DNA of 64,000 nucleotides from Rhododendron vialii (Eukaryota > Streptophyta > Magnoliopsida > Ericales > Ericaceae). Below the pieces are notes generated by a model, which was given only the letters and a program-made list of their open reading frames with translations, was not told where the DNA came from and searched no databases. The stretch spans positions 8,752,001-8,816,000 of the forward strand of contig NC_080558.1 of NCBI RefSeq assembly GCF_030253575.1, written 5' to 3'. The position numbers and the translations under genes are program-made. This document shows positions 1-64,000 of this stretch, piece after piece. Every line of letters starts with the position of its first letter. Positions within the stretch are counted from its first letter, which is position 1.

Positions 1-169
1 AATCTATTTTCCTATGAATGTTCATTTGACAAAAGAATTTTGTAGAAAAACTAAAGTTTAGTTGTTCATTTGTCTGGAAAAGACACTTCTGAGAAACTTC
101 TTTATTTTACTTCCCATGGTTAGTTTTAAATAAAAGTAACTTTGAGAGATAAATAATGAGCTACCATAT

Positions 170-480
170 TTCAATTTTTTTTTTTGAAAGGCAAAAAAGG
201 AATTTATTAATCTTTGAAAACAAATTACAAAGATTAAAAAGATCTTAAACATAAGGTATCAAGCCGGAGAAGAGCTAACCCACAAAGAGGCAACAACAAA
301 CTCCAACAATTATGTGTTGCAAGGATCTGAAGGGATAAAATAACAACCCGTGGTTGGCAAGAAGTCAACAATGACAAAATACCACCACTCCCAAAAAAGA
401 AACACCTCACACCTCCCTAAAAAAAACTCCTCAAAACAGAAAATATTAACACATACAGAAAATATATTTTATCCAATACA
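170..480 (-). mobile_element. LINE-type 3' tail
   Basis: A T run at 174-186 followed by GGAATTTATTAATC matches the tail type at 2215 and 9813. No coding region is recognisable in it. Confidence 0.4.
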
Positions 481-1049
481 AAGCCTTAATATGAAGTAGA
501 AAAAATTTTAATACACTAACTGGAATTCCAAGATGAAGAATTCACAGAACTATATTCATGGGCACGATGCCAAAATGTTCTGGCAGCATTTTTTTGGTAT
601 TGGCACCATTCTCTTTTTTTCTTACCCGCCAATTATTTTGGTACTATAATTGACAAATCTTTTTTCGTGACGCAAAATCCTATACTTTTGGTCAGATTAC
701 TTTTGCAAGAAAGTAAATCTTGCATGAAAACTCAAAAACATCCATCTCACTACTTTCCTAGCATCTGAACACTACAAAAGTTATGGAAAGTTGGTTTTCC
801 CATTCTTTCATGTCCTTTGCTGGCAACTAAACGGGGCCTATGGAATTCTTAGATTCCCGTCTCAATCAAGAAAAAAAAAAAGAAGGAAATGTTGTCTTTG
901 ATAAATTTCTAAAATAATTTATTCCTGTGTAAAATTGCTGAATTAACCCAAACACCGGAACAAAATTACTTTAGGTATTGTATTTCTATTAATTTAATTT
1001 CTACTAATCATATTTCCATTCCTGCTCAAGAAAATTTCTAGGAATTTGA

Positions 1050-1334
1050 TTTCTTTTTTTTTTTTTTTGTTAATCAATAAAAGAGATCATTTTACATAAG
1101 ATATGAAGTACATAGTACACACTAGGGACACTATATTAATTATAAGAGTCCACGAGATAATCAAGTCCAACAACTCAACCAATACAAGAAATAAGCTCAT
1201 TATAGGGTAGAAACAAAGAAATAAATGAAAAGTTCTCTAAGGGAAGAACATTCACACGCAAGTGGGGAGACTCAAACTTCTGACCTCCTAGTGACATGCA
1301 AGAGTCTTGGCCAACTGAGTTAAGCCCAATTGGT
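1050..1334 (-). mobile_element. tRNA-derived SINE (minus strand)
   Basis: On the minus strand it starts with an A-box-like TAACTCAGTTGGCCAAG, has a B-box-like GTTTGAGTCTCCCC, and ends in an A tail (plus-strand T run at 1053). The TSD TAGGAATTTGA is at 1039-1049 and 1335-1345. Confidence 0.8.
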
Positions 1335-1540
1335 TAGGAATTTGACTCCTGTCATTCAAACATAGTTCTATTCCTACATAAGATTCCAGTCATCCAAACA
1401 TAGTCAAAATTCCGGTCAACCATGCATGAGATGACTGTGGAGGGAATAGGTCCATGATCACCCAATAATTTCCCCAAATCTTAGGACTGGATATCTGCTC
1501 ACCAGTTGCACCCTGCAGTCGCCGTCTACCATCCAAAACC

Positions 1541-1600
1541 AAAAGTCCAAGTATTGCTAGAAATTGGATCCGAGTCCTAGCCTGTTTTTGGCCTATAAAA
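1541..1600 (+). promoter_or_regulatory. Promoter of peptide copy 1
   Basis: A variant of the shared box (AAAAGTCCAAGTATTG, 1541-1556) is followed by TATAAAA at 1594-1600, about 76 bp before the ATG. The same arrangement precedes copies 2, 3 and 4. Confidence 0.6.
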
Positions 1601-1675
1601 GGTGAACCACCCCCGCCCCTTAATTTGTACCATTCAAATTGGTAGCACTTCTGTTTTCCTTGGGGGTTAAAAAAA

Positions 1676-2023
1676 ATGGGTCTAAGAAAGCTTTTTGTTG
1701 GTGTGCAAGTCCTTTTGATCATCTCCATCATTCTCTTGGCTTTCGAGGTGGCTGCCAGGGAACTTCTCCAACAATATCCGAGCCCTCTAAATCCTTGTAA
1801 GTTTACCATGTTTATTTACTTTAGTTTTTGTACAGCCGACTGTTCGGATCATTTTTACGTGTACCTAGGGATGACAAATGAACCGAGCTTTTCGTTTAAT
1901 TGTTAATTTACTTGAATTAAACATTTTTAAGCTTTTGTTTTTGTTCAAACAGATGATCATAAGATGGAGAGGGAGCTCGCTGGTTCGGGCACTTTGGATA
2001 AACCATGGCCCACCAATGTTTAA
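1676..2023 (+). CDS. Small secreted peptide precursor, copy 1 (two exons)
   Basis: Exons are 1676-1796 and 1953-2023, joined through a phase-1 GT-AG intron (donor GTAAGT, acceptor TTCAAACAG); the product is 63 aa. Residues 1-27 form a hydrophobic signal peptide starting MGLRKLFVGVQ, followed by A-A-R-E-L. Exon 2 opens with DHKMEREL and ends with the tail LDKPWPTNV. The start is the first ATG after a TATAAAA box at 1594. Copy 3 at 9274 is nearly identical in coding, intron and flanking sequence, so the two are recent duplicates. The protein has no cysteines, so it is not a defensin-like peptide. Secretion follows from the signal peptide; a role as a peptide-hormone precursor is inference from size, architecture and the conserved tail. 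I do not recognise the family. Confidence 0.7.
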
Positions 2024-2214
2024 ATTCAGTGATTTTATCTCACGAATAGAAGACGAAGAGGTTGGCGTGCTTGCTGTAGAAGATGACCTGATTTTCGAAT
2101 TTGTATCTCTTTACTGCAAACTATTCCTTTTCTTTTTTGAAATTACTCTCCTATATTGATTAAAAAGTATGAATAACGTTGTTTGTATATTGTTGAGAAT
2201 TGTCGGGAAGTTTT

Positions 2215-2570
2215 TTTTTTTTTTTGAACAGCAAAATTTTTTTATTAATCAAATGTAAATGGTTACAATGATTAAACGGGACAAGAGAGAGACATCACGA
2301 CAAGAGGATGACATCCCAACTATGTTGGCACCCCATCCCATGACGATCATATGCCACTCGAGACCCAAGAGCGATTACAAGTTGGCAAGAAAACCAACCA
2401 AAATCATATGTCGGGAAGTATGGTTTAGTCCAATTCCACCATTGGGGTTGATAGTACTTCAACAGATTGTGATGTTACTCTATTTAATTTTTTTTAACAG
2501 CGAAAGAGAATTTTATTAATCTCGAAAAATAAGAACAGAGATTAAAAGTGTGGCAAGGTGCCAACCAAAT
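2215..2570 (-). mobile_element. LINE-type 3' tails, flank of peptide copy 1
   Basis: Two T-rich starts (2209 and 2489), each followed by a TTTATTAAT-type block, are minus-strand LINE 3' ends. The same pair is at 9812-10160 beside copy 3, so they were duplicated with the gene. Confidence 0.5.
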
Positions 2571-3618
2571 ATCGCTCCTCAATATTAATGTAGGTCCCGA
2601 GACAAAAGCGGCGCTACATTATACAAAGGGTGGCCATATGTATTAGAAAAGTGAATTGACAATAAGCTTTTGCTTAAAACATATATATAGTCCAAGACCG
2701 GTCTACCAAAATAAGGTTATAAGTGCCAATGGGAGGTTTGGATTTACAGTATTTCACGAGTTGAGATTTGGGTAGAATTCTTTAATGAAATAGCGTTTGT
2801 CTCAACGGGTTTATCACCAAGTTTTCTTAATGACCATCCTTAGAAGAAATTTTAGAGCCGTCACTGTCCCGAAATGCAAAAGGTGCCTATCATCCGTAGA
2901 AGTATAATGATTATTTTTCATAACATAACAAACAATTTATCATTACCCCAAACTAAGCCTTATTATAAACGCTTAAAATACAATGCATTTTATCTCACTT
3001 AAACAATTAAAAGCTAGAGCAAAACAAAGATGGTCATCTGTTTTGACTCTTGCCGATCAAAAAATCTTCTTTTACTCTTTGTATTTTCCCATTTTGATGA
3101 GACGAGTCTCAGTACGACTGGTATAACTCGTGTATATTGAATGAAATAACCTCTCTCTTTTTTAAAGTTTAAGATTTCAACGAAAGTGGGCGCTTGGACG
3201 ATGTAAAAATAGAAGAGACTCTCTTCAGTCTCTCAAAGGGACGGGACGGTCCATTCCCTCCATTTGTGGCCCTTCTCGGATTCACTTTAATAATCAAGAT
3301 CATTCATGTTTAGGACCTTTGTCTAGTCTGGTACTTAAGGCACAGCAAAAATTATATTGATTGGATATTGCAAAATTTCAAAACATCGATCTCTAATTAA
3401 CTTGAAGAAAAATATTGCAATACATCGGAAACTTAAATTTCTTAACAAACGTGTTAATTCCAAAAGCACATTAAACAATATCCGGTCCACATTATTTTCA
3501 AGGTGGTTATTTTTCTCAACTAAACTTAGGAAATGAACAATCTTAATCATCGAAATGAGCTCGAGAAAGATCAACAATATATAGGCTGAACAGAACAATG
3601 GAGACTCTTAACTCCACG

Positions 3619-3639
3619 GGGGGGGGGGGGGGGGGGGGG
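3619..3639. repeat. Poly-G run
   Basis: About 20 consecutive G at 3619-3639 at the end of unit U1; possibly a G-quadruplex or a sequencing-sensitive site. Confidence 0.85.
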
Positions 3640-3822
3640 TGTTGTTTGGTCAAGTGGCACAAAATTATACTACCTCCCTTAGAGATACTCTAAGTGGGTT
3701 GAATTAGGTAACTCTGGAGTGGGTGGATACCGCGGATTTGAATGATCGAGTTTGCATATCTAAGGTCAAGTAATCACACATGCATGTAATTAAGGATCCC
3801 AATATACGATTGCGAAACTCTT

Positions 3823-4317
3823 AGAGCGTCTCCAAACCATCTACAAAGGACCAAAACTCCAAAAGAGCGAATTGATGTGACAAAATGGAGAATTGGAAGG
3901 CTCCAAATCATAACCATTTTGGGCCTCCAAAATGGAGACTGAAGTTTGAGTTCCATATATGGAAACTTTCTCAGAAAATGGATTTATGTAAATTGCAAAT
4001 AGCTCAATGTACCTATAGATTCGATCGATGTCCGAAAAATGATACCGTACGCGTTCAAAAGGTACCGACAATATAGCTTCAGAATGCGACCATCTTCGAT
4101 ATATTGAAATCTATCCCAAGAAAAAACTACAGATTTGGAGGGGAACTTGTGGTTTTAAAAAGAAATGAATGTGTATTTGAAAAATCTTGGAGAATTGGGA
4201 ATATTAGAGAGTGTGTGTGTAAATAGTGTCATGCTCCAAACAGTACCCTTTACAAACAAATTATGTCTTTTTGATTATTCAAAATGAAGAAAGAGTGAGA
4301 GATGGGTTGGAGATTCT
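3823..4317. mobile_element. Degenerate Tourist-like MITE
   Basis: The left end AGAGCGTCTCCAAACC and right end GGGTTGGAGATTCTCT are inverted repeats of the same class as 45111-45471. The TSD is not clear, so boundaries are approximate. Confidence 0.45.
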
Positions 4318-4349
4318 CTACAGCTGGATATCTTGTCATCGATTCCACT

Positions 4350-4465
4350 CCGGCGGCGTTGAACCATCAAAAAGTCCAAGTCTTGTTGGGAATGAAGACA
4401 ATTGAATTGGTAGAAAAAGGATGCTAGTCCTAGCCTGTTTTGACAGTAAAAGGAGAAATACCCTA
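4350..4465 (+). pseudogene. Orphan promoter relic of the peptide gene family
   Basis: The exact box AAAAGTCCAAGTCTTG (4370-4385) sits in a stretch that matches the promoters of copies 1-3, including GGCGGCGTT before it and GTCCTAGCCTGTTTT after it. The TATA position is degraded to CAGTAAAAGG and no signal-peptide exon follows. It looks like a sixth unit that lost its gene. Confidence 0.5.
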
Positions 4466-4759
4466 TACTCAGTGGCGGTCATGACTCATGAGATTGTGGA
4501 GAACATTATTATTATTATTTTTGTGGAAAGCAAGCTTGTGAAGGATATCTTTTCAAAGTTGGCCTAATCCATACTCCATATATATAAGTCTTCTGAATCA
4601 AAAATATTATAGTCGATTTTGGAGGATCGAGTTGATTCCAAACTCCATAAAAGTCTTCTGAGGTTTCAAATTGCAATCACTTGTGTTTCTTTAGTCAATT
4701 CAATGCATATATAGGGCAACCTAAACCTCAACGGCCACCACTATATAACAAGAAGATAC

Positions 4760-4763
<4 letters not shown>

Positions 4764-4799
<36 letters not shown>
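4764..4799. repeat. (GA)n microsatellite
   Basis: An 18-unit GA run between two imperfect copies of a ~170-bp sequence (4560-4740 and 4860-5030, both containing AGTCTTCT...TTTCAAA and ending near CATAGGG). Confidence 0.85.
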
Positions 4800-4804
<5 letters not shown>

Positions 4805-5299
4805 TCTTGGCACACTGCCCCCCGTATTATATGTATAAACGTATGGTTGTTTAGGTATATATTGACTATTGATACAATGGACGGTCCACTCAATTTGGAC
4901 GATCAAGTTGATTTCAAAACACAAGGAATTGAAACCCCATAAGTCTTCTCCAGTTTCAAAAATTTCAATCACGCGGTTTTCTTTGGTTTGGTGTATCCTA
5001 TGCATAGGGTGCCCAACGAAGACAGGAAAAGGTGTGACAAAGTCAAAAAAAATAAAATAGATTTTCTAGGTTTTTTTTTTACTTTATGATAGGCGCTGAA
5101 AATCACCCATTTAATCCTTCTAATTTATGTCTTGTCGGTCCGTTTACATTGTTACTTAACGCGTTTAGTGTTTTATGGTGTATGCAGGCCTCGGAGATCA
5201 ATGGGTGCAAAAAAAGGTGCAATTTGGCAAGTCTTACGGAGTTTTACCGCAAAGATGGGAATTGATTGTCTACGGCATCTGTGTGAATTTTGGTCTCGG

Positions 5300-6450
5300 G
5301 AAACCAATATCATCTGAAATAAAATCACAAATTGCAGTGGAGTATTGAATTACGTCAAGCCGACGGTCCAGGTGTATGGAATCCTAATTAATTAGAATGC
5401 ATCAATTTGGATTTAGTAGGAATCCCGAGCCGAGGAATTAAACTCATGGATTAATATGGAAAATGCCAAAATAGGAGAGTTTAAGATAGAAAAGAATTCT
5501 AACTCTTAATACAGTAAGTGATTGACTAAGGAAGGGAATTCTATTACCTATTCTCGGAACGCTTATAAAAGGTCATATTGTATAAACGGGGGGACGACGT
5601 TTTCAGAGGGGATTTTTGTCGAAGAACAGAGAATAGGGCTACGCATAAACAGGGCTCCAGCTTCCATGGCCGGCTAACTCCATTGTATAGGGGGAAGATG
5701 AAACTTCCCATCAAGTAACTCTATTTTATGTATGGGTTTTAGGTTTATTATTCGGATCAATTGTATAACTAAGAACCCTTTCCGTTTCAATTGAATGGAA
5801 TGATTTTGATGGTTTTAATCTATTGAGTATTTGTATGCATGCTTTCAAATACGAGTTATATAATGGTTTTCATCGATTGTGGTTGGAGTTCTGAGATAGA
5901 TTATACTCGTAAGACGGGCCGTGCCGTTAGGCGGCTAGATCGTACTTCTGAGACGGTCCGTGCTATGGGATAATCTATACCTTTTAACAACTCAATTATT
6001 TTCTAGATGATTATTGCTAGGGTTTGCAAGCCGTAGTAATAATCCCTTCTGATTCGAATAATTAATCTTACCTATGCATGTTGGAGTTATGCGGTCGAGG
6101 TGGATTCGAACCCTAGATTTTCTCTCCAATCGTTACAAACTTTCCATTTAATTATTTCTCTTAGTTTAATAAATTCTCCAAATTCAAACAACCAAACTTC
6201 CTTGTCCGAATTAATCTAGAAGTTAATTGAATTTGTCGTAACTCAGCCATACTGTCTCCGTCGGAACGATACTCGGTCTTGACCACTATTCTACGGAGTA
6301 GTAGTTAATTCCAAGGTTTTATAAATTTATATTTGACACGGAACGACGCGGTCACTTTATCTTGGATATTTTCAAAAATATTTGAATAAAAGTCATAATT
6401 TTTTACTTTCCGGTTCGTCTTAACGAGACGAATCAATAATCCACGAAAAT
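5300..6450 (+). mobile_element. LTR-like remnant
   Basis: TATAAAAGG at 5566 is followed by a long non-coding leader, and the stretch CCGTCGGAACGATACTCGG (6259) resembles the 3' part of plant LTRs. Boundaries, primer site and coding region are not seen; nothing else of note lies here. Confidence 0.3.
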
Positions 6451-6724
6451 TAGGAGCAAAACTAACAAACGGGAAAAAAATTTAAATAAAAACAAAACAA
6501 GAAAAAATCCAATTAAAAAGCTAAGCCCTTAGCAGAATTAGTATTGAAAAATAGAAAAATGACAGAAAACTGGGTCATACTTTGCATACTCATGTGTCAA
6601 ATCCACATCCATTTTAGAACTGCCCCTTGTTGCAGGTAATGGCCCTCTGCTTGGACTTCTCTTTCAATTTCGTTTCCACTTCCTTATTTTAAATCGGAGG
6701 ACTGTTCATCTTGTGAACTCAGTA

Positions 6725-6960
6725 GCCTTAGGGGTTGGCATGGTGGTAAATGAGAGTACTTGAGAGTCTAGTCCCACTTAGAGTTTTCGATTCGAAATAT
6801 TTTAGGAGTTATCAACTCGTATGGGATTAGTTAAAACGAGGCTTTATTCTAGTTTCAAACAGACCCCGCAAATAAACAGTTTAATTGGTCGCTCAATGAT
6901 TAGCCGATCCAGAAGCGTATAATTAATTTGTCTAGACACTGAGAAATACAAATGAAAAAA
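6725..6960 (+). mobile_element. SINE-like fragment
   Basis: GGGGTTGGCATGGTGGTAAA (A-box region) and TTTCGATTCGAAAT (B-box region) at tRNA-like spacing, with an A-rich right end. No TSD resolved. Confidence 0.45.
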
Positions 6961-7423
6961 CAATCCCGTAAACCCACTATAAAAACTCTTTACAAACTTA
7001 GATTGATTCGAAAGTCGTACGTCCCTGATCTAATAACATTGATCTTCTTCTTCTTCTTTTTTATAGGCAAAAATGTTTTTATTAAGAAACTTTGACAAAT
7101 GAGGTACATCATTCTCTAACATTGATCTTTACACACTATAAGTTCCATTTCCTAAACATCATTCTCGCAGTCCACTTTTTCTCAAGATGAAGCTTATATT
7201 AGATGGCTACGATTATCGAATCAGAGTGAGATTTTCTAATGCTGATTACACACTATACCGACGGCATCTACAAATCAGATATTTGAGTTATACGAATGGG
7301 ATGAGCTCCATGCGGTATGAATGAATCCTTCATTTCAAATTAAGAATCTGAGAGAATCTTTTAATTAAAATAATGTTATATACCTCATGAGTCATGTCCG
7401 GAGTTTAACTCTGGCGTTGACCC

Positions 7424-7509
7424 AAAAGTCCAAGTCTTGTTGGGGCCAAAGGCATTAAATTAGTAGTAGAAAATGAATACCAATCCTTTCCCCTTTTTGG
7501 CTATAAAAA
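7424..7509 (+). promoter_or_regulatory. Promoter of peptide copy 2
   Basis: The exact box AAAAGTCCAAGTCTTG is at 7424-7439, preceded by a W-box-like TTGACC, and TATAAAA starts at 7502, 47 bp before the ATG. W-boxes are known WRKY-factor sites; a role here is not shown. Confidence 0.6.
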
Positions 7510-7548
7510 GGGTGAACCATAACGCCCTTTCCTTATACAGAGAGAAAA

Positions 7549-8320
7549 ATGGCTTCAAGTAAGCTTTTTGTTGTTTTGCAAGTCATTTTGATCTCTATCA
7601 TTCTCCTCCTGGCTTTTCAGGTGGCTGCAAGAGAATTGGTCGAGACTTCTAGTGCTTTAAATCCTAGTAAGTTTACGTATTTGAAGATTAGTAGAGAGGC
7701 GCGTAAACTGGTCCAAACACTTTATTATTTAAAAAAATTAATGAAAGTTTAAGTAGTTGAGAAACTGTCTTGGTGGAAAACTTAGAATTTTGCTCTCTCG
7801 ATCATAGTTTAAAACCTCCTCAGTGATATTGGCTGTATTTGAATCGTAAATTTATACATGTTTTTCCATACAAATATGAAAAGAAATGGATTCATATATT
7901 TCTTCATCTACTTTGGAATTCATTAGTGAAGGTTACCCTACTCTCTAGTTCCACTGCACTGAAGGAATCAATCACAGACGTGGGTAATGTTCTCGTACCT
8001 TCAAAACTAGTGAACAAAATCAGACTCGTGTTTAAAGTCATTTATATTTGTTATATTCTCGTTCCTTACAAGACAACTTATGTTTGATTGAATTTATATT
8101 TGTTTTGTAAAAAACTAAAAATAATCTGTTCTTCTTTCCAAAAATTCACGGCATGAGGCCAAGAAATACGTCATGATTAATCATGGCCATTAATTACTAA
8201 ATTACAATTCATAATATTGTGTGACTGACAAGCATTTGTATTGTTCAAACAGATCATAAGATGGAGAGGGAACTTGTTAACTCGGATGATCCTTGGGGCC
8301 ACCACCCTCGCCATGGATGA
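7549..8320 (+). CDS. Small secreted peptide precursor, copy 2 (two exons)
   Basis: Exons are 7549-7666 and 8253-8320, phase-1 intron with donor GTAAGT and acceptor TTCAAACAG; 61 aa. The signal peptide begins MASSKLFVVLQV and runs to AFQVAAREL. Exon 2 opens with HKMERELVNS and ends DDPWGHHPRHG, so the D-D-P-W core is followed by a His-rich end. The exon-2 start matches copy 1 (K-M-E-R-E-L) while the DDPWGHH tail matches copy 4, making this copy a bridge that shows all five belong to one family. A TATA box lies at 7502. The 586-bp intron holds no recognisable gene. Function unknown; a secreted signalling peptide is an inference. Confidence 0.7.
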
Positions 8321-8351
8321 TTTTGTCTCAAAATTATTAAAAGCTTAATTT

Positions 8352-8460
8352 GTGCCAAAGAGGTTGGCATGGTGGACAAGATTTCCTGATGTTCACGTTC
8401 GAATCTCGCTACTGTATTGTACTATTTTCCCTTTTATTGTAAAAAAAAAAGTAACATAAT
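8352..8460 (+). mobile_element. SINE-like fragment
   Basis: AGAGGTTGGCATGGTGGACA (A box) and GTTCGAATCTC (B box) are followed by an A run at 8440. It lies just after peptide copy 2, and part of it is tandemly repeated at 8485-8600. Confidence 0.6.
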
Positions 8461-9140
8461 GAAAATAAGTTGTCTGTAAATCTGTTGAGAGAATCTCGCT
8501 ATTGCAAGCTGCTACTGTATTGTATTGTTTTCTCTCGCTACTGCAAGCCGCTACTGTACTGTTACTGTTTTCTCTTTTATTGTAAAAAAAAAAAAAGTGA
8601 AATAATGAAAATAAGTTGTTTGTAAATCTGTTGGGAAAACATTGTTTAGTCCAAATGCATCACTGTGTTAGTCTATCTATCTATTTAGAAGTAATCTTTG
8701 TTTGAAGTTCGAACTGATATTTAGAAGTAATGGCGAGTACTCATATAGATAACGTATTGTGATTTCTACCCAATTTGGATGACAGAAATCTTGAGGAAGA
8801 ATGACAATGTAACGTAATACTTCAATAATTCCGACATCTAGAAGGACAACAACAGGACTTTGATTTTGATGTCATATTTTTAAGATTCTCATGTTTGGAA
8901 AAGACATGAATAGGATTGTGATTCCTGTTGACACATCCAACCAAAAAACACATTACCAGATTGAGTAGGAATCTAATCCATCTTTTACTCATGAGAATCT
9001 TAGATTCCTGACTCAATCAATAAAAAGAAGTAAATGTTGACTTTGATAAATTTTTAAAATAATTTATTTTTGCATAAGATTATTGAATTAGCCCAAACAT
9101 TGGAATGAAATTAGTTGCACTCTGGCGGCGTTTACCATCC

Positions 9141-9200
9141 AAAAGTCCAAGTCTTGCTAGAAAATGAATCCAAGTCCTAGCCTGTTTTTGGCCTATAAAA
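9141..9200 (+). promoter_or_regulatory. Promoter of peptide copy 3
   Basis: The exact box AAAAGTCCAAGTCTTG lies at 9141-9156 and TATAAAA at 9194-9200, in the same spacing as copy 1. Confidence 0.6.
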
Positions 9201-9273
9201 GGTGAACTGAACCCCCCTCCCTTTGCACCATTCAAATTGGTAGCACTTCTGTTTTCCTTAGGGGTTAAAAAAA

Positions 9274-9615
9274 ATGGGTCCAAGAAAGCCTTTTGTTGGT
9301 GTGCAAGTCCTTTTGATCATCTCCATCATTCTCTTGGCTTTCGAGGTGGCTGCCAGGGAACTTGTCCAACAATATCCGATCCCTCTAAATCCTTGTAAGT
9401 TTACCATGTTTATTTACTTTAGTTTTTGTACAACCGACTGTTCGGATCATTTTTACGTGTACCTAAGGATGACAAATAAACCAAGCTTTTTGTTTATTAA
9501 TTTACTTGAATTAAACATGTGTTATGCTTTTGTTCAAACAGATCATGATCATAAGATGGAGAGGGAGCTCGCTAGTTCGGGCGCTTTGGATAAACCATGG
9601 CCCACCGATCCTTAA
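9274..9615 (+). CDS. Small secreted peptide precursor, copy 3 (two exons)
   Basis: Exons are 9274-9394 and 9542-9615 (phase-1 intron, GTAAGT donor, TTCAAACAG acceptor); 64 aa. It is a near-duplicate of copy 1: same signal peptide core, same V-A-A-R-E-L, same tail type (LDKPWPTDP). Exon 2 has one extra codon at its start, so the mature region is H-D-H-K-M-E-R-E-L rather than D-H-K-M-E-R-E-L. The frame is open throughout, and most differences from copy 1 are substitutions, which suggests both copies remain coding. The downstream flank has gained a solo LTR (10283-10890) absent from copy 1. Confidence 0.7.
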   Translation: MGPRKPFVGVQVLLIISIILLAFEVAARELVQQYPIPLNPCKFTMFIYFSFCTTDCSDHFYVYLRMTNKPSFLFINLLELNMCYAFVQTDHDHKMERELASSGALDKPWPTDP

Positions 9616-9811
9616 ATTCAGTGATATTATCTCACGAATAGAAAGACGAAGAGGTTGGCGTGCTTGCTCCTGAAGATGACCTGATTTTCGAATTTGTATC
9701 TCTTTACTGCAAACTATTCCTTTTCTTTTTTGAAATTATTCTCTTATATTGATCATAGAAAATAAAAAGTATGAATAACGTTGTTTGTATATCGTTGAGA
9801 ATTGTTGGGAA

Positions 9812-10277
9812 GTTTTTTTTTTTTTTTGAACAGCAAATTTTTTTTTATTAATTATCAAATGTAAATGGTTACAATGATTAAACGGGACAAGAGAGAGACA
9901 TCGCGATAGGAGGATGACATACCAACTATGTTGGCACCTCATCCCATGATGATCATATGCCACTCGAGACCCAAGATCGATTACAAGCTGGCAAGATACC
10001 AACCAAAATCTTATGTCGGGAAGTATGGTTTAGTCCAATTCCACCATTGGGGATAATACTACTTCAACTGATTGTGATGTTACTCTATTTAATTTTTTTT
10101 AACAGCGAAAGAGAATTCTATTAATCTCGAAAAATAAGAACAGAGATTAAAAATGTGGCAAGATGCCAACCAAAACCCCCAACACTTAGGCCCTAAGGCC
10201 GACCAAACCCAAAAAAAAAGGCCACCCTAAATAAAACGGATGAGGAGCGATACACAGCCATGTATCGATCGCTCCTC
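9812..10277 (-). mobile_element. LINE-type 3' tails, flank of peptide copy 3
   Basis: Counterpart of 2215-2570, with T runs at 9813 and 10094 and extra sequence to 10277 before the solo LTR. Confidence 0.5.
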
Positions 10278-10282
10278 AATAT

Positions 10283-10890
10283 TGTTGAGTAAATTACCCG
10301 ATCACCCACACAACGGAAGCGTAAAAAAAATAATCACATAAAAACACAAGATTACGTGATTCCCCAAACTCGGATACGTCCACGGAGAGAACAACTTCCA
10401 CTAATATTGAATGAGTACAATAAGATACAAAATACCCTACTCTAGCTCTCAAGCTCTCGATATTTTTATCTCCCTTACTCACACAATATTCTTACTGATA
10501 TTTTTTCTCTCAGACACACTGTATACTTTGCTTTGTGCTCTCTGCCTTTTTCTCATTACATTGCACGGCACACACACTCTCTATAAATAGGCATGACATA
10601 AGGCTAGCAAAAAGCCTCTTCATCTGCCGAGAAGTATCTGGATGGATGCAGTACAACTTGAACTAGCCACAAATGCACCTTGGGACTAAGAAGTATCTGG
10701 ATGGATGCAGTACAACTTGAACTAGCCACAAATGCACCTTGGGACTTAGCACAGCCGGCTAATTACAAAAGAGGATTCTAGAGCCAAATAGTCAAACCCA
10801 TTTCACTGCTGCACCATCGAACCAATTAAAAACAAACTAACCATAATAATTTTCTTTTCTTTTTCTTTTTCACATGGGCAAAACCCAACA
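10283..10890. mobile_element. Solo LTR, 608 bp
   Basis: Begins TGTTGAGTAAAT and ends AAACCCAACA, with a 5-bp TSD AATAT (10278-10282, 10891-10895). The homologous site near copy 1 (about 2580) is uninterrupted. It contains a TATAAATA at 10580 and a tandem 58-bp duplication (10630-10745, unit starting AAGTATCTGGATGGATGCAG). Confidence 0.85.
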
Positions 10891-11055
10891 AATATTAATG
10901 TAGGTCCTGAGACAGAAGCGGCGCTACATTATGCAAAAGGTGGCCATATGTGTTAGAACAGTGAATAGACAATAAGCTTGCTTAACACATATATAGGGGC
11001 CATAGGGCAAAACCGGTCTACCAAAATAAGGTAATAAGTATCAATGGGAGGTTTG

Positions 11056-11336
11056 GATTTACAGTAGCAGGTGTGGTAGGAGAAAATCGGAATGAATACT
11101 TGAGATATGCCAGTCCTTTCTTGTCGAACTTACGGGGGGCCCCGGAATACTGATTGCTGCAGATAGGTTAGAATGAGAGAAGGAATGATTGAAAGAGAAG
11201 CTTCTACTCCCACCCGGTTTTTCGGCTCGGTCCGCCCTTTTTATCAGTCGAGATATTGAATAACGAACATCTGATTGTTATCGATTCCTCTTTATTCTTT
11301 GAATTACCCACTTAAGAGACGAACACGGAAGCTATT
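11056..11336. other. Insertion in unit U3, origin unknown
   Basis: This ~280-bp stretch is missing from the homologous place in U1 (about 2750). Its composition differs from neighbours (GGGGGGCCCCGGAATACTG, CCCACCCGGTTTTTCGGCTC). It might be organelle-derived, but I cannot confirm that. Confidence 0.35.
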
Positions 11337-11816
11337 TAAGAAGATGAAATAGTGTTTGTCTCAACCGGTTTATCACCCAGTTTTCTTAATGACCACTCTT
11401 AGAAGAATTTTTAGAGCCGCTACGACCGATATTACTGGCCGGTATATATATATATTGAATGAAATAACCCTTCTTTTTTTTAAAAAAAAAGTTCAAGATT
11501 TCAATGGAAGTGCTTGGACGATGTAAAAATAGGAATTGGAGTCTCTTGTCTCTCTCCAGTTTCTCAAAGGGACGGAATGGTCCATTCCGTCTATATATTT
11601 GTGGCCCTTCTTGGATTCAATTTAATAATCAGGACCATTCATGTTTAGGATCTTGTCCGGTACTTATGGCATGCCAAAAATTATATTGACTGGATACCGT
11701 AAAATTTTAGAACATCTCTAACTTGAAGAAAATTATTTCAATATTAGCTAGATTGATCGGAAACTTGTTTTTGTTAACAAAGACGTGTTAATTCCAAAAG
11801 CACATTACAATATCCG

Positions 11817-12145
11817 GCGACATACGGAGGGTTCTCGGCGGTCCTCGTGGCGGCGGCGTTTTGAATCCAAGTTGATGCTGTTCGGATGGGGCACAGCTGT
11901 TGGCAGTCTAGGATTTTGTTGGGGTTTGATTTGGGCTTAATTGTTTGGGCTTGTCCCATTTTATTTGTACTTTTAGGCCTTTTAGAAGTTTGAGCTTGTC
12001 CCATTGGATTATTCTTTGGTTGACATCTTGCCAATTAATTAAGGGATTGGGTCTCGACTCAGCATATGTGTTATTCTCCTTATCCTATTAATCTTTGTAT
12101 CTTATTTAGAGATTAATAAAAAAAAATTCTCCATTCAAAAAGAAA
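11817..12145 (+). mobile_element. 5'-truncated LINE/retroposon tail
   Basis: It interrupts sequence that is continuous at 3475-3490 (CAATATCCGGTCCACATTAT), with ATCCGG repeated on both sides. The right end is A-rich (GATTAATAAAAAAAAATTC). The left half is GC-rich (CTCGTGGCGGCGGCGTTTTG) and unrecognised. Confidence 0.6.
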
Positions 12146-12399
12146 AAATTATCCGGTCCACATTATCTCCAGGGTAGTTAATTTTCTCAACTAAATTTAA
12201 GAAATGTACAATCTCAATCATCTAAGTGAGCTCGAGAAGGATCCACAATAGGCTGAGCAAAACCATGCAGAGGTTCCGTTCAGTTGCGAAAATACTGTGT
12301 AAGAATTCCCAAGAAAGCTGAAGTGAGGTAAAGAAAAAACAAATAAAATTTATTTGGTTGCGTGGGTTCTTTTGACAAGAAACCTTGCATGAAAACTAA

Positions 12400-15300
12400 A
12401 GATCCTTCCATTTGGCAAGACCTATGTCGGAGGAAAGTGCATGTTTTCCAACGTGAAAGTTGATTTTCTCATCTTTTTTGTGCAACTGAACGGGGTAAAA
12501 TTTGTGGGACTAAGAATATCCAAGTCCTATAAAATATCCGTTAGATGAACATAATGACTTGAATGAAAAAGACTCTGCTTTATAGGACTTAGTTTTTGAT
12601 GGTCGTGACCGCGTTATATAGTCTCACTTGTCTAAAATCACTTCCAACTAAGAAATGGAAGACTTTGAAATTTCGGCATAAAGGCATATTGTTTCATTTT
12701 TGGTCCTTTATATATATTTTTTATAACGGGACATTCGGGCCGGCTTGTGCGAAGCTCAACTATTCGTGGGGCCCTAAAACTAACGGCTAGGCAATCTTCC
12801 AGTGGTCCCAATATTTAAAATGTTTAAATTTCGTGGAATTTAAACTTGCAATCTTTTGAGGGCAAGCCTTTTATTTGTTTTTTCATACCCAATTAGCCAA
12901 ACCCGGTTTCGTTCGGGTTATTGTTCCCTTTGTGGTCCTTTAGCGAATCTACTACTTTCATTGTCCAAGAAAAACAAATATATTTCATTCTGACTTTAAC
13001 CTAGAGAATTTTCAAAGTCCATCTACCTACCAACAGCTTAGCGTAAATATGCCAAGGAAAAAATATATTTGAAGGCACAAATATCCAAACTATTGAGGCC
13101 CTATTATCTCTATATTTCGTCTTAATTATGAGTTAACAAAACATTCTTGGACCAACTGCCCCTCTAAAAGTGAACAATCACGTTTGACAATCTGCGGGTT
13201 GTTAATACTCGTGTTGGGCAAGATCATACGAAGCTCTGCTCCGATTTTAATTGAGCTCCCAAACTGGCAAACTGTGAGGTTGATCCTCCGAATGGTTTGA
13301 TTCATTGAGCCAAATACAGAGAGATCAAAAATAGATCTTGTTCCACGCGCCCATAAGTGTAAATGTTGCTACGTACTCTGAAATTAGATAGACGTCATAA
13401 ACTCATAACTTGACCACAATTATAACTGAATGCACATTTATTCACCTAATCATTTTTCTACAAACTTTTAGCGTAATGATCTCTAGGGCTGATAAAAATA
13501 AAAATAAAAATGATCTCTGGGGATATACGGAATCGGAAAGTATCCCTATAGTGCAAGGGTGCCTTCTAGGACTACAGGGCACATCCAAGCCGTCTAAGAG
13601 TATTTTCAACGGTTCGAATTAAAAGAGTAAAAAAGTTTGTTTTCAATCCGGATTACTGATTACTGAGATGGACAGTCTGGATATACACCCTACAGATAAA
13701 CGAGTTGTCCATCCTCTTTTTGTACTTCTCCTTTAGTGCAAAGTAACCTCTTACGTTTTTTGCGAATGAAGTAGAAAAGGAAGAAGAAAAAGAGAAAAAC
13801 ATCTTGAGTGTTGATGTCAGGATAAAAACACAAATGTTTCTATAGGAGTAAAGCCATGGCTCCAAAACATTTAAATCCACGAGATAAATTACAATTTCAC
13901 TTCATTTTCTATTGTCCATACAAAATGTATTTCCGTTTGACCCAGAAAAAAAAAAATTACACAAGTACATAGGGGAATTAATCAATTTCTCATACTTATT
14001 ACAAACAATACTCCAAACCAAACACTAGATGAGAAGTTATTAATCGAGTGATCGCCTTCCCCTCCCCGTTTAGGGAGTCCACTTCGTACTCATACACTGT
14101 CTCGACTGGATTTCAGCTTTTGCGATGAAATTCCCGTTGTCGAAGAATTGGACATCCCAGCTGATCTTGATCTCAAATATATCAGCCGTAATATTGGGTT
14201 AGTGAGATATAGATCATGGTTGTTTTTTAAGGGCAACAACAAGCTCCCTATCCTTCATATCTGTTTGAACAAGAGGGGGAAAAAATGTTTGATAAATTAC
14301 AAGAATATATATAAAAGCAAAAACATGACAATGAATAAAAAGATATGAAGTTTTGGTGAATTTGAGGAGTGAGAAAGATAAGGCATATATTGTTCAACTT
14401 TTCGTCCTTTATTTTTTATAGTAACGGATATTCGGACTAGTTTGTACGCAACTCAATTATATTTGGGGCCCTAAAACTAACCGCCGGGCAATTTTTCAAT
14501 GGCCCCGATCTTTGGAATAAATTTTTTTTTTTTGGGTGAGTGTGGGTATCGTGGCTCGAACCCTTGACATAGCAAACGATACCACAAGAGTGCCACCACA
14601 AGGGAAATCCAAGCTTTGGTTGTTTGGAATGTTAATTTGATTTTCATGAAATTCAAACTTGCGACTTCTTAAGGACAAGCTTTTTAATTATTTTTAGAAA
14701 TTAATTTTAGCACTCCAAAAATTAATAAAGGAGCTCCAAAACGACGTCATTTTGTGTATTAATACAGTTCAGTTTTAGAGCCCCTCCATCAATTTTTAAA
14801 GTGCCAAAATCACAATCCTTATTTTTTCATAGCTATTTACCCAAACCCGATTTCGTTCCGGTTATTGTTTCCTTTGCGGTCCTTTAACGAATCTACTACT
14901 TTTTCATTTGTCCTTGAAAAACAAATATATTTTATTCTGCAATGAATCTAGGGAATTTTCAACCATGAACCCTTCGTATGGTTATTATTCAAAGTCCATC
15001 TACCTAACCCATAACTTAGCGTGATTGCCTTGTAAAAAATACTCTATTTTAAGGCACAAATATCAAAGCTATCGAGGCAGGATCACTTGTCAAAAATGGA
15101 CAGAAACACATGTTTGAAGTGTTTATTTCAAAGGTTTTCCTTTAACAAAGGAGTATGAAGTTTCTCAATATGACTCGGCTTCCCTTCACGCTGCAGTTCA
15201 AACTAAGGTTGCAGGAAGCAGTAGCATCTTGACCGTCATTTTCACGATCAAAGATTCAAATTTGTTATGTACACACAATTCGGTAAGAATTAAACTCTTA

Positions 15301-15650
15301 GTTACTAGATTAGACTTTACCTGCTAGATTCTTTTTCAACAAATTTGAACGACGTCGCCCTTGTCGCCGTCCAGTATCCCCAAAAGTGACTGCCAAGTAA
15401 CTGTCAAATCGGCACCCATAAAAGATCGGAGGAACCCCAGATGTCAAGAGCCATAACCCCAGCTTCTTCCACCAGCACCGTTGCCTCCAGCCATTTCGTT
15501 ACCATGCCAATCGTTTTTGATAAAGGAAGAAAGAGGGAGGGGAGGATGAGGCAGGTCGGTGGCGCCTCCCCGCCCAGAGGAAACCCTAAATTCCCAAAGC
15601 TAGAGAGAGAAGGGGAGAGGAATAGTTTCTAGAGAGAGAAGGGGAGAGGA
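12400..15650. repeat. Gene-free flank block, paralogous to 41600-42520 and 47860-51620
   Basis: 12590-13100 matches 41690-42500 (GTCGTGACCGCGTTATATAG type), 13140-14340 matches 47870-48820, and 14340-15440 matches 49250-51480. It contains no intact gene; short open frames here are not conserved between the copies. Confidence 0.65.
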
Positions 15651-15656
15651 CCCTGT

Positions 15657-15690
15657 CTTTGAAGATTTCTTGTTGCCCAAGTCTTCGTAG
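15657..15690 (+). pseudogene. Second promoter relic of the peptide family
   Basis: CTTTGAAGATTTCTTGTTGC and the bases after it match the block upstream of copy 5. No exon follows, but sequence at 16825-17270 matches the 3' flank of copy 5 (47520-48060), so a complete unit probably once lay between 15.66 and 16.8 kb. Confidence 0.4.
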
Positions 15691-15784
15691 GATGTGCATG
15701 CTTAGCTAAACGTTAGGCCCCATTCTTTTGAACTTAACTTAAATTTGAAAGTTGTCTTTATTTGAATTTTTTTTGTATTTGTTA

Positions 15785-16011
15785 ATTTTGCGCCAAATTT
15801 TTGTGGGTCATTGATTCGTCTCGACCAGAGGAATCGAAAAAGTAATTTTTTTTACTTTTACCCAAGTATTTTGAACAATAACCACTTTTTAGTAAAAAAA
15901 TAACATTTTCTTGCTAAAAAATGGTTATTTATCAAAATACTTGGGTAAAAGTAAAAAAAATTATTTTCCGATTTCCCTCGATCAGTAACCTCAAAAGTTT
16001 GACGCAAAACT
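15785..16011. mobile_element. Foldback MITE-like repeat
   Basis: Near-palindromic: ACTTTTACCCAAGTATTTTG (about 15855) and CAAAATACTTGGGTAAAAGT (about 15933) form the stem, and the outer ends AATTTTGCGCCAAA and TTTGACGCAAAAC match in inverse. Confidence 0.7.
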
Positions 16012-16152
16012 ATTATTGTGGTTGTTATTAACTTATTGCTTAATAGAATATATTAAAAGTATGAGTAGAAATGTTGAGAACAAGTATGGAGATGGACTTC
16101 TGAGTACTGCGGTAAATCTGGAAATATGGTTGAGGTGGAATTTGATGGATTA

Positions 16153-16375
16153 ACCCGCAGCGGGTAGAACCCGCAGCGGGTAGAACCCGCAGCGGGTAGA
16201 ACCCGGGGATGGGTTGATGTCGTGAGCTGGCCTTGTTATGTCATGAGCCGTGCTGTGTCGTGAGCCGTGTTATGTCTTAAGCCATGCCGAAGGTGGTGGT
16301 TGGGAGCATAGAGTATCAGAACATGGTGATCGGGAACACAGTGAATGGGAGCATGGTGTACGGGAACATCGTTGG
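16153..16375. repeat. Short tandem repeats
   Basis: Three copies of the 17-bp unit AACCCGCAGCGGGTAG(A) at 16153-16203, then ~22-bp repeats around GTCGTGAGC (16218-16290), then GGGA-CA-TGG repeats around GGGAGCATGGTG (16300-16375). No gene is recognised from 16012 to 16800. Confidence 0.6.
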
Positions 16376-17289
16376 GTCGATCACGTTAATAAGACTCTAC
16401 GTGTTTAATTACTTGTTCCGTTGTTATTTCTAATTATGTGTGCTTCTGTGGTTATGGATATCATGCATACATTGGGGTGAGGATAGTTTTGTGTTGTTCT
16501 ATTGGGTTTTCACAAACTCATGGTAGTGCGGTATATTCAACGCCAGGTGCAGGCAAGGATATAGAGTATTCTGAAGACATTTCTATAGCAGCTGAACACA
16601 AGGTCGAATTAGCCGATCGAGCCATATATGGCTGTACCAGTAGATTAGTTGTTGGCTCTGTGTCTTTGAGCACTTTATATTTGAAAATTTGTAATAAATG
16701 CACTTTTCAACTTTATTCAGTAAAGTAATATTTTAATTACGTCTGTAATAACCGGAACTGTAATTTGTAATAAAAGGTGCGACAATTTGTAATAAATTCG
16801 GTTTGTTACAAAATTAATTTCATCTCTTCCGGAATAAGAGGCTCCTCATCAGGACTAGTGCATGGGTTTGAGTCTCATAGGTAGTTGTGGGCTGCTATTT
16901 TTGCTTTTCTATATTTTTCAAGCAATAATTGGAAAAAAATAAATTATCTAATGAAATTGCAGTGAAATTCTACTTACCACAAAAAATTGTAGTGAAATCT
17001 TGTATAAATAACTTCAATTGTAACACTATCGTTTGTTGTTTCTAGCTTTATGAGGTTGTAACTTGTAGCATTCTTGGACCAACTGCCCTATAAAAGTGAA
17101 TAACCATGTGTGACAATCTGCGTGCTATTAATATACAAAGTTTTGTTTCGATTTTAATTGAGTTCCTAAATTAGCAATTAAACAGCGAGGTTGGGCCTCC
17201 GAATGATTCGATTCATTGAGCCGAATACAGAGAGATCAAAAATCGATCATGTCCCGCGTGCGCATAAGTGTAAACTAGAGGCTGGGGCA

Positions 17290-18003
17290 CACGCGATGCG
17301 TGTGCAAATCGAATTTTGACAGAATTGTCAAAATTTGATCAAACAATAAACGGGAAGTTCGAACAAATTATGTTAAATTTAGTATGGTAATGTACAGAAT
17401 TGTCAACACCGCCGCCTCTGCTGTTTTTTCAAGATCTAATATACTCTTCTATTAGATTTCATTATTGAGTTCGTAAATTTGCCCAATATTGAGTTATACT
17501 TTGGCAATTGACTTTAGTCTTTTTAAAAGTAAGTAATGGTGTAAATCATGTGTATTTTAAATTTGAAACCACACCAAATCGAATCAAACCAATTTTTTTT
17601 TTTTTGCCCCACGTTCTTGGTCAAAGGGAGGAGAACTCTATTTTATCCAAAAAAAAAAGGAACCTAACTGAACATAGTACAAAAACCGAACCAAATCAAA
17701 CTGAACTAAATTTTTTGGCCCTACGTTCTGTTCTCTGTATGTTATCAAAAACAAAGCTAAATCTGAGACATATAACCATGAAACCCTAGCCCCTTCTCTT
17801 CTCCCTTGCATTGACGGACCGGTAGCCATCGTAACATCTACCCCTGATCTCTATCCATCCCCTCTCAATTGTGTGTGCCCAATCTCTAGTACATATAGAC
17901 ACCCAAACCCTGATTCTAATCTCCACCGTATTCTCTCATACTATCATCAAAAAAAATCAAAAGACAAGATCCCTTAAAGAAACCTTTTGTTTCAAAAAGA
18001 TCA
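17290..18003. other. No gene recognised
   Basis: AT-rich sequence with two similar stretches (CCCCACGTTCTTGGTCAAAG at 17607 and GGCCCTACGTTCTGTTCTCT at 17718) around an A run, probably a small repeat. The end is the likely 5' leader of the SRC2-like relic. Confidence 0.5.
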
Positions 18004-18612
18004 ATGGAGTATCGTCCGCTGTACATAACGGTGGTCTCGGCCGAGAACCTGAAAGATGTGAACCTGATCTCCAAAATGGACGTGTACGTCATCGTCTCGA
18101 TCGCCGACGCCCTTTTCAATTGAGATAAAACAAATTTAATGACTAGCAAGTTTCTCGCATAAACTTCGCTGGAGAAGAAAACTCATCATTTCTCGTGATG
18201 TAATAGTCAAATTGAATAATACTAATTGAATTGTAAAGCAACACAACTCAAGCCAAACTAATGATAAGTGAAATCGAATCAATCAAAAAGACTAGTCAAA
18301 TGCAGGATATAAACTTTTTTTAGGGGTAAAGAAATCAAAAGTTTTATCAGATAAAAAAAGACACAAAGAACAAGACGGGTCAGGATTTATAAAAGTACAT
18401 TAACTAGAGAAGGAAAACAAAAGCGAGACAAAGGCAAACAAAAAAATGAAGGTGGATAATAGTCCTTCTCTAAAGAAAAACCTTTTCGTTTTCTTATCGT
18501 CAACCTCTAAAGAAACTTGGGCGACAAGGACATCGGCGAGTTCACCATGCCCATGAATGAACTCCTTGACTGCGCCGACGGTGGTGCCGAGCGCGTTGTG
18601 ACATCTGTCCAC
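18004..18612 (+). pseudogene. C2-domain (SRC2-like) pseudogene, split
   Basis: From ATG 18004 the frame reads MEYRPLYITVVSAENLKDVN and continues K-M-D-V-Y-V-I-V-S-I before a stop at 18121, which is the N-terminal beta-strand region of a SRC2-like C2 domain. A second piece at 18517-18612 reads LGDKDIGEFTMPMNELLDCA, matching a later part of the same domain. The expected middle of the C2 domain is missing and replaced by about 390 bp of AT-rich sequence that includes a LINE/SINE-like tail (T-rich at 18315). A plausible 5' UTR precedes the ATG. The known family binds phospholipid with calcium; this copy is disrupted. Confidence 0.65.
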
Positions 18613-18636
18613 GACTTTTCTTCGGCGCCGACAGAG

Positions 18637-18644
<8 letters not shown>

Positions 18645-18675
<31 letters not shown>

Positions 18676-18690
18676 GAGGAGGAGGAGGAG
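18645..18690. repeat. (GA)n/(GGA)n microsatellite
   Basis: A pure GA run passes into GGA repeats directly after the SRC2-like relic. 18700-19290 holds only AT-rich sequence. Confidence 0.9.
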
Positions 18691-19314
18691 GAGGCTGTGC
18701 TCCAGATTTATACAAGAGCGTATTTTTATCTTGGTTTAATTTCTTTTTAAAAGAAATGGACTTAAGGCCTTACTGAACTATATTAGTGGACTAGATGAGT
18801 TACAAATATTAAAAGTAGACTAACTGGATTACAAGTTCTCTATAGTGAACCCTAGACTAATATTTTATTAATTGAACAGAAACCAATCAACTGCGAATAT
18901 TTTTTTTTTCTTTTATCACCACTTCGAATAAGTATGAAAGCAACGAAAAATTTATAAGCGTAGAAATGTCAACTGGTTGAAGTGGAACCGTCGAAGGTCA
19001 AGCCCACTTACGTTGAATTTTCATAAACATTATTGAATTTGTTGACCATTTCTTTTTGGAGAATTTTCTTACGGAGATTTCCGTAAAAATAGGTTTACGG
19101 GGCCTAATCACATGCGTCCAAAAGTGTTTTTGGACGATTTAAATTGAAAATCAATTTTAACCGGTCAAAATTGAAAAACAATCTCAATCATTAAGTGTGG
19201 AAATGGATTGTTGCGATTGCACGATTCCGCAAAAACTTGTTCACAGTTCTGTCGCAAATAAGTTTCTCACTTCTTTTTGACCGTGTGCTGGCACTAATTC
19301 CCTTTGCCTGATCA

Positions 19315-19389
19315 AAAAGTCCAAGTCTTCTGTGAAGACTTTCTTGTGGCCCATGTCTTAATTAGTTTAATTAATTTTGTGCTATAAAA
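19315..19389 (+). promoter_or_regulatory. Promoter of peptide copy 4
   Basis: AAAAGTCCAAGTCTTC at 19315-19330 is followed by a second shared block (TTCTTGTGGCCCA, 19340-19352) that is also upstream of copy 5. The TATA box is TATAAAA at 19383. Confidence 0.55.
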
Positions 19390-19432
19390 GGTCATGAACC
19401 CTAGATCCCCTTCCCTAATTATACCAAGGAAA

Positions 19433-20782
19433 ATGGCTCTGAAAATGTTTTTTGTACTTTGGAAAGTCATTTTGATCTTTACCCTTGTTTTTGCTTTGGA
19501 GGTGGCTGCAAGGGAACTGTTCGAGACTTCAAATTCCCATGTCCCTCGTAAGTTTGCTTCTCCTTTAGCTTCTCATTTGTTGGAGAGATATTCTTACCAA
19601 ATACTTTCTCCGTCTCATTTTAAATGTTCCTTGCAAAAAATCCACTACAAGAAAAATAGTTATTCCCGGCATTTTTATTACCGGCATTTTAATTAATGCC
19701 GGAAAAGCCATTATTACCGGCATTTCAAGAAATGCCGAAAAAAAATAATCAATACCGGCATTTGTTTAAAAAAATGCCGGCAAAAGTTGATTTTTCCGCC
19801 AAAAATAATACCATTATACTATTACCGGCATTTGTTGACACGTGGCGCCCATGTGGCATTTTGTCTTATAAGGTATAGTTTTTCCCGGCATTTGTACAAA
19901 TGCTGCAAATGAGTCCAACTATTCCTGGCATTTATAGAGATCTTTCCTGGCATTTGTACTTTTAACGACACACTCCTAGACGGCATTTGTAATAAATGCC
20001 GGTAATACTCTTTACCGGCATTTTTTTAACTTTTAGCGGCATTTATGAAATGCCGGAAAAAGCAAAATTTCTTGTAGTGATCGTGCATTTTTAAATCCCC
20101 AAAAAATATATTTTTGTGTATTTTTTTTTTTTTTTTGTATTTTTACACCCAATTAAAAATGTGACAAAGGGAGTACATAATAAGGTTTTTTTTATAAAAC
20201 AAAATGCTAAATAAGTAGCAAAATACACTTTTAAATCTAATTTTTACAATATCTGCTCGAGATACTCTTATTTGTCATTCACTTGATCTGAAAACAATTC
20301 CCAGGGATATGAAGGGCTCGAGCTCTATCGTGGGCGTCTGTGGTTCAGAACTATGGACACCCTTTGAACCCTCTGTGGAATAACTTACTAACTACTCCTA
20401 ATCCCCGTTGATCCGCTTGACAAAAAAAAAACTCAATCTTATTACTTTTGAATAGAAATTCTTAACATGTACATATATACTATGATTTCATAACATCAAC
20501 CGAATTCATGACATTAATTTATGTGTTATGAGTTTTTTTTGTCTCGAGGTCATGAATTTTCATAGAGCTAATATGAATTTCTATGCAAATTTATTATTAA
20601 TTTTTGTACGTATGCTTTAAAAGAAAAGGTCACTGAGTTTATCTAAAGCTTAAAGGCAATTTTTTTTTTTTTTTGCCCCTAAAGATTGCCATTGTTAACA
20701 TGTCATTTGTCTCGTTTCAACAGATAAGATGCCTATGAAGCTCGCGAAGAGACAGGATGATCCCTGGGGCCACCACATATAG
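19433..20782 (+). CDS. Small secreted peptide precursor, copy 4 (two exons, TE-filled intron)
   Basis: Exons are 19433-19547 and 20724-20782, phase-1 intron with donor GTAAGT and acceptor TTTCAACAG; 57 aa. The signal peptide starts MALKMFFVLWKV and ends EVAAREL. The exon-2 product is HKMPMKLAKRQDDPWGHHI, carrying a K-R dibasic pair directly before QDDPWGHH; such pairs are typical proprotein cleavage points, suggesting release of a 9-residue C-terminal peptide. The intron is 1176 bp because a Stowaway-like MITE inserted and was itself split by a CACTA element. The splice sites are untouched, so splicing could still be normal. Family unrecognised. Confidence 0.65.
19604..20173. mobile_element. 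Stowaway-like MITE split by the CACTA element
   Basis: Outer halves 19604-19642 and 20080-20173 have matching ends (CTTTCTCCGTCTCATTTT and, inverted, CTCCCTTTGTCACATTTTT) next to TA dinucleotides. The CACTA element inserted into this older MITE. Confidence 0.7.
19643..20079. mobile_element. CACTA non-autonomous element in the intron of peptide copy 4
   Basis: TIRs are CACTACAAGAAAAAT and ATTTCTTGTAGTG, with the 3-bp TSD ATC at 19640-19642 and 20080-20082. The interior carries more than ten CCGGCATTT motifs in both orientations, typical subterminal repeats of CACTA elements. 437 bp, no transposase. Confidence 0.9.
20295..20432 (+). mobile_element. SINE fragment related to 21705-21875
   Basis: CTCTGTGGAATAACTTACTA and GGTTCAGAACTATGG resemble the 3' half of the SINE at 21705, followed by an A run at 20423. 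It lies in the intron of peptide copy 4. Confidence 0.45.
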
Positions 20783-21704
20783 GAATATCAGGGATTTCTT
20801 TTCAGAATATTAATCCTTGATTTTCGTGATGTCAAAATAAATCATTCAGAACAAGAGACTCCTTATCGATCCGGACAAATTAATGTTTAGGTTCGAGTCT
20901 CGTATATTTGTAAGCTGCCTTTTTTCTTTGTCAATTTTAAATTTTTTTATTTTTTTGTAGCAATAGACTGAAGTTGATTAAACAGTCAAATTGTAGGGAA
21001 GTTGAATGAAAAAAAATCAATAACTCAGTGATAGACTGAAGATATTCCATGCATCAAATTGTAGAGCATCTCTATAAATAAATATATATATATACACACA
21101 CACACATACTCGATCAGATATCAATAACTCAGTGATCTAATTCTTTTTAAGATGAATGATAAATTTAAATTTGAAAATTTCCTTCATAATAAATTCGATT
21201 TGACCATGAGGTTTTCATTTTTTGATCAACTTGAATTTTGGTATAGATGTAGTACTTGTCAAAATTTACAATATCAACAATTCAGATGTAATTTTTAGTA
21301 CATGGGATGGATTGGTTAGATTAAGGAAGAAGATGAATCAAGGGAGAAGATGAGGGTATATCAAACTTTTGATGCGCGTCCATCACACACTTGACGTTAT
21401 TATAGACGAAATTGGGTGTCATGTGCACACTTCACAAACTGCACAGGGGTGTTATTGCACACTTTCAAACATACGGGGTGTATCCGCACATGACTCAAAC
21501 CATAGGAGGTCAAAGTGAATTTTGCCTTATTTTTAACACTATAAATAACAAAACACAGAACAGGAGTAACTCATCAAAACCGATGGTTCTTGTATTTCCT
21601 CCTTTTTAGGATGGTGTGTAATATGGTACCTTTCCTTGTGACTTGGATTCGCTAGTTTCATATTATTTCCATTTGACCAAAAAAAAAAAAACCATGAATC
21701 ACCA

Positions 21705-21875
21705 ACCAATGTGCTTGTAGCCCAGTTGATAACTCCTGGCTCTCCCTTATGGGAGACCAGGGTTCGAGCCCCGCTGTGGGTGGTTTGTGGATTCAAGGCT
21801 ATAGATAACCTCTGTGGACTAATTGACTAACTTTCCCAACTAACCTTCACCGATGTATACTATATTGGCAAAAAA
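21705..21875 (+). mobile_element. tRNA-derived SINE (plus strand)
   Basis: A box TAGCCCAGTTGATAA and B box GGTTCGAGCCC are followed by an A-rich end. The TSD CATGAATCACCA is at 21693-21704 and 21876-21887. It is not a tRNA gene: no cloverleaf closes. Confidence 0.85.
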
Positions 21876-22403
21876 CATGAATCACCATAATCGTCAATCA
21901 GTCCGGGGTGGACTCAAGGGCGTGGCTAGAGTGTCCGGTCCCTGCACAACTCCATTTTTTCTCATCACTAACCATACCAATCGTTTTTCAAGTTAGGTTT
22001 AATTGTTCTTTAAGCCGGATTGGTCTCGGAAGTTCTTCTGGTGAACACGAACCATAAAACATTCTTACATAGGTGCATGTAAAAAAAAAAACCTCTAAAA
22101 TTTCAAGTTAACAATCATTTACTTGTCGGCGTAAACAAACGTACACCTCCTCCGCCCCAATATCAAACAGCAGCGACATAGATATAAACATCTACTATCT
22201 TTTTTTGTATTTTTTGGGGGGTGTCATTTGTAACGAAATACCTAAAAGAAAGTCCTACAATCAATGCTTTTTCATTAGGCCATTTTGAATTATTCAAAAT
22301 AGCCTAACAAATAATAGTATTTCGTCACACATCGTCCAAAAGAATCACAAGACAGATGTTTTTGGAAAAACATCATTTTATTGAATTTTGATTGAAATTA
22401 CTA

Positions 22404-25400
22404 TTAACAAGAAAAACGGCATGCGCAGTAATTGCCAGGTACAGGAGGTAGATGTGATTGACATTCACATTCCTGAACGTGCAATGGGGGACGATTGTAA
22501 CGATCTTTGCACGACTGGTTCCCTTTGGACCCGCATTTGGTACCCTCTGGTAATCCAAAGTTAAATTTGCACTGCCTCCCTGAAATTCATTTCATCATTA
22601 TTGAAAAGAATTAACTATACAAGGTTAATTACATTGAGATCGATATTGAATTTGAGAAAGGTGAACCTGATCAGTATGCCATAATGTCCATGAGGGGGTC
22701 CTCATTTTACACAGTCTGTTTTCCATGAGAGGGTCCTCATTTTAGTTAAAATACAGATCTTTCCATTTCTCTCATTTACCGATCGAATTTTGATGATCCA
22801 AGCCGCTCAATGTGATCAAAACGTGATTTTAAGTGTACATGCGAGAAATCAACAAAAACAATGACCGGGAAGGGCTTCATCCAAACAGTTTTTTAATGAA
22901 CAGTTTAGTAAAAAATTGCTCAAATCAATCCCTTCCCGGTCTTTTTCTTTTGCCTATTTCTCACAGATACCCGTAAAATCACGTTCTGAATACATTGAAA
23001 GGCTCGGATCATCGAAATTCGATCAGGAAAGGGGGGTCCGCATTTTAAGAGATTCTCATTTGAAACTTTCTGCATACATACTACATACATCTACACGAGA
23101 AACTTTTATGTATTCTTGGTATACAAAGGGGGTTGGTATCCCCTCCGGGAAGTTTCTAATTTTCCAGTCATTTTCTGATCACATTTGGATGATCCCGTTC
23201 ATTATGTAGAGTTCGACAAGAACCTTAATCATACCGAAAATCGTGTTCATCGGACTTTAGTAAATACATGATTGGCATATGTGAAAATTGAAGAAAATCA
23301 AAATTGGGTCCAAAAAAGACATTGAATCAAAACCCAGTTTTAGTGGGTTTATTTTTATCTTCTTATTCAAAAAAACTAAAACTGGGATATTGAATATGAC
23401 ATACTTCCTATATTATATCATACAAATGTACGTGATTACATGAACGCTATATTCGGATATTGAATTCTAAGAAAAGGAAAACTAAACCAAACCGAGCCTT
23501 AAGTCCCAATCACTTGAGGTTGGCTACATGAATTATTTTCCTCCATTGAGCTCTGTCAAGAGCCATTTGTTCACACAAACCTACTATACTCATATCGAAA
23601 GAAAAGGAAAAGGAAAACAAGGAAATCTGGTAGATGCGTTTTGGAGTTGTCTGTTATGTGGTGTGTTTTGATTACCTACAAAAACGGGCCTATTTCGGCC
23701 TAATGAGCCAAATGGCCTTTTTTTTTGTTCTTGTTTATTTTATTTTTTTACATTTTTTAGTTTTTCGTCGATTTTTTTGTGAATTATTGCTTTGTCATGA
23801 TGGAAGGAATCTAAAAGTTAGAAACTTATGATCGAAATCTATATTTTTTTTTGAATAAAGACAAAAAATTGGCTTATTTTAGTTATCTTATTCAGAAAAA
23901 TTTGGGTTTCGGTCGTAAATTTTTACTTATTAGCTAGATTCTTTTCGTCATGACATAAGCAATAATCCAAAAGAAATCGACGAAAAACTAACAAATGCGA
24001 AAAAAATTTAACAAGGACAAAAAAATAGGCCATTTGGCTAGCTTATTAGCCCAAAATTGGTTGGGTACATGTAAAAATACCACGAACGACAATACTTGTT
24101 TTTGTTAATTATACTGCTGTTTTGGATATATCGTTTTTGTATTCTTAGTTTGAAACTTTGTATCCTAATGGCCCAATTGAATGTGCAATGAGTTTGGGGG
24201 TATTATTTATGGAGGTGGATAAGATAGTAGTAGAAGTTATTATAGAGGACAGATTCACATTAATGTGATTTTTATGGAAGGTGAATTAAAAAGTACTCCC
24301 CCCGTCCCAAAATGTTAAAACATTTTTGGGACTGTGTGCCATTTTAGATTGCTTATATCTTTCGATTTATAAACTCTTATGTAATTTTGAAATCTTTGTT
24401 TAATAGAATTATTTAAAATCCATCAAACAAGATCTATATTGCATATTTTTTGACATTCACATTAAAAGATATAGGGAATTTAAAATGGCACGCTATCCCA
24501 GAAATGTCTTAACATTTTGGGACAGAGAAATTAGTTGGTTTGGTTTCAATGAAGGATTAAATAGTACTTGGTTAATTTGGATGAGGGATAAAATGGAGAA
24601 TAAGGTTATTAATAATTCACTTTAATCATCTCCTAATAATATGAATTAAAGAGACAACATCCAATTTTAAAAACTCTATAGTCTGGGTAGTTTTTGTCGA
24701 TTATATTTAGAGTAGAAGGGATTAAAATATTTTCTCTTATTTACTTCAAAATATAAAAGATTTGCTTTGAAATTAAAAAAAAAAATTATTAGCCTCTATC
24801 GATTATGAGTATTTTCCCAACGCTCCGGAAGTATTGCAATACCAATATAAACCATGTCGAGAGACATAAATGCATGTGAAATGAGACCAAACAACGTATG
24901 GTATGGGTTTTGTAGAAGAGGCCCAGAACAAAACCCTAAATAAACATAATAAGAACGAAAGTTGAAATGGTAAAACTGACCTTTTAATGGCTTTTCTTGA
25001 GCAAGCATAGGGTGATGTCGCCGCTGCGACGCAGACGAGTAACCTGTACCATATTTTACAGCAAATGGGTGTCATAGTGAGAAGAGATGCGAGAGTGTCA
25101 AGCGGTCGAAATTAATGGCCGTCATGGAAGTACCAATAATTTTTCCTTTTTTTGCAAAAGGTGAATTTCAGATGGACAGGACAGTACCAGTTTAAGACTA
25201 TATACTGGTTGTGATCAGTACTATGAGAAAGGGATTGGATTCAAAGGAAAGGAAAATTTATTTATGGGGTTTGGATATTGCATGTACTAATTTCCAATGG
25301 GAGATATATATTAGCCAAACTTATAAATAGCACTGAACAATTGTTCGTGCATACGTAGCATGGAATGCCTCCCCTACTTCGAGCGAAAGAGTTCGATAAG

Positions 25401-25710
25401 TCGCCTCAGCTCAAGATAAAATCATGATAATTTTAAACTCGATGACCGAAGCCGGTAGCATCTCAGAAAGGCAAATCATCTGAAGGAACATGTACAACGA
25501 AGGAGGGTTTAAAGGGACACCACATACGCTGTCGGTTTCGCTAGTTCATTGACAAAGTAGACGGCTATCGATTTTCAAGTAATTAAAAAGTAAGGGTTTC
25601 AGAATATCGATCATACCTTGATCAGGTCCTAGAGCTTGACCTTGAGAAAGGGCAAGTGAGCTCAAAAGAAGAGTTAAAGAAAGGATGGAGAGGGCTTCCA
25701 ATTTCCTCAT
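22404..25710 (-). CDS. Cysteine-rich secreted peptide, SCR-like/defensin-like (two exons)
   Basis: Exon 1 is 25710-25617, encoding a signal peptide (MRKLEALSILSLTLLLSSLA) and the start of the mature region. Exon 2 is 22579-22404, entered through a consensus acceptor (ATTTCAG). Exon 1 ends in phase 1 before GTATGA, and exon 2 is open only in the matching phase, giving 89 aa. The mature part has eight cysteines, at positions 3, 15, 23, 37, 39, 51, 53 and 57 of the exon-2 product, ending in C-A-C-R-F-S-C. Spacing with two C-x-C pairs and a C-x3-C end fits the SCR-like/LCR branch of plant defensin-like proteins, whose genes usually have one intron after the signal peptide. Known members act as secreted ligands or antimicrobials; its role here is unknown. 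The 3037-bp intron is unusually long and holds three MITE-like repeats. Confidence 0.7.
22687..23052. mobile_element. Foldback MITE, family F, copy 1
   Basis: Same family as 48831-49211: inverted arms around CGATGATCCAAGCCGCTCAA (about 22790) and GGCTCGGATCATCGAAATTC (about 23000), with an AAAACGTGATTTTAAG stretch. It lies in the intron of the cysteine-rich peptide gene. Ends are approximate. Confidence 0.65.
23688..24058. mobile_element. Foldback MITE-like repeat
   Basis: Left AGCCAAATGGCCTTTTTTTT and right AGGCCATTTGGCTAGCTTAT are inverted, and internal arms (TTTTTCGTCGATTT and its complement) continue the hairpin. It lies in the cysteine-rich peptide intron. TSD not resolved. Confidence 0.6.
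24296..24531. mobile_element. Stowaway-like MITE in the cysteine-rich peptide intron
   Basis: 236 bp, ends CTCCCCCCGTCCCAAAATGT and CATTTTGGGACAGAGAAAT, flanked by TA. The two halves are inverted over roughly 60 bp. Confidence 0.75.
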
Positions 25711-25794
25711 TAGATCTTTCCTCTCAAATTTGTTGCCAATCTTTTAGTCTCCTATGAAGGTAATGGTATATGCTTTGTTGATCTAGGAGCCATA

Positions 25795-25812
25795 GACTCT
25801 ATTTATGGAGTG
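25795..25812 (-). promoter_or_regulatory. TATA box of the cysteine-rich peptide gene
   Basis: On the minus strand CCATAAATAGAG lies about 90 bp before the ATG at 25710, a normal plant TATA-to-ATG distance. Confidence 0.45.
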
Positions 25813-25867
25813 CTTATAAAATAATGATATAGAAAACAATAAGTGTTGGGCGGATCCAAGGATGCTG

Positions 25868-26065
25868 CAGGGCACTCTCTGTAGTATCTGCAGGGCAGAT
25901 TCGGATCGTCCATCTCAACAATAAATAGTTCAGATATATTTGTTAATTATTACCGGTAGTAATTAACTTTGACCGGTAATAGTTTACAAACACATCTGAA
26001 CAATTCATTGCCGAGATTGACAATCCGGATCTGTCCTGTTAGGTGCACAACAGAGGAGGGCACTG
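25868..26065. repeat. Foldback repeat with ACCGGTAAT core
   Basis: Left arm AGGGCAGATTCGGATCGTCC and right arm GACAATCCGGATCTGTCCTG are inverted, as are ATTACCGGTAGTAATTAACT / ACCGGTAATAG in the centre. It lies upstream of the cysteine-rich peptide gene. Confidence 0.5.
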
Positions 26066-28262
26066 CAGAATTTCCAATTCTATGTGTGGGCAAGGCATAA
26101 TTAAAATACCATTGGATGGCCCATTATTGAACAAAAATCGAACTGGTAGAAGCTAGCATAAAATTAATCGAAGTCTTCTTCAGGCTGTTAATGGGGCCTT
26201 TTCTGAGGGGAAGATGACAGGGTGGCCTTCGAGGGCTTCCAAAAATTTACACAAAAGAATTAACAGGGTCCCTTTCGTTAGTTATAAAGTCAAAATATAT
26301 TTCATAATATACAAATTAGTTCGTGAATGCATTGCCCATTATATATTGAACTGGTACAAGCGTAAAATAAAAGTCTAATGCTTAAAGGGTGAACCATCGT
26401 AATCATTAAAACTTTTTTTTTTGTCAACGTGGTACGAAATTTCATTCATAACAAAGATCATATAAAGCAGTACATTAAAGAAAACAATTATCGTTCCAAA
26501 GAAGATTCAGTAACCAATCAGAAGGTCTAGCTTCCCAAATACGAATACTAGAATCTCACAAATTCGAAGTTGCTAAAGCGTACGCAACTACCTTCGCCAA
26601 CCTAGAAATAAAAAGAAAATCACAAATCCTAACCGATCGAAGCGAATATCTTCGATGACAGCTTCCACTTCCGTAGGGCAAGAGCCGCAAGACCACACCT
26701 ATGATAAGTCAAACCAATCATTAAAACCTTGTTGCCTGTCTTTTTCTCTATTTTTTTATGTCGATTCAAAATGATTTGATATAAACAAGTGATCTTCAGT
26801 CTGTACGTTGCCTTAGTTTCATCAAACAAAAAAAATTGAGTAAAAATTCTAATGCTCTCTCCATTCCTCCACTTAAATCTATACCAAATTGAATCATTAT
26901 TCAATATTACTCAAATCAAGAGTGGCTTAAATAGTTTTCAAAGTTAATAAAATAATTTTGTATTTTTTTAGAATTAATTAAGTTATGATCCTAAAAATAT
27001 TAACCTGGATAAAGACGTACACCAGCGAAACCGATAGTTATTCATAGCCTTAACCAATTACCGTCCGTCTCGGCAATAAACGGCTCTCAATCATTAGTTG
27101 CCGAGATGAGATCTGAGCCGTCGGATGCACGATCCGACGGCTCGTAGGTACACAGCATGTTCGGTGTTTTGCAACTCACTACACAGCACCAATCCGAAGT
27201 CCGTTATTCATAGCCTTAACCAATTACTGCTTCCCCCACAAGGCTCCTGATCAGGTTTTACTCCGTCCTAGAATGGGATTGTCCACTCCCTTGGATAAGG
27301 ATTAATTATTGACACATTCTAATCCCACCGTATTAATTATTATCAAAATCAACTAACTGGGGAGTTGGCAGGTGATAGAATTAATCAATTAATACAATTG
27401 GGTTTGTTTGAATGGGATTGTGGGACGGTGTTGTGCGCATGCTAACCATCCGCCTCGGCAATCAATGGTCCGAATTGTTCGGTATTGTGCGTAATCTCAA
27501 CTGTCTCGGCAATCCTAACCATTGATTGCTGTGACGAACGGTCCGGATGCGCACAGCGCCATCCCCAAGTATGTTTGAATGTTAGGATGAGAACATAGCT
27601 CATTAGTTTGATTAGGATGGATACATAATATTATACTCCAATATGGGTACTCGAGACTAGGACCTCTATTTAAGCAACTCAATTTTTAATTACTTGAGTA
27701 TACTAGGAGATACTAAATTAATTATGTGACAAATAATATGTCAAATGGAATCCATCTTGCCATCCGAAAAATACATCCAGAGAAATGGATTTGAGGGCTG
27801 GCATTTTGCAAAATCAAATTCAGATTAAGATTCGTCCACCACTCGCAAACCAAAAATTGGATCTGACAAGCTATCTGACCCGATATTCAACAAAAAAGTC
27901 TAGAAACAAAATCTTGAAATACAACTTCAAACACAACTTCAGAATCTTCCATTATAAATTTATATGTATTGCTATAAGGAAAGTGCATATTTGGATATAA
28001 TGCATTGAAATCTATACATACGAAAGGGTTTCTTGGGTTTCTGCAAAACACCATGTAGAAGCTAGAAAAAGAGAGGAGAGATTGAGGGTTGGAATTCACC
28101 TAATGACTACTCTATTCCATTACTCTTTTAAGTTGTATGCTTTGGATCTCATCAGTATATAGTAGCATAAAAAACAATCACGTGCATCGCACGTGCTCTT
28201 TTACTAGTCAAGTCTAAATAGGCGAGCAACAAACTCAAGGTTCCAGAATGCGAAAATCAATA
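26066..28262. other. No gene recognised
   Basis: It contains a LINE-type tail (T run at 26411 with AAATTTCATTCATAACAAAG), the foldback at 27038, a second inverted repeat at 27430-27570 (TGCGCATGCTAACCATCCGC / CCGGATGCGCACAGCGCC), and AT-rich sequence. Confidence 0.45.
27038..27227. repeat. Foldback repeat flanked by a 25-bp direct repeat
   Basis: TTATTCATAGCCTTAACCAA followed by TTAC occurs at 27038-27062 and again at 27202-27226. Between them is a hairpin-forming stretch (GTCCGTCTCGGCAATAAACG and TTGCCGAGATGAGATCTGAG). Confidence 0.55.
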
Positions 28263-28270
28263 TACCATGG

Positions 28271-29114
28271 TAAGGGTGAGCAAAATATCCGTCAAACCGC
28301 GAATCCAATCCAAGCCGGAAGGTTTGGTTTGGGTTTTTAGTAATATGGTTTGGTCATGGTTTAAAAAAATTAGAAACCGCGTTATATGGTTTGGTTTATG
28401 GATTCACATTTACGGTTATGGTTTCAAACCGATCCGAACCATATAATACATACATACATATATGTATAAATTAATTATGATTCACCCAATAAATATGGGA
28501 GCTTTTAGTCAACTACTTAATTTATTGATCCCATTAAATCCACTGCAATATTTAATTTTTCTTCACTGCCAAGATAAAGATACGAACCTTGATGTAGAGT
28601 GATATCACAAGTTGATTTCTACCATACTGCTACTATTGCCCTTTTGCTACCTCATTTCAATTCAATAGTTTTAGAAATTATTTTTGGTCTTTTATTTGGT
28701 TAAACTATCTTAAGATACTTAGTAGGTGGTATTCTTAGTTGGTTCAGTTTAGTAACTTATCAGCATTTTATTTTCTTAGTTTAAGACTTGAGGTAATTTT
28801 TGGAATCTTACCCTTAATTAGTTTGTTGATATTAGTGTGTTTTAATAATTTGAATGGAATTGGTTTAAATATATGTATTTTTTTAATTTATCTTCATAAT
28901 GTTAAGTACTTTAAATATTTTTTGAAGACAATAACATAGTTCAAAGCAAACCGTGGTTTAAAACCGAAACCGAACCGTATTTAAATGACTTGGATTGGTT
29001 TGGTTTTATGTCTTTTGTGTGTTGGTTTGGTTCTCCCAATTCATAATCCGGAAGTATTGGTTTGGTTCTTGGTTTAGTATGAAACCGAACCAATCCGGAC
29101 CATGCTCACCCCTA
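28271..29114. mobile_element. hAT-type non-autonomous element, 844 bp
   Basis: The 8-bp TSD TACCATGG is at 28263-28270 and 29115-29122. Ends are TAAGGGTGAGCA and TGCTCACCCCTA (inverted). Subterminal regions are packed with GGTTTGGTTT at the left and AAACCGAACC at the right, like transposase-binding repeats. No transposase ORF. Confidence 0.85.
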
Positions 29115-29559
29115 TACCATGGTGTTGAAAATGGCCTTGAATCTTGATCTCCTTACTATGGTCATCCAATTGTCATCCAGAGAAAAGAGAGCAAGTATTA
29201 GCTGCTGCTACTATATACTACGAGCAGTGGTTTAAGCAACATACACAGAAGCCGAAATTCAGGGCACGCTTAGATGGCTAAATGCATGTGTTTCGATGAT
29301 AAAGATAAAATTCCACAAACACTAGGAAATCTAATAACTGAACTATTGCACTATAGTTTATTAAATAGAAAATTAAAGGCCGGTCCTCTTTTTTAGGTTC
29401 GTTTTGATCCCAACCCTAAATATTATTTCCGAAACTGCGTAGGCTCGGATATGTCATGTCATGACTTTCTTGCCTTTTTACTCTGTCTCGTTGATTCAAT
29501 CTCACCATCATCAACAAATCATCTCTTTCTCCCTCTTCCTCTCCAACAACCACCTCCTC

Positions 29560-29830
29560 TCTCTACCTCTACACCTGGCATGTTTTCGTCCATGAAGAAG
29601 TAAATTCCAAGGCGTCCCCTTCATCTCTGACAACGGCGGCAGCTCCGGTGGACCGGTGTCGTGTTCTGTCGCCGATGCAGATCTCTCTCTTTGTTAACCA
29701 CGTCATCGCTGTCCTCGTCTTCTTCGTCAATGGCGATGCTCTTCATCCTCCGGTTCATCGCAAGCTCCGGCGTCGTCGACTACGCTAGAGCGGCGGCGTG
29801 ATCAGAGAACGAATCCGCAATCTACAATCA
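29560..29830 (+). other. GC-rich gene-like fragment inside the Pack-MULE-like element
   Basis: This 270-bp stretch is much richer in GC and codon-like CTC/GTC/TCG triplets than its surroundings (for example CGTCGTCGACTACGCTAGAG). No frame stays open across it and I do not recognise the parent gene. It is probably captured host exon sequence. Confidence 0.4.
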
Positions 29831-30129
29831 GTGGCTGCGAGGAAACAATCTCGAGTCGGCAATTACTATAACATTATTTTAGTCGCACCTCTGAAGCTAT
29901 TAATGATACAAAACCTGTGATTCTTTGTTTCGGTACTTCAGTCCACAAGATTTTTTTTTTGTTTTTTTGAAGCTTATCAAATGGTATTTCGGTACTTCAG
30001 TCTACTATGTGTCAAATAATATTGTAGTATACTAATAAAAAACTAGATAAAGCTTATCAACTGGTATATTGAAGCTTGCTCTAGATTCTTCGTGCTCATT
30101 TAGAAAATTATTCTGTAGTTGAATTTTTG

Positions 30130-30655
30130 TATTTATTATCTATGTCAATTAGGTGAGTTGTCTATGTGAACTGTGTATTTTTCTATGAGAATTATGTATT
30201 TTTTATGAGAACTGTATATTGTCCCTGAGAAGTGTCTATGAGAATTGTGTATTTTTTATAAGAATTGTGTATTTTTTATGAGAATTGTGTATTTTTAATG
30301 ACAACTGTGTATTTTTCTATGAGAACTATGTATTGTCCATGAGAAGTGTCTATAAGAGTTGTGTATTTTCTATGAGAACTGTGTATTTTAGTGTGTGGTG
30401 AAACTATGTGAACTGTGTATTTTCTATAAGAATTGTGCCCAATTCTCATAGAGAGAGTTCTAATAGACATAGTTCTCATAACTAGTCTCATAGAGACAAT
30501 TCTCATAAACACTTCTCATGAAAACAGTTCTCATAAAGACAGTCCTCATAAAAACAGTTTCCATAAAGACAGCCCTCATAGAGAAAATTCTCATAGGAAC
30601 AGTTCTCATAGAGTCAATTCTCATATAAATAGTTCTCATAGAGAATTCTTATAGC
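30130..30655. repeat. Minisatellite arms in opposite orientation (left block)
   Basis: About 30130-30435 holds diverged tandem copies of TATGAGAACTGTGTATTTT (19-22 bp). From 30440 to 30655 the same unit runs in reverse complement (AGTTCTCATAGAGACAGTT-like). The block could form a long hairpin. Confidence 0.75.
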
Positions 30656-31179
30656 AAAACGATACCGTCAATTCTTAAACCAAGCACGAATGAGGTTATT
30701 AACTTACTATGCATGGTTCATGTTAGCCTCACCTTCGTATTGTGCCTACTGCCTAGCCTGTTTAATTTACTTCGTCTTGCTCTTTATCGACTTCATTTTG
30801 CTTATGCCTAGTGAGGTTAAGAATCCTTTCCTTCGTTTCTTCCTTTCTTTGTCATCCTTCTAATAAAGAGCTAGCCTTAGTTACTGTCCTTTGGTACTAT
30901 TCACCCCTTAAGAAAAGACCATATCCTAGCTTCCAAGCCCACTGTTTTCAAGCCTAGTTTAAGGTAAAATTTTGCAATCGGCAATCCTGTTTCGACCTGT
31001 GGTTGGTTAGTCCAACAATGAAGCCATTAGCAGCTGCCGCCTAATTTCCACGGACTACTCTCATAATCGATAAACTTGCTTTAGAAATCAAGCCGAATCT
31101 ATTTCCCCCCTCCCCCTTTCAATCTGCTTATTCCAGCTTGGTTCTTCTACCCTTGAAAACCCTATATATGAACTGTATA

Positions 31180-31830
31180 TTTTCAGTTCTCATAGCCATT
31201 TTCACATAGTTCTCATAGAACTGACTATGAGAATTGACAGTTCTCATAACCAATTCACATAACTAAGGGTAAGAACTGTCTATGAGAACTGTGTATTTTA
31301 TATGAGAACATTATATTTTTCTATGAGAACTGTGTATTATACATGAGAACTGTGTATTTTCTATGGAAACATTGTATTTTTCTATGAGAACTGTGTATTT
31401 TTCCATAAGAACTGTTTATTTTTCTAAGAGAATTGTATATTTTTTATGAGAACTGTATATTGTTCATGACAACTATCTATGAGAACTGTGTATTTTCTAT
31501 GAGAATTGAGTATTATACATGAAAATTGTGTATTTTTTATAACAATTGTGTATTTTCTATGAGAACTGTCTATTTAAGTGTGTGGTAAGACTATTTAAAC
31601 TGTGTATTTTTCAGTTCACATAGTTATTTCATATAATTCTCATAGAACTGACTATGAGAATTGCCAGTTCTCATAACCAGTTCACATAGTCAAGGATATT
31701 TTTGTCCGAAACAGTTTTCATAAAGACAGTTTTCATTGGAACGGTTCTCGTAGAAATAATTCTCATAGACAGTTCACATGGAGACAATTATCATAGAAAC
31801 AGTTCTCATAGAAAGTTCTCATAGAAAATT
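31180..31830. repeat. Minisatellite arms in opposite orientation (right block)
   Basis: The same unit as at 30130: forward orientation mainly 31280-31610, reverse orientation 31610-31830. The forward-then-reverse order repeats that of the left block, so the pair arose by duplication of a foldback unit around a 520-bp spacer. Confidence 0.7.
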
Positions 31831-32454
31831 ATATTTTTTTAATCTTACATAATTTCATATTCAATATGGATCTTGTTTGGTAGATACCGTCGAATAGGTT
31901 CCAAAAATATAATTTTTAAAAAAAATGAATAACTACAACAAAAGATATTACTTTTTGAAATTTAAACAATGTTTTAATGGTGCACCAATACTCATGGAGC
32001 ATTGGATAATTTTTCTATATTAAATGCTCTCTAGTATAGTGGGCTGCTGCACGTGAAGGGGCAAGGTTGGAATAAAAAATATAAATAATTGTGCAGGACT
32101 AAATGAAGTCCGAACCTAATTTTTAGGACCGGCCTAAAAATTCCCCTTTATTAAACAACCCACAATGCTGAAACCAGAAAAATCCAATCGTAAATCACAC
32201 ATTTAAAAAGACCTTTCCAACTTACTAGAGATGAGCAGATGGTGATGTACTGCATAAAGTACGCAACCACTACAAAATGACACATAATGCAATCCGATGT
32301 TGAGCTTCAAATTCCATTTCTCTCACGGTAAAAGAACTCACACTTGTCGGGTTTGAAATTACAAGAATTCGATTCCCCAGAGTTGAACCATGAGAAGCAA
32401 AACCACAGGGCAACTACATCCATAACATGTCTGGCATTGATACCCATATCCCAT

Positions 32455-33615
32455 CTACTTCGCAAGATCCAATGTTTCATTATACAACTTCAATAGCTCC
32501 GGGGCTTCTTCCATCTTATAGCTCAAAACCTTCTTCCAGAACTGCTTTTCAGAAAAATTTAGCCATGTACTCAAGCTGATACCATTAGTCTTGATTAAAC
32601 CTTGCAACAACAAAGCTTTATAAACTGCACTCCTCGGAACAATCCTCTTCTCCAAGATTAGTTGTATAATTTTTGGTCTTCTTGCAACCAACGAAGATTC
32701 CCAACCCATTTTTTTAACAAGAAAATCCATCACGCGGTTGATCTTATCCTGTGATGCAATCATACAATTTGGATGCTTCTTAAAAGCAACAAGAATCTCG
32801 TCCTGGGTCCAACCCCACTTCTTGTAAACCTCAACCTTCTTCTCCCATGTAGATTTACTCATCCCTGTTAACACACGAATGGCTGACATAAACTCCATTT
32901 GCGAAGGATTAAAACCCATCCTTTTAACTTCATCCACACAAATCCTAAACCGATTGCTGCCTACAGCAAATGCTCTAGGTCGTCTCATCAACAAAAGCCC
33001 AATATTGGCATTGGGAACACCTACTTCTCGCAGAATTTCAATATTTGGTATAACATGACTTTGATAATCAAAAAAACAAAACCAAGCACAATGTCACAAT
33101 GTCTAATAAAAGCAAGCGCTTTCTCTTCGGATTGAAGAAAATTACCATAGAAATTAAGGAATAATTGAGTTTTCCAAGCTGCGTTTCAAGATGAATTGTG
33201 ACATAGACGTTAATCTGGCAATATCTGTGATCGAAAGGCCCTTAGATTTGAGAAACTCATGCTTGGGCAAAAGGGACTTTTGGGGATCACGTATTATCAC
33301 AGGAGGGTACTTTCTAATGGCACTGGAGATCTGGGTTTGGGTGAATCCATGGTTCCTGAAGAATGCCAAGACTGAGTCAGGCTTATCTGGAGTCTCAAAT
33401 TTGACATACTTAGATGCTGAGAGAGCTTTTTCTGGAGACAACCCACACTAGTTTATGAGGTATGTGACCGTGAACGAGTGCTGATTTGAAGATTTATCCA
33501 TGGGTTTGAGGGATGTGGAAAAAGGGTGGGTTAGATGATGGCAATAGAAAACATAGGTTGGAGAAGCTTTAGCAGCAGATATTCCATGGCGTGATTTGCA
33601 GAAAAACTTCAACAT
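32455..33615 (-). pseudogene. mTERF-family protein pseudogene
   Basis: Three fragments in order on the minus strand resemble a plant organellar mTERF: 33615-33448 (from MLKFFCKS, through HPFSTSLKP, to SFTVTYLIN), 33441-33154 (GLSPEKALSASKYVKFETP) and 32994-32455 (MRRPRAFAVG to the C-terminus). Fragments 1 and 2 are in the same frame, separated only by a TAG where a sense codon is expected before CGLSPEKA. After the E-N-S-I-I-P block the frame is lost through at least two indels (33000-33155), although recognisable pieces such as Q-S-H-V-I-P-N-I-E-I-L persist in a shifted frame. Members bind organellar nucleic acids through repeated mTERF helices; this copy cannot make a full protein. Sequence upstream to about 34020 may be old 5' UTR. 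Confidence 0.8.
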
Positions 33616-33919
33616 TTGATGAGATTTCAGTATGTCACGCGGAGGGGAGGAACTAAAACTTACCTTCACTACAGAGGAGATTTCCCCAAGCTTGGAACCT
33701 TGTAACCCTCTTTCCTTCATGAACCGCAAACCCTCTCTGTGGGCTAGTGAAGCTCGAACCATTTCATATGTAGCAAAGATTTCCACCTAAATTGCGCACT
33801 CAAGAATTTTGGGCAACAGAGAAGGAACTCACCTGTTTTCAAGAAGAGACATTCAAAAAATTGGGGGTTTATCCCGATAACCCTCTTTCTTCCAGGAAAC
33901 CCTAAAACCCTGGATTGGA

Positions 33920-34093
33920 AGTTGCTGTAGTGCGGCAGCCACACTAGTAGATCCGACCGTCCATCTCGATATAAAGGGCTTGGATTTAATCCGAGCTCCT
34001 CCAAATCCGAGCCGTCCATTGTTTAGATGAAAATCCTAGCCGTTCTGCCGAGATGGACGGCTAGATCGTCGCACGGGGTGCACTACAGCACCC
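33920..34093. mobile_element. Short foldback MITE upstream of the mTERF relic
   Basis: TTGCTGTAGTGCGGC and GGGTGCACTACAGCACC are inverted ends, with GACCGTCCATCTCG / CGAGATGGACGGCT inside. Related GCACTACAG and CCGTCC-ATCTCGG motifs recur at 13550-13720, 25860-26060, 27040-27170, 27430-27570 and 48170-48360, marking a repeat family with members in this window. Confidence 0.5.
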
Positions 34094-34715
34094 AAAACCC
34101 TCTCTTTGACCAAACCTAAACCACCTTTTACGAAGGTTTTTGCAAAGTATTTTTTTTTCCCGACGATAGATAGAATGCTAAAGGGCTTTGTTCATGAGTA
34201 TATCATCCATGAGGACTCGAACTTAGGACCCTTTCACTTAATAGAAAGAGTGAGGAACCAATCACACTAGGCGGTGTTCCTTTTGTGAGATGAAAACACT
34301 CGATTTGTGATTCGAAGCGCGTTTGAGCGCAGCCATTTTTTTTGCAATTTTTGTGCACTCAGTGGACTTAATGGACTAGCTGGATCATTCTCTATCTTAA
34401 GACAAAAATTGAGATGGCTCATAACCAAATTGGCTGGGTGGAATGATGGGCATTGTGTTTTCATGAAATATTGAGCAAATAATTCCGCTTCATAAGAATT
34501 GAACTATGGGTCCGATTGATTGTTTGAATTTCGGAGATGGTAAGGTTGCATTTGCAAAGAAGTAATGAAGCACATTCATTGACATTTGATTGTTTAATTT
34601 TGGAGATGGTATCTAGGTACCATTTGCAAACAAGTGATGAAGCGCATTAATTGACATTTGAGTATACAATTGGAAAACTTCTGGTTGATGTAGTATGGAA
34701 AACAGGTGAATTTGC

Positions 34716-35749
34716 TATGAGAAGAAATGGGCTTTTGAGTGGCAGTGCTGATGGTGAAGAAGGGAGCAATATCGGGTCCAACGGAAGGAACTCTGGCAAA
34801 GTGTTTGGTACTACCTTGTCAAGGTAAGATTCACCACTTTGTCCAGAAATGCTTTCATGATATTCTTCCTGTTAAAGATGCGCTAGTCAGGAGACATCTT
34901 GCGAATGATGTGTTGTGCCCTCTGTGCAAGGAGGATAGAGAATCAGTTGTTCATTTGTTTGTTAGATGTCCCATTGCACAAGTGGTGTGGAGGTTGTCCC
35001 CGTTGGGGGTTGAACATGTCAACTGTCTTAAGGGAGGATATTATGTCTTGGTGGGGTAATATGCTGGAAAGATGGTAAAACATGAAAGAGAGAATAAAGA
35101 GGTTTGGGCTGTTGCAGGTTCAATTATATGGAAAATCTGGAAGTGCAGAAACGATTAGGTTTTCAATGGCAAATCGTGCTGCCCGGACATGGCGTGTACG
35201 CAAGCAATTTTAGAAGCAAGTGAATTTCTAGCAGCTAACGAGCCTGTGCGAAGCAAGCCAGGCACATGTGGGTGGTAATCTGCATGGGTGGGAAAAGCCA
35301 GCTTTTGGGTGGGTGAAGCTGAATTTTGATTGGGGGTCTTGGCAGCCATATCAAAGAGAGTGGATTCCATGGGGATTGTGGCTAGGGAGCATGATGGAAG
35401 GTTTAGAGTTAGAGCGGCAAGGGCTGTTCATCTTGGGTATGTGATGAGCCCTCTGGCTCTTGAGGCAATATTGGCGGCAAGGGAGTGCTTGGTTATCACT
35501 AAGGAGATTGGGCACACATTGAAGGTGATTCTTTTCAGGTGGTCAATATGATTAATGACAGTGAGGACTCTTTCTCCTCGGTAAGGGTTCTTATAGCAGA
35601 TGTGAAATGTTGATGCGAGACTTTGTTGATGTGAGAGTGAGTTTTGTTAGGAGGAATGGCAATTCTTTGTTTCGTTTGACATTCTGCTGTATTTTGTTTG
35701 ACATTCTGTTGTCAATAAAATTACTCCTAAACTTTGGCAAAAAAAAAAA
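34716..35749 (+). mobile_element. 5'-truncated LINE with zf-RVT and RNase H remnants (copy 1)
   Basis: The frame near 34800-35035 reads CQGKIHHFVQKCFHDILPVK, then C-P-L-C and H-L-F-V-R-C-P: the zf-RVT zinc-binding region found downstream of reverse transcriptase in plant L1-type LINEs. Further on, G-I-V-A-R-E-H-D-G-R-F and S-P-L-A-L-E-A-I-L-A-A-R resemble the RNase H-like domain. It ends in CAATAAAATTACTCC and an A-run at 35740. Several frameshifts and stops make it non-functional. A second copy at 57028 shows it was duplicated with the receptor gene. Confidence 0.75.
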
Positions 35750-36490
35750 CTGGACCGGAGTATTTTAGTGCATCAAAAAAAAATATGGATGGTTCGAATT
35801 TGTGGCATACTTTGGAGAGAAGCAGATGCAAAATCACACTGAATGACAATTCAGAATATTTTGCTAACAAATGCAACCATGAATGATGTATTTGTTACTA
35901 AGGTACGGAATTTTGGAAGGATTGAGGATCACAAGTCGATGTTTTCAAGATCACAATTCGGCTAAAAACTAGAATCAGGTAAAAACAGATACATCCTTGA
36001 GTGAAATCACCTCCACAGGCTATCATGAATCGATTTCCAAATTGAAACCAATCTTCAAAGTAGAAGCTGAATCCAATCTTCAAAGTACACTAGAAAAATG
36101 CGAGACTGGAATTTGTATATCACCCCTAACCTCTTTCAAACAATCATCGACAATGCATACAGTTTTGCAAGTCACCAAGTCATTGGCTATGATACATGAT
36201 GAAGTCCTAATGGATACACCAACGAGCCAAAGGATACACCAACGAGCTTTGATAAGACGAGACAATAGCGGAGATGCCTAAGGATTTCGGTTGTATTATT
36301 CATATTTGACACCACTAATAGTAGGAAAATAGCCCCAAAGACAACTAAAATAACCACATTTTCCTTTCATCGCGAAGTCTTCAGCTCCTTAATTAACATG
36401 GCTTTTGGTACTTGACACCACTACCCGAAAATCCTGACTCTAACCCTGATTACAAGACCGAAAGAGAGAAAGAGAGAAACATTCAACTAA

Positions 36491-39400
36491 CTAACTAAGC
36501 ATGGGCAGCTCATCAACACCCTCTCTAACAGATTTTACCAACTCTGGACTATCTCTGCCAGCTCCCGCGTTCATCTCAAGCACCTGAGATGCATCATACA
36601 TGGTAGGCCTAGAATGTGGTTCGACGCGCAAGCACCAGACTGCTAGATTCAAAATGGAATCCAATTCGTCTTGTAGCTTCTGACTAGTAGGAGGCGGAAG
36701 ACGAGGATCCAACACATCTGCCAATTGTATGCGTTCATTGTCCACGGATGAGTATAGGTTCGAACTGAGTTCTCCCGGATGCAATCCCATCAAAATCTCT
36801 AGTGTCAAAACACCGAAGCTATACACGTCACATTTCTCTGTCACTGCCATTGTGTACGATAATTCTGGCCATGCCAAGGAAAAAAAAAAAAACACACCAA
36901 GAATGTCTCATGTTAGTTCTCACTCACGAATCAAACTAGCCAAGCAAATAAAGGATGGCCTTTCGAGCACTAAATAAAGTTACCTGGAGCAATGTATCCG
37001 AACGTGCCTGCAACCGCGCTCCAATTTGAAGAATCGGGCTTCAAAAACCTTGCCGTGCCAAAATCTGAGACATGAGCCTCCATTTCCGAGTCCAACAGAA
37101 CATTCTTGCTCGATATGTCCCGATGAATTATGGAAGGCGCGCAGTTGTGATGCAGGTAAGATAAAGCGTGAGCCACCCCTTTAACTACGTTCACTCTCTT
37201 ACTCCAGTCCAACTCCTTGGCATCTTTATCTCTCCTCAAAACATCCGCCAAGCTTCCTCTCTCCATGTACTCACAAACCAAAAAAGTGTGCTTTTCATGG
37301 TAACAGAAGCCATAGAGTTTCACGATGTTCCGGTGCCTTATTTCTGTCAGCGTGGCTACCTCATTCGCAAAACTCTTGATCTCCCCAATCTCTGAGCCTT
37401 CATTCATGAATAGCTTTTTAACTGCTACTACCTGTTGAGGATTTACACAGAATATAAGATAGTTATCAATCGAAATGATAGATAGAGAAAATTTATTTAA
37501 AACTTCCAAAAGTACCTGCCCACTTGGTAAGTTAACTTTGTAGATTCTGGCCGATCCTCCCTGTCCAATGCAGTATGCATCGTCAAAATTGTCTGTAGCG
37601 CGGACGATATCTCCATACACAATTCTTCCACGGAAATTCCGGATCAAAAAGATGTTTTCTCCCTTTACCACATCTTCTTTCTGGCCTTTCCGGTTACTTT
37701 TTCGATGAAGCACGATGGCTCCAACAAGCAGAAGCAAGAGAAACAACGAGCCTAACGAGGCAGAAACTGCAATAATGATCAACCGCGAGTTTCCTTTATT
37801 TTCCTTACCTCCACCCCCAGACACTGAGTTGTTACATGCTGTCAATCCTTGGTTTGGATAACCGCATAGGTTCTTGTTATGAGAAAACGCTTCGGACGGA
37901 GACTTATTGAAAACCTTGGAGTCAGGCAGAGGACCCTCCAGTTCATTGTACGACAAATCGATGGTTGACAAGCTGAGCATTCCACTGAACGAATCCGGTA
38001 TAGAACCGGAGAGAGAGTTGTGGGAGAGGTTTAAAGCTTCTAGGCTAATCAGCTTCCCAAGTTGAGGCGAAATCTCTCCAGTGAGAGAGTTGTTACTAAG
38101 ATCAAGCAGAATTTGTATAGATACAAGATTACCAATCTGATATGGAATGCTCCCATTCAAGTGGTTTGTACTCAAACTTAGAAAGATTAATCTTGAGATG
38201 TCTCCAATTTGATATGGAATAGGTCCGCTTAGCATGTTCATTGAGAGATCAAGAGAAGCCAAATTGGACAGTCCCCCGATTTCTAACGGTATTCGACCAA
38301 AAATGTTGTTGTCACTCAAGTTTAACAATGATAATTTCGACAGTTGTCCAACTTGGGCAGGAATTTCGCCGTAAATCTTGTTGGAGGAAAGGTCCAGCTC
38401 TACTAATTGGTTCAATTGGGAAATTTCCACGGGGATTTCACCTTCTATAGAATTTCCGCCCAAATTCAGCAGTGTCAAGTTACTGCATTCTCCCCATTTG
38501 GGTGAAATTTTCCCTTGTAAATTGTTGTGGCTCAAATCGATGTAAGTGAGATTTGGGTACAATCCAAAATCTTGATCAAGATTTCCGGTCAGTTGGTTAT
38601 ATTCAAGCCGGACTCTGCGCAAGGATGTGCAGTTTTTTAGGCTTACCGGGATTGGACCGGTGAAATTATTGTACCCAGCGCTGAAATTTTGTAGCTTTCG
38701 ACCTCGACACACTTGTGGAGGTAATTGACCACTCAAGTTGTTAGAAAGTACGTGAAAACGTACCAGTGATGAAAGATTTCCGATTTCTTCCGGTACTGAA
38801 CCGGATAAGTAGTTTGAATACAAGCTCAAATCGGTTAACTTGGTCAAGGTGCCGAAACTTTTAGGAATCGGGCCAGTTAATCGGTTTCGGTTAAGATGCA
38901 GGAAAGTCAACTTACTCAAATTACCCAAAGATTGAGGAATTGGGCCAGAAAATCTGCTACCATCTAAAGCCAAGATTGTCAAATCTTCCAAATTACCTAT
39001 CTCTGGCGGGAGGGGACCACTGAGCGAAGTATTTTGGAAGAGTAGCTTTTGGAGGCTAAGCAGGCCGGTTTTAGCCTGACTTGACCCACGGTCAGGAAAT
39101 AACCGCGGGTCAAGCTGCCCTGTTATGGCGTTTCGCCCAAAATCTAGCTCGACAACCTTGGTGAGATTCGCGACAGAGAGAGGGATTGTGCCCGAGAAAG
39201 AGTTGGTGGAGAGATCAAGATACACGAGGTTTGAGAGTAGGCCGATGTTGGTGGGTATGGCACCGGTTAGTTGATTGACTTTGAGGTCGAGACGGAGGAG
39301 AAGAGGGAAATATGAGAAGTTTAAATGATCAAGAGTACCTGGTAATCCCGTGTAGGCAAGGTTCATTCCAGTTACATTTCCTGCAGCGTTGCATGAAATT

Positions 39401-39612
39401 CCTCGCCAGTTGCATGGGCTTGAAGCTGAAGAGTTACCATTTGTTTGGTTGAAAATCCATGAGCTGACAATTGTTTGGTTGCGTAGGCTTTGTTTCCACA
39501 GGAGAAGCGCTTCGACTTCGGGATTTTGTGGTGGTTGAGCGGTGGAGGGAGGTGCGAAAACCACCAGAACGACTGAGAGAGCCAGAGCAAGGTAGTTGAA
39601 AAGGTTTGGCAT
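36491..39612 (-). CDS. LRR receptor-like kinase, MIK2-like (copy 1)
   Basis: Three exons: 39612-37516, 37431-36984 and 36864-36491, joined by GT-AG introns of 84 and 119 bp; 972 aa, full length for this family. Residues 1-26 are a signal peptide ending STAQ. An LRR N-terminal cap follows with paired cysteines (C67, C74), then about twenty 24-residue LRRs with many N-x-S/T sites, a transmembrane helix near 611-636, and a Ser/Thr kinase. Kinase features seen are glycine loop I-G-Q-G-G-S-A near 682, lysine V-A-V-K at 704, H-R-D at 802-804, D-F-G at 822-824 and A-P-E at 847-849, so an active RD kinase is expected. The nearest family I know is MDIS1-interacting receptor-like kinase 2-like, plasma-membrane receptors for secreted peptides. 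The frame also stays open through intron 1, but the spliced form aligns with copy 2. Confidence 0.92.
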
Positions 39613-42106
39613 TTGTGAAAAGGTCTGTTTTGGTGGTTTGATTTTCTGGGTGCACTTTATTTATTTCCCCTTTCAAATGGAAGGAAAGGGACATAAGGAG
39701 GGACAAAAATTAGACTTCTTGAGTTTTACCATGTTACTCAACAAAGATTCAGAGATTGTCCATAGCCTGAACCCCAAACCCAAACTCTGACCTCCACTGA
39801 GAAAAAATGAGACAACCAACTGAGCTAGCTTGGTTTCTTAATTGGTAATTGACTTGTCTAGCATATATATCTAGTTTGTGATATTTGAACATATTTCAGG
39901 TTGTCCCACGTCCACATACATTTAACAAAAGTACATGAGATAACTTTAAAAATACAACTCAAAGATAACTATATTCGAAGTCGTTCAATTATGTTTTGTG
40001 TTTTAAAATCGTGTTCTTATGATCTATACATCTACTCTCCGTTTCTTGTATGTGATTAACTTATAAATATACTACATCTAATTTGTGGGTGGATTGATGT
40101 GGCTGTTCTAGGGTCATTATTCATATTTTTCCGGTAAAGGTGTCTAGGATTTTATCTTGACTAGTCTCCACACACATATCAAATCCATGATACATTTATC
40201 AAATAGTTGTCAGTCTAGTCCTCGGATTATAAAAGAATTATTTATATTTTTATCCTCCAAACTATCTCTCTTCTTTTTTACTTCGTCCTCGTACTACCAA
40301 AACAACTCATTTCGTCCTTAAACTATCCAAATTCCACCCATTCAATCCGATTAGTTTAATAACGAAGTAGAAAAATGAGTAATAATTTGAACAATAAAAA
40401 CAAACTATTCTAAAAAAACTATTATAAAACCATCTCTACTTAATCATTGCTTAAACTGATAGAATTACTTTCCCTTGGTCAGAGAAAAAGTAGTTATTAA
40501 TCACTTTCCCTCTTTGACCAATGAAGCTGCCATGCATAGACCATATGCATCACGTATCTCTATTTTAAAAATCTCCTCTAGAAGCCTTTATTGATGACAC
40601 CGACGACTTGGACTTCGAAATTATACCAAGCTCTAGACTAAAATTAAGCAGATTGGTTTCTTAAGATCCAAGTAAGCGTAGAAGGACTTGTATGAAAAAA
40701 AAAAAAAAGACTTTTCAACTATCGCTTTCTTTCTTGGTTGCACACAGTAGGTTGTAATATTCTCTTATCAATAAAATTCTTAGTCTTTCATGAAAAATGA
40801 AAAAAAAAATGGAATAAATTTAAGATTTCAATGGAAGTGCTTCGAGGAAGTAAAAATAGGAATTGGAGTCTCTTGTCTCTCTTCAATTTCTCAAAGGGAC
40901 GGGATGGTCCAGGTCCATTCCGTCTATTTGTGGCCCTTCTCGGATTCAATTTAATAATCAGGACCATTCATGTTTAGGACCTTGTCCAGTACTTATGGCA
41001 CGCCAAAAATTATATTTGATTGGAATCATTGGATATCGTAACATTTCAAAAAGTCTTTTAACTTGAAGAAAATTATTGCAATATTAGCTAGATCGGAAAC
41101 TTGTTTTTCTTTAAAAAGACATCTTCCAAAAGCACATTAAACAATACCCGGTCAACATTATTTTCAGGGTGGTTAATTTTGTCAACTAAATTTAAGAAAT
41201 GAACAACGATATGCAATCAATCATCGAAGTGACCTCGGGAAAGATCCACAATAGGTTCGGCTGCTTGGGCAGAACCATTCAGAGGTTTTGTTCAGTTGTC
41301 GGGAATACTGTGTGGGAAATAAATTCCCAAGAAAGTTAAGTGGGGTTTGGTAAAGTAAAAATAATATTATTTATTTTGTTGTATGTGTTTTTTTTTACAA
41401 GAAATCTTTCAGGAAAACTAAAGTTTATTCATTTTGGCAAGACCTATTTTGCAGAAAAGTGTGAAAGTTAAAGATGTGGATCCTATAACTTTCTTGATAA
41501 TTGAACAAATAAAAAATACGGAAAAGCTATTTTTTTTTCCTTCCATTCCATGCAACTGAGCGTGGTATTTTAGAGACAGAGAGTATCAAGTCCTATAAAA
41601 TATCCGTTCGATAAACAAATGGAAACATAGCCGTTTAGCCTTTTGAAATGCCCAGAATGAGTTGCATGAAAAAGACTTTGCTTTACAGGACTTAGTTTTT
41701 GATGGTCGTAACCGCGTTATATATAATCTCACTTGTCCAAAATGACTTCCATTTTTGGTCCTTTATATATATTTTTTATGACGGGACATTCGGATTAACT
41801 TGTGCACAACTTGACTATTTCGGACCCTAAAATTAACGGCTGGGCAATCTTCCAATGGCCCCAATATTTTGAACTTGCGATCTCTTGGGGCAAGTCTTTT
41901 CTTTACTTTTTTATGTTCACTTAGTCAAATCCGATTTTGTTCCGGTTATTGTTCCCTTTTCTGGTCCTTTAACGAATTTACTATTTTCATTGTCCAAGAA
42001 AAACAAATACTTCATATTTTATCCTGACATTAATCTAGAGAATTTTCAACCATGAACCCTTGCCTTGGTGTGGCTATTATTCAAAGTCCATCTACCTACC
42101 CATAAC

Positions 42107-42451
42107 TAGGCATATCAATGAATCGGATTCAATCCGAATTCGATAATGTCAATCCGGTAATTCAAATCCGGTAATCCAAATACGGATCGGATTAAATCCG
42201 TTATCAATCCGATCTGAACTTTGTTTTTTTTTAATTTTTTTTACAAAAAAAAACTGTAAATTTTTTATTTTGAAAAATATATATGTTTAAGAAGTTGTAT
42301 TTTTATTTTAAATCTTTTTTGGAAAATAATTTTTTTTTGCTACAATTTTTTAAGTAAAAAAGTTTTCGGATTCGGATTACCACTATCAAATTCGAGTCTT
42401 ATTGGATTTGGATTTATCGGATTCGGATCGAATCCGGTCCATTGACGCCTA
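42107..42451. mobile_element. Small hAT-type element, 345 bp
   Basis: Ends are TAGGCATATCAATG and CATTGACGCCTA, with an imperfect 8-bp TSD (CCCATAAC and CCTATGAC). The interior is made of AATCCG/CGGATT repeats. Paralogous flanks at 13030, 15010 and 51240 are uninterrupted. Confidence 0.65.
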
Positions 42452-42599
42452 CCTATGACATAGCGCGATTATGCCCTTTAAAAAATATATTTTAAGACAC
42501 AAATATCCAAACTATTGAGGCAAGATTACTTGTCAAAAATGGACAGAAACATAGGAGTTTGGTCAAAGGTATTCCTATAACATAGGAGTTCTCATTATG

Positions 42600-43017
42600 G
42601 GGACGTATCTCAACCAATTCAGTTGGGACCAGTTTGGTCCAGTTAAAACTGATTGTGGCCTTCCCCGAGCTCACAAAAATAATCGGAACCGTTCATTTTT
42701 TAGAGCACGTTGAAAACATTGACCACACTGAAAATCACGTTGATCAGATATAGTTTGACATGATTTAGAAATGCATGCATTAATTTTGTAAGAATAAAAG
42801 TGTGCAACACCAGATTGCAACCCTTTGACACAATTATTTGAAGATTAATGCATTTCGAAAACATAAAAAACGATTTCCGATCAATGTAATTTTTGGTGTG
42901 GTCAACATTCTAGACGAGCTCTAAAAAATGAACGGTTCCGATCATTGTTGGGCCCACAATCAATCTTAACTGGACCAAACTAGTCTCAACCCAAATTGGT
43001 TGGGATACAACCCCTCG
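42600..43017. mobile_element. Mutator-type foldback MITE, 418 bp
   Basis: TSD CATTATG (42593-42599, 43018-43024). Inverted arms share TTTGGTCCAGTTAA and AACCGTTCATTTTTTAGAGC. The empty paralogous sites are near 15170 and 51310. Confidence 0.72.
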
Positions 43018-44545
43018 CATTATGACCTGACTTCATTTTCACTATCAGGATTCAAATTTGTTATATACATGCAAATCAGTAAGAATAAATTACTCCAACT
43101 CTTAGTGACAAGCAGGGGCGGATGTAGAACTTTATGTCACTGGAGTCAAGTCTTATATCAGAATTGTTATGGGCACCAACGATGAATATACTGGCACGCG
43201 AGTCTCACAACGGATTCCGTACGGATAATCCGAGCCGAATATGAATGAAAAATTAGAAGATTGAATTGAGCACCTACATATATTCAACTACGCTAATTTT
43301 TCAAGGGCCCACTCCGTTTTTTTTTTTTTTTTTGAAATTATTGAACAGCTCGGATTATCTATGCGGGATCTGAAGTGGAACCTGCATGCCACTGTACACT
43401 ATCGATGTCTTTAGATTTCGGTCTTATATGTAGGAATTTGTTTCATGAGTTCTCAGAGTCGGCTTATAGCCAAGGCGAGGGAAGCGAGCGCTTCGGGCCT
43501 CCGAAAAAAATTAAAAACGAGGGCTCCCAAATTTTTAGAATTCCTATATATATATATGGTCCACAAAAAATTGCACTAGACTTCTTTACACAAAATAGGC
43601 CCAATTAAAATTTAGGAGCCACAAAATAGGCCCAATTGAGATTTAGGAGCCATAAAATAAGCCCAAATTGTGGAATTATTCATTAGAAACACTAATGCAG
43701 TAAAAAAAAAAAAAAAAGAAAATAACTTAAGGGTTGGTAGGAACTAGCAAGGAAGATATAGCCAATCAAAAAAGATCAAAAAAGAAAAAGAAGATATAGC
43801 CGATCATAAGGAGCAAGTACGGCAGGAACTAGAAACGCTTCATGCTTGAGGAGTCGAAGGGGAGGGAAGACAACAACCAACGACTGTGGACGGAAAATAC
43901 TTGCACAAGGAATTCCTTGAGGCCTCTCTTTTACTATCTCCAACTCTCCACCTCTACCAAGTAAGTTTTTTATTATCTTAACCAGTTGACCTAATTGGTA
44001 AAATTTGTAGATCACTTTTATATGAAAAATATAGGGTAGCCTCATTCAAGAGGTTTGCTTCCGACCTTCAAAACTTATGAGCCGGCCCTGGAGCTCTAAT
44101 GGCATGACTATTAATTTCCTTTACTTATACTTTAAAATAGGGTGGTGATGGTGGTGATAATGTCAAAATTATTTTTGTTTGTGCCAAAACTCCAGTACAT
44201 TAAAGTCTTGTATACTACACATGGTGCAAGGTTTTTGTGCACTAGAGTTTTGGCCCCAACAAAAACAGTTTTAACATTATCATTTCCTTTAAAATACTTG
44301 CAATATGGAGTAATTTCTATATTTAATTTATCGTTCTAAATTATTAATTGTGAAATTTGTTAAGGGTGTCATTCGAAAAAATTCACTCCGGGCTCTCGAA
44401 AAGCTTGTAAAACTTGGAGAAAAATATATCTCTATGATACAAAATCTACTTTGACTTCGGTTTTGCCCTTGATTAATTCAGGTTTAGAGTTTCCAAATTG
44501 GAGTCCATGTATCATGTTTCTTCTTTTTTGTTTTGCTTTCTTAAA

Positions 44546-44550
<5 letters not shown>

Positions 44551-44596
<46 letters not shown>

Positions 44597-44644
44597 TGGG
44601 AGTGGGTATATGTACTTGAACGTGGATCCAATCAAATCACAAGT

Positions 44645-44678
<34 letters not shown>
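44551..44678. repeat. Twin (GA)n microsatellites
   Basis: GA runs at 44551-44593 and 44649-44678. Apparent frames on both strands only translate the repeat (R-E-R-E or S-L-S-L). Confidence 0.9.
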
Positions 44679-44683
<5 letters not shown>

Positions 44684-45110
44684 CAGATGTAAGAATTTTT
44701 TGAGGTCAAGGATTGTAATATTGTTGAGATACTTGAACAAAGTATAACATCTCTTGGGCCAAATTTACCAATATAGCTCAAAACTTTATAGATTTTCTGG
44801 GGTAATTTTCAACTCAGTGGGTCACCTATCTCCACTTGCCATTACTTGCGTCCACCCCTGGTGACAAGAATAAACTTTTACCTGCTAGAGTCCTTTTTTT
44901 TTTTTTAACAAATTTGAACCATTAAAAATACTTTTCAGTCCAACATCAAATTGCAAAGAAGCCATATCCTTCTCATTAATGCTTCACCAAGTTAAGAAAA
45001 GCAAAAATCATACGAGATTTAAATACTTCGATTTAGTTATTTTGTATTTGCGATGTGTAAGACCACCTCCAACAAAGACCACCATCCAGGAACAAGGGAT
45101 ATATAGCTTA

Positions 45111-45471
45111 GAGCATCTCTAACTTTGACTTCAAACTGGGGATGTCAATTTTTTTTGAAGGCTGATGTGGCATTTTGGCATCTCTAATTTGACATCAGAA
45201 CCTACTCTCCAACCCTTATGTCAAATCCTATTTATTTGACATCAAATTATCCCTTTCCAACCCTTATGTCAAAATACAAATAGTCATTTTTTGAAATTTG
45301 GCAAGCAAGGTGTAGGTAGTTAAAGTTAGCATGCTTTCTTCCCTTTCATCCATGTCAAAAGCCGCGTAGGATTTGGCCCAAAAAAGGCATCTGGGTTGGT
45401 TTGTCAATTAGTGTCAAATATTACCGTTACAAGCTCCACATCAAATTTGACATCTCCTATTGGAGATGCTC
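45111..45471. mobile_element. Tourist/Harbinger-type MITE
   Basis: 361 bp with ends GAGCATCTCTAAC and TTGGAGATGCTC and a TTA TSD (45108-45110, 45472-45474). The paralogous flank at 51660-51690 has no insertion. Confidence 0.8.
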
Positions 45472-45971
45472 TTACATCCAAGTTCACATCTATTCTTACG
45501 TCCTTTCTCACATTTGAAGGTGGTGCCCACAAAACTATCGAGATGGTCCTGCCATGACTTGTAAGAGATGACGTAAGAATGGATGTAAATTAAATTCTTC
45601 TCGTGGCCGAAGAAGAATTTTCTTTAACCTGTTTTTCTTTATCAGCGAATTTTCTTTAACATTAGTTCAGCTCTTATTATACCATTTGACCACTTCCACC
45701 ATGACCCTTGCCTCAGAAAGATTCGGGGACGGTGGTGGGCCGAAGGTACTGTGCACAATGGTGGGACGAAGGTACTATGCACGGTGCTGTGTTTAATTTC
45801 AACCGTTCAAAAGTGTTTTGAATAGTCTAGATTTTAAAATTTCTTTCCCGAAGCATTTTTTTTAAATTCAGGCCAATAATTGTCGAGACAGACGGCCTGA
45901 ATGTGGCACAACACTGTGCATCACGGAAGGGCCAGCACCACCCGCGTCCAGGACGACTTTTGGTAGTCTTT

Positions 45972-46020
45972 GAAGTCTTCTTGTGGCCCAAGTTTCCTTA
46001 GTATTATTTGGGCTATAAAA
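45972..46020 (+). promoter_or_regulatory. Promoter of peptide copy 5
   Basis: It carries the TTCTTGTGGCCCA block shared with copy 4, and TATAAAA at 46014-46020, 42 bp before the ATG. The AAAAGTCCAAG box is not recognisable here. A foldback repeat (about 45735-45935) lies just upstream. Confidence 0.5.
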
Positions 46021-46061
46021 AGAGATGAGCCCTATATTCCCTGTATTACGCTTGAAGGAAA

Positions 46062-47499
46062 ATGGCTTTAAAAATGCTTTCTGTCGTTTGGAAAGTCCTT
46101 TTGTTTTGTACCCTTCTCTTGGCTTTTCAGGTGGCTGCTAGGGAACTGCTCCAAACTTCCCCTGTCCCTGGTGAGTTTTCCCTTCTTATCTGTTTGTTTA
46201 CTTGATCCGAAAATAACAGAAAATGGTAATATACCAATGCCATCTATATTTGAGTAGTGTATACGATATGCACCCTTCAATTATGGATAGGATTTTATGA
46301 TACTTTGATGCGAACTCGTAACTTATTCTTGAATTCGCAACTTTGATTACAAATATATAATATTCACGTAAAATTGAAAATTCGAGAAAATAACCTTGAC
46401 TTTATAAATTTTTACAGACGTGTATGTATTTTTTTACATAGGCTAATTATATATGAATTTAAAGCGATTAATTTGAAAATTGCATACCATACACCTTCGA
46501 ATAAGGGATCTGTATTGTAGCAATTTCAAGAACAATTCTCGGTAATTTCAGCCACAATGGTGATATTTTTGTCCCATTTGGATCGAATATGACATTTTTC
46601 GATACTTTTTACATACTCTCTCCATCCAGATTTAATAGTTTTTTTTTAAAATTCGTGTCATTTTTCAATCAATTATATCTTCCAATTTATAATGTTTACA
46701 TAATTTTGAAAATATTGTACTATAGAACTAATAGAGATCTATCAAACAAGATCGATATTCGATATAAAATTCATTATAGATTCAAAGATATAACCCATTT
46801 TTTAGCCGGTTAAAATAGAATTAGGAATAATTAAATCCGGACAGAGGGAGTACTTATTCGGTTTATCTCGTCCAAAAAGAAACCAGAATAATAACCGAAA
46901 CATGGACCATATTTTGAAGATAAAACAAAAATCGTCGCTGACTGCCCAATGGCCCCGATTGGATGCATGCATAGGGAGGGGGATTATTTATGCGCCCGGA
47001 TAAGGGACCATTCGTAATGTATGCCTTGGTTTGGCAGCCCAAAAGGATATACCCGGACTATTTATGGTTGGGACTATTTAATCTGATTGAAGGTGAAAAA
47101 ATTATTGACAGCTCTCGAGTTGTCCACATTTAGTCCACGCAGATGAGGCACTCCTCATACCCCCTCCCCCACCTTATCTTTTCATTTCAACAACAAAACA
47201 ACCCTATGAAGATAAGAAAACGAAGCACAAACAATGTCAAAATTTGATTAGTCTTTTTTTCTTCTTTCTTTCGTGACTTTTTTTTTTTTATCAGCTTCTT
47301 TATTGACTTTTTAAATGGGGTAGTTTCTGAAAAATAATTTTACGGTTCAATAGAAAAGATTATTATTATTATTATTATTTTGATTTGCTAAAGAAATGCC
47401 ATTATTGACATGCCTCAATTGTCTTGTTCAACAGAGACAGCACCCTCACCCACGAAGAAATTGGGCAAACGCGATGACCCGTGGCCCGTGGAGCCATAA
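46062..47499 (+). CDS. Small secreted peptide precursor, copy 5 (two exons)
   Basis: Exons are 46062-46170 and 47435-47499, phase-1 intron with donor GTGAGT and acceptor TTCAACAG; 57 aa. The signal peptide starts MALKMLSVVWKV, closest to copy 4, and ends FQVAAREL. Exon 2 reads ETAPSPTKKLGKRDDPWPVEP: a proline-rich spacer, then K-K-L-G-K-R, then the D-D-P-W core. The K-R pair again sits just before the core, as in copy 4. The intron contains an intact Stowaway MITE (46616-46850). This copy is about 26 kb from the other four and carries the same flanking sequences, so it moved as part of a larger duplicated block. Confidence 0.65.
46616..46850. mobile_element. Stowaway MITE in the intron of peptide copy 5
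   Basis: 235 bp, ends CTCTCTCCATCCAGATTT and AATCCGGACAGAGGGAG, flanked by TA on both sides (46614-46615, 46851-46852). Confidence 0.82.
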
Positions 47500-49620
47500 T
47501 CCATGAAATTAATTATTTCAACTCTTTCGGAATAGGAGGCTCCTCATCAAGACTAATGCTTGGGTTTGAGTCTCGCAGTTGTGGGCTGCTATTTTTGCTT
47601 TTCTATATTTTTCTAGCAATAATTGAAAAAAAAAGTAAATTATCTAAAATGAAATTGTAGTGGATCTTGTATAAATAACTTCAATTGAACAATATTGTCG
47701 TTTGTTGTTTCAAGCTTTATGTGGTTGCAACTTGTAAAATTCTTGGACCAACTTGCCCATTGCATTTCTTTTTTTTTACTCTATATATTTTTGTTGATTT
47801 CATTTTGTATCTTTCGGGATGAATGGAATTACTTTTGCCTATAATAAACGAAACAAAAAAAAAACATTGTAGGACCAACTGCCCTCTAAAAGTGAAGAAC
47901 CACGTTTGACAATTTGCAGGTTATTAATACTCGTGTTGGCAAGATCATACAAAATTTTACTCCAATTTTAATTAAACTCCCAAACTAGCAAACAGTGAGG
48001 TTGATCCGCCGAATGGTTTGATTCATTGAGCCGAATACAGAGAGATCAAAAATAGATCATGTCCCACGCGCCCAATCATTTTCTACTCAAATTTGTAGCG
48101 TGATGATCTCTGGGGCTAATAAAAATAAAATAAAAATGATCTCTGGGGATATAAGGAATCAGAAACCCTATAGTGCAGGGGTGCACTACAGAGATGCAAG
48201 GCACATCCAGGCCGTCCAAAAGTGTTTTCAACAGTCTGGATTAAAAAAATATATCTTCCACGTTAACTCTTTCTTGAAAGAGTTTATTTTCAATCCGGAA
48301 CATTGATTATATTGTCGAGATGGATGATCTAGTTTGCACCCTGCAAGATGCTCTACAGATAGTTGCTTTTCAAATGAAGTAGCAAAGGAAGAAGAAAAGG
48401 AGAAAAACAACTTGAGTGTTAATGTTAGTACAAAAACACAGTGATTCTATAGGAATGGTTCCAAAAAAAATCCACGAAATAAATTCCAATTTCACTTCAT
48501 TTTCTATTGTCCAAACCAAACAGTACTAGATGAGGAATTATTAATCCAGCGATCCCCTTCCCTTCCCTGTTTAGGGCGTCCCCTTCGTACCCGTACACTG
48601 TCTCAGCTGGATTTCAACTTTCGCGACGAAATACCCGTTGTCGAAGAATCGGACATCCCAGCTGATCTTGATCTCAAATACTATATCAATCGTAATATTG
48701 GTTTAGTGAGATATAGATCATGGTTGATTGTGGGGCCCAAGGATTATCAAGGGCAACAACAAGCTCCCCATCCTTCATATCTGTTTGAACAATAGGGAAA
48801 AAAAATGTTTGATAAATTATAAGAATATATAAAAATCTTCAGGTGAGGACCTTAAAATAAGGACTTTATATGCGGATCTTCCATTTCTCGCCTTTCCAAA
48901 TCGGATTTCGATGATCCGAGCCGCTCAATGTGTTCAGAACGTGATTTTAAGGGTACCCGCAAAAAAATCGGCAAAACAAATGACCGGAAAGGGCTTGATT
49001 TGAGCAGTTTTTATTTGAACCGTTAGATAAAAAAACAAATAAAAACTGCTCGGATGAAACCCTTCCCGGTCCTTTTTTTTGCTGATTTCTCAGGAATATC
49101 CTTAAAATCACGTTCTGAACACATTGAGCGGCTCGGATCATCGAAATTCGATCGGAAAAGGAAGGTCCGCATTTTATTAAAATAAGGTAGTCCTTATAAG
49201 AAGGGAACTCTAAGAATATATATGTAAAAGCAAAAACATGACAATGAGGAAAAAGATATGAAGTTTAGGTGAATTTGAGGAGTGAGAAAGATAAGGCATA
49301 TATTGTTTCATTTTTCATCCTTTATTTTTCCTAATAATGGATATTCGGATCAACTTATGCGCTACTTAATTATTTGTGGGGCACTAAAACTAATGGCTAT
49401 GCAATTTTTCAATGGCCCTGATGTTTGGAATGTTCTTTTTATTTTGGTATGAGTGAGGGTACCATGGCACAACCCTTGACATGACAAATGACACTACAAG
49501 AGTGCCACTACAAAGGAAATCCAAGCTTTAGGAAATCCAAGTTTTGGTTTGTTTGGAATGTTAATTTGGGATTCGAACTTGCAACTTCTCGAGGGAAATC
49601 CAAGCTTTGGTCCTGTGAAT
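47500..49620. repeat. 3' flank block of peptide copy 5
   Basis: 47520-47700 matches 16825-17020; 47870-48060 matches 13140-13340 and 17070-17270; 48100-49600 matches 13480-14690. An inserted LINE tail (47765-47865) ends in CGAAACAAAAAAAAAACA. No gene is seen. Confidence 0.6.
48831..49211. mobile_element. Foldback MITE, family F, copy 2 (exact insertion site)
   Basis: The TSD AAGAATATAT is at 48821-48830 and 49212-49221. The paralogous site at 14303-14312 is empty. Long inverted arms include CGATGATCCGAGCCGCTCAA near 48910 and its complement near 49120-49145. A 9-10-bp TSD and long TIRs suggest Mutator type. Confidence 0.8.
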
Positions 49621-49977
49621 TGAAACACCAGCAGAGAAACCGCTGAAAATGAGATCAAAGATGAAGAAATTCTAAATTCAGATCAAAATGAAGCGTACGT
49701 TCTGCTCCATGACCACCTTAGTAAAGAACTTGATCTAATTCCGTCACGCGTCATGATCCTTCGCTGGTCGGAGCATCGTTGTCTCCGTTGTTTCTTTGTC
49801 CGGTTTGGAGAGAGTGAAGAGAGAGAGAGTGGTGGGCTCTGCAATTTTAGGGCAGAAATACGAAAATTTTTTTGATACATATCTGACCATTGGATCTGCA
49901 ATGGTGTTTGGGGTCAAAATTTGTGGAGGAACGGAGGGGATGGCGTACGATTTGGAGGAGAAAGAAAACTGGGTGTT

Positions 49978-50134
49978 ATTTATTGAAACGGCATTGATAA
50001 GCTTTATTAACTCATAACACAAAGTACAGAGCTAATAGATTTATGGATACACCGGCCTGACCATTTATGACCCTCTTCTCCTAACCATACAGAGGAAACT
50101 GATTAGAACCCAACAAGCCGAGGCCAAACCAGAG
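49978..50134. mobile_element. Short retroposon insertion, 157 bp
   Basis: Flanked by the 15-bp direct repeat AGAAAACTGGGTGTT (49963-49977 and 50135-50149), a target-site duplication of the length LINE machinery makes. Confidence 0.65.
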
Positions 50135-50332
50135 AGAAAACTGGGTGTTGCAGAGAGAGAAGCGATGGGAGTTGCAAATTCAATATTACGGGAGTGGACG
50201 CTGGATGACGAGCAAGGAGGTGAATTATGGTGGAGGTGGGGGTGGGAGGACTAGGTTTTGTACAAGCAATTATGTTGAGGTGAATGGTGGATTGTTGGCT
50301 GATGGGGGTGATGGTGGGGATAGGGGTGGAGG

Positions 50333-50987
50333 TAGGGATGGCAATTTTGGCCGCCCCGTTTCCCGTCCCGAAAATCCCCGAACTTCGGGGATTCGTTTGG
50401 GGATTGGGTAGGGTATGGAGAATTTTTTTTTAAAAATTCGAGGATCGGGTAGGAGACAGGGATAGGTCTGTCCCCGCCCCGAACCCTACCCGTCCCCGTT
50501 CGTTACCCACCCCGCCCCGTCCCCGAATCCCCGAAATACATATATTTATTTAGAACTATGGAATATGCACTGTTTCTTTATTTGCTTAATGTTTGCTCTG
50601 GTTATGAGCTGTTTAGAATTATGGAACTATGAAGTTAGTGCTGGAATTAACTTAGTGCTGGAAAACAGTGCTGCAGATTAACTTATGTGCTGAAAATTGG
50701 TAGTATATGCTGAAATTGTGAAATACAGGTGTCGGAAATGGAGGTGCTATTATGTGCCGCAAATACAGGTGCATGCCAATGTGTGTTGCAGAATAAAGGT
50801 GCCCGAATTCCGAATCCCCGTTTTGGATCCCCGTTCCCCGTTTGGGTCGGGGATGGAGGAAAAAAACAAATCCCCATTGGGGATCGGGTCGGGGATGGGG
50901 ATGAGGTAGGGGGTAATGGGTAGGGGGTAATGGGTAGGGGGTGGAGGTAGTACCCCCATCCCCGACCCGTCCCCATTGCCATCCCTA
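50333..50987. mobile_element. hAT-type non-autonomous element, 655 bp
   Basis: The 8-bp TSD GGTGGAGG is at 50325-50332 and 50988-50995. TIRs are TAGGGATGGCAAT and ATTGCCATCCCTA. Both ends are rich in CCCCG/CGGGG motifs. Apparent reading frames here only translate these repeats. Confidence 0.88.
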
Positions 50988-51159
50988 GGTGGAGGTGGGT
51001 CTGGGACAGAGGGTATCACAGTCTTTTTAATATTTTTTATTAATGGTGTTAGCGTGGCACTTTAATCCGAAACCATGAGAAGGAGAATTGGTCATTTTCA
51101 AATGTGAGAAAAGTGATGTGCCAAAGGCCTAAACCACAAGAAAGTAAGATGTAGTTTGC

Positions 51160-52640
51160 CCAATAATAATTTTATTCTCCAATGAATCTAGAGAATTGTC
51201 AACCATGAAACCTTGGTGTGGTTATTATTCGAAGTCCATTTACCTAACTTAGCGTGATTGGTTTCAAAGGTATTATTTCCTATAACATAAAAGTATGAAG
51301 TTTCTTATTATGACCCGACTTCCCGTAACACTGCCGTCCAAATTAAGATTGCAGGAAGCAGTCGCATCTTGACCGTCATTTTCACGATCAAGGATTCAAA
51401 ATGTTATATACACAAAAGAGAATAAATTAACTCTTAGTGACAAGAATAGACTTTTTACCTGCTAGAGTCCTTTTTCAACAAATTTGAACCATTAAAAATA
51501 CTTTTCAGTCCAATTTTAAATTGCAAATTAAGAAGCCGAAATTAACGCTTCACCAAGTAAAGAAAAGCCAAAATTATATGAGATTTCAACACTTCGATTA
51601 AGTTATTTCGCATTTCCGATGCATATATAGAAAGGACACGTCCAACAAAGAAAACCATCCATGAACGAGGGGAGAGGTTTGCATCCAAGTTTACACATCT
51701 ATTCTTATAGGGCTGTCCAAGAAAAATCGAGAACCATGAAACCGGTCTGGACTGATTTGATCCGTGCTTTTTGGATTTTGTCTGTGGATTAATAGTCCAG
51801 ACACGGATTTGAAAATTAAAAAACCGTGAGATACGGATTAGGATTGGATTTTCATTTCAAAACCGTGAATTAGCCGAACCGGATCGTGAGATATTTAAAA
51901 AAATAAAAATATAGATATGTGTAGGTAATATATACTTATAAAAAATTATAATTTTACTAATTTGCTTGTTTGTTTTGAGAAACTAATTAATTTGCTATTT
52001 TTTGTTTGGCTTTTATGAGATGTAATAAGTAGATTATGCTAGACCAGAATTTGTGTATTTTGGATAATGCTTAGTTTTATTTGATTGTTGCCTTTACCAT
52101 GTTTATTGCCTTAATGCCTTTACTGCCTTTACAATTTGGACAATGTTTATGGAAATTAGTGTTTGCATTTTTATTTGGAATATGATCATGGTAGTAGCAT
52201 CAATTTATTTTTTTTTGGAAGGAAATCCATGGATAAAACCGGAACCGAACAGTGAGACTTTTGGATTAGGATTGGATTGCATTTTCTAAAAATCGTGAGA
52301 TACGAATTAGGATTGGATTCATACAAATCCGATCCGATCCGGACCGTGGACAGCCCTAATTCTTACATCATTTCTCACAAGTGAATGTGGTGCCAACAGA
52401 ACTATTTAGAGGGTCTCACCATGACTTGTGAAATATGATGTAAGAATGAATATGCAAAATTCTTCTTGTGGCCCAAGATATATTCCTTCTTTAACATTAA
52501 TTTGCTGCCTGGGATGTATTTTCTTTAACATCTCCCATTAAGCCCGCTCCCATTTGACCCCTTCCACTATGGCCCTAGCTTGCCTCAAAAAGACCGGCCA
52601 CTTCTGGTGGAGAAATTTTTCAGTGCTGGGTACCATATGG
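51160..52640. repeat. Gene-less third copy of the peptide 5' flank
   Basis: Matches 44880-45730 (for example ACCATTAAAAATACTTTTCA at 51488 and the TTCTTCTTGTGGCCCAAG block at 52461), interrupted by a hAT element. No peptide gene follows where expected. Confidence 0.55.
51708..52358. mobile_element. hAT-type non-autonomous element, 651 bp
   Basis: TIRs are TAGGGCTGTCCA and TGGACAGCCCTA, with a 7-bp repeat ATTCTTA at 51701-51707 and 52359-52365. Subterminal GGATTGGATT/AATCCGATCC repeats are present. The paralogous flank at 45480-45510 lacks the insertion. Confidence 0.82.
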
Positions 52641-53800
52641 TGCCCACTTAGTGCATCCAGGCTGTCCATTTTAGATTTGGAGAGTGAAAAATGAGAGAGA
52701 AAGAGCAGAGAGAGAGAGAGAGCCTCTGAATGTTCGCGTCAAATGGCAGTGGGATAAAATAGAATACTTTTCTTTGTGATTATCAAAAAAAGAAAAGGAA
52801 ATGAAAGATCATGATAATATAGGAGGGGGCCGGAGTCTACTTTTGAGGGGGAGCATTGCTTTCTCGTTTAGTCGAATCACATTGAGGACTTAGCTCGGTT
52901 TGACTTCTTGAGGGGGAGTCGTCTTGAAACTCCAAGTGTACATGAGAACCAACCCCTTTGTTGAATTGAGCTTGATATGATTTCCATGATTCACACATTC
53001 ACTTTAACATTCGGCCATGTTTTGTGTTGCATTCTTCCTCTCGTATCTCTATGATGAGACGTTACACCGTTCGCTCATGTTTTGATTTTGATGTGTATGT
53101 TGATGGTTGTTAATGATCGTGATAAGAGAGGATATGTCGCCTTTGTTGCTCTAAATTTTATGTAAGTTCATATTGGTAGTTTTGAATTCAAGTTTTTTTT
53201 CCTTCTAAGTTCATATGTTTTTTTTTACCGTTCCGAATGGGCGTAGCCGGTTGTGCTAGTTTTCTTTTATATACTCACACACACACACAAAAACCCCTCC
53301 GCCAGCCCGTTAATCGCCATATGATTCTCTCTGTTCTATGCTACTAGTCGATTTATCTTTGGTAGATGCTCTGTTCGTACTTGCTAGTTTTCTTTGAACA
53401 TTGGCTAGCCTTGTATGGCTGTTTCACTTGCCAGGAGGATGGTTTATTGGCTTTTTTAATGACGTAGTTGTTGAATCTGTGTACATCCGTTTTTGACACT
53501 GCGGATCGGACTAGCCGTGATTGGCCATTTAATTAAGTCTTTGATTAAATTGAGCCGAGGCTATGTAATTGATTGGTTGTTAAATGTATTCGGCCATGGG
53601 TTTTCTGTTACATTTGGGCCCAAGAAGAACGTAGCCCACGGTTTTTGGGAAGGAAACCCACAGTTTGGCCCACGAAGAAATGTTGATTTGGTCCATGAAA
53701 TGAGACCCACGGTTTTAGGGAAGCGGTTACTTCCCGGAGGCAGTTGATTTTTTCCAATTCAAAGGCCAATTGACTTAGTCAATTGGACATGTGTTAAACT
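52640..53800. other. No gene recognised
   Basis: Two purine tracts (TTTTGAGGGGGAGC at 52844 and TTGAGGGGGAGTC at 52907) look like polypurine tracts of decayed LTR elements; a (CA)n run lies at 53274. No conserved coding frame. Confidence 0.35.
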
Positions 53801-54735
53801 CGTGCAAAGAGGGGGTAGGGGAGTTATTGCCACATCACCCATGATCTGTTAACTGTCAGAATGCATGAAAGAAGGAGCATCATGGGACACATGTCGGCCT
53901 GTGGAGTAAAGCAGAATTCGAATTCAAGCCTGAATCAGCTTACTACTATGCCTATAAATACAAGTTCACAAGATGAAAAACAGGTCCAATATCAATCAAA
54001 GCTCAACTTCAAAAACTTTCCTATTTTCAGTAAAGTAGATTATCGAGTACCTCGTGCTCAAACCCCATTTGAACTCACTTCTCCTAGTAGTTTGAATTTT
54101 ACTTTTCTTGTACCACTTTATTATTCCGGAGTAATAAAGTTTACGTTTTTATGATTTACACATTTCCTATACGACTAGGAAATTTTAAGTCCACAACCGT
54201 GTGGCAAACCACGAACCTCATTGTGATCAATAACCTTTGGGTTACACACGATCGCTAACAAGTTAGAAGTCAAGATTCACGGCAATCTTCATCCAAAGTT
54301 AGGCGCTACAAGTCTTGGCACGCCCGCACTCAACCAACCCACGCCCGCAAACGCATCCACGCTTTACTCGGTGTACGTGTGTCAAAAACGAGAGTTTCCA
54401 GAATCTTGTTATGGTTTTTGGATATTGACATTTAAACTTCTATGGTTTATGTTCTCTAATATTGGCTGCCTCTTATTCTTGTAGTTGGCTATTGCTCTAT
54501 AATGGATATTAATTTATGCATCCTGGCTAAACTAAATCATGTGCAGGGCATTATTCTTGTTGTTTCTATCCTGCTCATCCTTTGTCCTTCCAAGACAAAA
54601 AGGGCCGGGGGAGAAGGAATTCTGGGTATCTAATCCTTGTTTTTGTTTGAGTTATGGTTGCAGTGGATTAACGACTCAGAGATACGAGAGTATTTTTGTA
54701 GGGTGTTTTGTCATGGAAGTGCCAAGGGGGGGATT
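53800..54735 (+). mobile_element. Possible LTR-retrotransposon remnant
   Basis: TATAAATA at 53953, the primer-site-like TTGGCACGCCCGC at 54315, and a purine tract AAGGGGGGGAT followed by TGTTAG at 54724-54740 are the only landmarks. No coding region is recognised. Confidence 0.3.
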
Positions 54736-55075
54736 GTTAGCTCCAAAAAGTGGGCGCTATTTTTTGGTTGGCAATTCTATTGACAAAACGCATTTTTCTT
54801 TGTATCTTATTCTTTATCGAGTTGTATTTTTTTTCCCTAAGTGTAGTGAGTCTATATAGGATTAGAGTGGAATCTTTATTTGTAATTGAGAGGGTGAATC
54901 GAATGGCTAAAGACAGAACGACTTCGCAAATGGAGGAAGCTAAATCGGAACGGATTCATTGGGATATAAATCGGATATCCATCGGAAGCTCCTGTCTAAT
55001 TAAGGCGGTACTGATCGATCCGTGAATTGGTCGGTTTGTGACATGTTACATCTAATATAAATAGAAGACTACTTA

Positions 55076-55553
55076 TGTTGGCAACTAGGGTTGGACGTGG
55101 AATATAGCAGTCAAAAGAAAGTGTAGCGGCAATTTAAAAAAAAACGAGAGATGTGTCTGCTTTGGGTCTTGGAGTTCAAGTGATTTTCATGGATCATTGA
55201 GGCATCAATCAATCTCCAAGAAGTCTCTACAAACTTTGATTCAATCAACTTGAGTAAACTTCCAGTGGATTTCTGGAAGGATTTTTGGAAGGTTTGAGGA
55301 TTCAAGGTGGCGGCAATCAAATACTGGGTGTGGTGAACGAGGATTCGGCAATCGATCTTGAGTCAATTGGTGAGGATTCACGATTTTGTAGTAATGTCTT
55401 TTGTAACCGCACAATGGTTTTCGTAGTGTTTGATTCCTTTGCCCATTTAGGGTTTTTCCATGTATACTCGGTGTTCATCGTTTATTCTTCGTTCCTATTA
55501 TTGCTTGATTATTCGGTTGGTAGCAAAATAAATTTTTCAAGTGGTATCAGAGC
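55076..55553 (+). mobile_element. LTR end with tRNA-Met primer-binding site
   Basis: TGGTATCAGAGC at 55542-55553 is complementary to the 3' end of initiator tRNA-Met, the usual plant LTR-retrotransposon primer site. It follows a TG...CA-bounded stretch (55076-55539) that would be the 5' LTR. No gag or pol frame is recognisable downstream, so the element is deleted or non-autonomous. Confidence 0.55.
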
Positions 55554-56232
55554 TAGGAAGTCTTGGGTTCGAGTCGCAGGAGCGTTATCGTGAGGGAGGG
55601 ATTGCACCCAGAGTGCCCCCATGAATTTGGTTACACAATATCACTCCCTACTGCTCTAAAAACACACTTGCGAGTGCGATGTCGAATGCCATCAAAGATT
55701 TAATTAAAACCCTCCCTACCACCAATTGGTTTTAGGAGAGATGGTGGAAAGTGGTCCGACAATCTTTTATCTCCAACCGAAATGTTTTCCGAATTTTTGG
55801 ATCTTCTAAGACAAATTTGTACGTGGGTAGAGGAGAGTGAGAGGGTTCCCCCACCGATTGAGTGTTTAAGTGTGAGATGAGAGATGTGGTGAGTTGAGGG
55901 AAAGTGACAATGTGTGGGAGTTGTAATATATGTTTGTGTATTTTGATTCAAGCTGAATTAAAGTATTTGTGAGTTGTGTGTGATGAATTCTCTCAATCCC
56001 TAGAGCATGGGGTGTGCTCTGGGGTGAAGATTGTGTGCAAGACGCTGAGTAAGAAAGAGAGTGGTATTCTCTTGAGGACTTTTTCTTGCTTTGTCTTTAT
56101 TTGATTTTTTTTGTATTTGTTAATTTTGCGTTAAATTTGATCAGGAAGATGCTAAGTTGATTTTGGAGATTCCGTTATCAAGATTCGAGGAGAGAGACAG
56201 ACCAATATGGCACTATACTAACAACGGCATTT

Positions 56233-56980
56233 TTTTTTGTTTTTTTATTTTTTTGTCAATCGATAGGATGATATTCATTGATAACAAAAGAATAACAACA
56301 AAAGGGTAGAGATAATATAACAGCCACAATAGAGGCCACGCAGAACATTCAGGATCTCACACAACCTAATGCGCAAAACAAATCAAGAACATCTCCAATC
56401 AGCGCAACACTAGCCAAGCAACCAACAAAAAACCTACGTAGGGGTTAGGAAAGCCCCCTCAACGGGGGAGAAAACAGAAAGAACCGAAAGAACATCAACA
56501 AAACAAAAAACCTACAGCAGATCATCACACCCAAATCCAGTTGTCCAAAAAACGCCGACAAAACGGAACCACAATCACCACACCCTATCGTATAGCACCA
56601 CCAACTACTATCTCCGTCCCAAGGAACTACGCCCCTATCAGGGCTCGAACCTATGCGACGCCCATAACGACAAGAATGGGGCCGGCCTGATAACATCAAT
56701 GGAATTGCATGACGATTGAAAAGAAGAGCACACAGTGAGGAAGATCGGACAAAGGAGCACACAGGCAGACTGTTCTGGCGACGACCAGCTCCGTCGACAT
56801 TAGAACTCACAGAAGTCAGGGGATAGATATGAAGTAGAGAGAGAGGGGGGGGGGGGGAAGTCCCATCCCCCCCCATTTACGGGGAGGGAGGGGAGGGGGA
56901 GAGTAGTGAAACGACGGCTAGGGTTTAGAAAGTTAGAGAGAGAGGGAGGACGGTTGTTCCACTTGGGGTTGGTCGAGGGA
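56233..56980 (-). mobile_element. Retroposed transcript with 14-bp TSD
   Basis: The direct repeat TAACAACGGCATTT is at 56219-56232 and 56981-56994. The insert has a T-rich left end (minus-strand A tail). On the minus strand it begins with a CT-rich leader and AAACCCTAGCCGTCG, includes a 143-codon frame (56876-56445, MGGDGTSPPPPLSLLHIYPL...), and ends with ATCAATGAATATCATCC before the tail. The frame matches nothing I recognise. It could be a chimeric LINE or a processed pseudogene. Confidence 0.6.
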
Positions 56981-57027
56981 TAACAACGGCATTTATACGG
57001 TTAAACCTGGGTATGAAACAATATTGG

Positions 57028-58105
57028 CTATGAGAAGAAATGGGCTTTTGAGTGGCAGTGCTGATGGTGAAGGGAGCAATCGGGTCCAACAGAAGGAACT
57101 GTGGCGAACTGTGTGGTCGCTACCTTGTCAAGGTAAGATTAGCCACTTTGTCTGGAAATGCTTTCATGATATTCTTCCTGTTAAAGATGTGCTAGTCAGG
57201 AGACATATATCTTGCAAATGATGTGTTGTGCCCTCTGTGCAAGGAGGATAGAGAATCAGTTGTTCATTTGTTTGTAAGGTGTCCCTTTGCGCAAGTGGTG
57301 TGGAGGTTGTCCCCGTTGGGGGTGAACATGTCAACTGTCTTGGTGGAGGATATTATGTCTTGGTAGGGTAATATGCTGGAAAGATGGAAAAACATGAAAG
57401 AGAATAAAGAGGTTTGGGCTGCTGTAGGTTCAATTATGTGGAAAATCTGGAAGTGCAGAAACGATTTGGTTTTCAATGGCAAATCGTGGTGACCGGAACG
57501 TGGTGTGTACGCAAGCAATTTTAGAAGCAAGTGAATTTCTAGCAGCTAACGAGCCTGTGCGAAGCAAGCCAGGCACATGTGGGTGGTAATCTGCATGGGT
57601 GGGAAAAGCCAGCTTTTGGGTGGGTGAAGCTGAATTTTGATGGTGGTCTTGACAGACCTATCAAAGTGAGTGGATTGGGCCCATTGGGGATTGTGGCTAG
57701 CTAGGGAGCATGATGGAAGGTTTAGAGCGGCAAGGGTTGTTCATCTTGGGTATGTGAGCATGAGCCCTCTGGCTCTTGAGGCAATGGCGGCAAGGGAGTG
57801 CTTGGTTTTCGCTAAGGAGATCGTGATTCTTTTCAGGTGGTCAATATGATTAATGACGGTGAGGACTTTTTCTCCTCGGTAAGCATTCTTATAGCAGATG
57901 TGAAACAATTGATGCATGCGAGACTTTATTGATGTGAGAGTGAGTTTTGTTAGGAGGATTGGCAATTTTTTGGCTCACGATTTGGCCAAGAATTAGATCA
58001 TGGGAGTTTTATCCCCCAGCTTGTTAATTCTCTTTGGGAGGTTAATAGCCCTTCTGATGTATTTTGTTTGACATTCTATTATCAATAAAATCACTCCTAA
58101 ACTTT
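57028..58105 (+). mobile_element. 5'-truncated LINE with zf-RVT and RNase H remnants (copy 2)
   Basis: It is homologous to 34716-35749, with the same zf-RVT motif (CQGKISHFVWKCFHDILPVK) and the same downstream RNase H-like remnant. Its tail is shorter. It carries different frameshifts from copy 1, so decay continued after the duplication. Homology starts at the same base of the element in both copies (GCTATGAGAAGAAATGGGCT). Confidence 0.75.
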
Positions 58106-58854
58106 GGCAATAAAAAACTGGACTGGAGCGTTTTAGTGCATCAAATATAAATGGGTGGTTTGAATTTGTGACATACTTTGCAGAAGAAGCGGATGAAAAA
58201 TCACACTAAATGATGACTATTCAGAATATTTTGCTAACAAATGCAACCATGAATGATGAATTTGTTACTAAGGTACAGAATTTCGGAAGGATTGAGGATC
58301 TCAAGTCGATGTTTTCAAGATCACAATTCGGCTAAGAACTAGAATCAGGTAAAAACAGATACTATCCTCCAGTGAAATCACCACCACAGGCTATCATGAT
58401 TCGATTTCCAAATTGAAACCATTCTTCAAAGTAGAAGCTGAAACTAATCTTCAAAGTACACTTGAAAAATGCGAGACTGGAATTTGTATATCACCACTCT
58501 TTCAAACAATCATCGACAATGTATACAGTTCTGCAAGTCCCCGGGTCATTGGCTATGATACATGATGAAGTCCTAATGGATACACCAACGAGCCAAAGGA
58601 GACACCACCGAGCTTTGATAAGGCGAGACAATAACGAAGATGCCTAAGGATTTCGATTGTATTATACATATTTGACACCACAAATAGTAGGGAAATAGCC
58701 CCAAAGAACTAAAATAACAACATTTTCCTTTCATCGCGAAGTCCTTTGCTCATTAACATGGCTTTTGGTACTCGACACCATTGCCCCAAAATCCTGACTC
58801 TAACCCTGATTACACGACAGAAAGAGAGAATGAGGGAGAGAAATATCCAACTAA

Positions 58855-61800
58855 CTAACTAAGCATGGGGAGCTCATCAACACCCTCTCTAACAGACTTA
58901 ACCAACTCTGGACTCTCTCTGCCAGCTCCAGCATTCATCTCAAGCACCTGAGATGCATCGTACATGGTAGGTCTAGAACGTGGATCGGTGCGCAAGCACC
59001 AGACTGCTAGATTCAAAATGGAATCCAATTCGTCACTTAGCTTTTGACTCTTAGGAGGCGGAAGACGGGGATCCAAGACATCTGCCAATTGTATGCGTTC
59101 GTTGTCAACGGATGAGTATAGGTTTGAACTGAGTTCTCCCGGATGCGATCCCATCAATATCTCAAGTGTCAAAACTCCAAAGCTGTACACGTCGCATTTC
59201 TCTGTCACCGCCATCGTGTACGATAATTCTGGCCATGCCAAGGAAAAAAAAAAAACACCAATAATGTCACATGTTAGTTCTCACTCGCGAATCAAACTAG
59301 CCAACCAAATAAAGGATGGCCTTTCGAACACTATTTAAAGTTACCTGGAGCAATGTATCCGAATGTGCCTGCAACCACGGTCCAATTTGAAGAATCGGGC
59401 TTCAAAAACCTTGCCGTGCCAAAATCTGAGACATGAGCCTCCATTTCCGAGTCCAACAAAACATTCTTGCTCGATATGTCCCGATGAATTATGGGAGGCA
59501 CGCAGTTGTGATGCAGGTAAGATAAAGCGTGAGCCACCCCTTTCACTACGTTTACTCTCTTGCTCCAGTCCAACTCCCTGGCATCTTTCTCTCTCCTCAA
59601 AACGTCCGCCAGGCTTCCTCTCTCCATGTATTCGCAAACCAAAAAAGTGTGCTTTTTGTGGTAGCAGAAGCCGTAGAGTTTCACAATGTTCCGGTGCCTT
59701 ATTTCCGTCAGCGTTGCTACCTCATTTGCAAAACTCTTGATCTCCCCAATCTCTGAACCTTCATTCATAAATAGCTTTTTAACTGCTACTACCTGTTGAA
59801 GATTCACACAGAATATAAGATAGCAAATCGAAAGGATAGATAGAGAAAATTTATTAAAAAACTTCAAAAGGTACCTGCCCACTTGGTAAGTTAACTTTGT
59901 AGACTCTGGCCGATCCTCCATGTCCAATGCAGTATGCATCGTCGAAATTTTCTGTAGCGCGGATAATATCTCCATACACAATTCTTCCACAGAAATTCTG
60001 GATCAAAAAGATGTTTTCTCCCTTTACACCATCTTCTTTCTGGCTTCTCCGGTTACTTTTTCGGTGAAGCGCGATAGCCCCAACAAGCAAAAGCAAGAGA
60101 AACAACGAGCCTAACGAGGTAGAAACTGCAATAATGATCAACCGCGAGTTTCCTTTGTTTTCCTTTCCTCCACCTCCAGACACTGAGTTTTTGCATGGTG
60201 TCAAACCTTGGATTGAATCACCACATAGATTCTTGTTATGAGAAAATGCTTCGGGCGGAGACGAATTAAAAACCTTGGAGTCAGGCAGAGGACCCTCCAG
60301 TTCATTGAACGACAAATCGATCGTTGACAGGCTGAGCATTCCGCTAAACGAATCCGGTATAGAACCGGAGAGAGAGTTGTGGGAGAGGTTTAAAGCTTCT
60401 AGGCTCATTAGATTCCCGAGCTGAGGCGAAATCTCTCCGGTGAGTGAGTTGTCACTAAGGTCCAGCAGGCTTTGTAAAGTTCCAAGATTACCAATCTGAT
60501 ATGGAATGCTCCCATTCAGTTGGTTTTTGCTCAGGCTTAGAAACAGCAATCTTGAGATATCTCCGATTTGACCCGGAATCGGTCCGCTTAGCATGTTCAT
60601 GGAGAGATCAAGAGAAGCCAAATTGGACAGTCCCCCGATCTCGAACGGTATTTGTCCAGAAATTCTGTTGTCACTCAAGTTTAACGACAATAGTTTCGAC
60701 AATCGTCCAACTTGTGCCGGAATTTTCCCGGTTATCTTGTTGGAGGAAAGGTCAAGCACTACTAGCTGGTTCAACTGGGAAATTTCCACCGGGATTTCAC
60801 CTCCAATAGAATTCCCACCAAGACTCAGCCGTGTCAAGTTACTGCATTCTCCCCATGTGGGTAAAATTTTGCCTTGCAAATTGTTGCTGCTCAAATCGAT
60901 ATAAGTGAGGTTCGGGTACGCTCCAAAATCTTCATCAAGATTTCCTGTTAGTTGGTTATATTCGAGCCGGACTCTGTACAAGGATGTGCAGTTTTTGAGG
61001 CTTACCGGAATTGGACCGGTGAAGTTATTGTACCCCGCGGTGAAATTCGCTAGCATTCCGCCTTGACACACTTGTGGAGGTAATTGACCACTCAAATTGT
61101 TATAAATTAGATGAAAAACTACCAATGATGAAAGATTTCCGATTTCTTCCGGTACTGGACCAGATAAGTTGTTCGAAAACAAGCTCAAATCGGCTAACTT
61201 GGTCAAGGTGCCGAAATTCTTAGGAATCTGGCCAGAGAATCCGTTTTGGTTAAGATGTAGGTAAGTTATCTTACTCAAATTACCCAAAGACTGAGGAATT
61301 GGGCCAGAAAATCTGCTGTTATCTAAAGCCAAGAGTGTCAAATCTTCCAAATTACCTATCTCCGGCGGGAGGGGACCACTGAGCAAGGTATCCTGAAAGA
61401 GTAGCCTTTGGAGGCTGAGCAGGCCGGTTTTAGCCTGACTTGACCCGCGGTCAGGAAATAACCGCCGGTCAAGCTGCCCTGTTATGGCGTTTCGTGAAAA
61501 ATCCAGCTCAACAACCTTAGTGAGATTCGCGACAGAGAGAGGGATTGTGCCCGAGAATGAGTTGGTGGAGAGATCAAGATACACGAGGTTCGAAAGTAGG
61601 CCGATGTTGGTGGGTATGGTACCATTGAGTCGGTTGACTTTGAGGTCGAGACGGAGGAGGAGAGGGAAATATGAGAAGTTTAAATGGTCAAGAGTACCTT
61701 GTAGTCCCGTGTAGGCAAGGTTCAGCCCGGTTACATTTCCTGCAGCGTTGCATGAAATTCCACGCCAGTTGCATGGGCTTGAAGCTGAAGAGTTGCCATT

Positions 61801-61971
61801 TGTTTGGTTGAAAATCCACGAGCTGACGATTGTTTGGTTGCCCAGGCTTTGTTTCCACCGGAGAAGAGCTTCAGCTTCGGGATTTTGTGGTGGTTGAGCG
61901 GTGGAGGGAGGTGGGAAAGCCACCAGAACGGCTGAGAGAGCCAGAGCAAGGTAGTTGAATAGGTACGGCAT
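58855..61971 (-). CDS. LRR receptor-like kinase, MIK2-like (copy 2)
   Basis: Three exons: 61971-59875, 59792-59345 and 59228-58855, with introns of 82 and 116 bp; 972 aa. Exon lengths (2097, 448 and 374 bp) equal those of the copy at 36491-39612. An upstream in-frame ATG at 62052 exists, but the start at 61971 ([13 protein letters not shown]) matches copy 1 and begins the signal peptide. The domain order is the same: LRR cap, about twenty LRRs, transmembrane helix, kinase with H-R-D, D-F-G and A-P-E intact. The glycine loop reads I-G-H-G-G-S-A, a Q-to-H change that keeps the glycines. Changes cluster visibly in the LRRs, as expected if ligand binding diverged. A 381-bp foldback element sits 89 bp upstream of the ATG. 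Confidence 0.92.
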
Positions 61972-62059
61972 TGTGAAAAGGTCTGATCCGGTGGTTTGAT
62001 TTTCTGGGTGCACTTTATTTATTACCTCTTTCAAGTGGAAAGAAAGGGACATAATGAGG

Positions 62060-62440
62060 AGAGAACTGTGCTACACACATAGCAATCTGTACACAGATTT
62101 CGTTGTGGGGCCCATCACGAGTCCCACACAAATTATCCGAGCCGTTCATTAAATGTAAAACATTTTTTCAAGGGTTCCCATAAAAAATAAGCTCAATCCA
62201 ATACCTATAGGTGCTTCATCCAACCATCTAAATTTTCATTCAGATTTTCGGATAATGAAAAGTTATATGTTTGGATCGAGCACCTATAGGTATCGGATTG
62301 AGATTATTTTTTACGGGGACCCTTGAAAAAATGTTTTACATTTAATGAACGGCTCAAATGATTTGTGTGGGACCCGTGGTGGGCCCCACAACAAAATCTG
62401 TGCACAATCTGTGCACAAATTGTATGTGTGTGTAGACTTT
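62060..62440. mobile_element. Mutator-type foldback MITE in the promoter of receptor copy 2
   Basis: A 381-bp element is flanked by the direct repeat CATAATGAGG (62050-62059 and 62441-62450). Receptor copy 1 has a related uninterrupted site near 39690. The two halves are inverted repeats of roughly 160 bp, sharing for example GAGCCGTTCATTAAATGTAA and AATACCTATAGGTGCT-type stretches. Long TIRs with a 9-10-bp TSD fit Mutator-like MITEs. No coding capacity. Confidence 0.85.
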
Positions 62441-63269
62441 CATAATGAGGGACAAAAGTCAGACTTCTTGAGTTCGTGGTTATTGAACATATCTCAGCGT
62501 TGTCCCACCGTCCATAAAATAACTTTAAAATACAACCGTCCATGAAATAACTTTAAAATACAACTCCCATCCGAGACAACTATGTTATGTTTGGAGTCGT
62601 TCAATTTATGTTAACTCAAATCAAATAGTTATTGGTCTAAGTCCTCGGATTATAAAATCACCTTGACTTATTATTGCCTAATGCACAAACTCAGAGAAAA
62701 AGTAGTATCAATTTTTCCCTCTTCGATCAGAGTGTGCCCAGAAATTGGGCCTAGCAGCACGCTGCTGTCTCCAAGGGGACAGCAGCCCCCCGCCTCCCAT
62801 AGACCATATGTATCACGTATCTTCATTTTAAAAATCTCCTCTAGAAGCCTTTATTGATGACACCGGCGGCTTGGACTTTGGAATTACACCAAGCTCTAGA
62901 CATAAAAAAGTGAACTTTTTGGATTAAAAAGTTTAGGTCTAAAAAGTGGATTGGTTTGTTAAGAACCAAGAAAATATAGGTGACCACCGAGGGCGGTAGC
63001 TTACTCCAATTGGTTAGGGTGGTCGAGCAAGAAGGTTCAAAGTCGTGCTAGACTCTGCTAGCTAGGAGTATTATACAATTTTCTCATATCTCAAGAGAAG
63101 TGTGTTTTGAAAAGATATACTATATCGAGATCCAATGAGCGGTGATATGCATCATGGTTAAAGCTCTTGATGAATTCTACACAGTGAAGCTCGGCATCTT
63201 CTGCCGATTGTCATTCTGTTCAGTTGAACGATTTATATTATTGAAACAGACCCGACAAGAGCCCTTAAA

Positions 63270-63987
63270 TAAGGGTCATTATTTAGTCCGAAGGCCCACG
63301 GTCCGCTCGTAGCCCGCCTAATTCGCCGGGCTTTTATCCGGCCCGAGCCCGTCCAACGGACAGGCTAGCCTGTAGTTTTCAATGGACGGGCTTGGGTCCA
63401 AGTATTTTTGCTTGACCCGCCCGTGAGGCCTACCTGACAGCCCACCTATTATACTAATTTATTATGCTCCACTTTAGTCCACTACCACCAACTATACTAA
63501 TTTATTATGTCCCACTGAGCAAATAAAGAAAAGAAGTTCACTTACCGAGAAAAGGAAACAAAAGTCTGGTCTTGAAAGACTAGAGAGGTGCGTGAGGTGC
63601 TCTATGCATTTGTGGTTGGCTGTAGAAACCTTGTCGGCTGGAGTTCTTTTAATGCTCCCAATGCTATAATATATACAGTAATATATACATACAATATATA
63701 AATGTGTATGAACTGTATTAAGTGTAGAGTGTTAATTTTTTTTTTTTTTTATTGTACTAATATAATGTACATTTTTTTTGTGAGGCCCAGCCTATGAGCC
63801 TGCCCGAACTTTGGCCCGCCAACCTGGCAATTGGGCTAGCTCGTGGGCGGGTTTGGGCTTCAACTTAAGAAACACAGTCTAGCCTGCCTGGCCCGCAAAA
63901 AGAAAAAAACCCGCTCAACCCAACCCATGGGAGGGCTTGGGTAGTGACTACGCGAACTGGACCAGCCCGACCCAATGATGACCCTTA
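63270..63987. mobile_element. hAT-like element at the window edge
   Basis: The inverted ends TAAGGGTCATTATTTAG (63270) and ATGATGACCCTTA (63975) bracket GC-rich subterminal repeats such as GCCCGCC. No clear TSD is visible, so the boundaries are tentative. Confidence 0.45.
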
Positions 63988-64000
63988 AACGGGCAAACTG

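Follow-up and report, generated by a model that had tools for sequence, protein, structure and literature searches.

A tandem array of genes for candidate secreted peptides with a GRP-like first exon, co-located with LRR receptor kinase genes, in Rhododendron vialii

Five small genes in a 64,000-nucleotide stretch of the Rhododendron vialii genome (the window) raise the question of what family they belong to, where that family came from and what its products may do. We read them as part of a lineage-specific, fast-changing tandem family of secreted peptide precursors of the phytocytokine type, probably derived from a glycine-rich protein (GRP) gene, with the co-clustered kinases as candidate receptors. 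We give this reading, which was built on sequence comparison, a probability of about 0.5.

The five window genes and their array

The gene models of g1–g5 each have an ATG, the sequence VAAREL (5/5) and, at a common position, a phase-1 GT-AG intron. Exon 1 of g1 (1676..1796, donor GTAAGT at 1797) codes for the signal peptide and VAAREL, and exon 2 (1953..2023) ends in the tail LDKPWPTNV. The corresponding exons are 7549..7666 and 8253..8320 in g2 (tail SDDPWGHHPRHG), 9274..9394 and 9542..9615 in g3 (tail LDKPWPTDP), 19433..19547 and 20724..20782 in g4 (tail KRQDDPWGHHI), and 46062..46170 (donor GTGAGT) and 47435..47499 in g5 (tail GKRDDPWPVEP). All are on the plus strand, and a stop follows each tail. 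The products are 63, 61, 64, 57 and 57 aa long, respectively. Models and splice coordinates agree with the first-pass annotation, which had described five intact two-exon genes of 57–64 aa with VAAREL and a shared phase-1 intron. Its statement that the products lack cysteines holds for g1–g4; g5 has one Cys inside the signal peptide. The introns, described as very diverged, are not all so: g1 and g3 are ~90% identical across the gene. Two relics are also present on the plus strand, one with family promoter fragments (4343..4463, 78-88% identical) and no family gene found behind them, the other of a g5-type 3' region (16812..17032, 88-92% identical), where no family gene was found either. Rfam, at gathering scores, gave no match in the 64-kb window.

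The family had been proposed to consist of five members. Instead, g1–g5 are the right-hand end of an array with 65 or more copies of exon 1, all on one strand, at C2:7,401,703-8,821,543 (1.42 Mb). All genome-wide matches of g2 (84/84) and g5 (58/58) fell inside this single stretch, on one strand, and no family copy outside the C2 array was reported by the whole-genome searches. Exon-1 copies were chosen by eye from the search rows and merged at 60 bases, giving 64 places; 7417399 is the 65th. Three degenerate copies (7414731, 7440544 and 7551697) stand outside both the 65 and the 36 copies that were read. Intact reading frames and splice sites, as first claimed, hold for g1–g5; across the array 26 of the 36 read copies, g1–g5 included, are intact, with a common architecture and precursors of 52-69 aa. 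The other ten are not counted as intact. The tail reads HYNPW in 7468049, the reading frame is broken in 7417399 and 7817130, the acceptor is not AG in 7567037 and 8586607, and 7529695, 7745596, 8152566, 8276898 and 8569900 have no ATG at the aligned place, some of them having a downstream ATG.

The proximal promoter is common to the family, and 25 of 26 models carry a CTATA(A/T)A box between -47 and -83. W-boxes numbered 20 versus 10.8 expected; this count was not used as evidence because the copies share ancestry and shuffles reached 23. Selection on the gene as a whole and on exon 1 is supported: among family copies pN/pS was 0.71 (95% 0.51-0.96) for the whole gene and 0.60 (95% 0.43-0.80) for exon 1. 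The earlier suggestion of selection on the peptide stands to that extent; for the tail alone, purifying selection was unsupported (pN/pS 0.77, 95% 0.50-1.43).

A GRP-like exon 1 and a short exon 2

By sequence comparison, exon 1 of the family is GRP-like, whereas exon 2 is not and codes for a new short tail. Scored against a GRP exon-1 profile (PF07172, class II), one of whose sequences, L053, goes out of frame past the signal peptide, family exon 1 had a median of 15.4 bits (range 3.6 to 29.0). None of 520 architecture-keeping shuffles reached that median (maximum 15.2). The signal peptides VTARDLVET of GRP and VAARELVET of the family have the same form, and the phase-1 intron of GRP type lies at a similar distance from the ATG, 109-121 nt in the family versus 106-118 nt in four of the five GRP loci that were read; at two of those loci a phase-1 donor at 130 is possible as well, and the fifth gave no model. 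GRP genes, like the family, also occur in tandem arrays (C6, C3). Unlike that of GRP, exon 2 of the family is short and without glycine richness in all 26 tails.

PF07172 was the Pfam family matched by most members (19/26 at E up to 1) and gave the best match among the 26 (E 0.00023, ~22 bits if scaled from g2). The score of g2 was 17.4 bits, below the curated cut-off of 30; g1, g3, g4 and g5 had no GRP match in Pfam, and the genome gave 53 PF07172 rows, none of them an array copy. Weak matches to unrelated Pfam families were seen as well (Pox_LP_H2, 10/26, best E 0.0042; ETRAMP, 4/26, best E 0.003). The link to GRP depends on the signal-peptide exon, which is a convergence-prone region.

Outside exon 1, only the D, P and W of D-x-P-W are invariant in g1–g5. 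The core first described as D-D-P-W or D-K-P-W thus holds for these three residues in the five genes, and widens in the family to D-x-P (x = D, N, K, Y, H or T), present in 26/26 intact models, a count biased upward because the exon-2 search used the motif pattern. W follows in 21/26. Among 18 further exon-2 places, nine had D-x-P, three had D/N-D-S (DDS or NDS, without the P of the motif) and six were without a usable reading. The 26 exon-2 parts are short and near-neutral, and Pro, Asn and His lie near their ends. The tails have the pattern D-x-P-[W/G]-...-N-P; most end in NP or HG, and some copies in R-H-G. Tail types in the family include DDPWGHHPRH of g2 and the DDPWSKGHNPRH type.

Antimicrobial peptides from a GRP or Sar8.2-like precursor would fit weak matches to Sar8.2 (11/26) and Defensin_propep (6/26), at E up to 1, the weak match in the first member covering the signal-peptide part. 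This is very improbable, as the net charge of exon 2 (K+R minus D+E) is -3 to +2, and 0 or below in 21/26, on which a cationic antimicrobial peptide was rejected, and exon 2 holds no cysteine but one, which 7515086 has in its extended tail.

Searches of Pfam, the PDB (best E 0.18) and the open-access literature turned up no described family with these tails, and six tail strings had no match in 5.39 million open papers; DDPW occurs twice in PMC10538209 (coffeetides). The proposal of an undescribed system survives in that no clear match to a known family emerged, the weak GRP match being the best; the five genes do not stand alone as a system, since they belong to a large array with a GRP-like exon 1, interleaved with MIK2-type receptor kinases.

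Partial likenesses to known peptide signals were seen. The CLE dodecapeptide is R-x-V-P-x-G-P-N-P-x-H-N. Part of it, P-x-G-x-[N/D]-P-x-[H/N], was found post hoc in 4/26 tails (shuffle maximum 1). However, the family lacks R1, V3 and the terminal N, has W after P, and shows no family-wide likeness; CLE membership was rejected, as the pattern is partial and the full dodecapeptide is not present. The Tyr-sulfated families RGF/GLV, PSY and CIF have a conserved DY motif. The tails studied here likewise start at a D-x step, but DY is not conserved (3/26 tails; shuffle mean 0.97, maximum 4), the usual NP or HG ends differ from HN, and the precursors are 52-69 aa. The pattern [G/Y]-(x)-[N/H]-P-(P)-[R/K]-H was present in 7/26 tails (shuffle maximum 1), although it is post hoc and the copies are related. 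RGF and PSY membership was rejected, the matches being partial. The window kinases have an RVR site, and in RGFR1 an RxR makes contact with the Asn at the C-terminus of RGF1 (PMC6749341); the comparison with RGF/GLV, PSY and CIF drew partly on PMC11756074 and PMC6749341.

In the small size of its secreted precursors, the divergence of their tails, its tandem expansion and the MIK2-type kinases nearby, the family recalls SCOOP (PMC8448819 and PMC11331138), but in this genome the ligand-like genes sit at the same locus as kinases. SxS was found in 2/26 tails (shuffle mean 1.08; the minority SxT form was left out of the count), so that it is not a family feature, and SCOOP membership was rejected. 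PROSCOOPs and MIK2 are reported only in Brassicales in PMC11331138.

Receptor kinases in the window and the array

Two intact LRR receptor kinase genes of the window go unmentioned in the first-pass annotation. Kinase 1 (36491..39612, minus strand) has three exons and codes for 972 aa with VAVKK, HRD and DFG, and RVR at 333-335; kinase 2 (58855..61971, minus strand) also has three exons and 972 aa. Pfam kinase matches support the kinase domain. The two are 89% identical, without gaps, across their first 851 residues, and their dN/dS was 0.21 (kinase domain 0.10). Both are MIK2-type, with a long ectodomain match through the C-cap plus the kinase domain. A window kinase scored 338 bits against MIK2 in one stretch (194-595), and the best At4g26540 stretch gave 258, whereas in summed bits At4g26540 (519) exceeded MIK2 (501). 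Array kinases are 44-46% identical to MIK2 over a 403-aa ectodomain stretch, other kinases of the genome up to 53%; orthology to MIK2 was rejected at the identity of at least 60% used for MIK2 calling (PMC8448819). The part with the MIK2 pocket residues D246, N268, S292, H294 and H316 (PMC11331138) gave no one-to-one alignment with the window kinases.

The subclade of the window kinases was found only inside the peptide array. The array holds all 12 kinase places of 78% identity or more, at distances of 2.7 to 32 kb from an exon 1 of the peptide family; the remaining 15 kinase rows are elsewhere in the genome, at 39-53% identity. The genome has 63 rows to the MIK2 ectodomain stretch, the lower-scoring ones less certain, and MIK2-type kinase arrays without family peptides are present at C7, C10, C11, C13 and C2:9.1-9.5 Mb. 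A GRP-type/kinase linkage at C4:16.74-16.80 Mb was rejected, the C4 exon reading a proline-rich sequence and not the D-x-P family. At C2:10.68 and 10.70 Mb, GRP genes have MIK2-type kinases around them as well; the neighbourhood of the array may therefore be inherited.

This neighbourhood, the GRP-like exon 1 and intron phase, the weak constraint on exon 2 and the 10 of 36 read copies that are disrupted or without the motif would suit ordinary wall or defence peptides that derive from GRP and are secreted but do not signal through receptors; the family would then be a degenerate branch of GRP, with an exon 2 that has lost its glycines and is loosely kept. We consider this somewhat unlikely, since D-x-P is retained in every intact model while adjoining columns vary (exon 2 being partly motif-found), no glycine-rich stretch is left in the tails and proximal promoters are kept. 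A largely decaying array is less probable still. It would have arisen by recent segmental duplication, perhaps partly as unpurged assembly duplicates, from a functional ancestor, with most copies now silent; near-identical blocks (the kinases at C2:8024378, 8790959 and 7871380 are 99-100% identical over 187 aa) and the disrupted copies point that way. However, diverged copies are still intact (36% of aligned CDS bases differ between g4 and g5), whole-gene pN/pS is below 1, and both kinases of the window are strongly constrained.

Possible origin and role of the family

Under our preferred reading of a phytocytokine-type family, the signal-peptide exon and the phase-1 intron would come from an ancestral GRP-type gene, whose glycine-rich exon 2 would have given way to, or evolved into, a short exon with an HKMEREL-like pro-region and a C-terminal tail. 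The precursor would enter the secretory path, the signal peptide being cut after VAA as we read the sequence, and proteases would probably free the tail as a short, phytocytokine-like apoplastic signal. LRR receptor kinases are the likeliest receptors, the array-only MIK2-type subclade providing the first candidates. The analysis establishes the anatomy of the genes, the array, the GRP-like exon 1, the intact kinases and their co-localisation with the peptide genes, and we infer secretion, processing, signalling, receptor pairing and a role in immunity. Counting against this reading, the adjacency of kinases and peptides may come merely from duplication of one block, MIK2-type arrays without family peptides exist, and the array kinases are less MIK2-like than other kinases of the genome; the tail lacks support for purifying selection, three exon-2 copies have lost the P, and 7468049 reads HYNPW.

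A bolder version, which we regard as unlikely, is a self-contained ligand-receptor locus, in which GRP-born peptides, SCOOP-like but unrelated, co-expand with a private MIK2-type subclade that perceives them. The literature search gave no match for genetically linked ligand-receptor clusters or for tandem secreted peptides with SCOOP. To our knowledge, few ligands of MIK2-type kinases are known outside Brassicales. If true, this version would describe a genetically linked phytocytokine system, with ligands and receptors copied together, probably outside Brassicales. With peptide genes and a single receptor subclade interleaved, the array provides a short list of candidate ligand-receptor pairs, and it suggests a birth route for a secreted-peptide family, in which an old signal-peptide exon is kept and the second exon changed.

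Gene structure and extent of the array

Gene models rebuilt from the window confirmed the coordinates that the first-pass annotation had given for the five peptide genes g1 to g5 (exon 1 starting at 1676, 7549, 9274, 19433 and 46062, + strand). Each consists of an ATG, a signal peptide running to V-A-A-R-E-L, a phase-1 GT-AG intron and a short exon 2. The products of g1, g2, g3, g4 and g5 are 63, 61, 64, 57 and 57 aa, respectively. They had been described as free of cysteine, which holds for g1 to g4; g5 has one Cys within the signal peptide.

The family had been described as having five members, but it is larger: DNA and protein searches of the genome (532.6 Mb, 13 contigs) revealed at least 65 exon-1 places. 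As a DNA query, g1 gave at least 42 matches (an initial pass scored 40 of 65 candidates), and whole-genome protein searches gave at least 84 matches for g2 and at least 58 for g5. All listed matches to these three genes lie on the + strand of contig NC_080558.1 (C2), at 7.40-8.83 Mb. Merging of rows by eye and script resulted in 64 exon-1 places, to which the DNA match at 7417399 was added; these counts are lower bounds. The array spans 1.42 Mb and the window, at C2:8752001-8816000, forms its right-hand end, with one further exon 1 past the window, at 8,821,543. Thirty-six of the 65 copies were read as DNA, yielding 26 intact spliced models and 10 copies that were not intact. Twenty-five of the 26 models have a CTATA(A/T)A box between -47 and -83, and the proximal promoter can be aligned throughout the family. 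The window also contains mTERF-like matches in two ORFs (32455-33441, - strand) and a retroelement relic, recognised by a zf-RVT match in an ORF (34739-35059, + strand).

The tail and selection on the gene

When g1 to g5 were aligned, the D, P and W of D-x-P-W were the invariant columns beyond exon 1. D and P were both kept in all 26 intact models, a count that is biased because a motif pattern guided part of the search for exon 2. At position x we found D (12), N (4), K (4), Y (3), H (2) and T (1), followed after the P by W (21), G (3), H (1) or I (1). The proposed D-D-P-W or D-K-P-W core is therefore retained as D-x-P, without the restriction of x to D or K and without a universal W. Further along the tail, N occurs in 19 and P in 23 of the 26 models; several tails read D-x-P-W-(SK)-G-H-N-P-R-H-G and three read D-[DKY]-P-G-x-Y-N-P-P. 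Similarity searching supplied 18 more exon-2 places, of which nine had D-x-P and three DDS or NDS, while six could not be read usefully. The DDS and NDS readings and the tail of copy 7468049 (HYNPW) run counter to the conservation of D-x-P.

In the genes at 8169479, 8298847 and 8586607, a candidate exon 2 of DDPW type, preceded by an AG acceptor, lies 3.3-4.6 kb behind exon 1 (C2:8174084, 8302134 and 8590613, respectively, + strand). The same genes also carry a different, nearer exon 2, the acceptor of which is non-AG in 8586607. With two possible versions of exon 2 that encode different tails, these genes may be alternatively spliced.

Over 13 disjoint pairs, pN/pS of the whole gene was 0.71 (95% bootstrap 0.51-0.96), indicating mild purifying selection on the gene as a whole. 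The ratio was 0.60 (0.43-0.80) for exon 1 and 0.77 (0.50-1.43) for exon 2; the corrected all-pair ratios were 0.56 and 0.38, respectively, with a high pS (0.55) in exon 2. The earlier suggestion of selection on the peptide is thus supported for the whole gene and exon 1 and not for the tail alone, where the interval spans 1 and neutral or diversifying change is not distinguishable from constraint.

Six tail strings of the family had no occurrence in 5.39 million open-access papers. The family may have relatives in other plants or an existing annotation.

Origin of exon 1

In a Pfam scan of the 26 members, the glycine-rich-protein family (GRP, PF07172) matched most of them, weakly (19/26 with E ≤ 1; lowest E 0.00023), and the match in g2 covers the signal-peptide part. 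Unrelated families also matched weakly (Sar8.2 11/26, Pox_LP_H2 10/26, Defensin_propep 6/26, ETRAMP 4/26), so hydrophobic starts alone may score in Pfam, and convergence of signal peptides is a possible explanation of the GRP likeness. A GRP search located arrays on C6 (34.4-34.7 Mb) and C3 (5.61-5.68 Mb), as well as a pair on C2 (10.68-10.70 Mb). Of these loci, five were read. One yielded no gene model; in the other four, exon 1 (106-118 nt) ends in phase 1 and exon 2 is glycine-rich. Against a profile built from all five GRP exon 1s, the 26 family exon 1s scored between 3.6 and 29.0 bits, and their median of 15.4 bits was reached by none of 520 shuffles keeping the n, h and c regions (maximum 15.2). 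The simplest account would be a common origin of exon 1 and the intron with GRP, exon 2 being new or changed. At a locus on C4 (16802600-16803900), a proline run lies in frame behind a GRP-like signal peptide.

MIK2-type kinases and a possible peptide signal

The window contains two intact LRR receptor kinase genes on the - strand (36491-39612 and 58855-61971), each coding for 972 aa with two short introns. Both have VAVKK, HRD and DFG, and an RxR (RVR) at 333-335; the pair has a dN/dS of 0.21, with 0.10 for the kinase domain. Among PDB sequences, MIK2, the receptor for SCOOP phytocytokines, gave the better single stretch of the two shown (338 bits, residues 194-595, through the C-cap); At4g26540 gave more bits in sum (519 vs 501), but a best stretch of only 258. 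Used as a genome query, a MIK2 stretch gave at least 63 rows (E ≤ 1e-60, with 103 scored out of 2012 candidates). Among the matches listed, kinases on C7 and C4 are closest to MIK2 (up to 53% identity) and the array kinases reach 44-46%, so the latter are MIK2-type, not MIK2.

With the N-terminal 187 aa as query, at least 28 rows had E ≤ 1e-20, with 150 scored out of 2882 candidates. Thirteen of the 28 listed rows represent 12 places at 78-100% identity, all inside C2:7.47-8.82 Mb, two with stops and two more matching only in part; the remaining 15 lie elsewhere in the genome at 39-53%. Among the matches listed, this subclade was found only in the peptide array, with a peptide exon 1 within 2.7 to 32 kb of each of the 12 places. 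This neighbourhood is suggestive of pairing; several other kinase arrays of the genome carry no member of the peptide family, which counts against it. The kinase copies at C2:7871380, 8024378 and 8790959 are near-identical (99-100% over 187 aa), as are the peptide copies with exon 1 at 7895628, 8031770 and 8798062. Either a block was duplicated very recently or the assembly retains duplicates that were not purged.

A second GRP-type and kinase neighbourhood lies on the same chromosome (C2:10.665-10.97 Mb). Here two GRP genes (10.6846 and 10.6998 Mb) stand among MIK2-type kinases at 10.665, 10.692 and 10.734 Mb, so a linkage of GRP-type and kinase genes may predate the new tail.

According to two papers, SCOOPs and MIK2 belong to Brassicaceae and Brassicales and SxS is the key motif (PMC8448819, PMC11331138), whereas SxS occurs in just 2 of the 26 family tails, as in shuffles. 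For TWS1 and CIF4, another paper lists subtilase cleavage before D and at His-Gly (PMC11756074); the family tails likewise start with D, and several end in RHG. The RxR of RGFR1 holds the last Asn of RGF1, according to PMC6749341, and the window kinases likewise have an RxR-type site. DY, however, is not conserved (3/26), and many tails end in NP. CLE-like (4/26) and PSY/RGF-like (7/26) patterns match in part, the patterns being post hoc and the copies related. The precursor would probably be secreted and its signal peptide cut after VAA, and a tail of about 8-14 residues would then be released. Perceived by an LRR receptor kinase, this tail could act as a phytocytokine.
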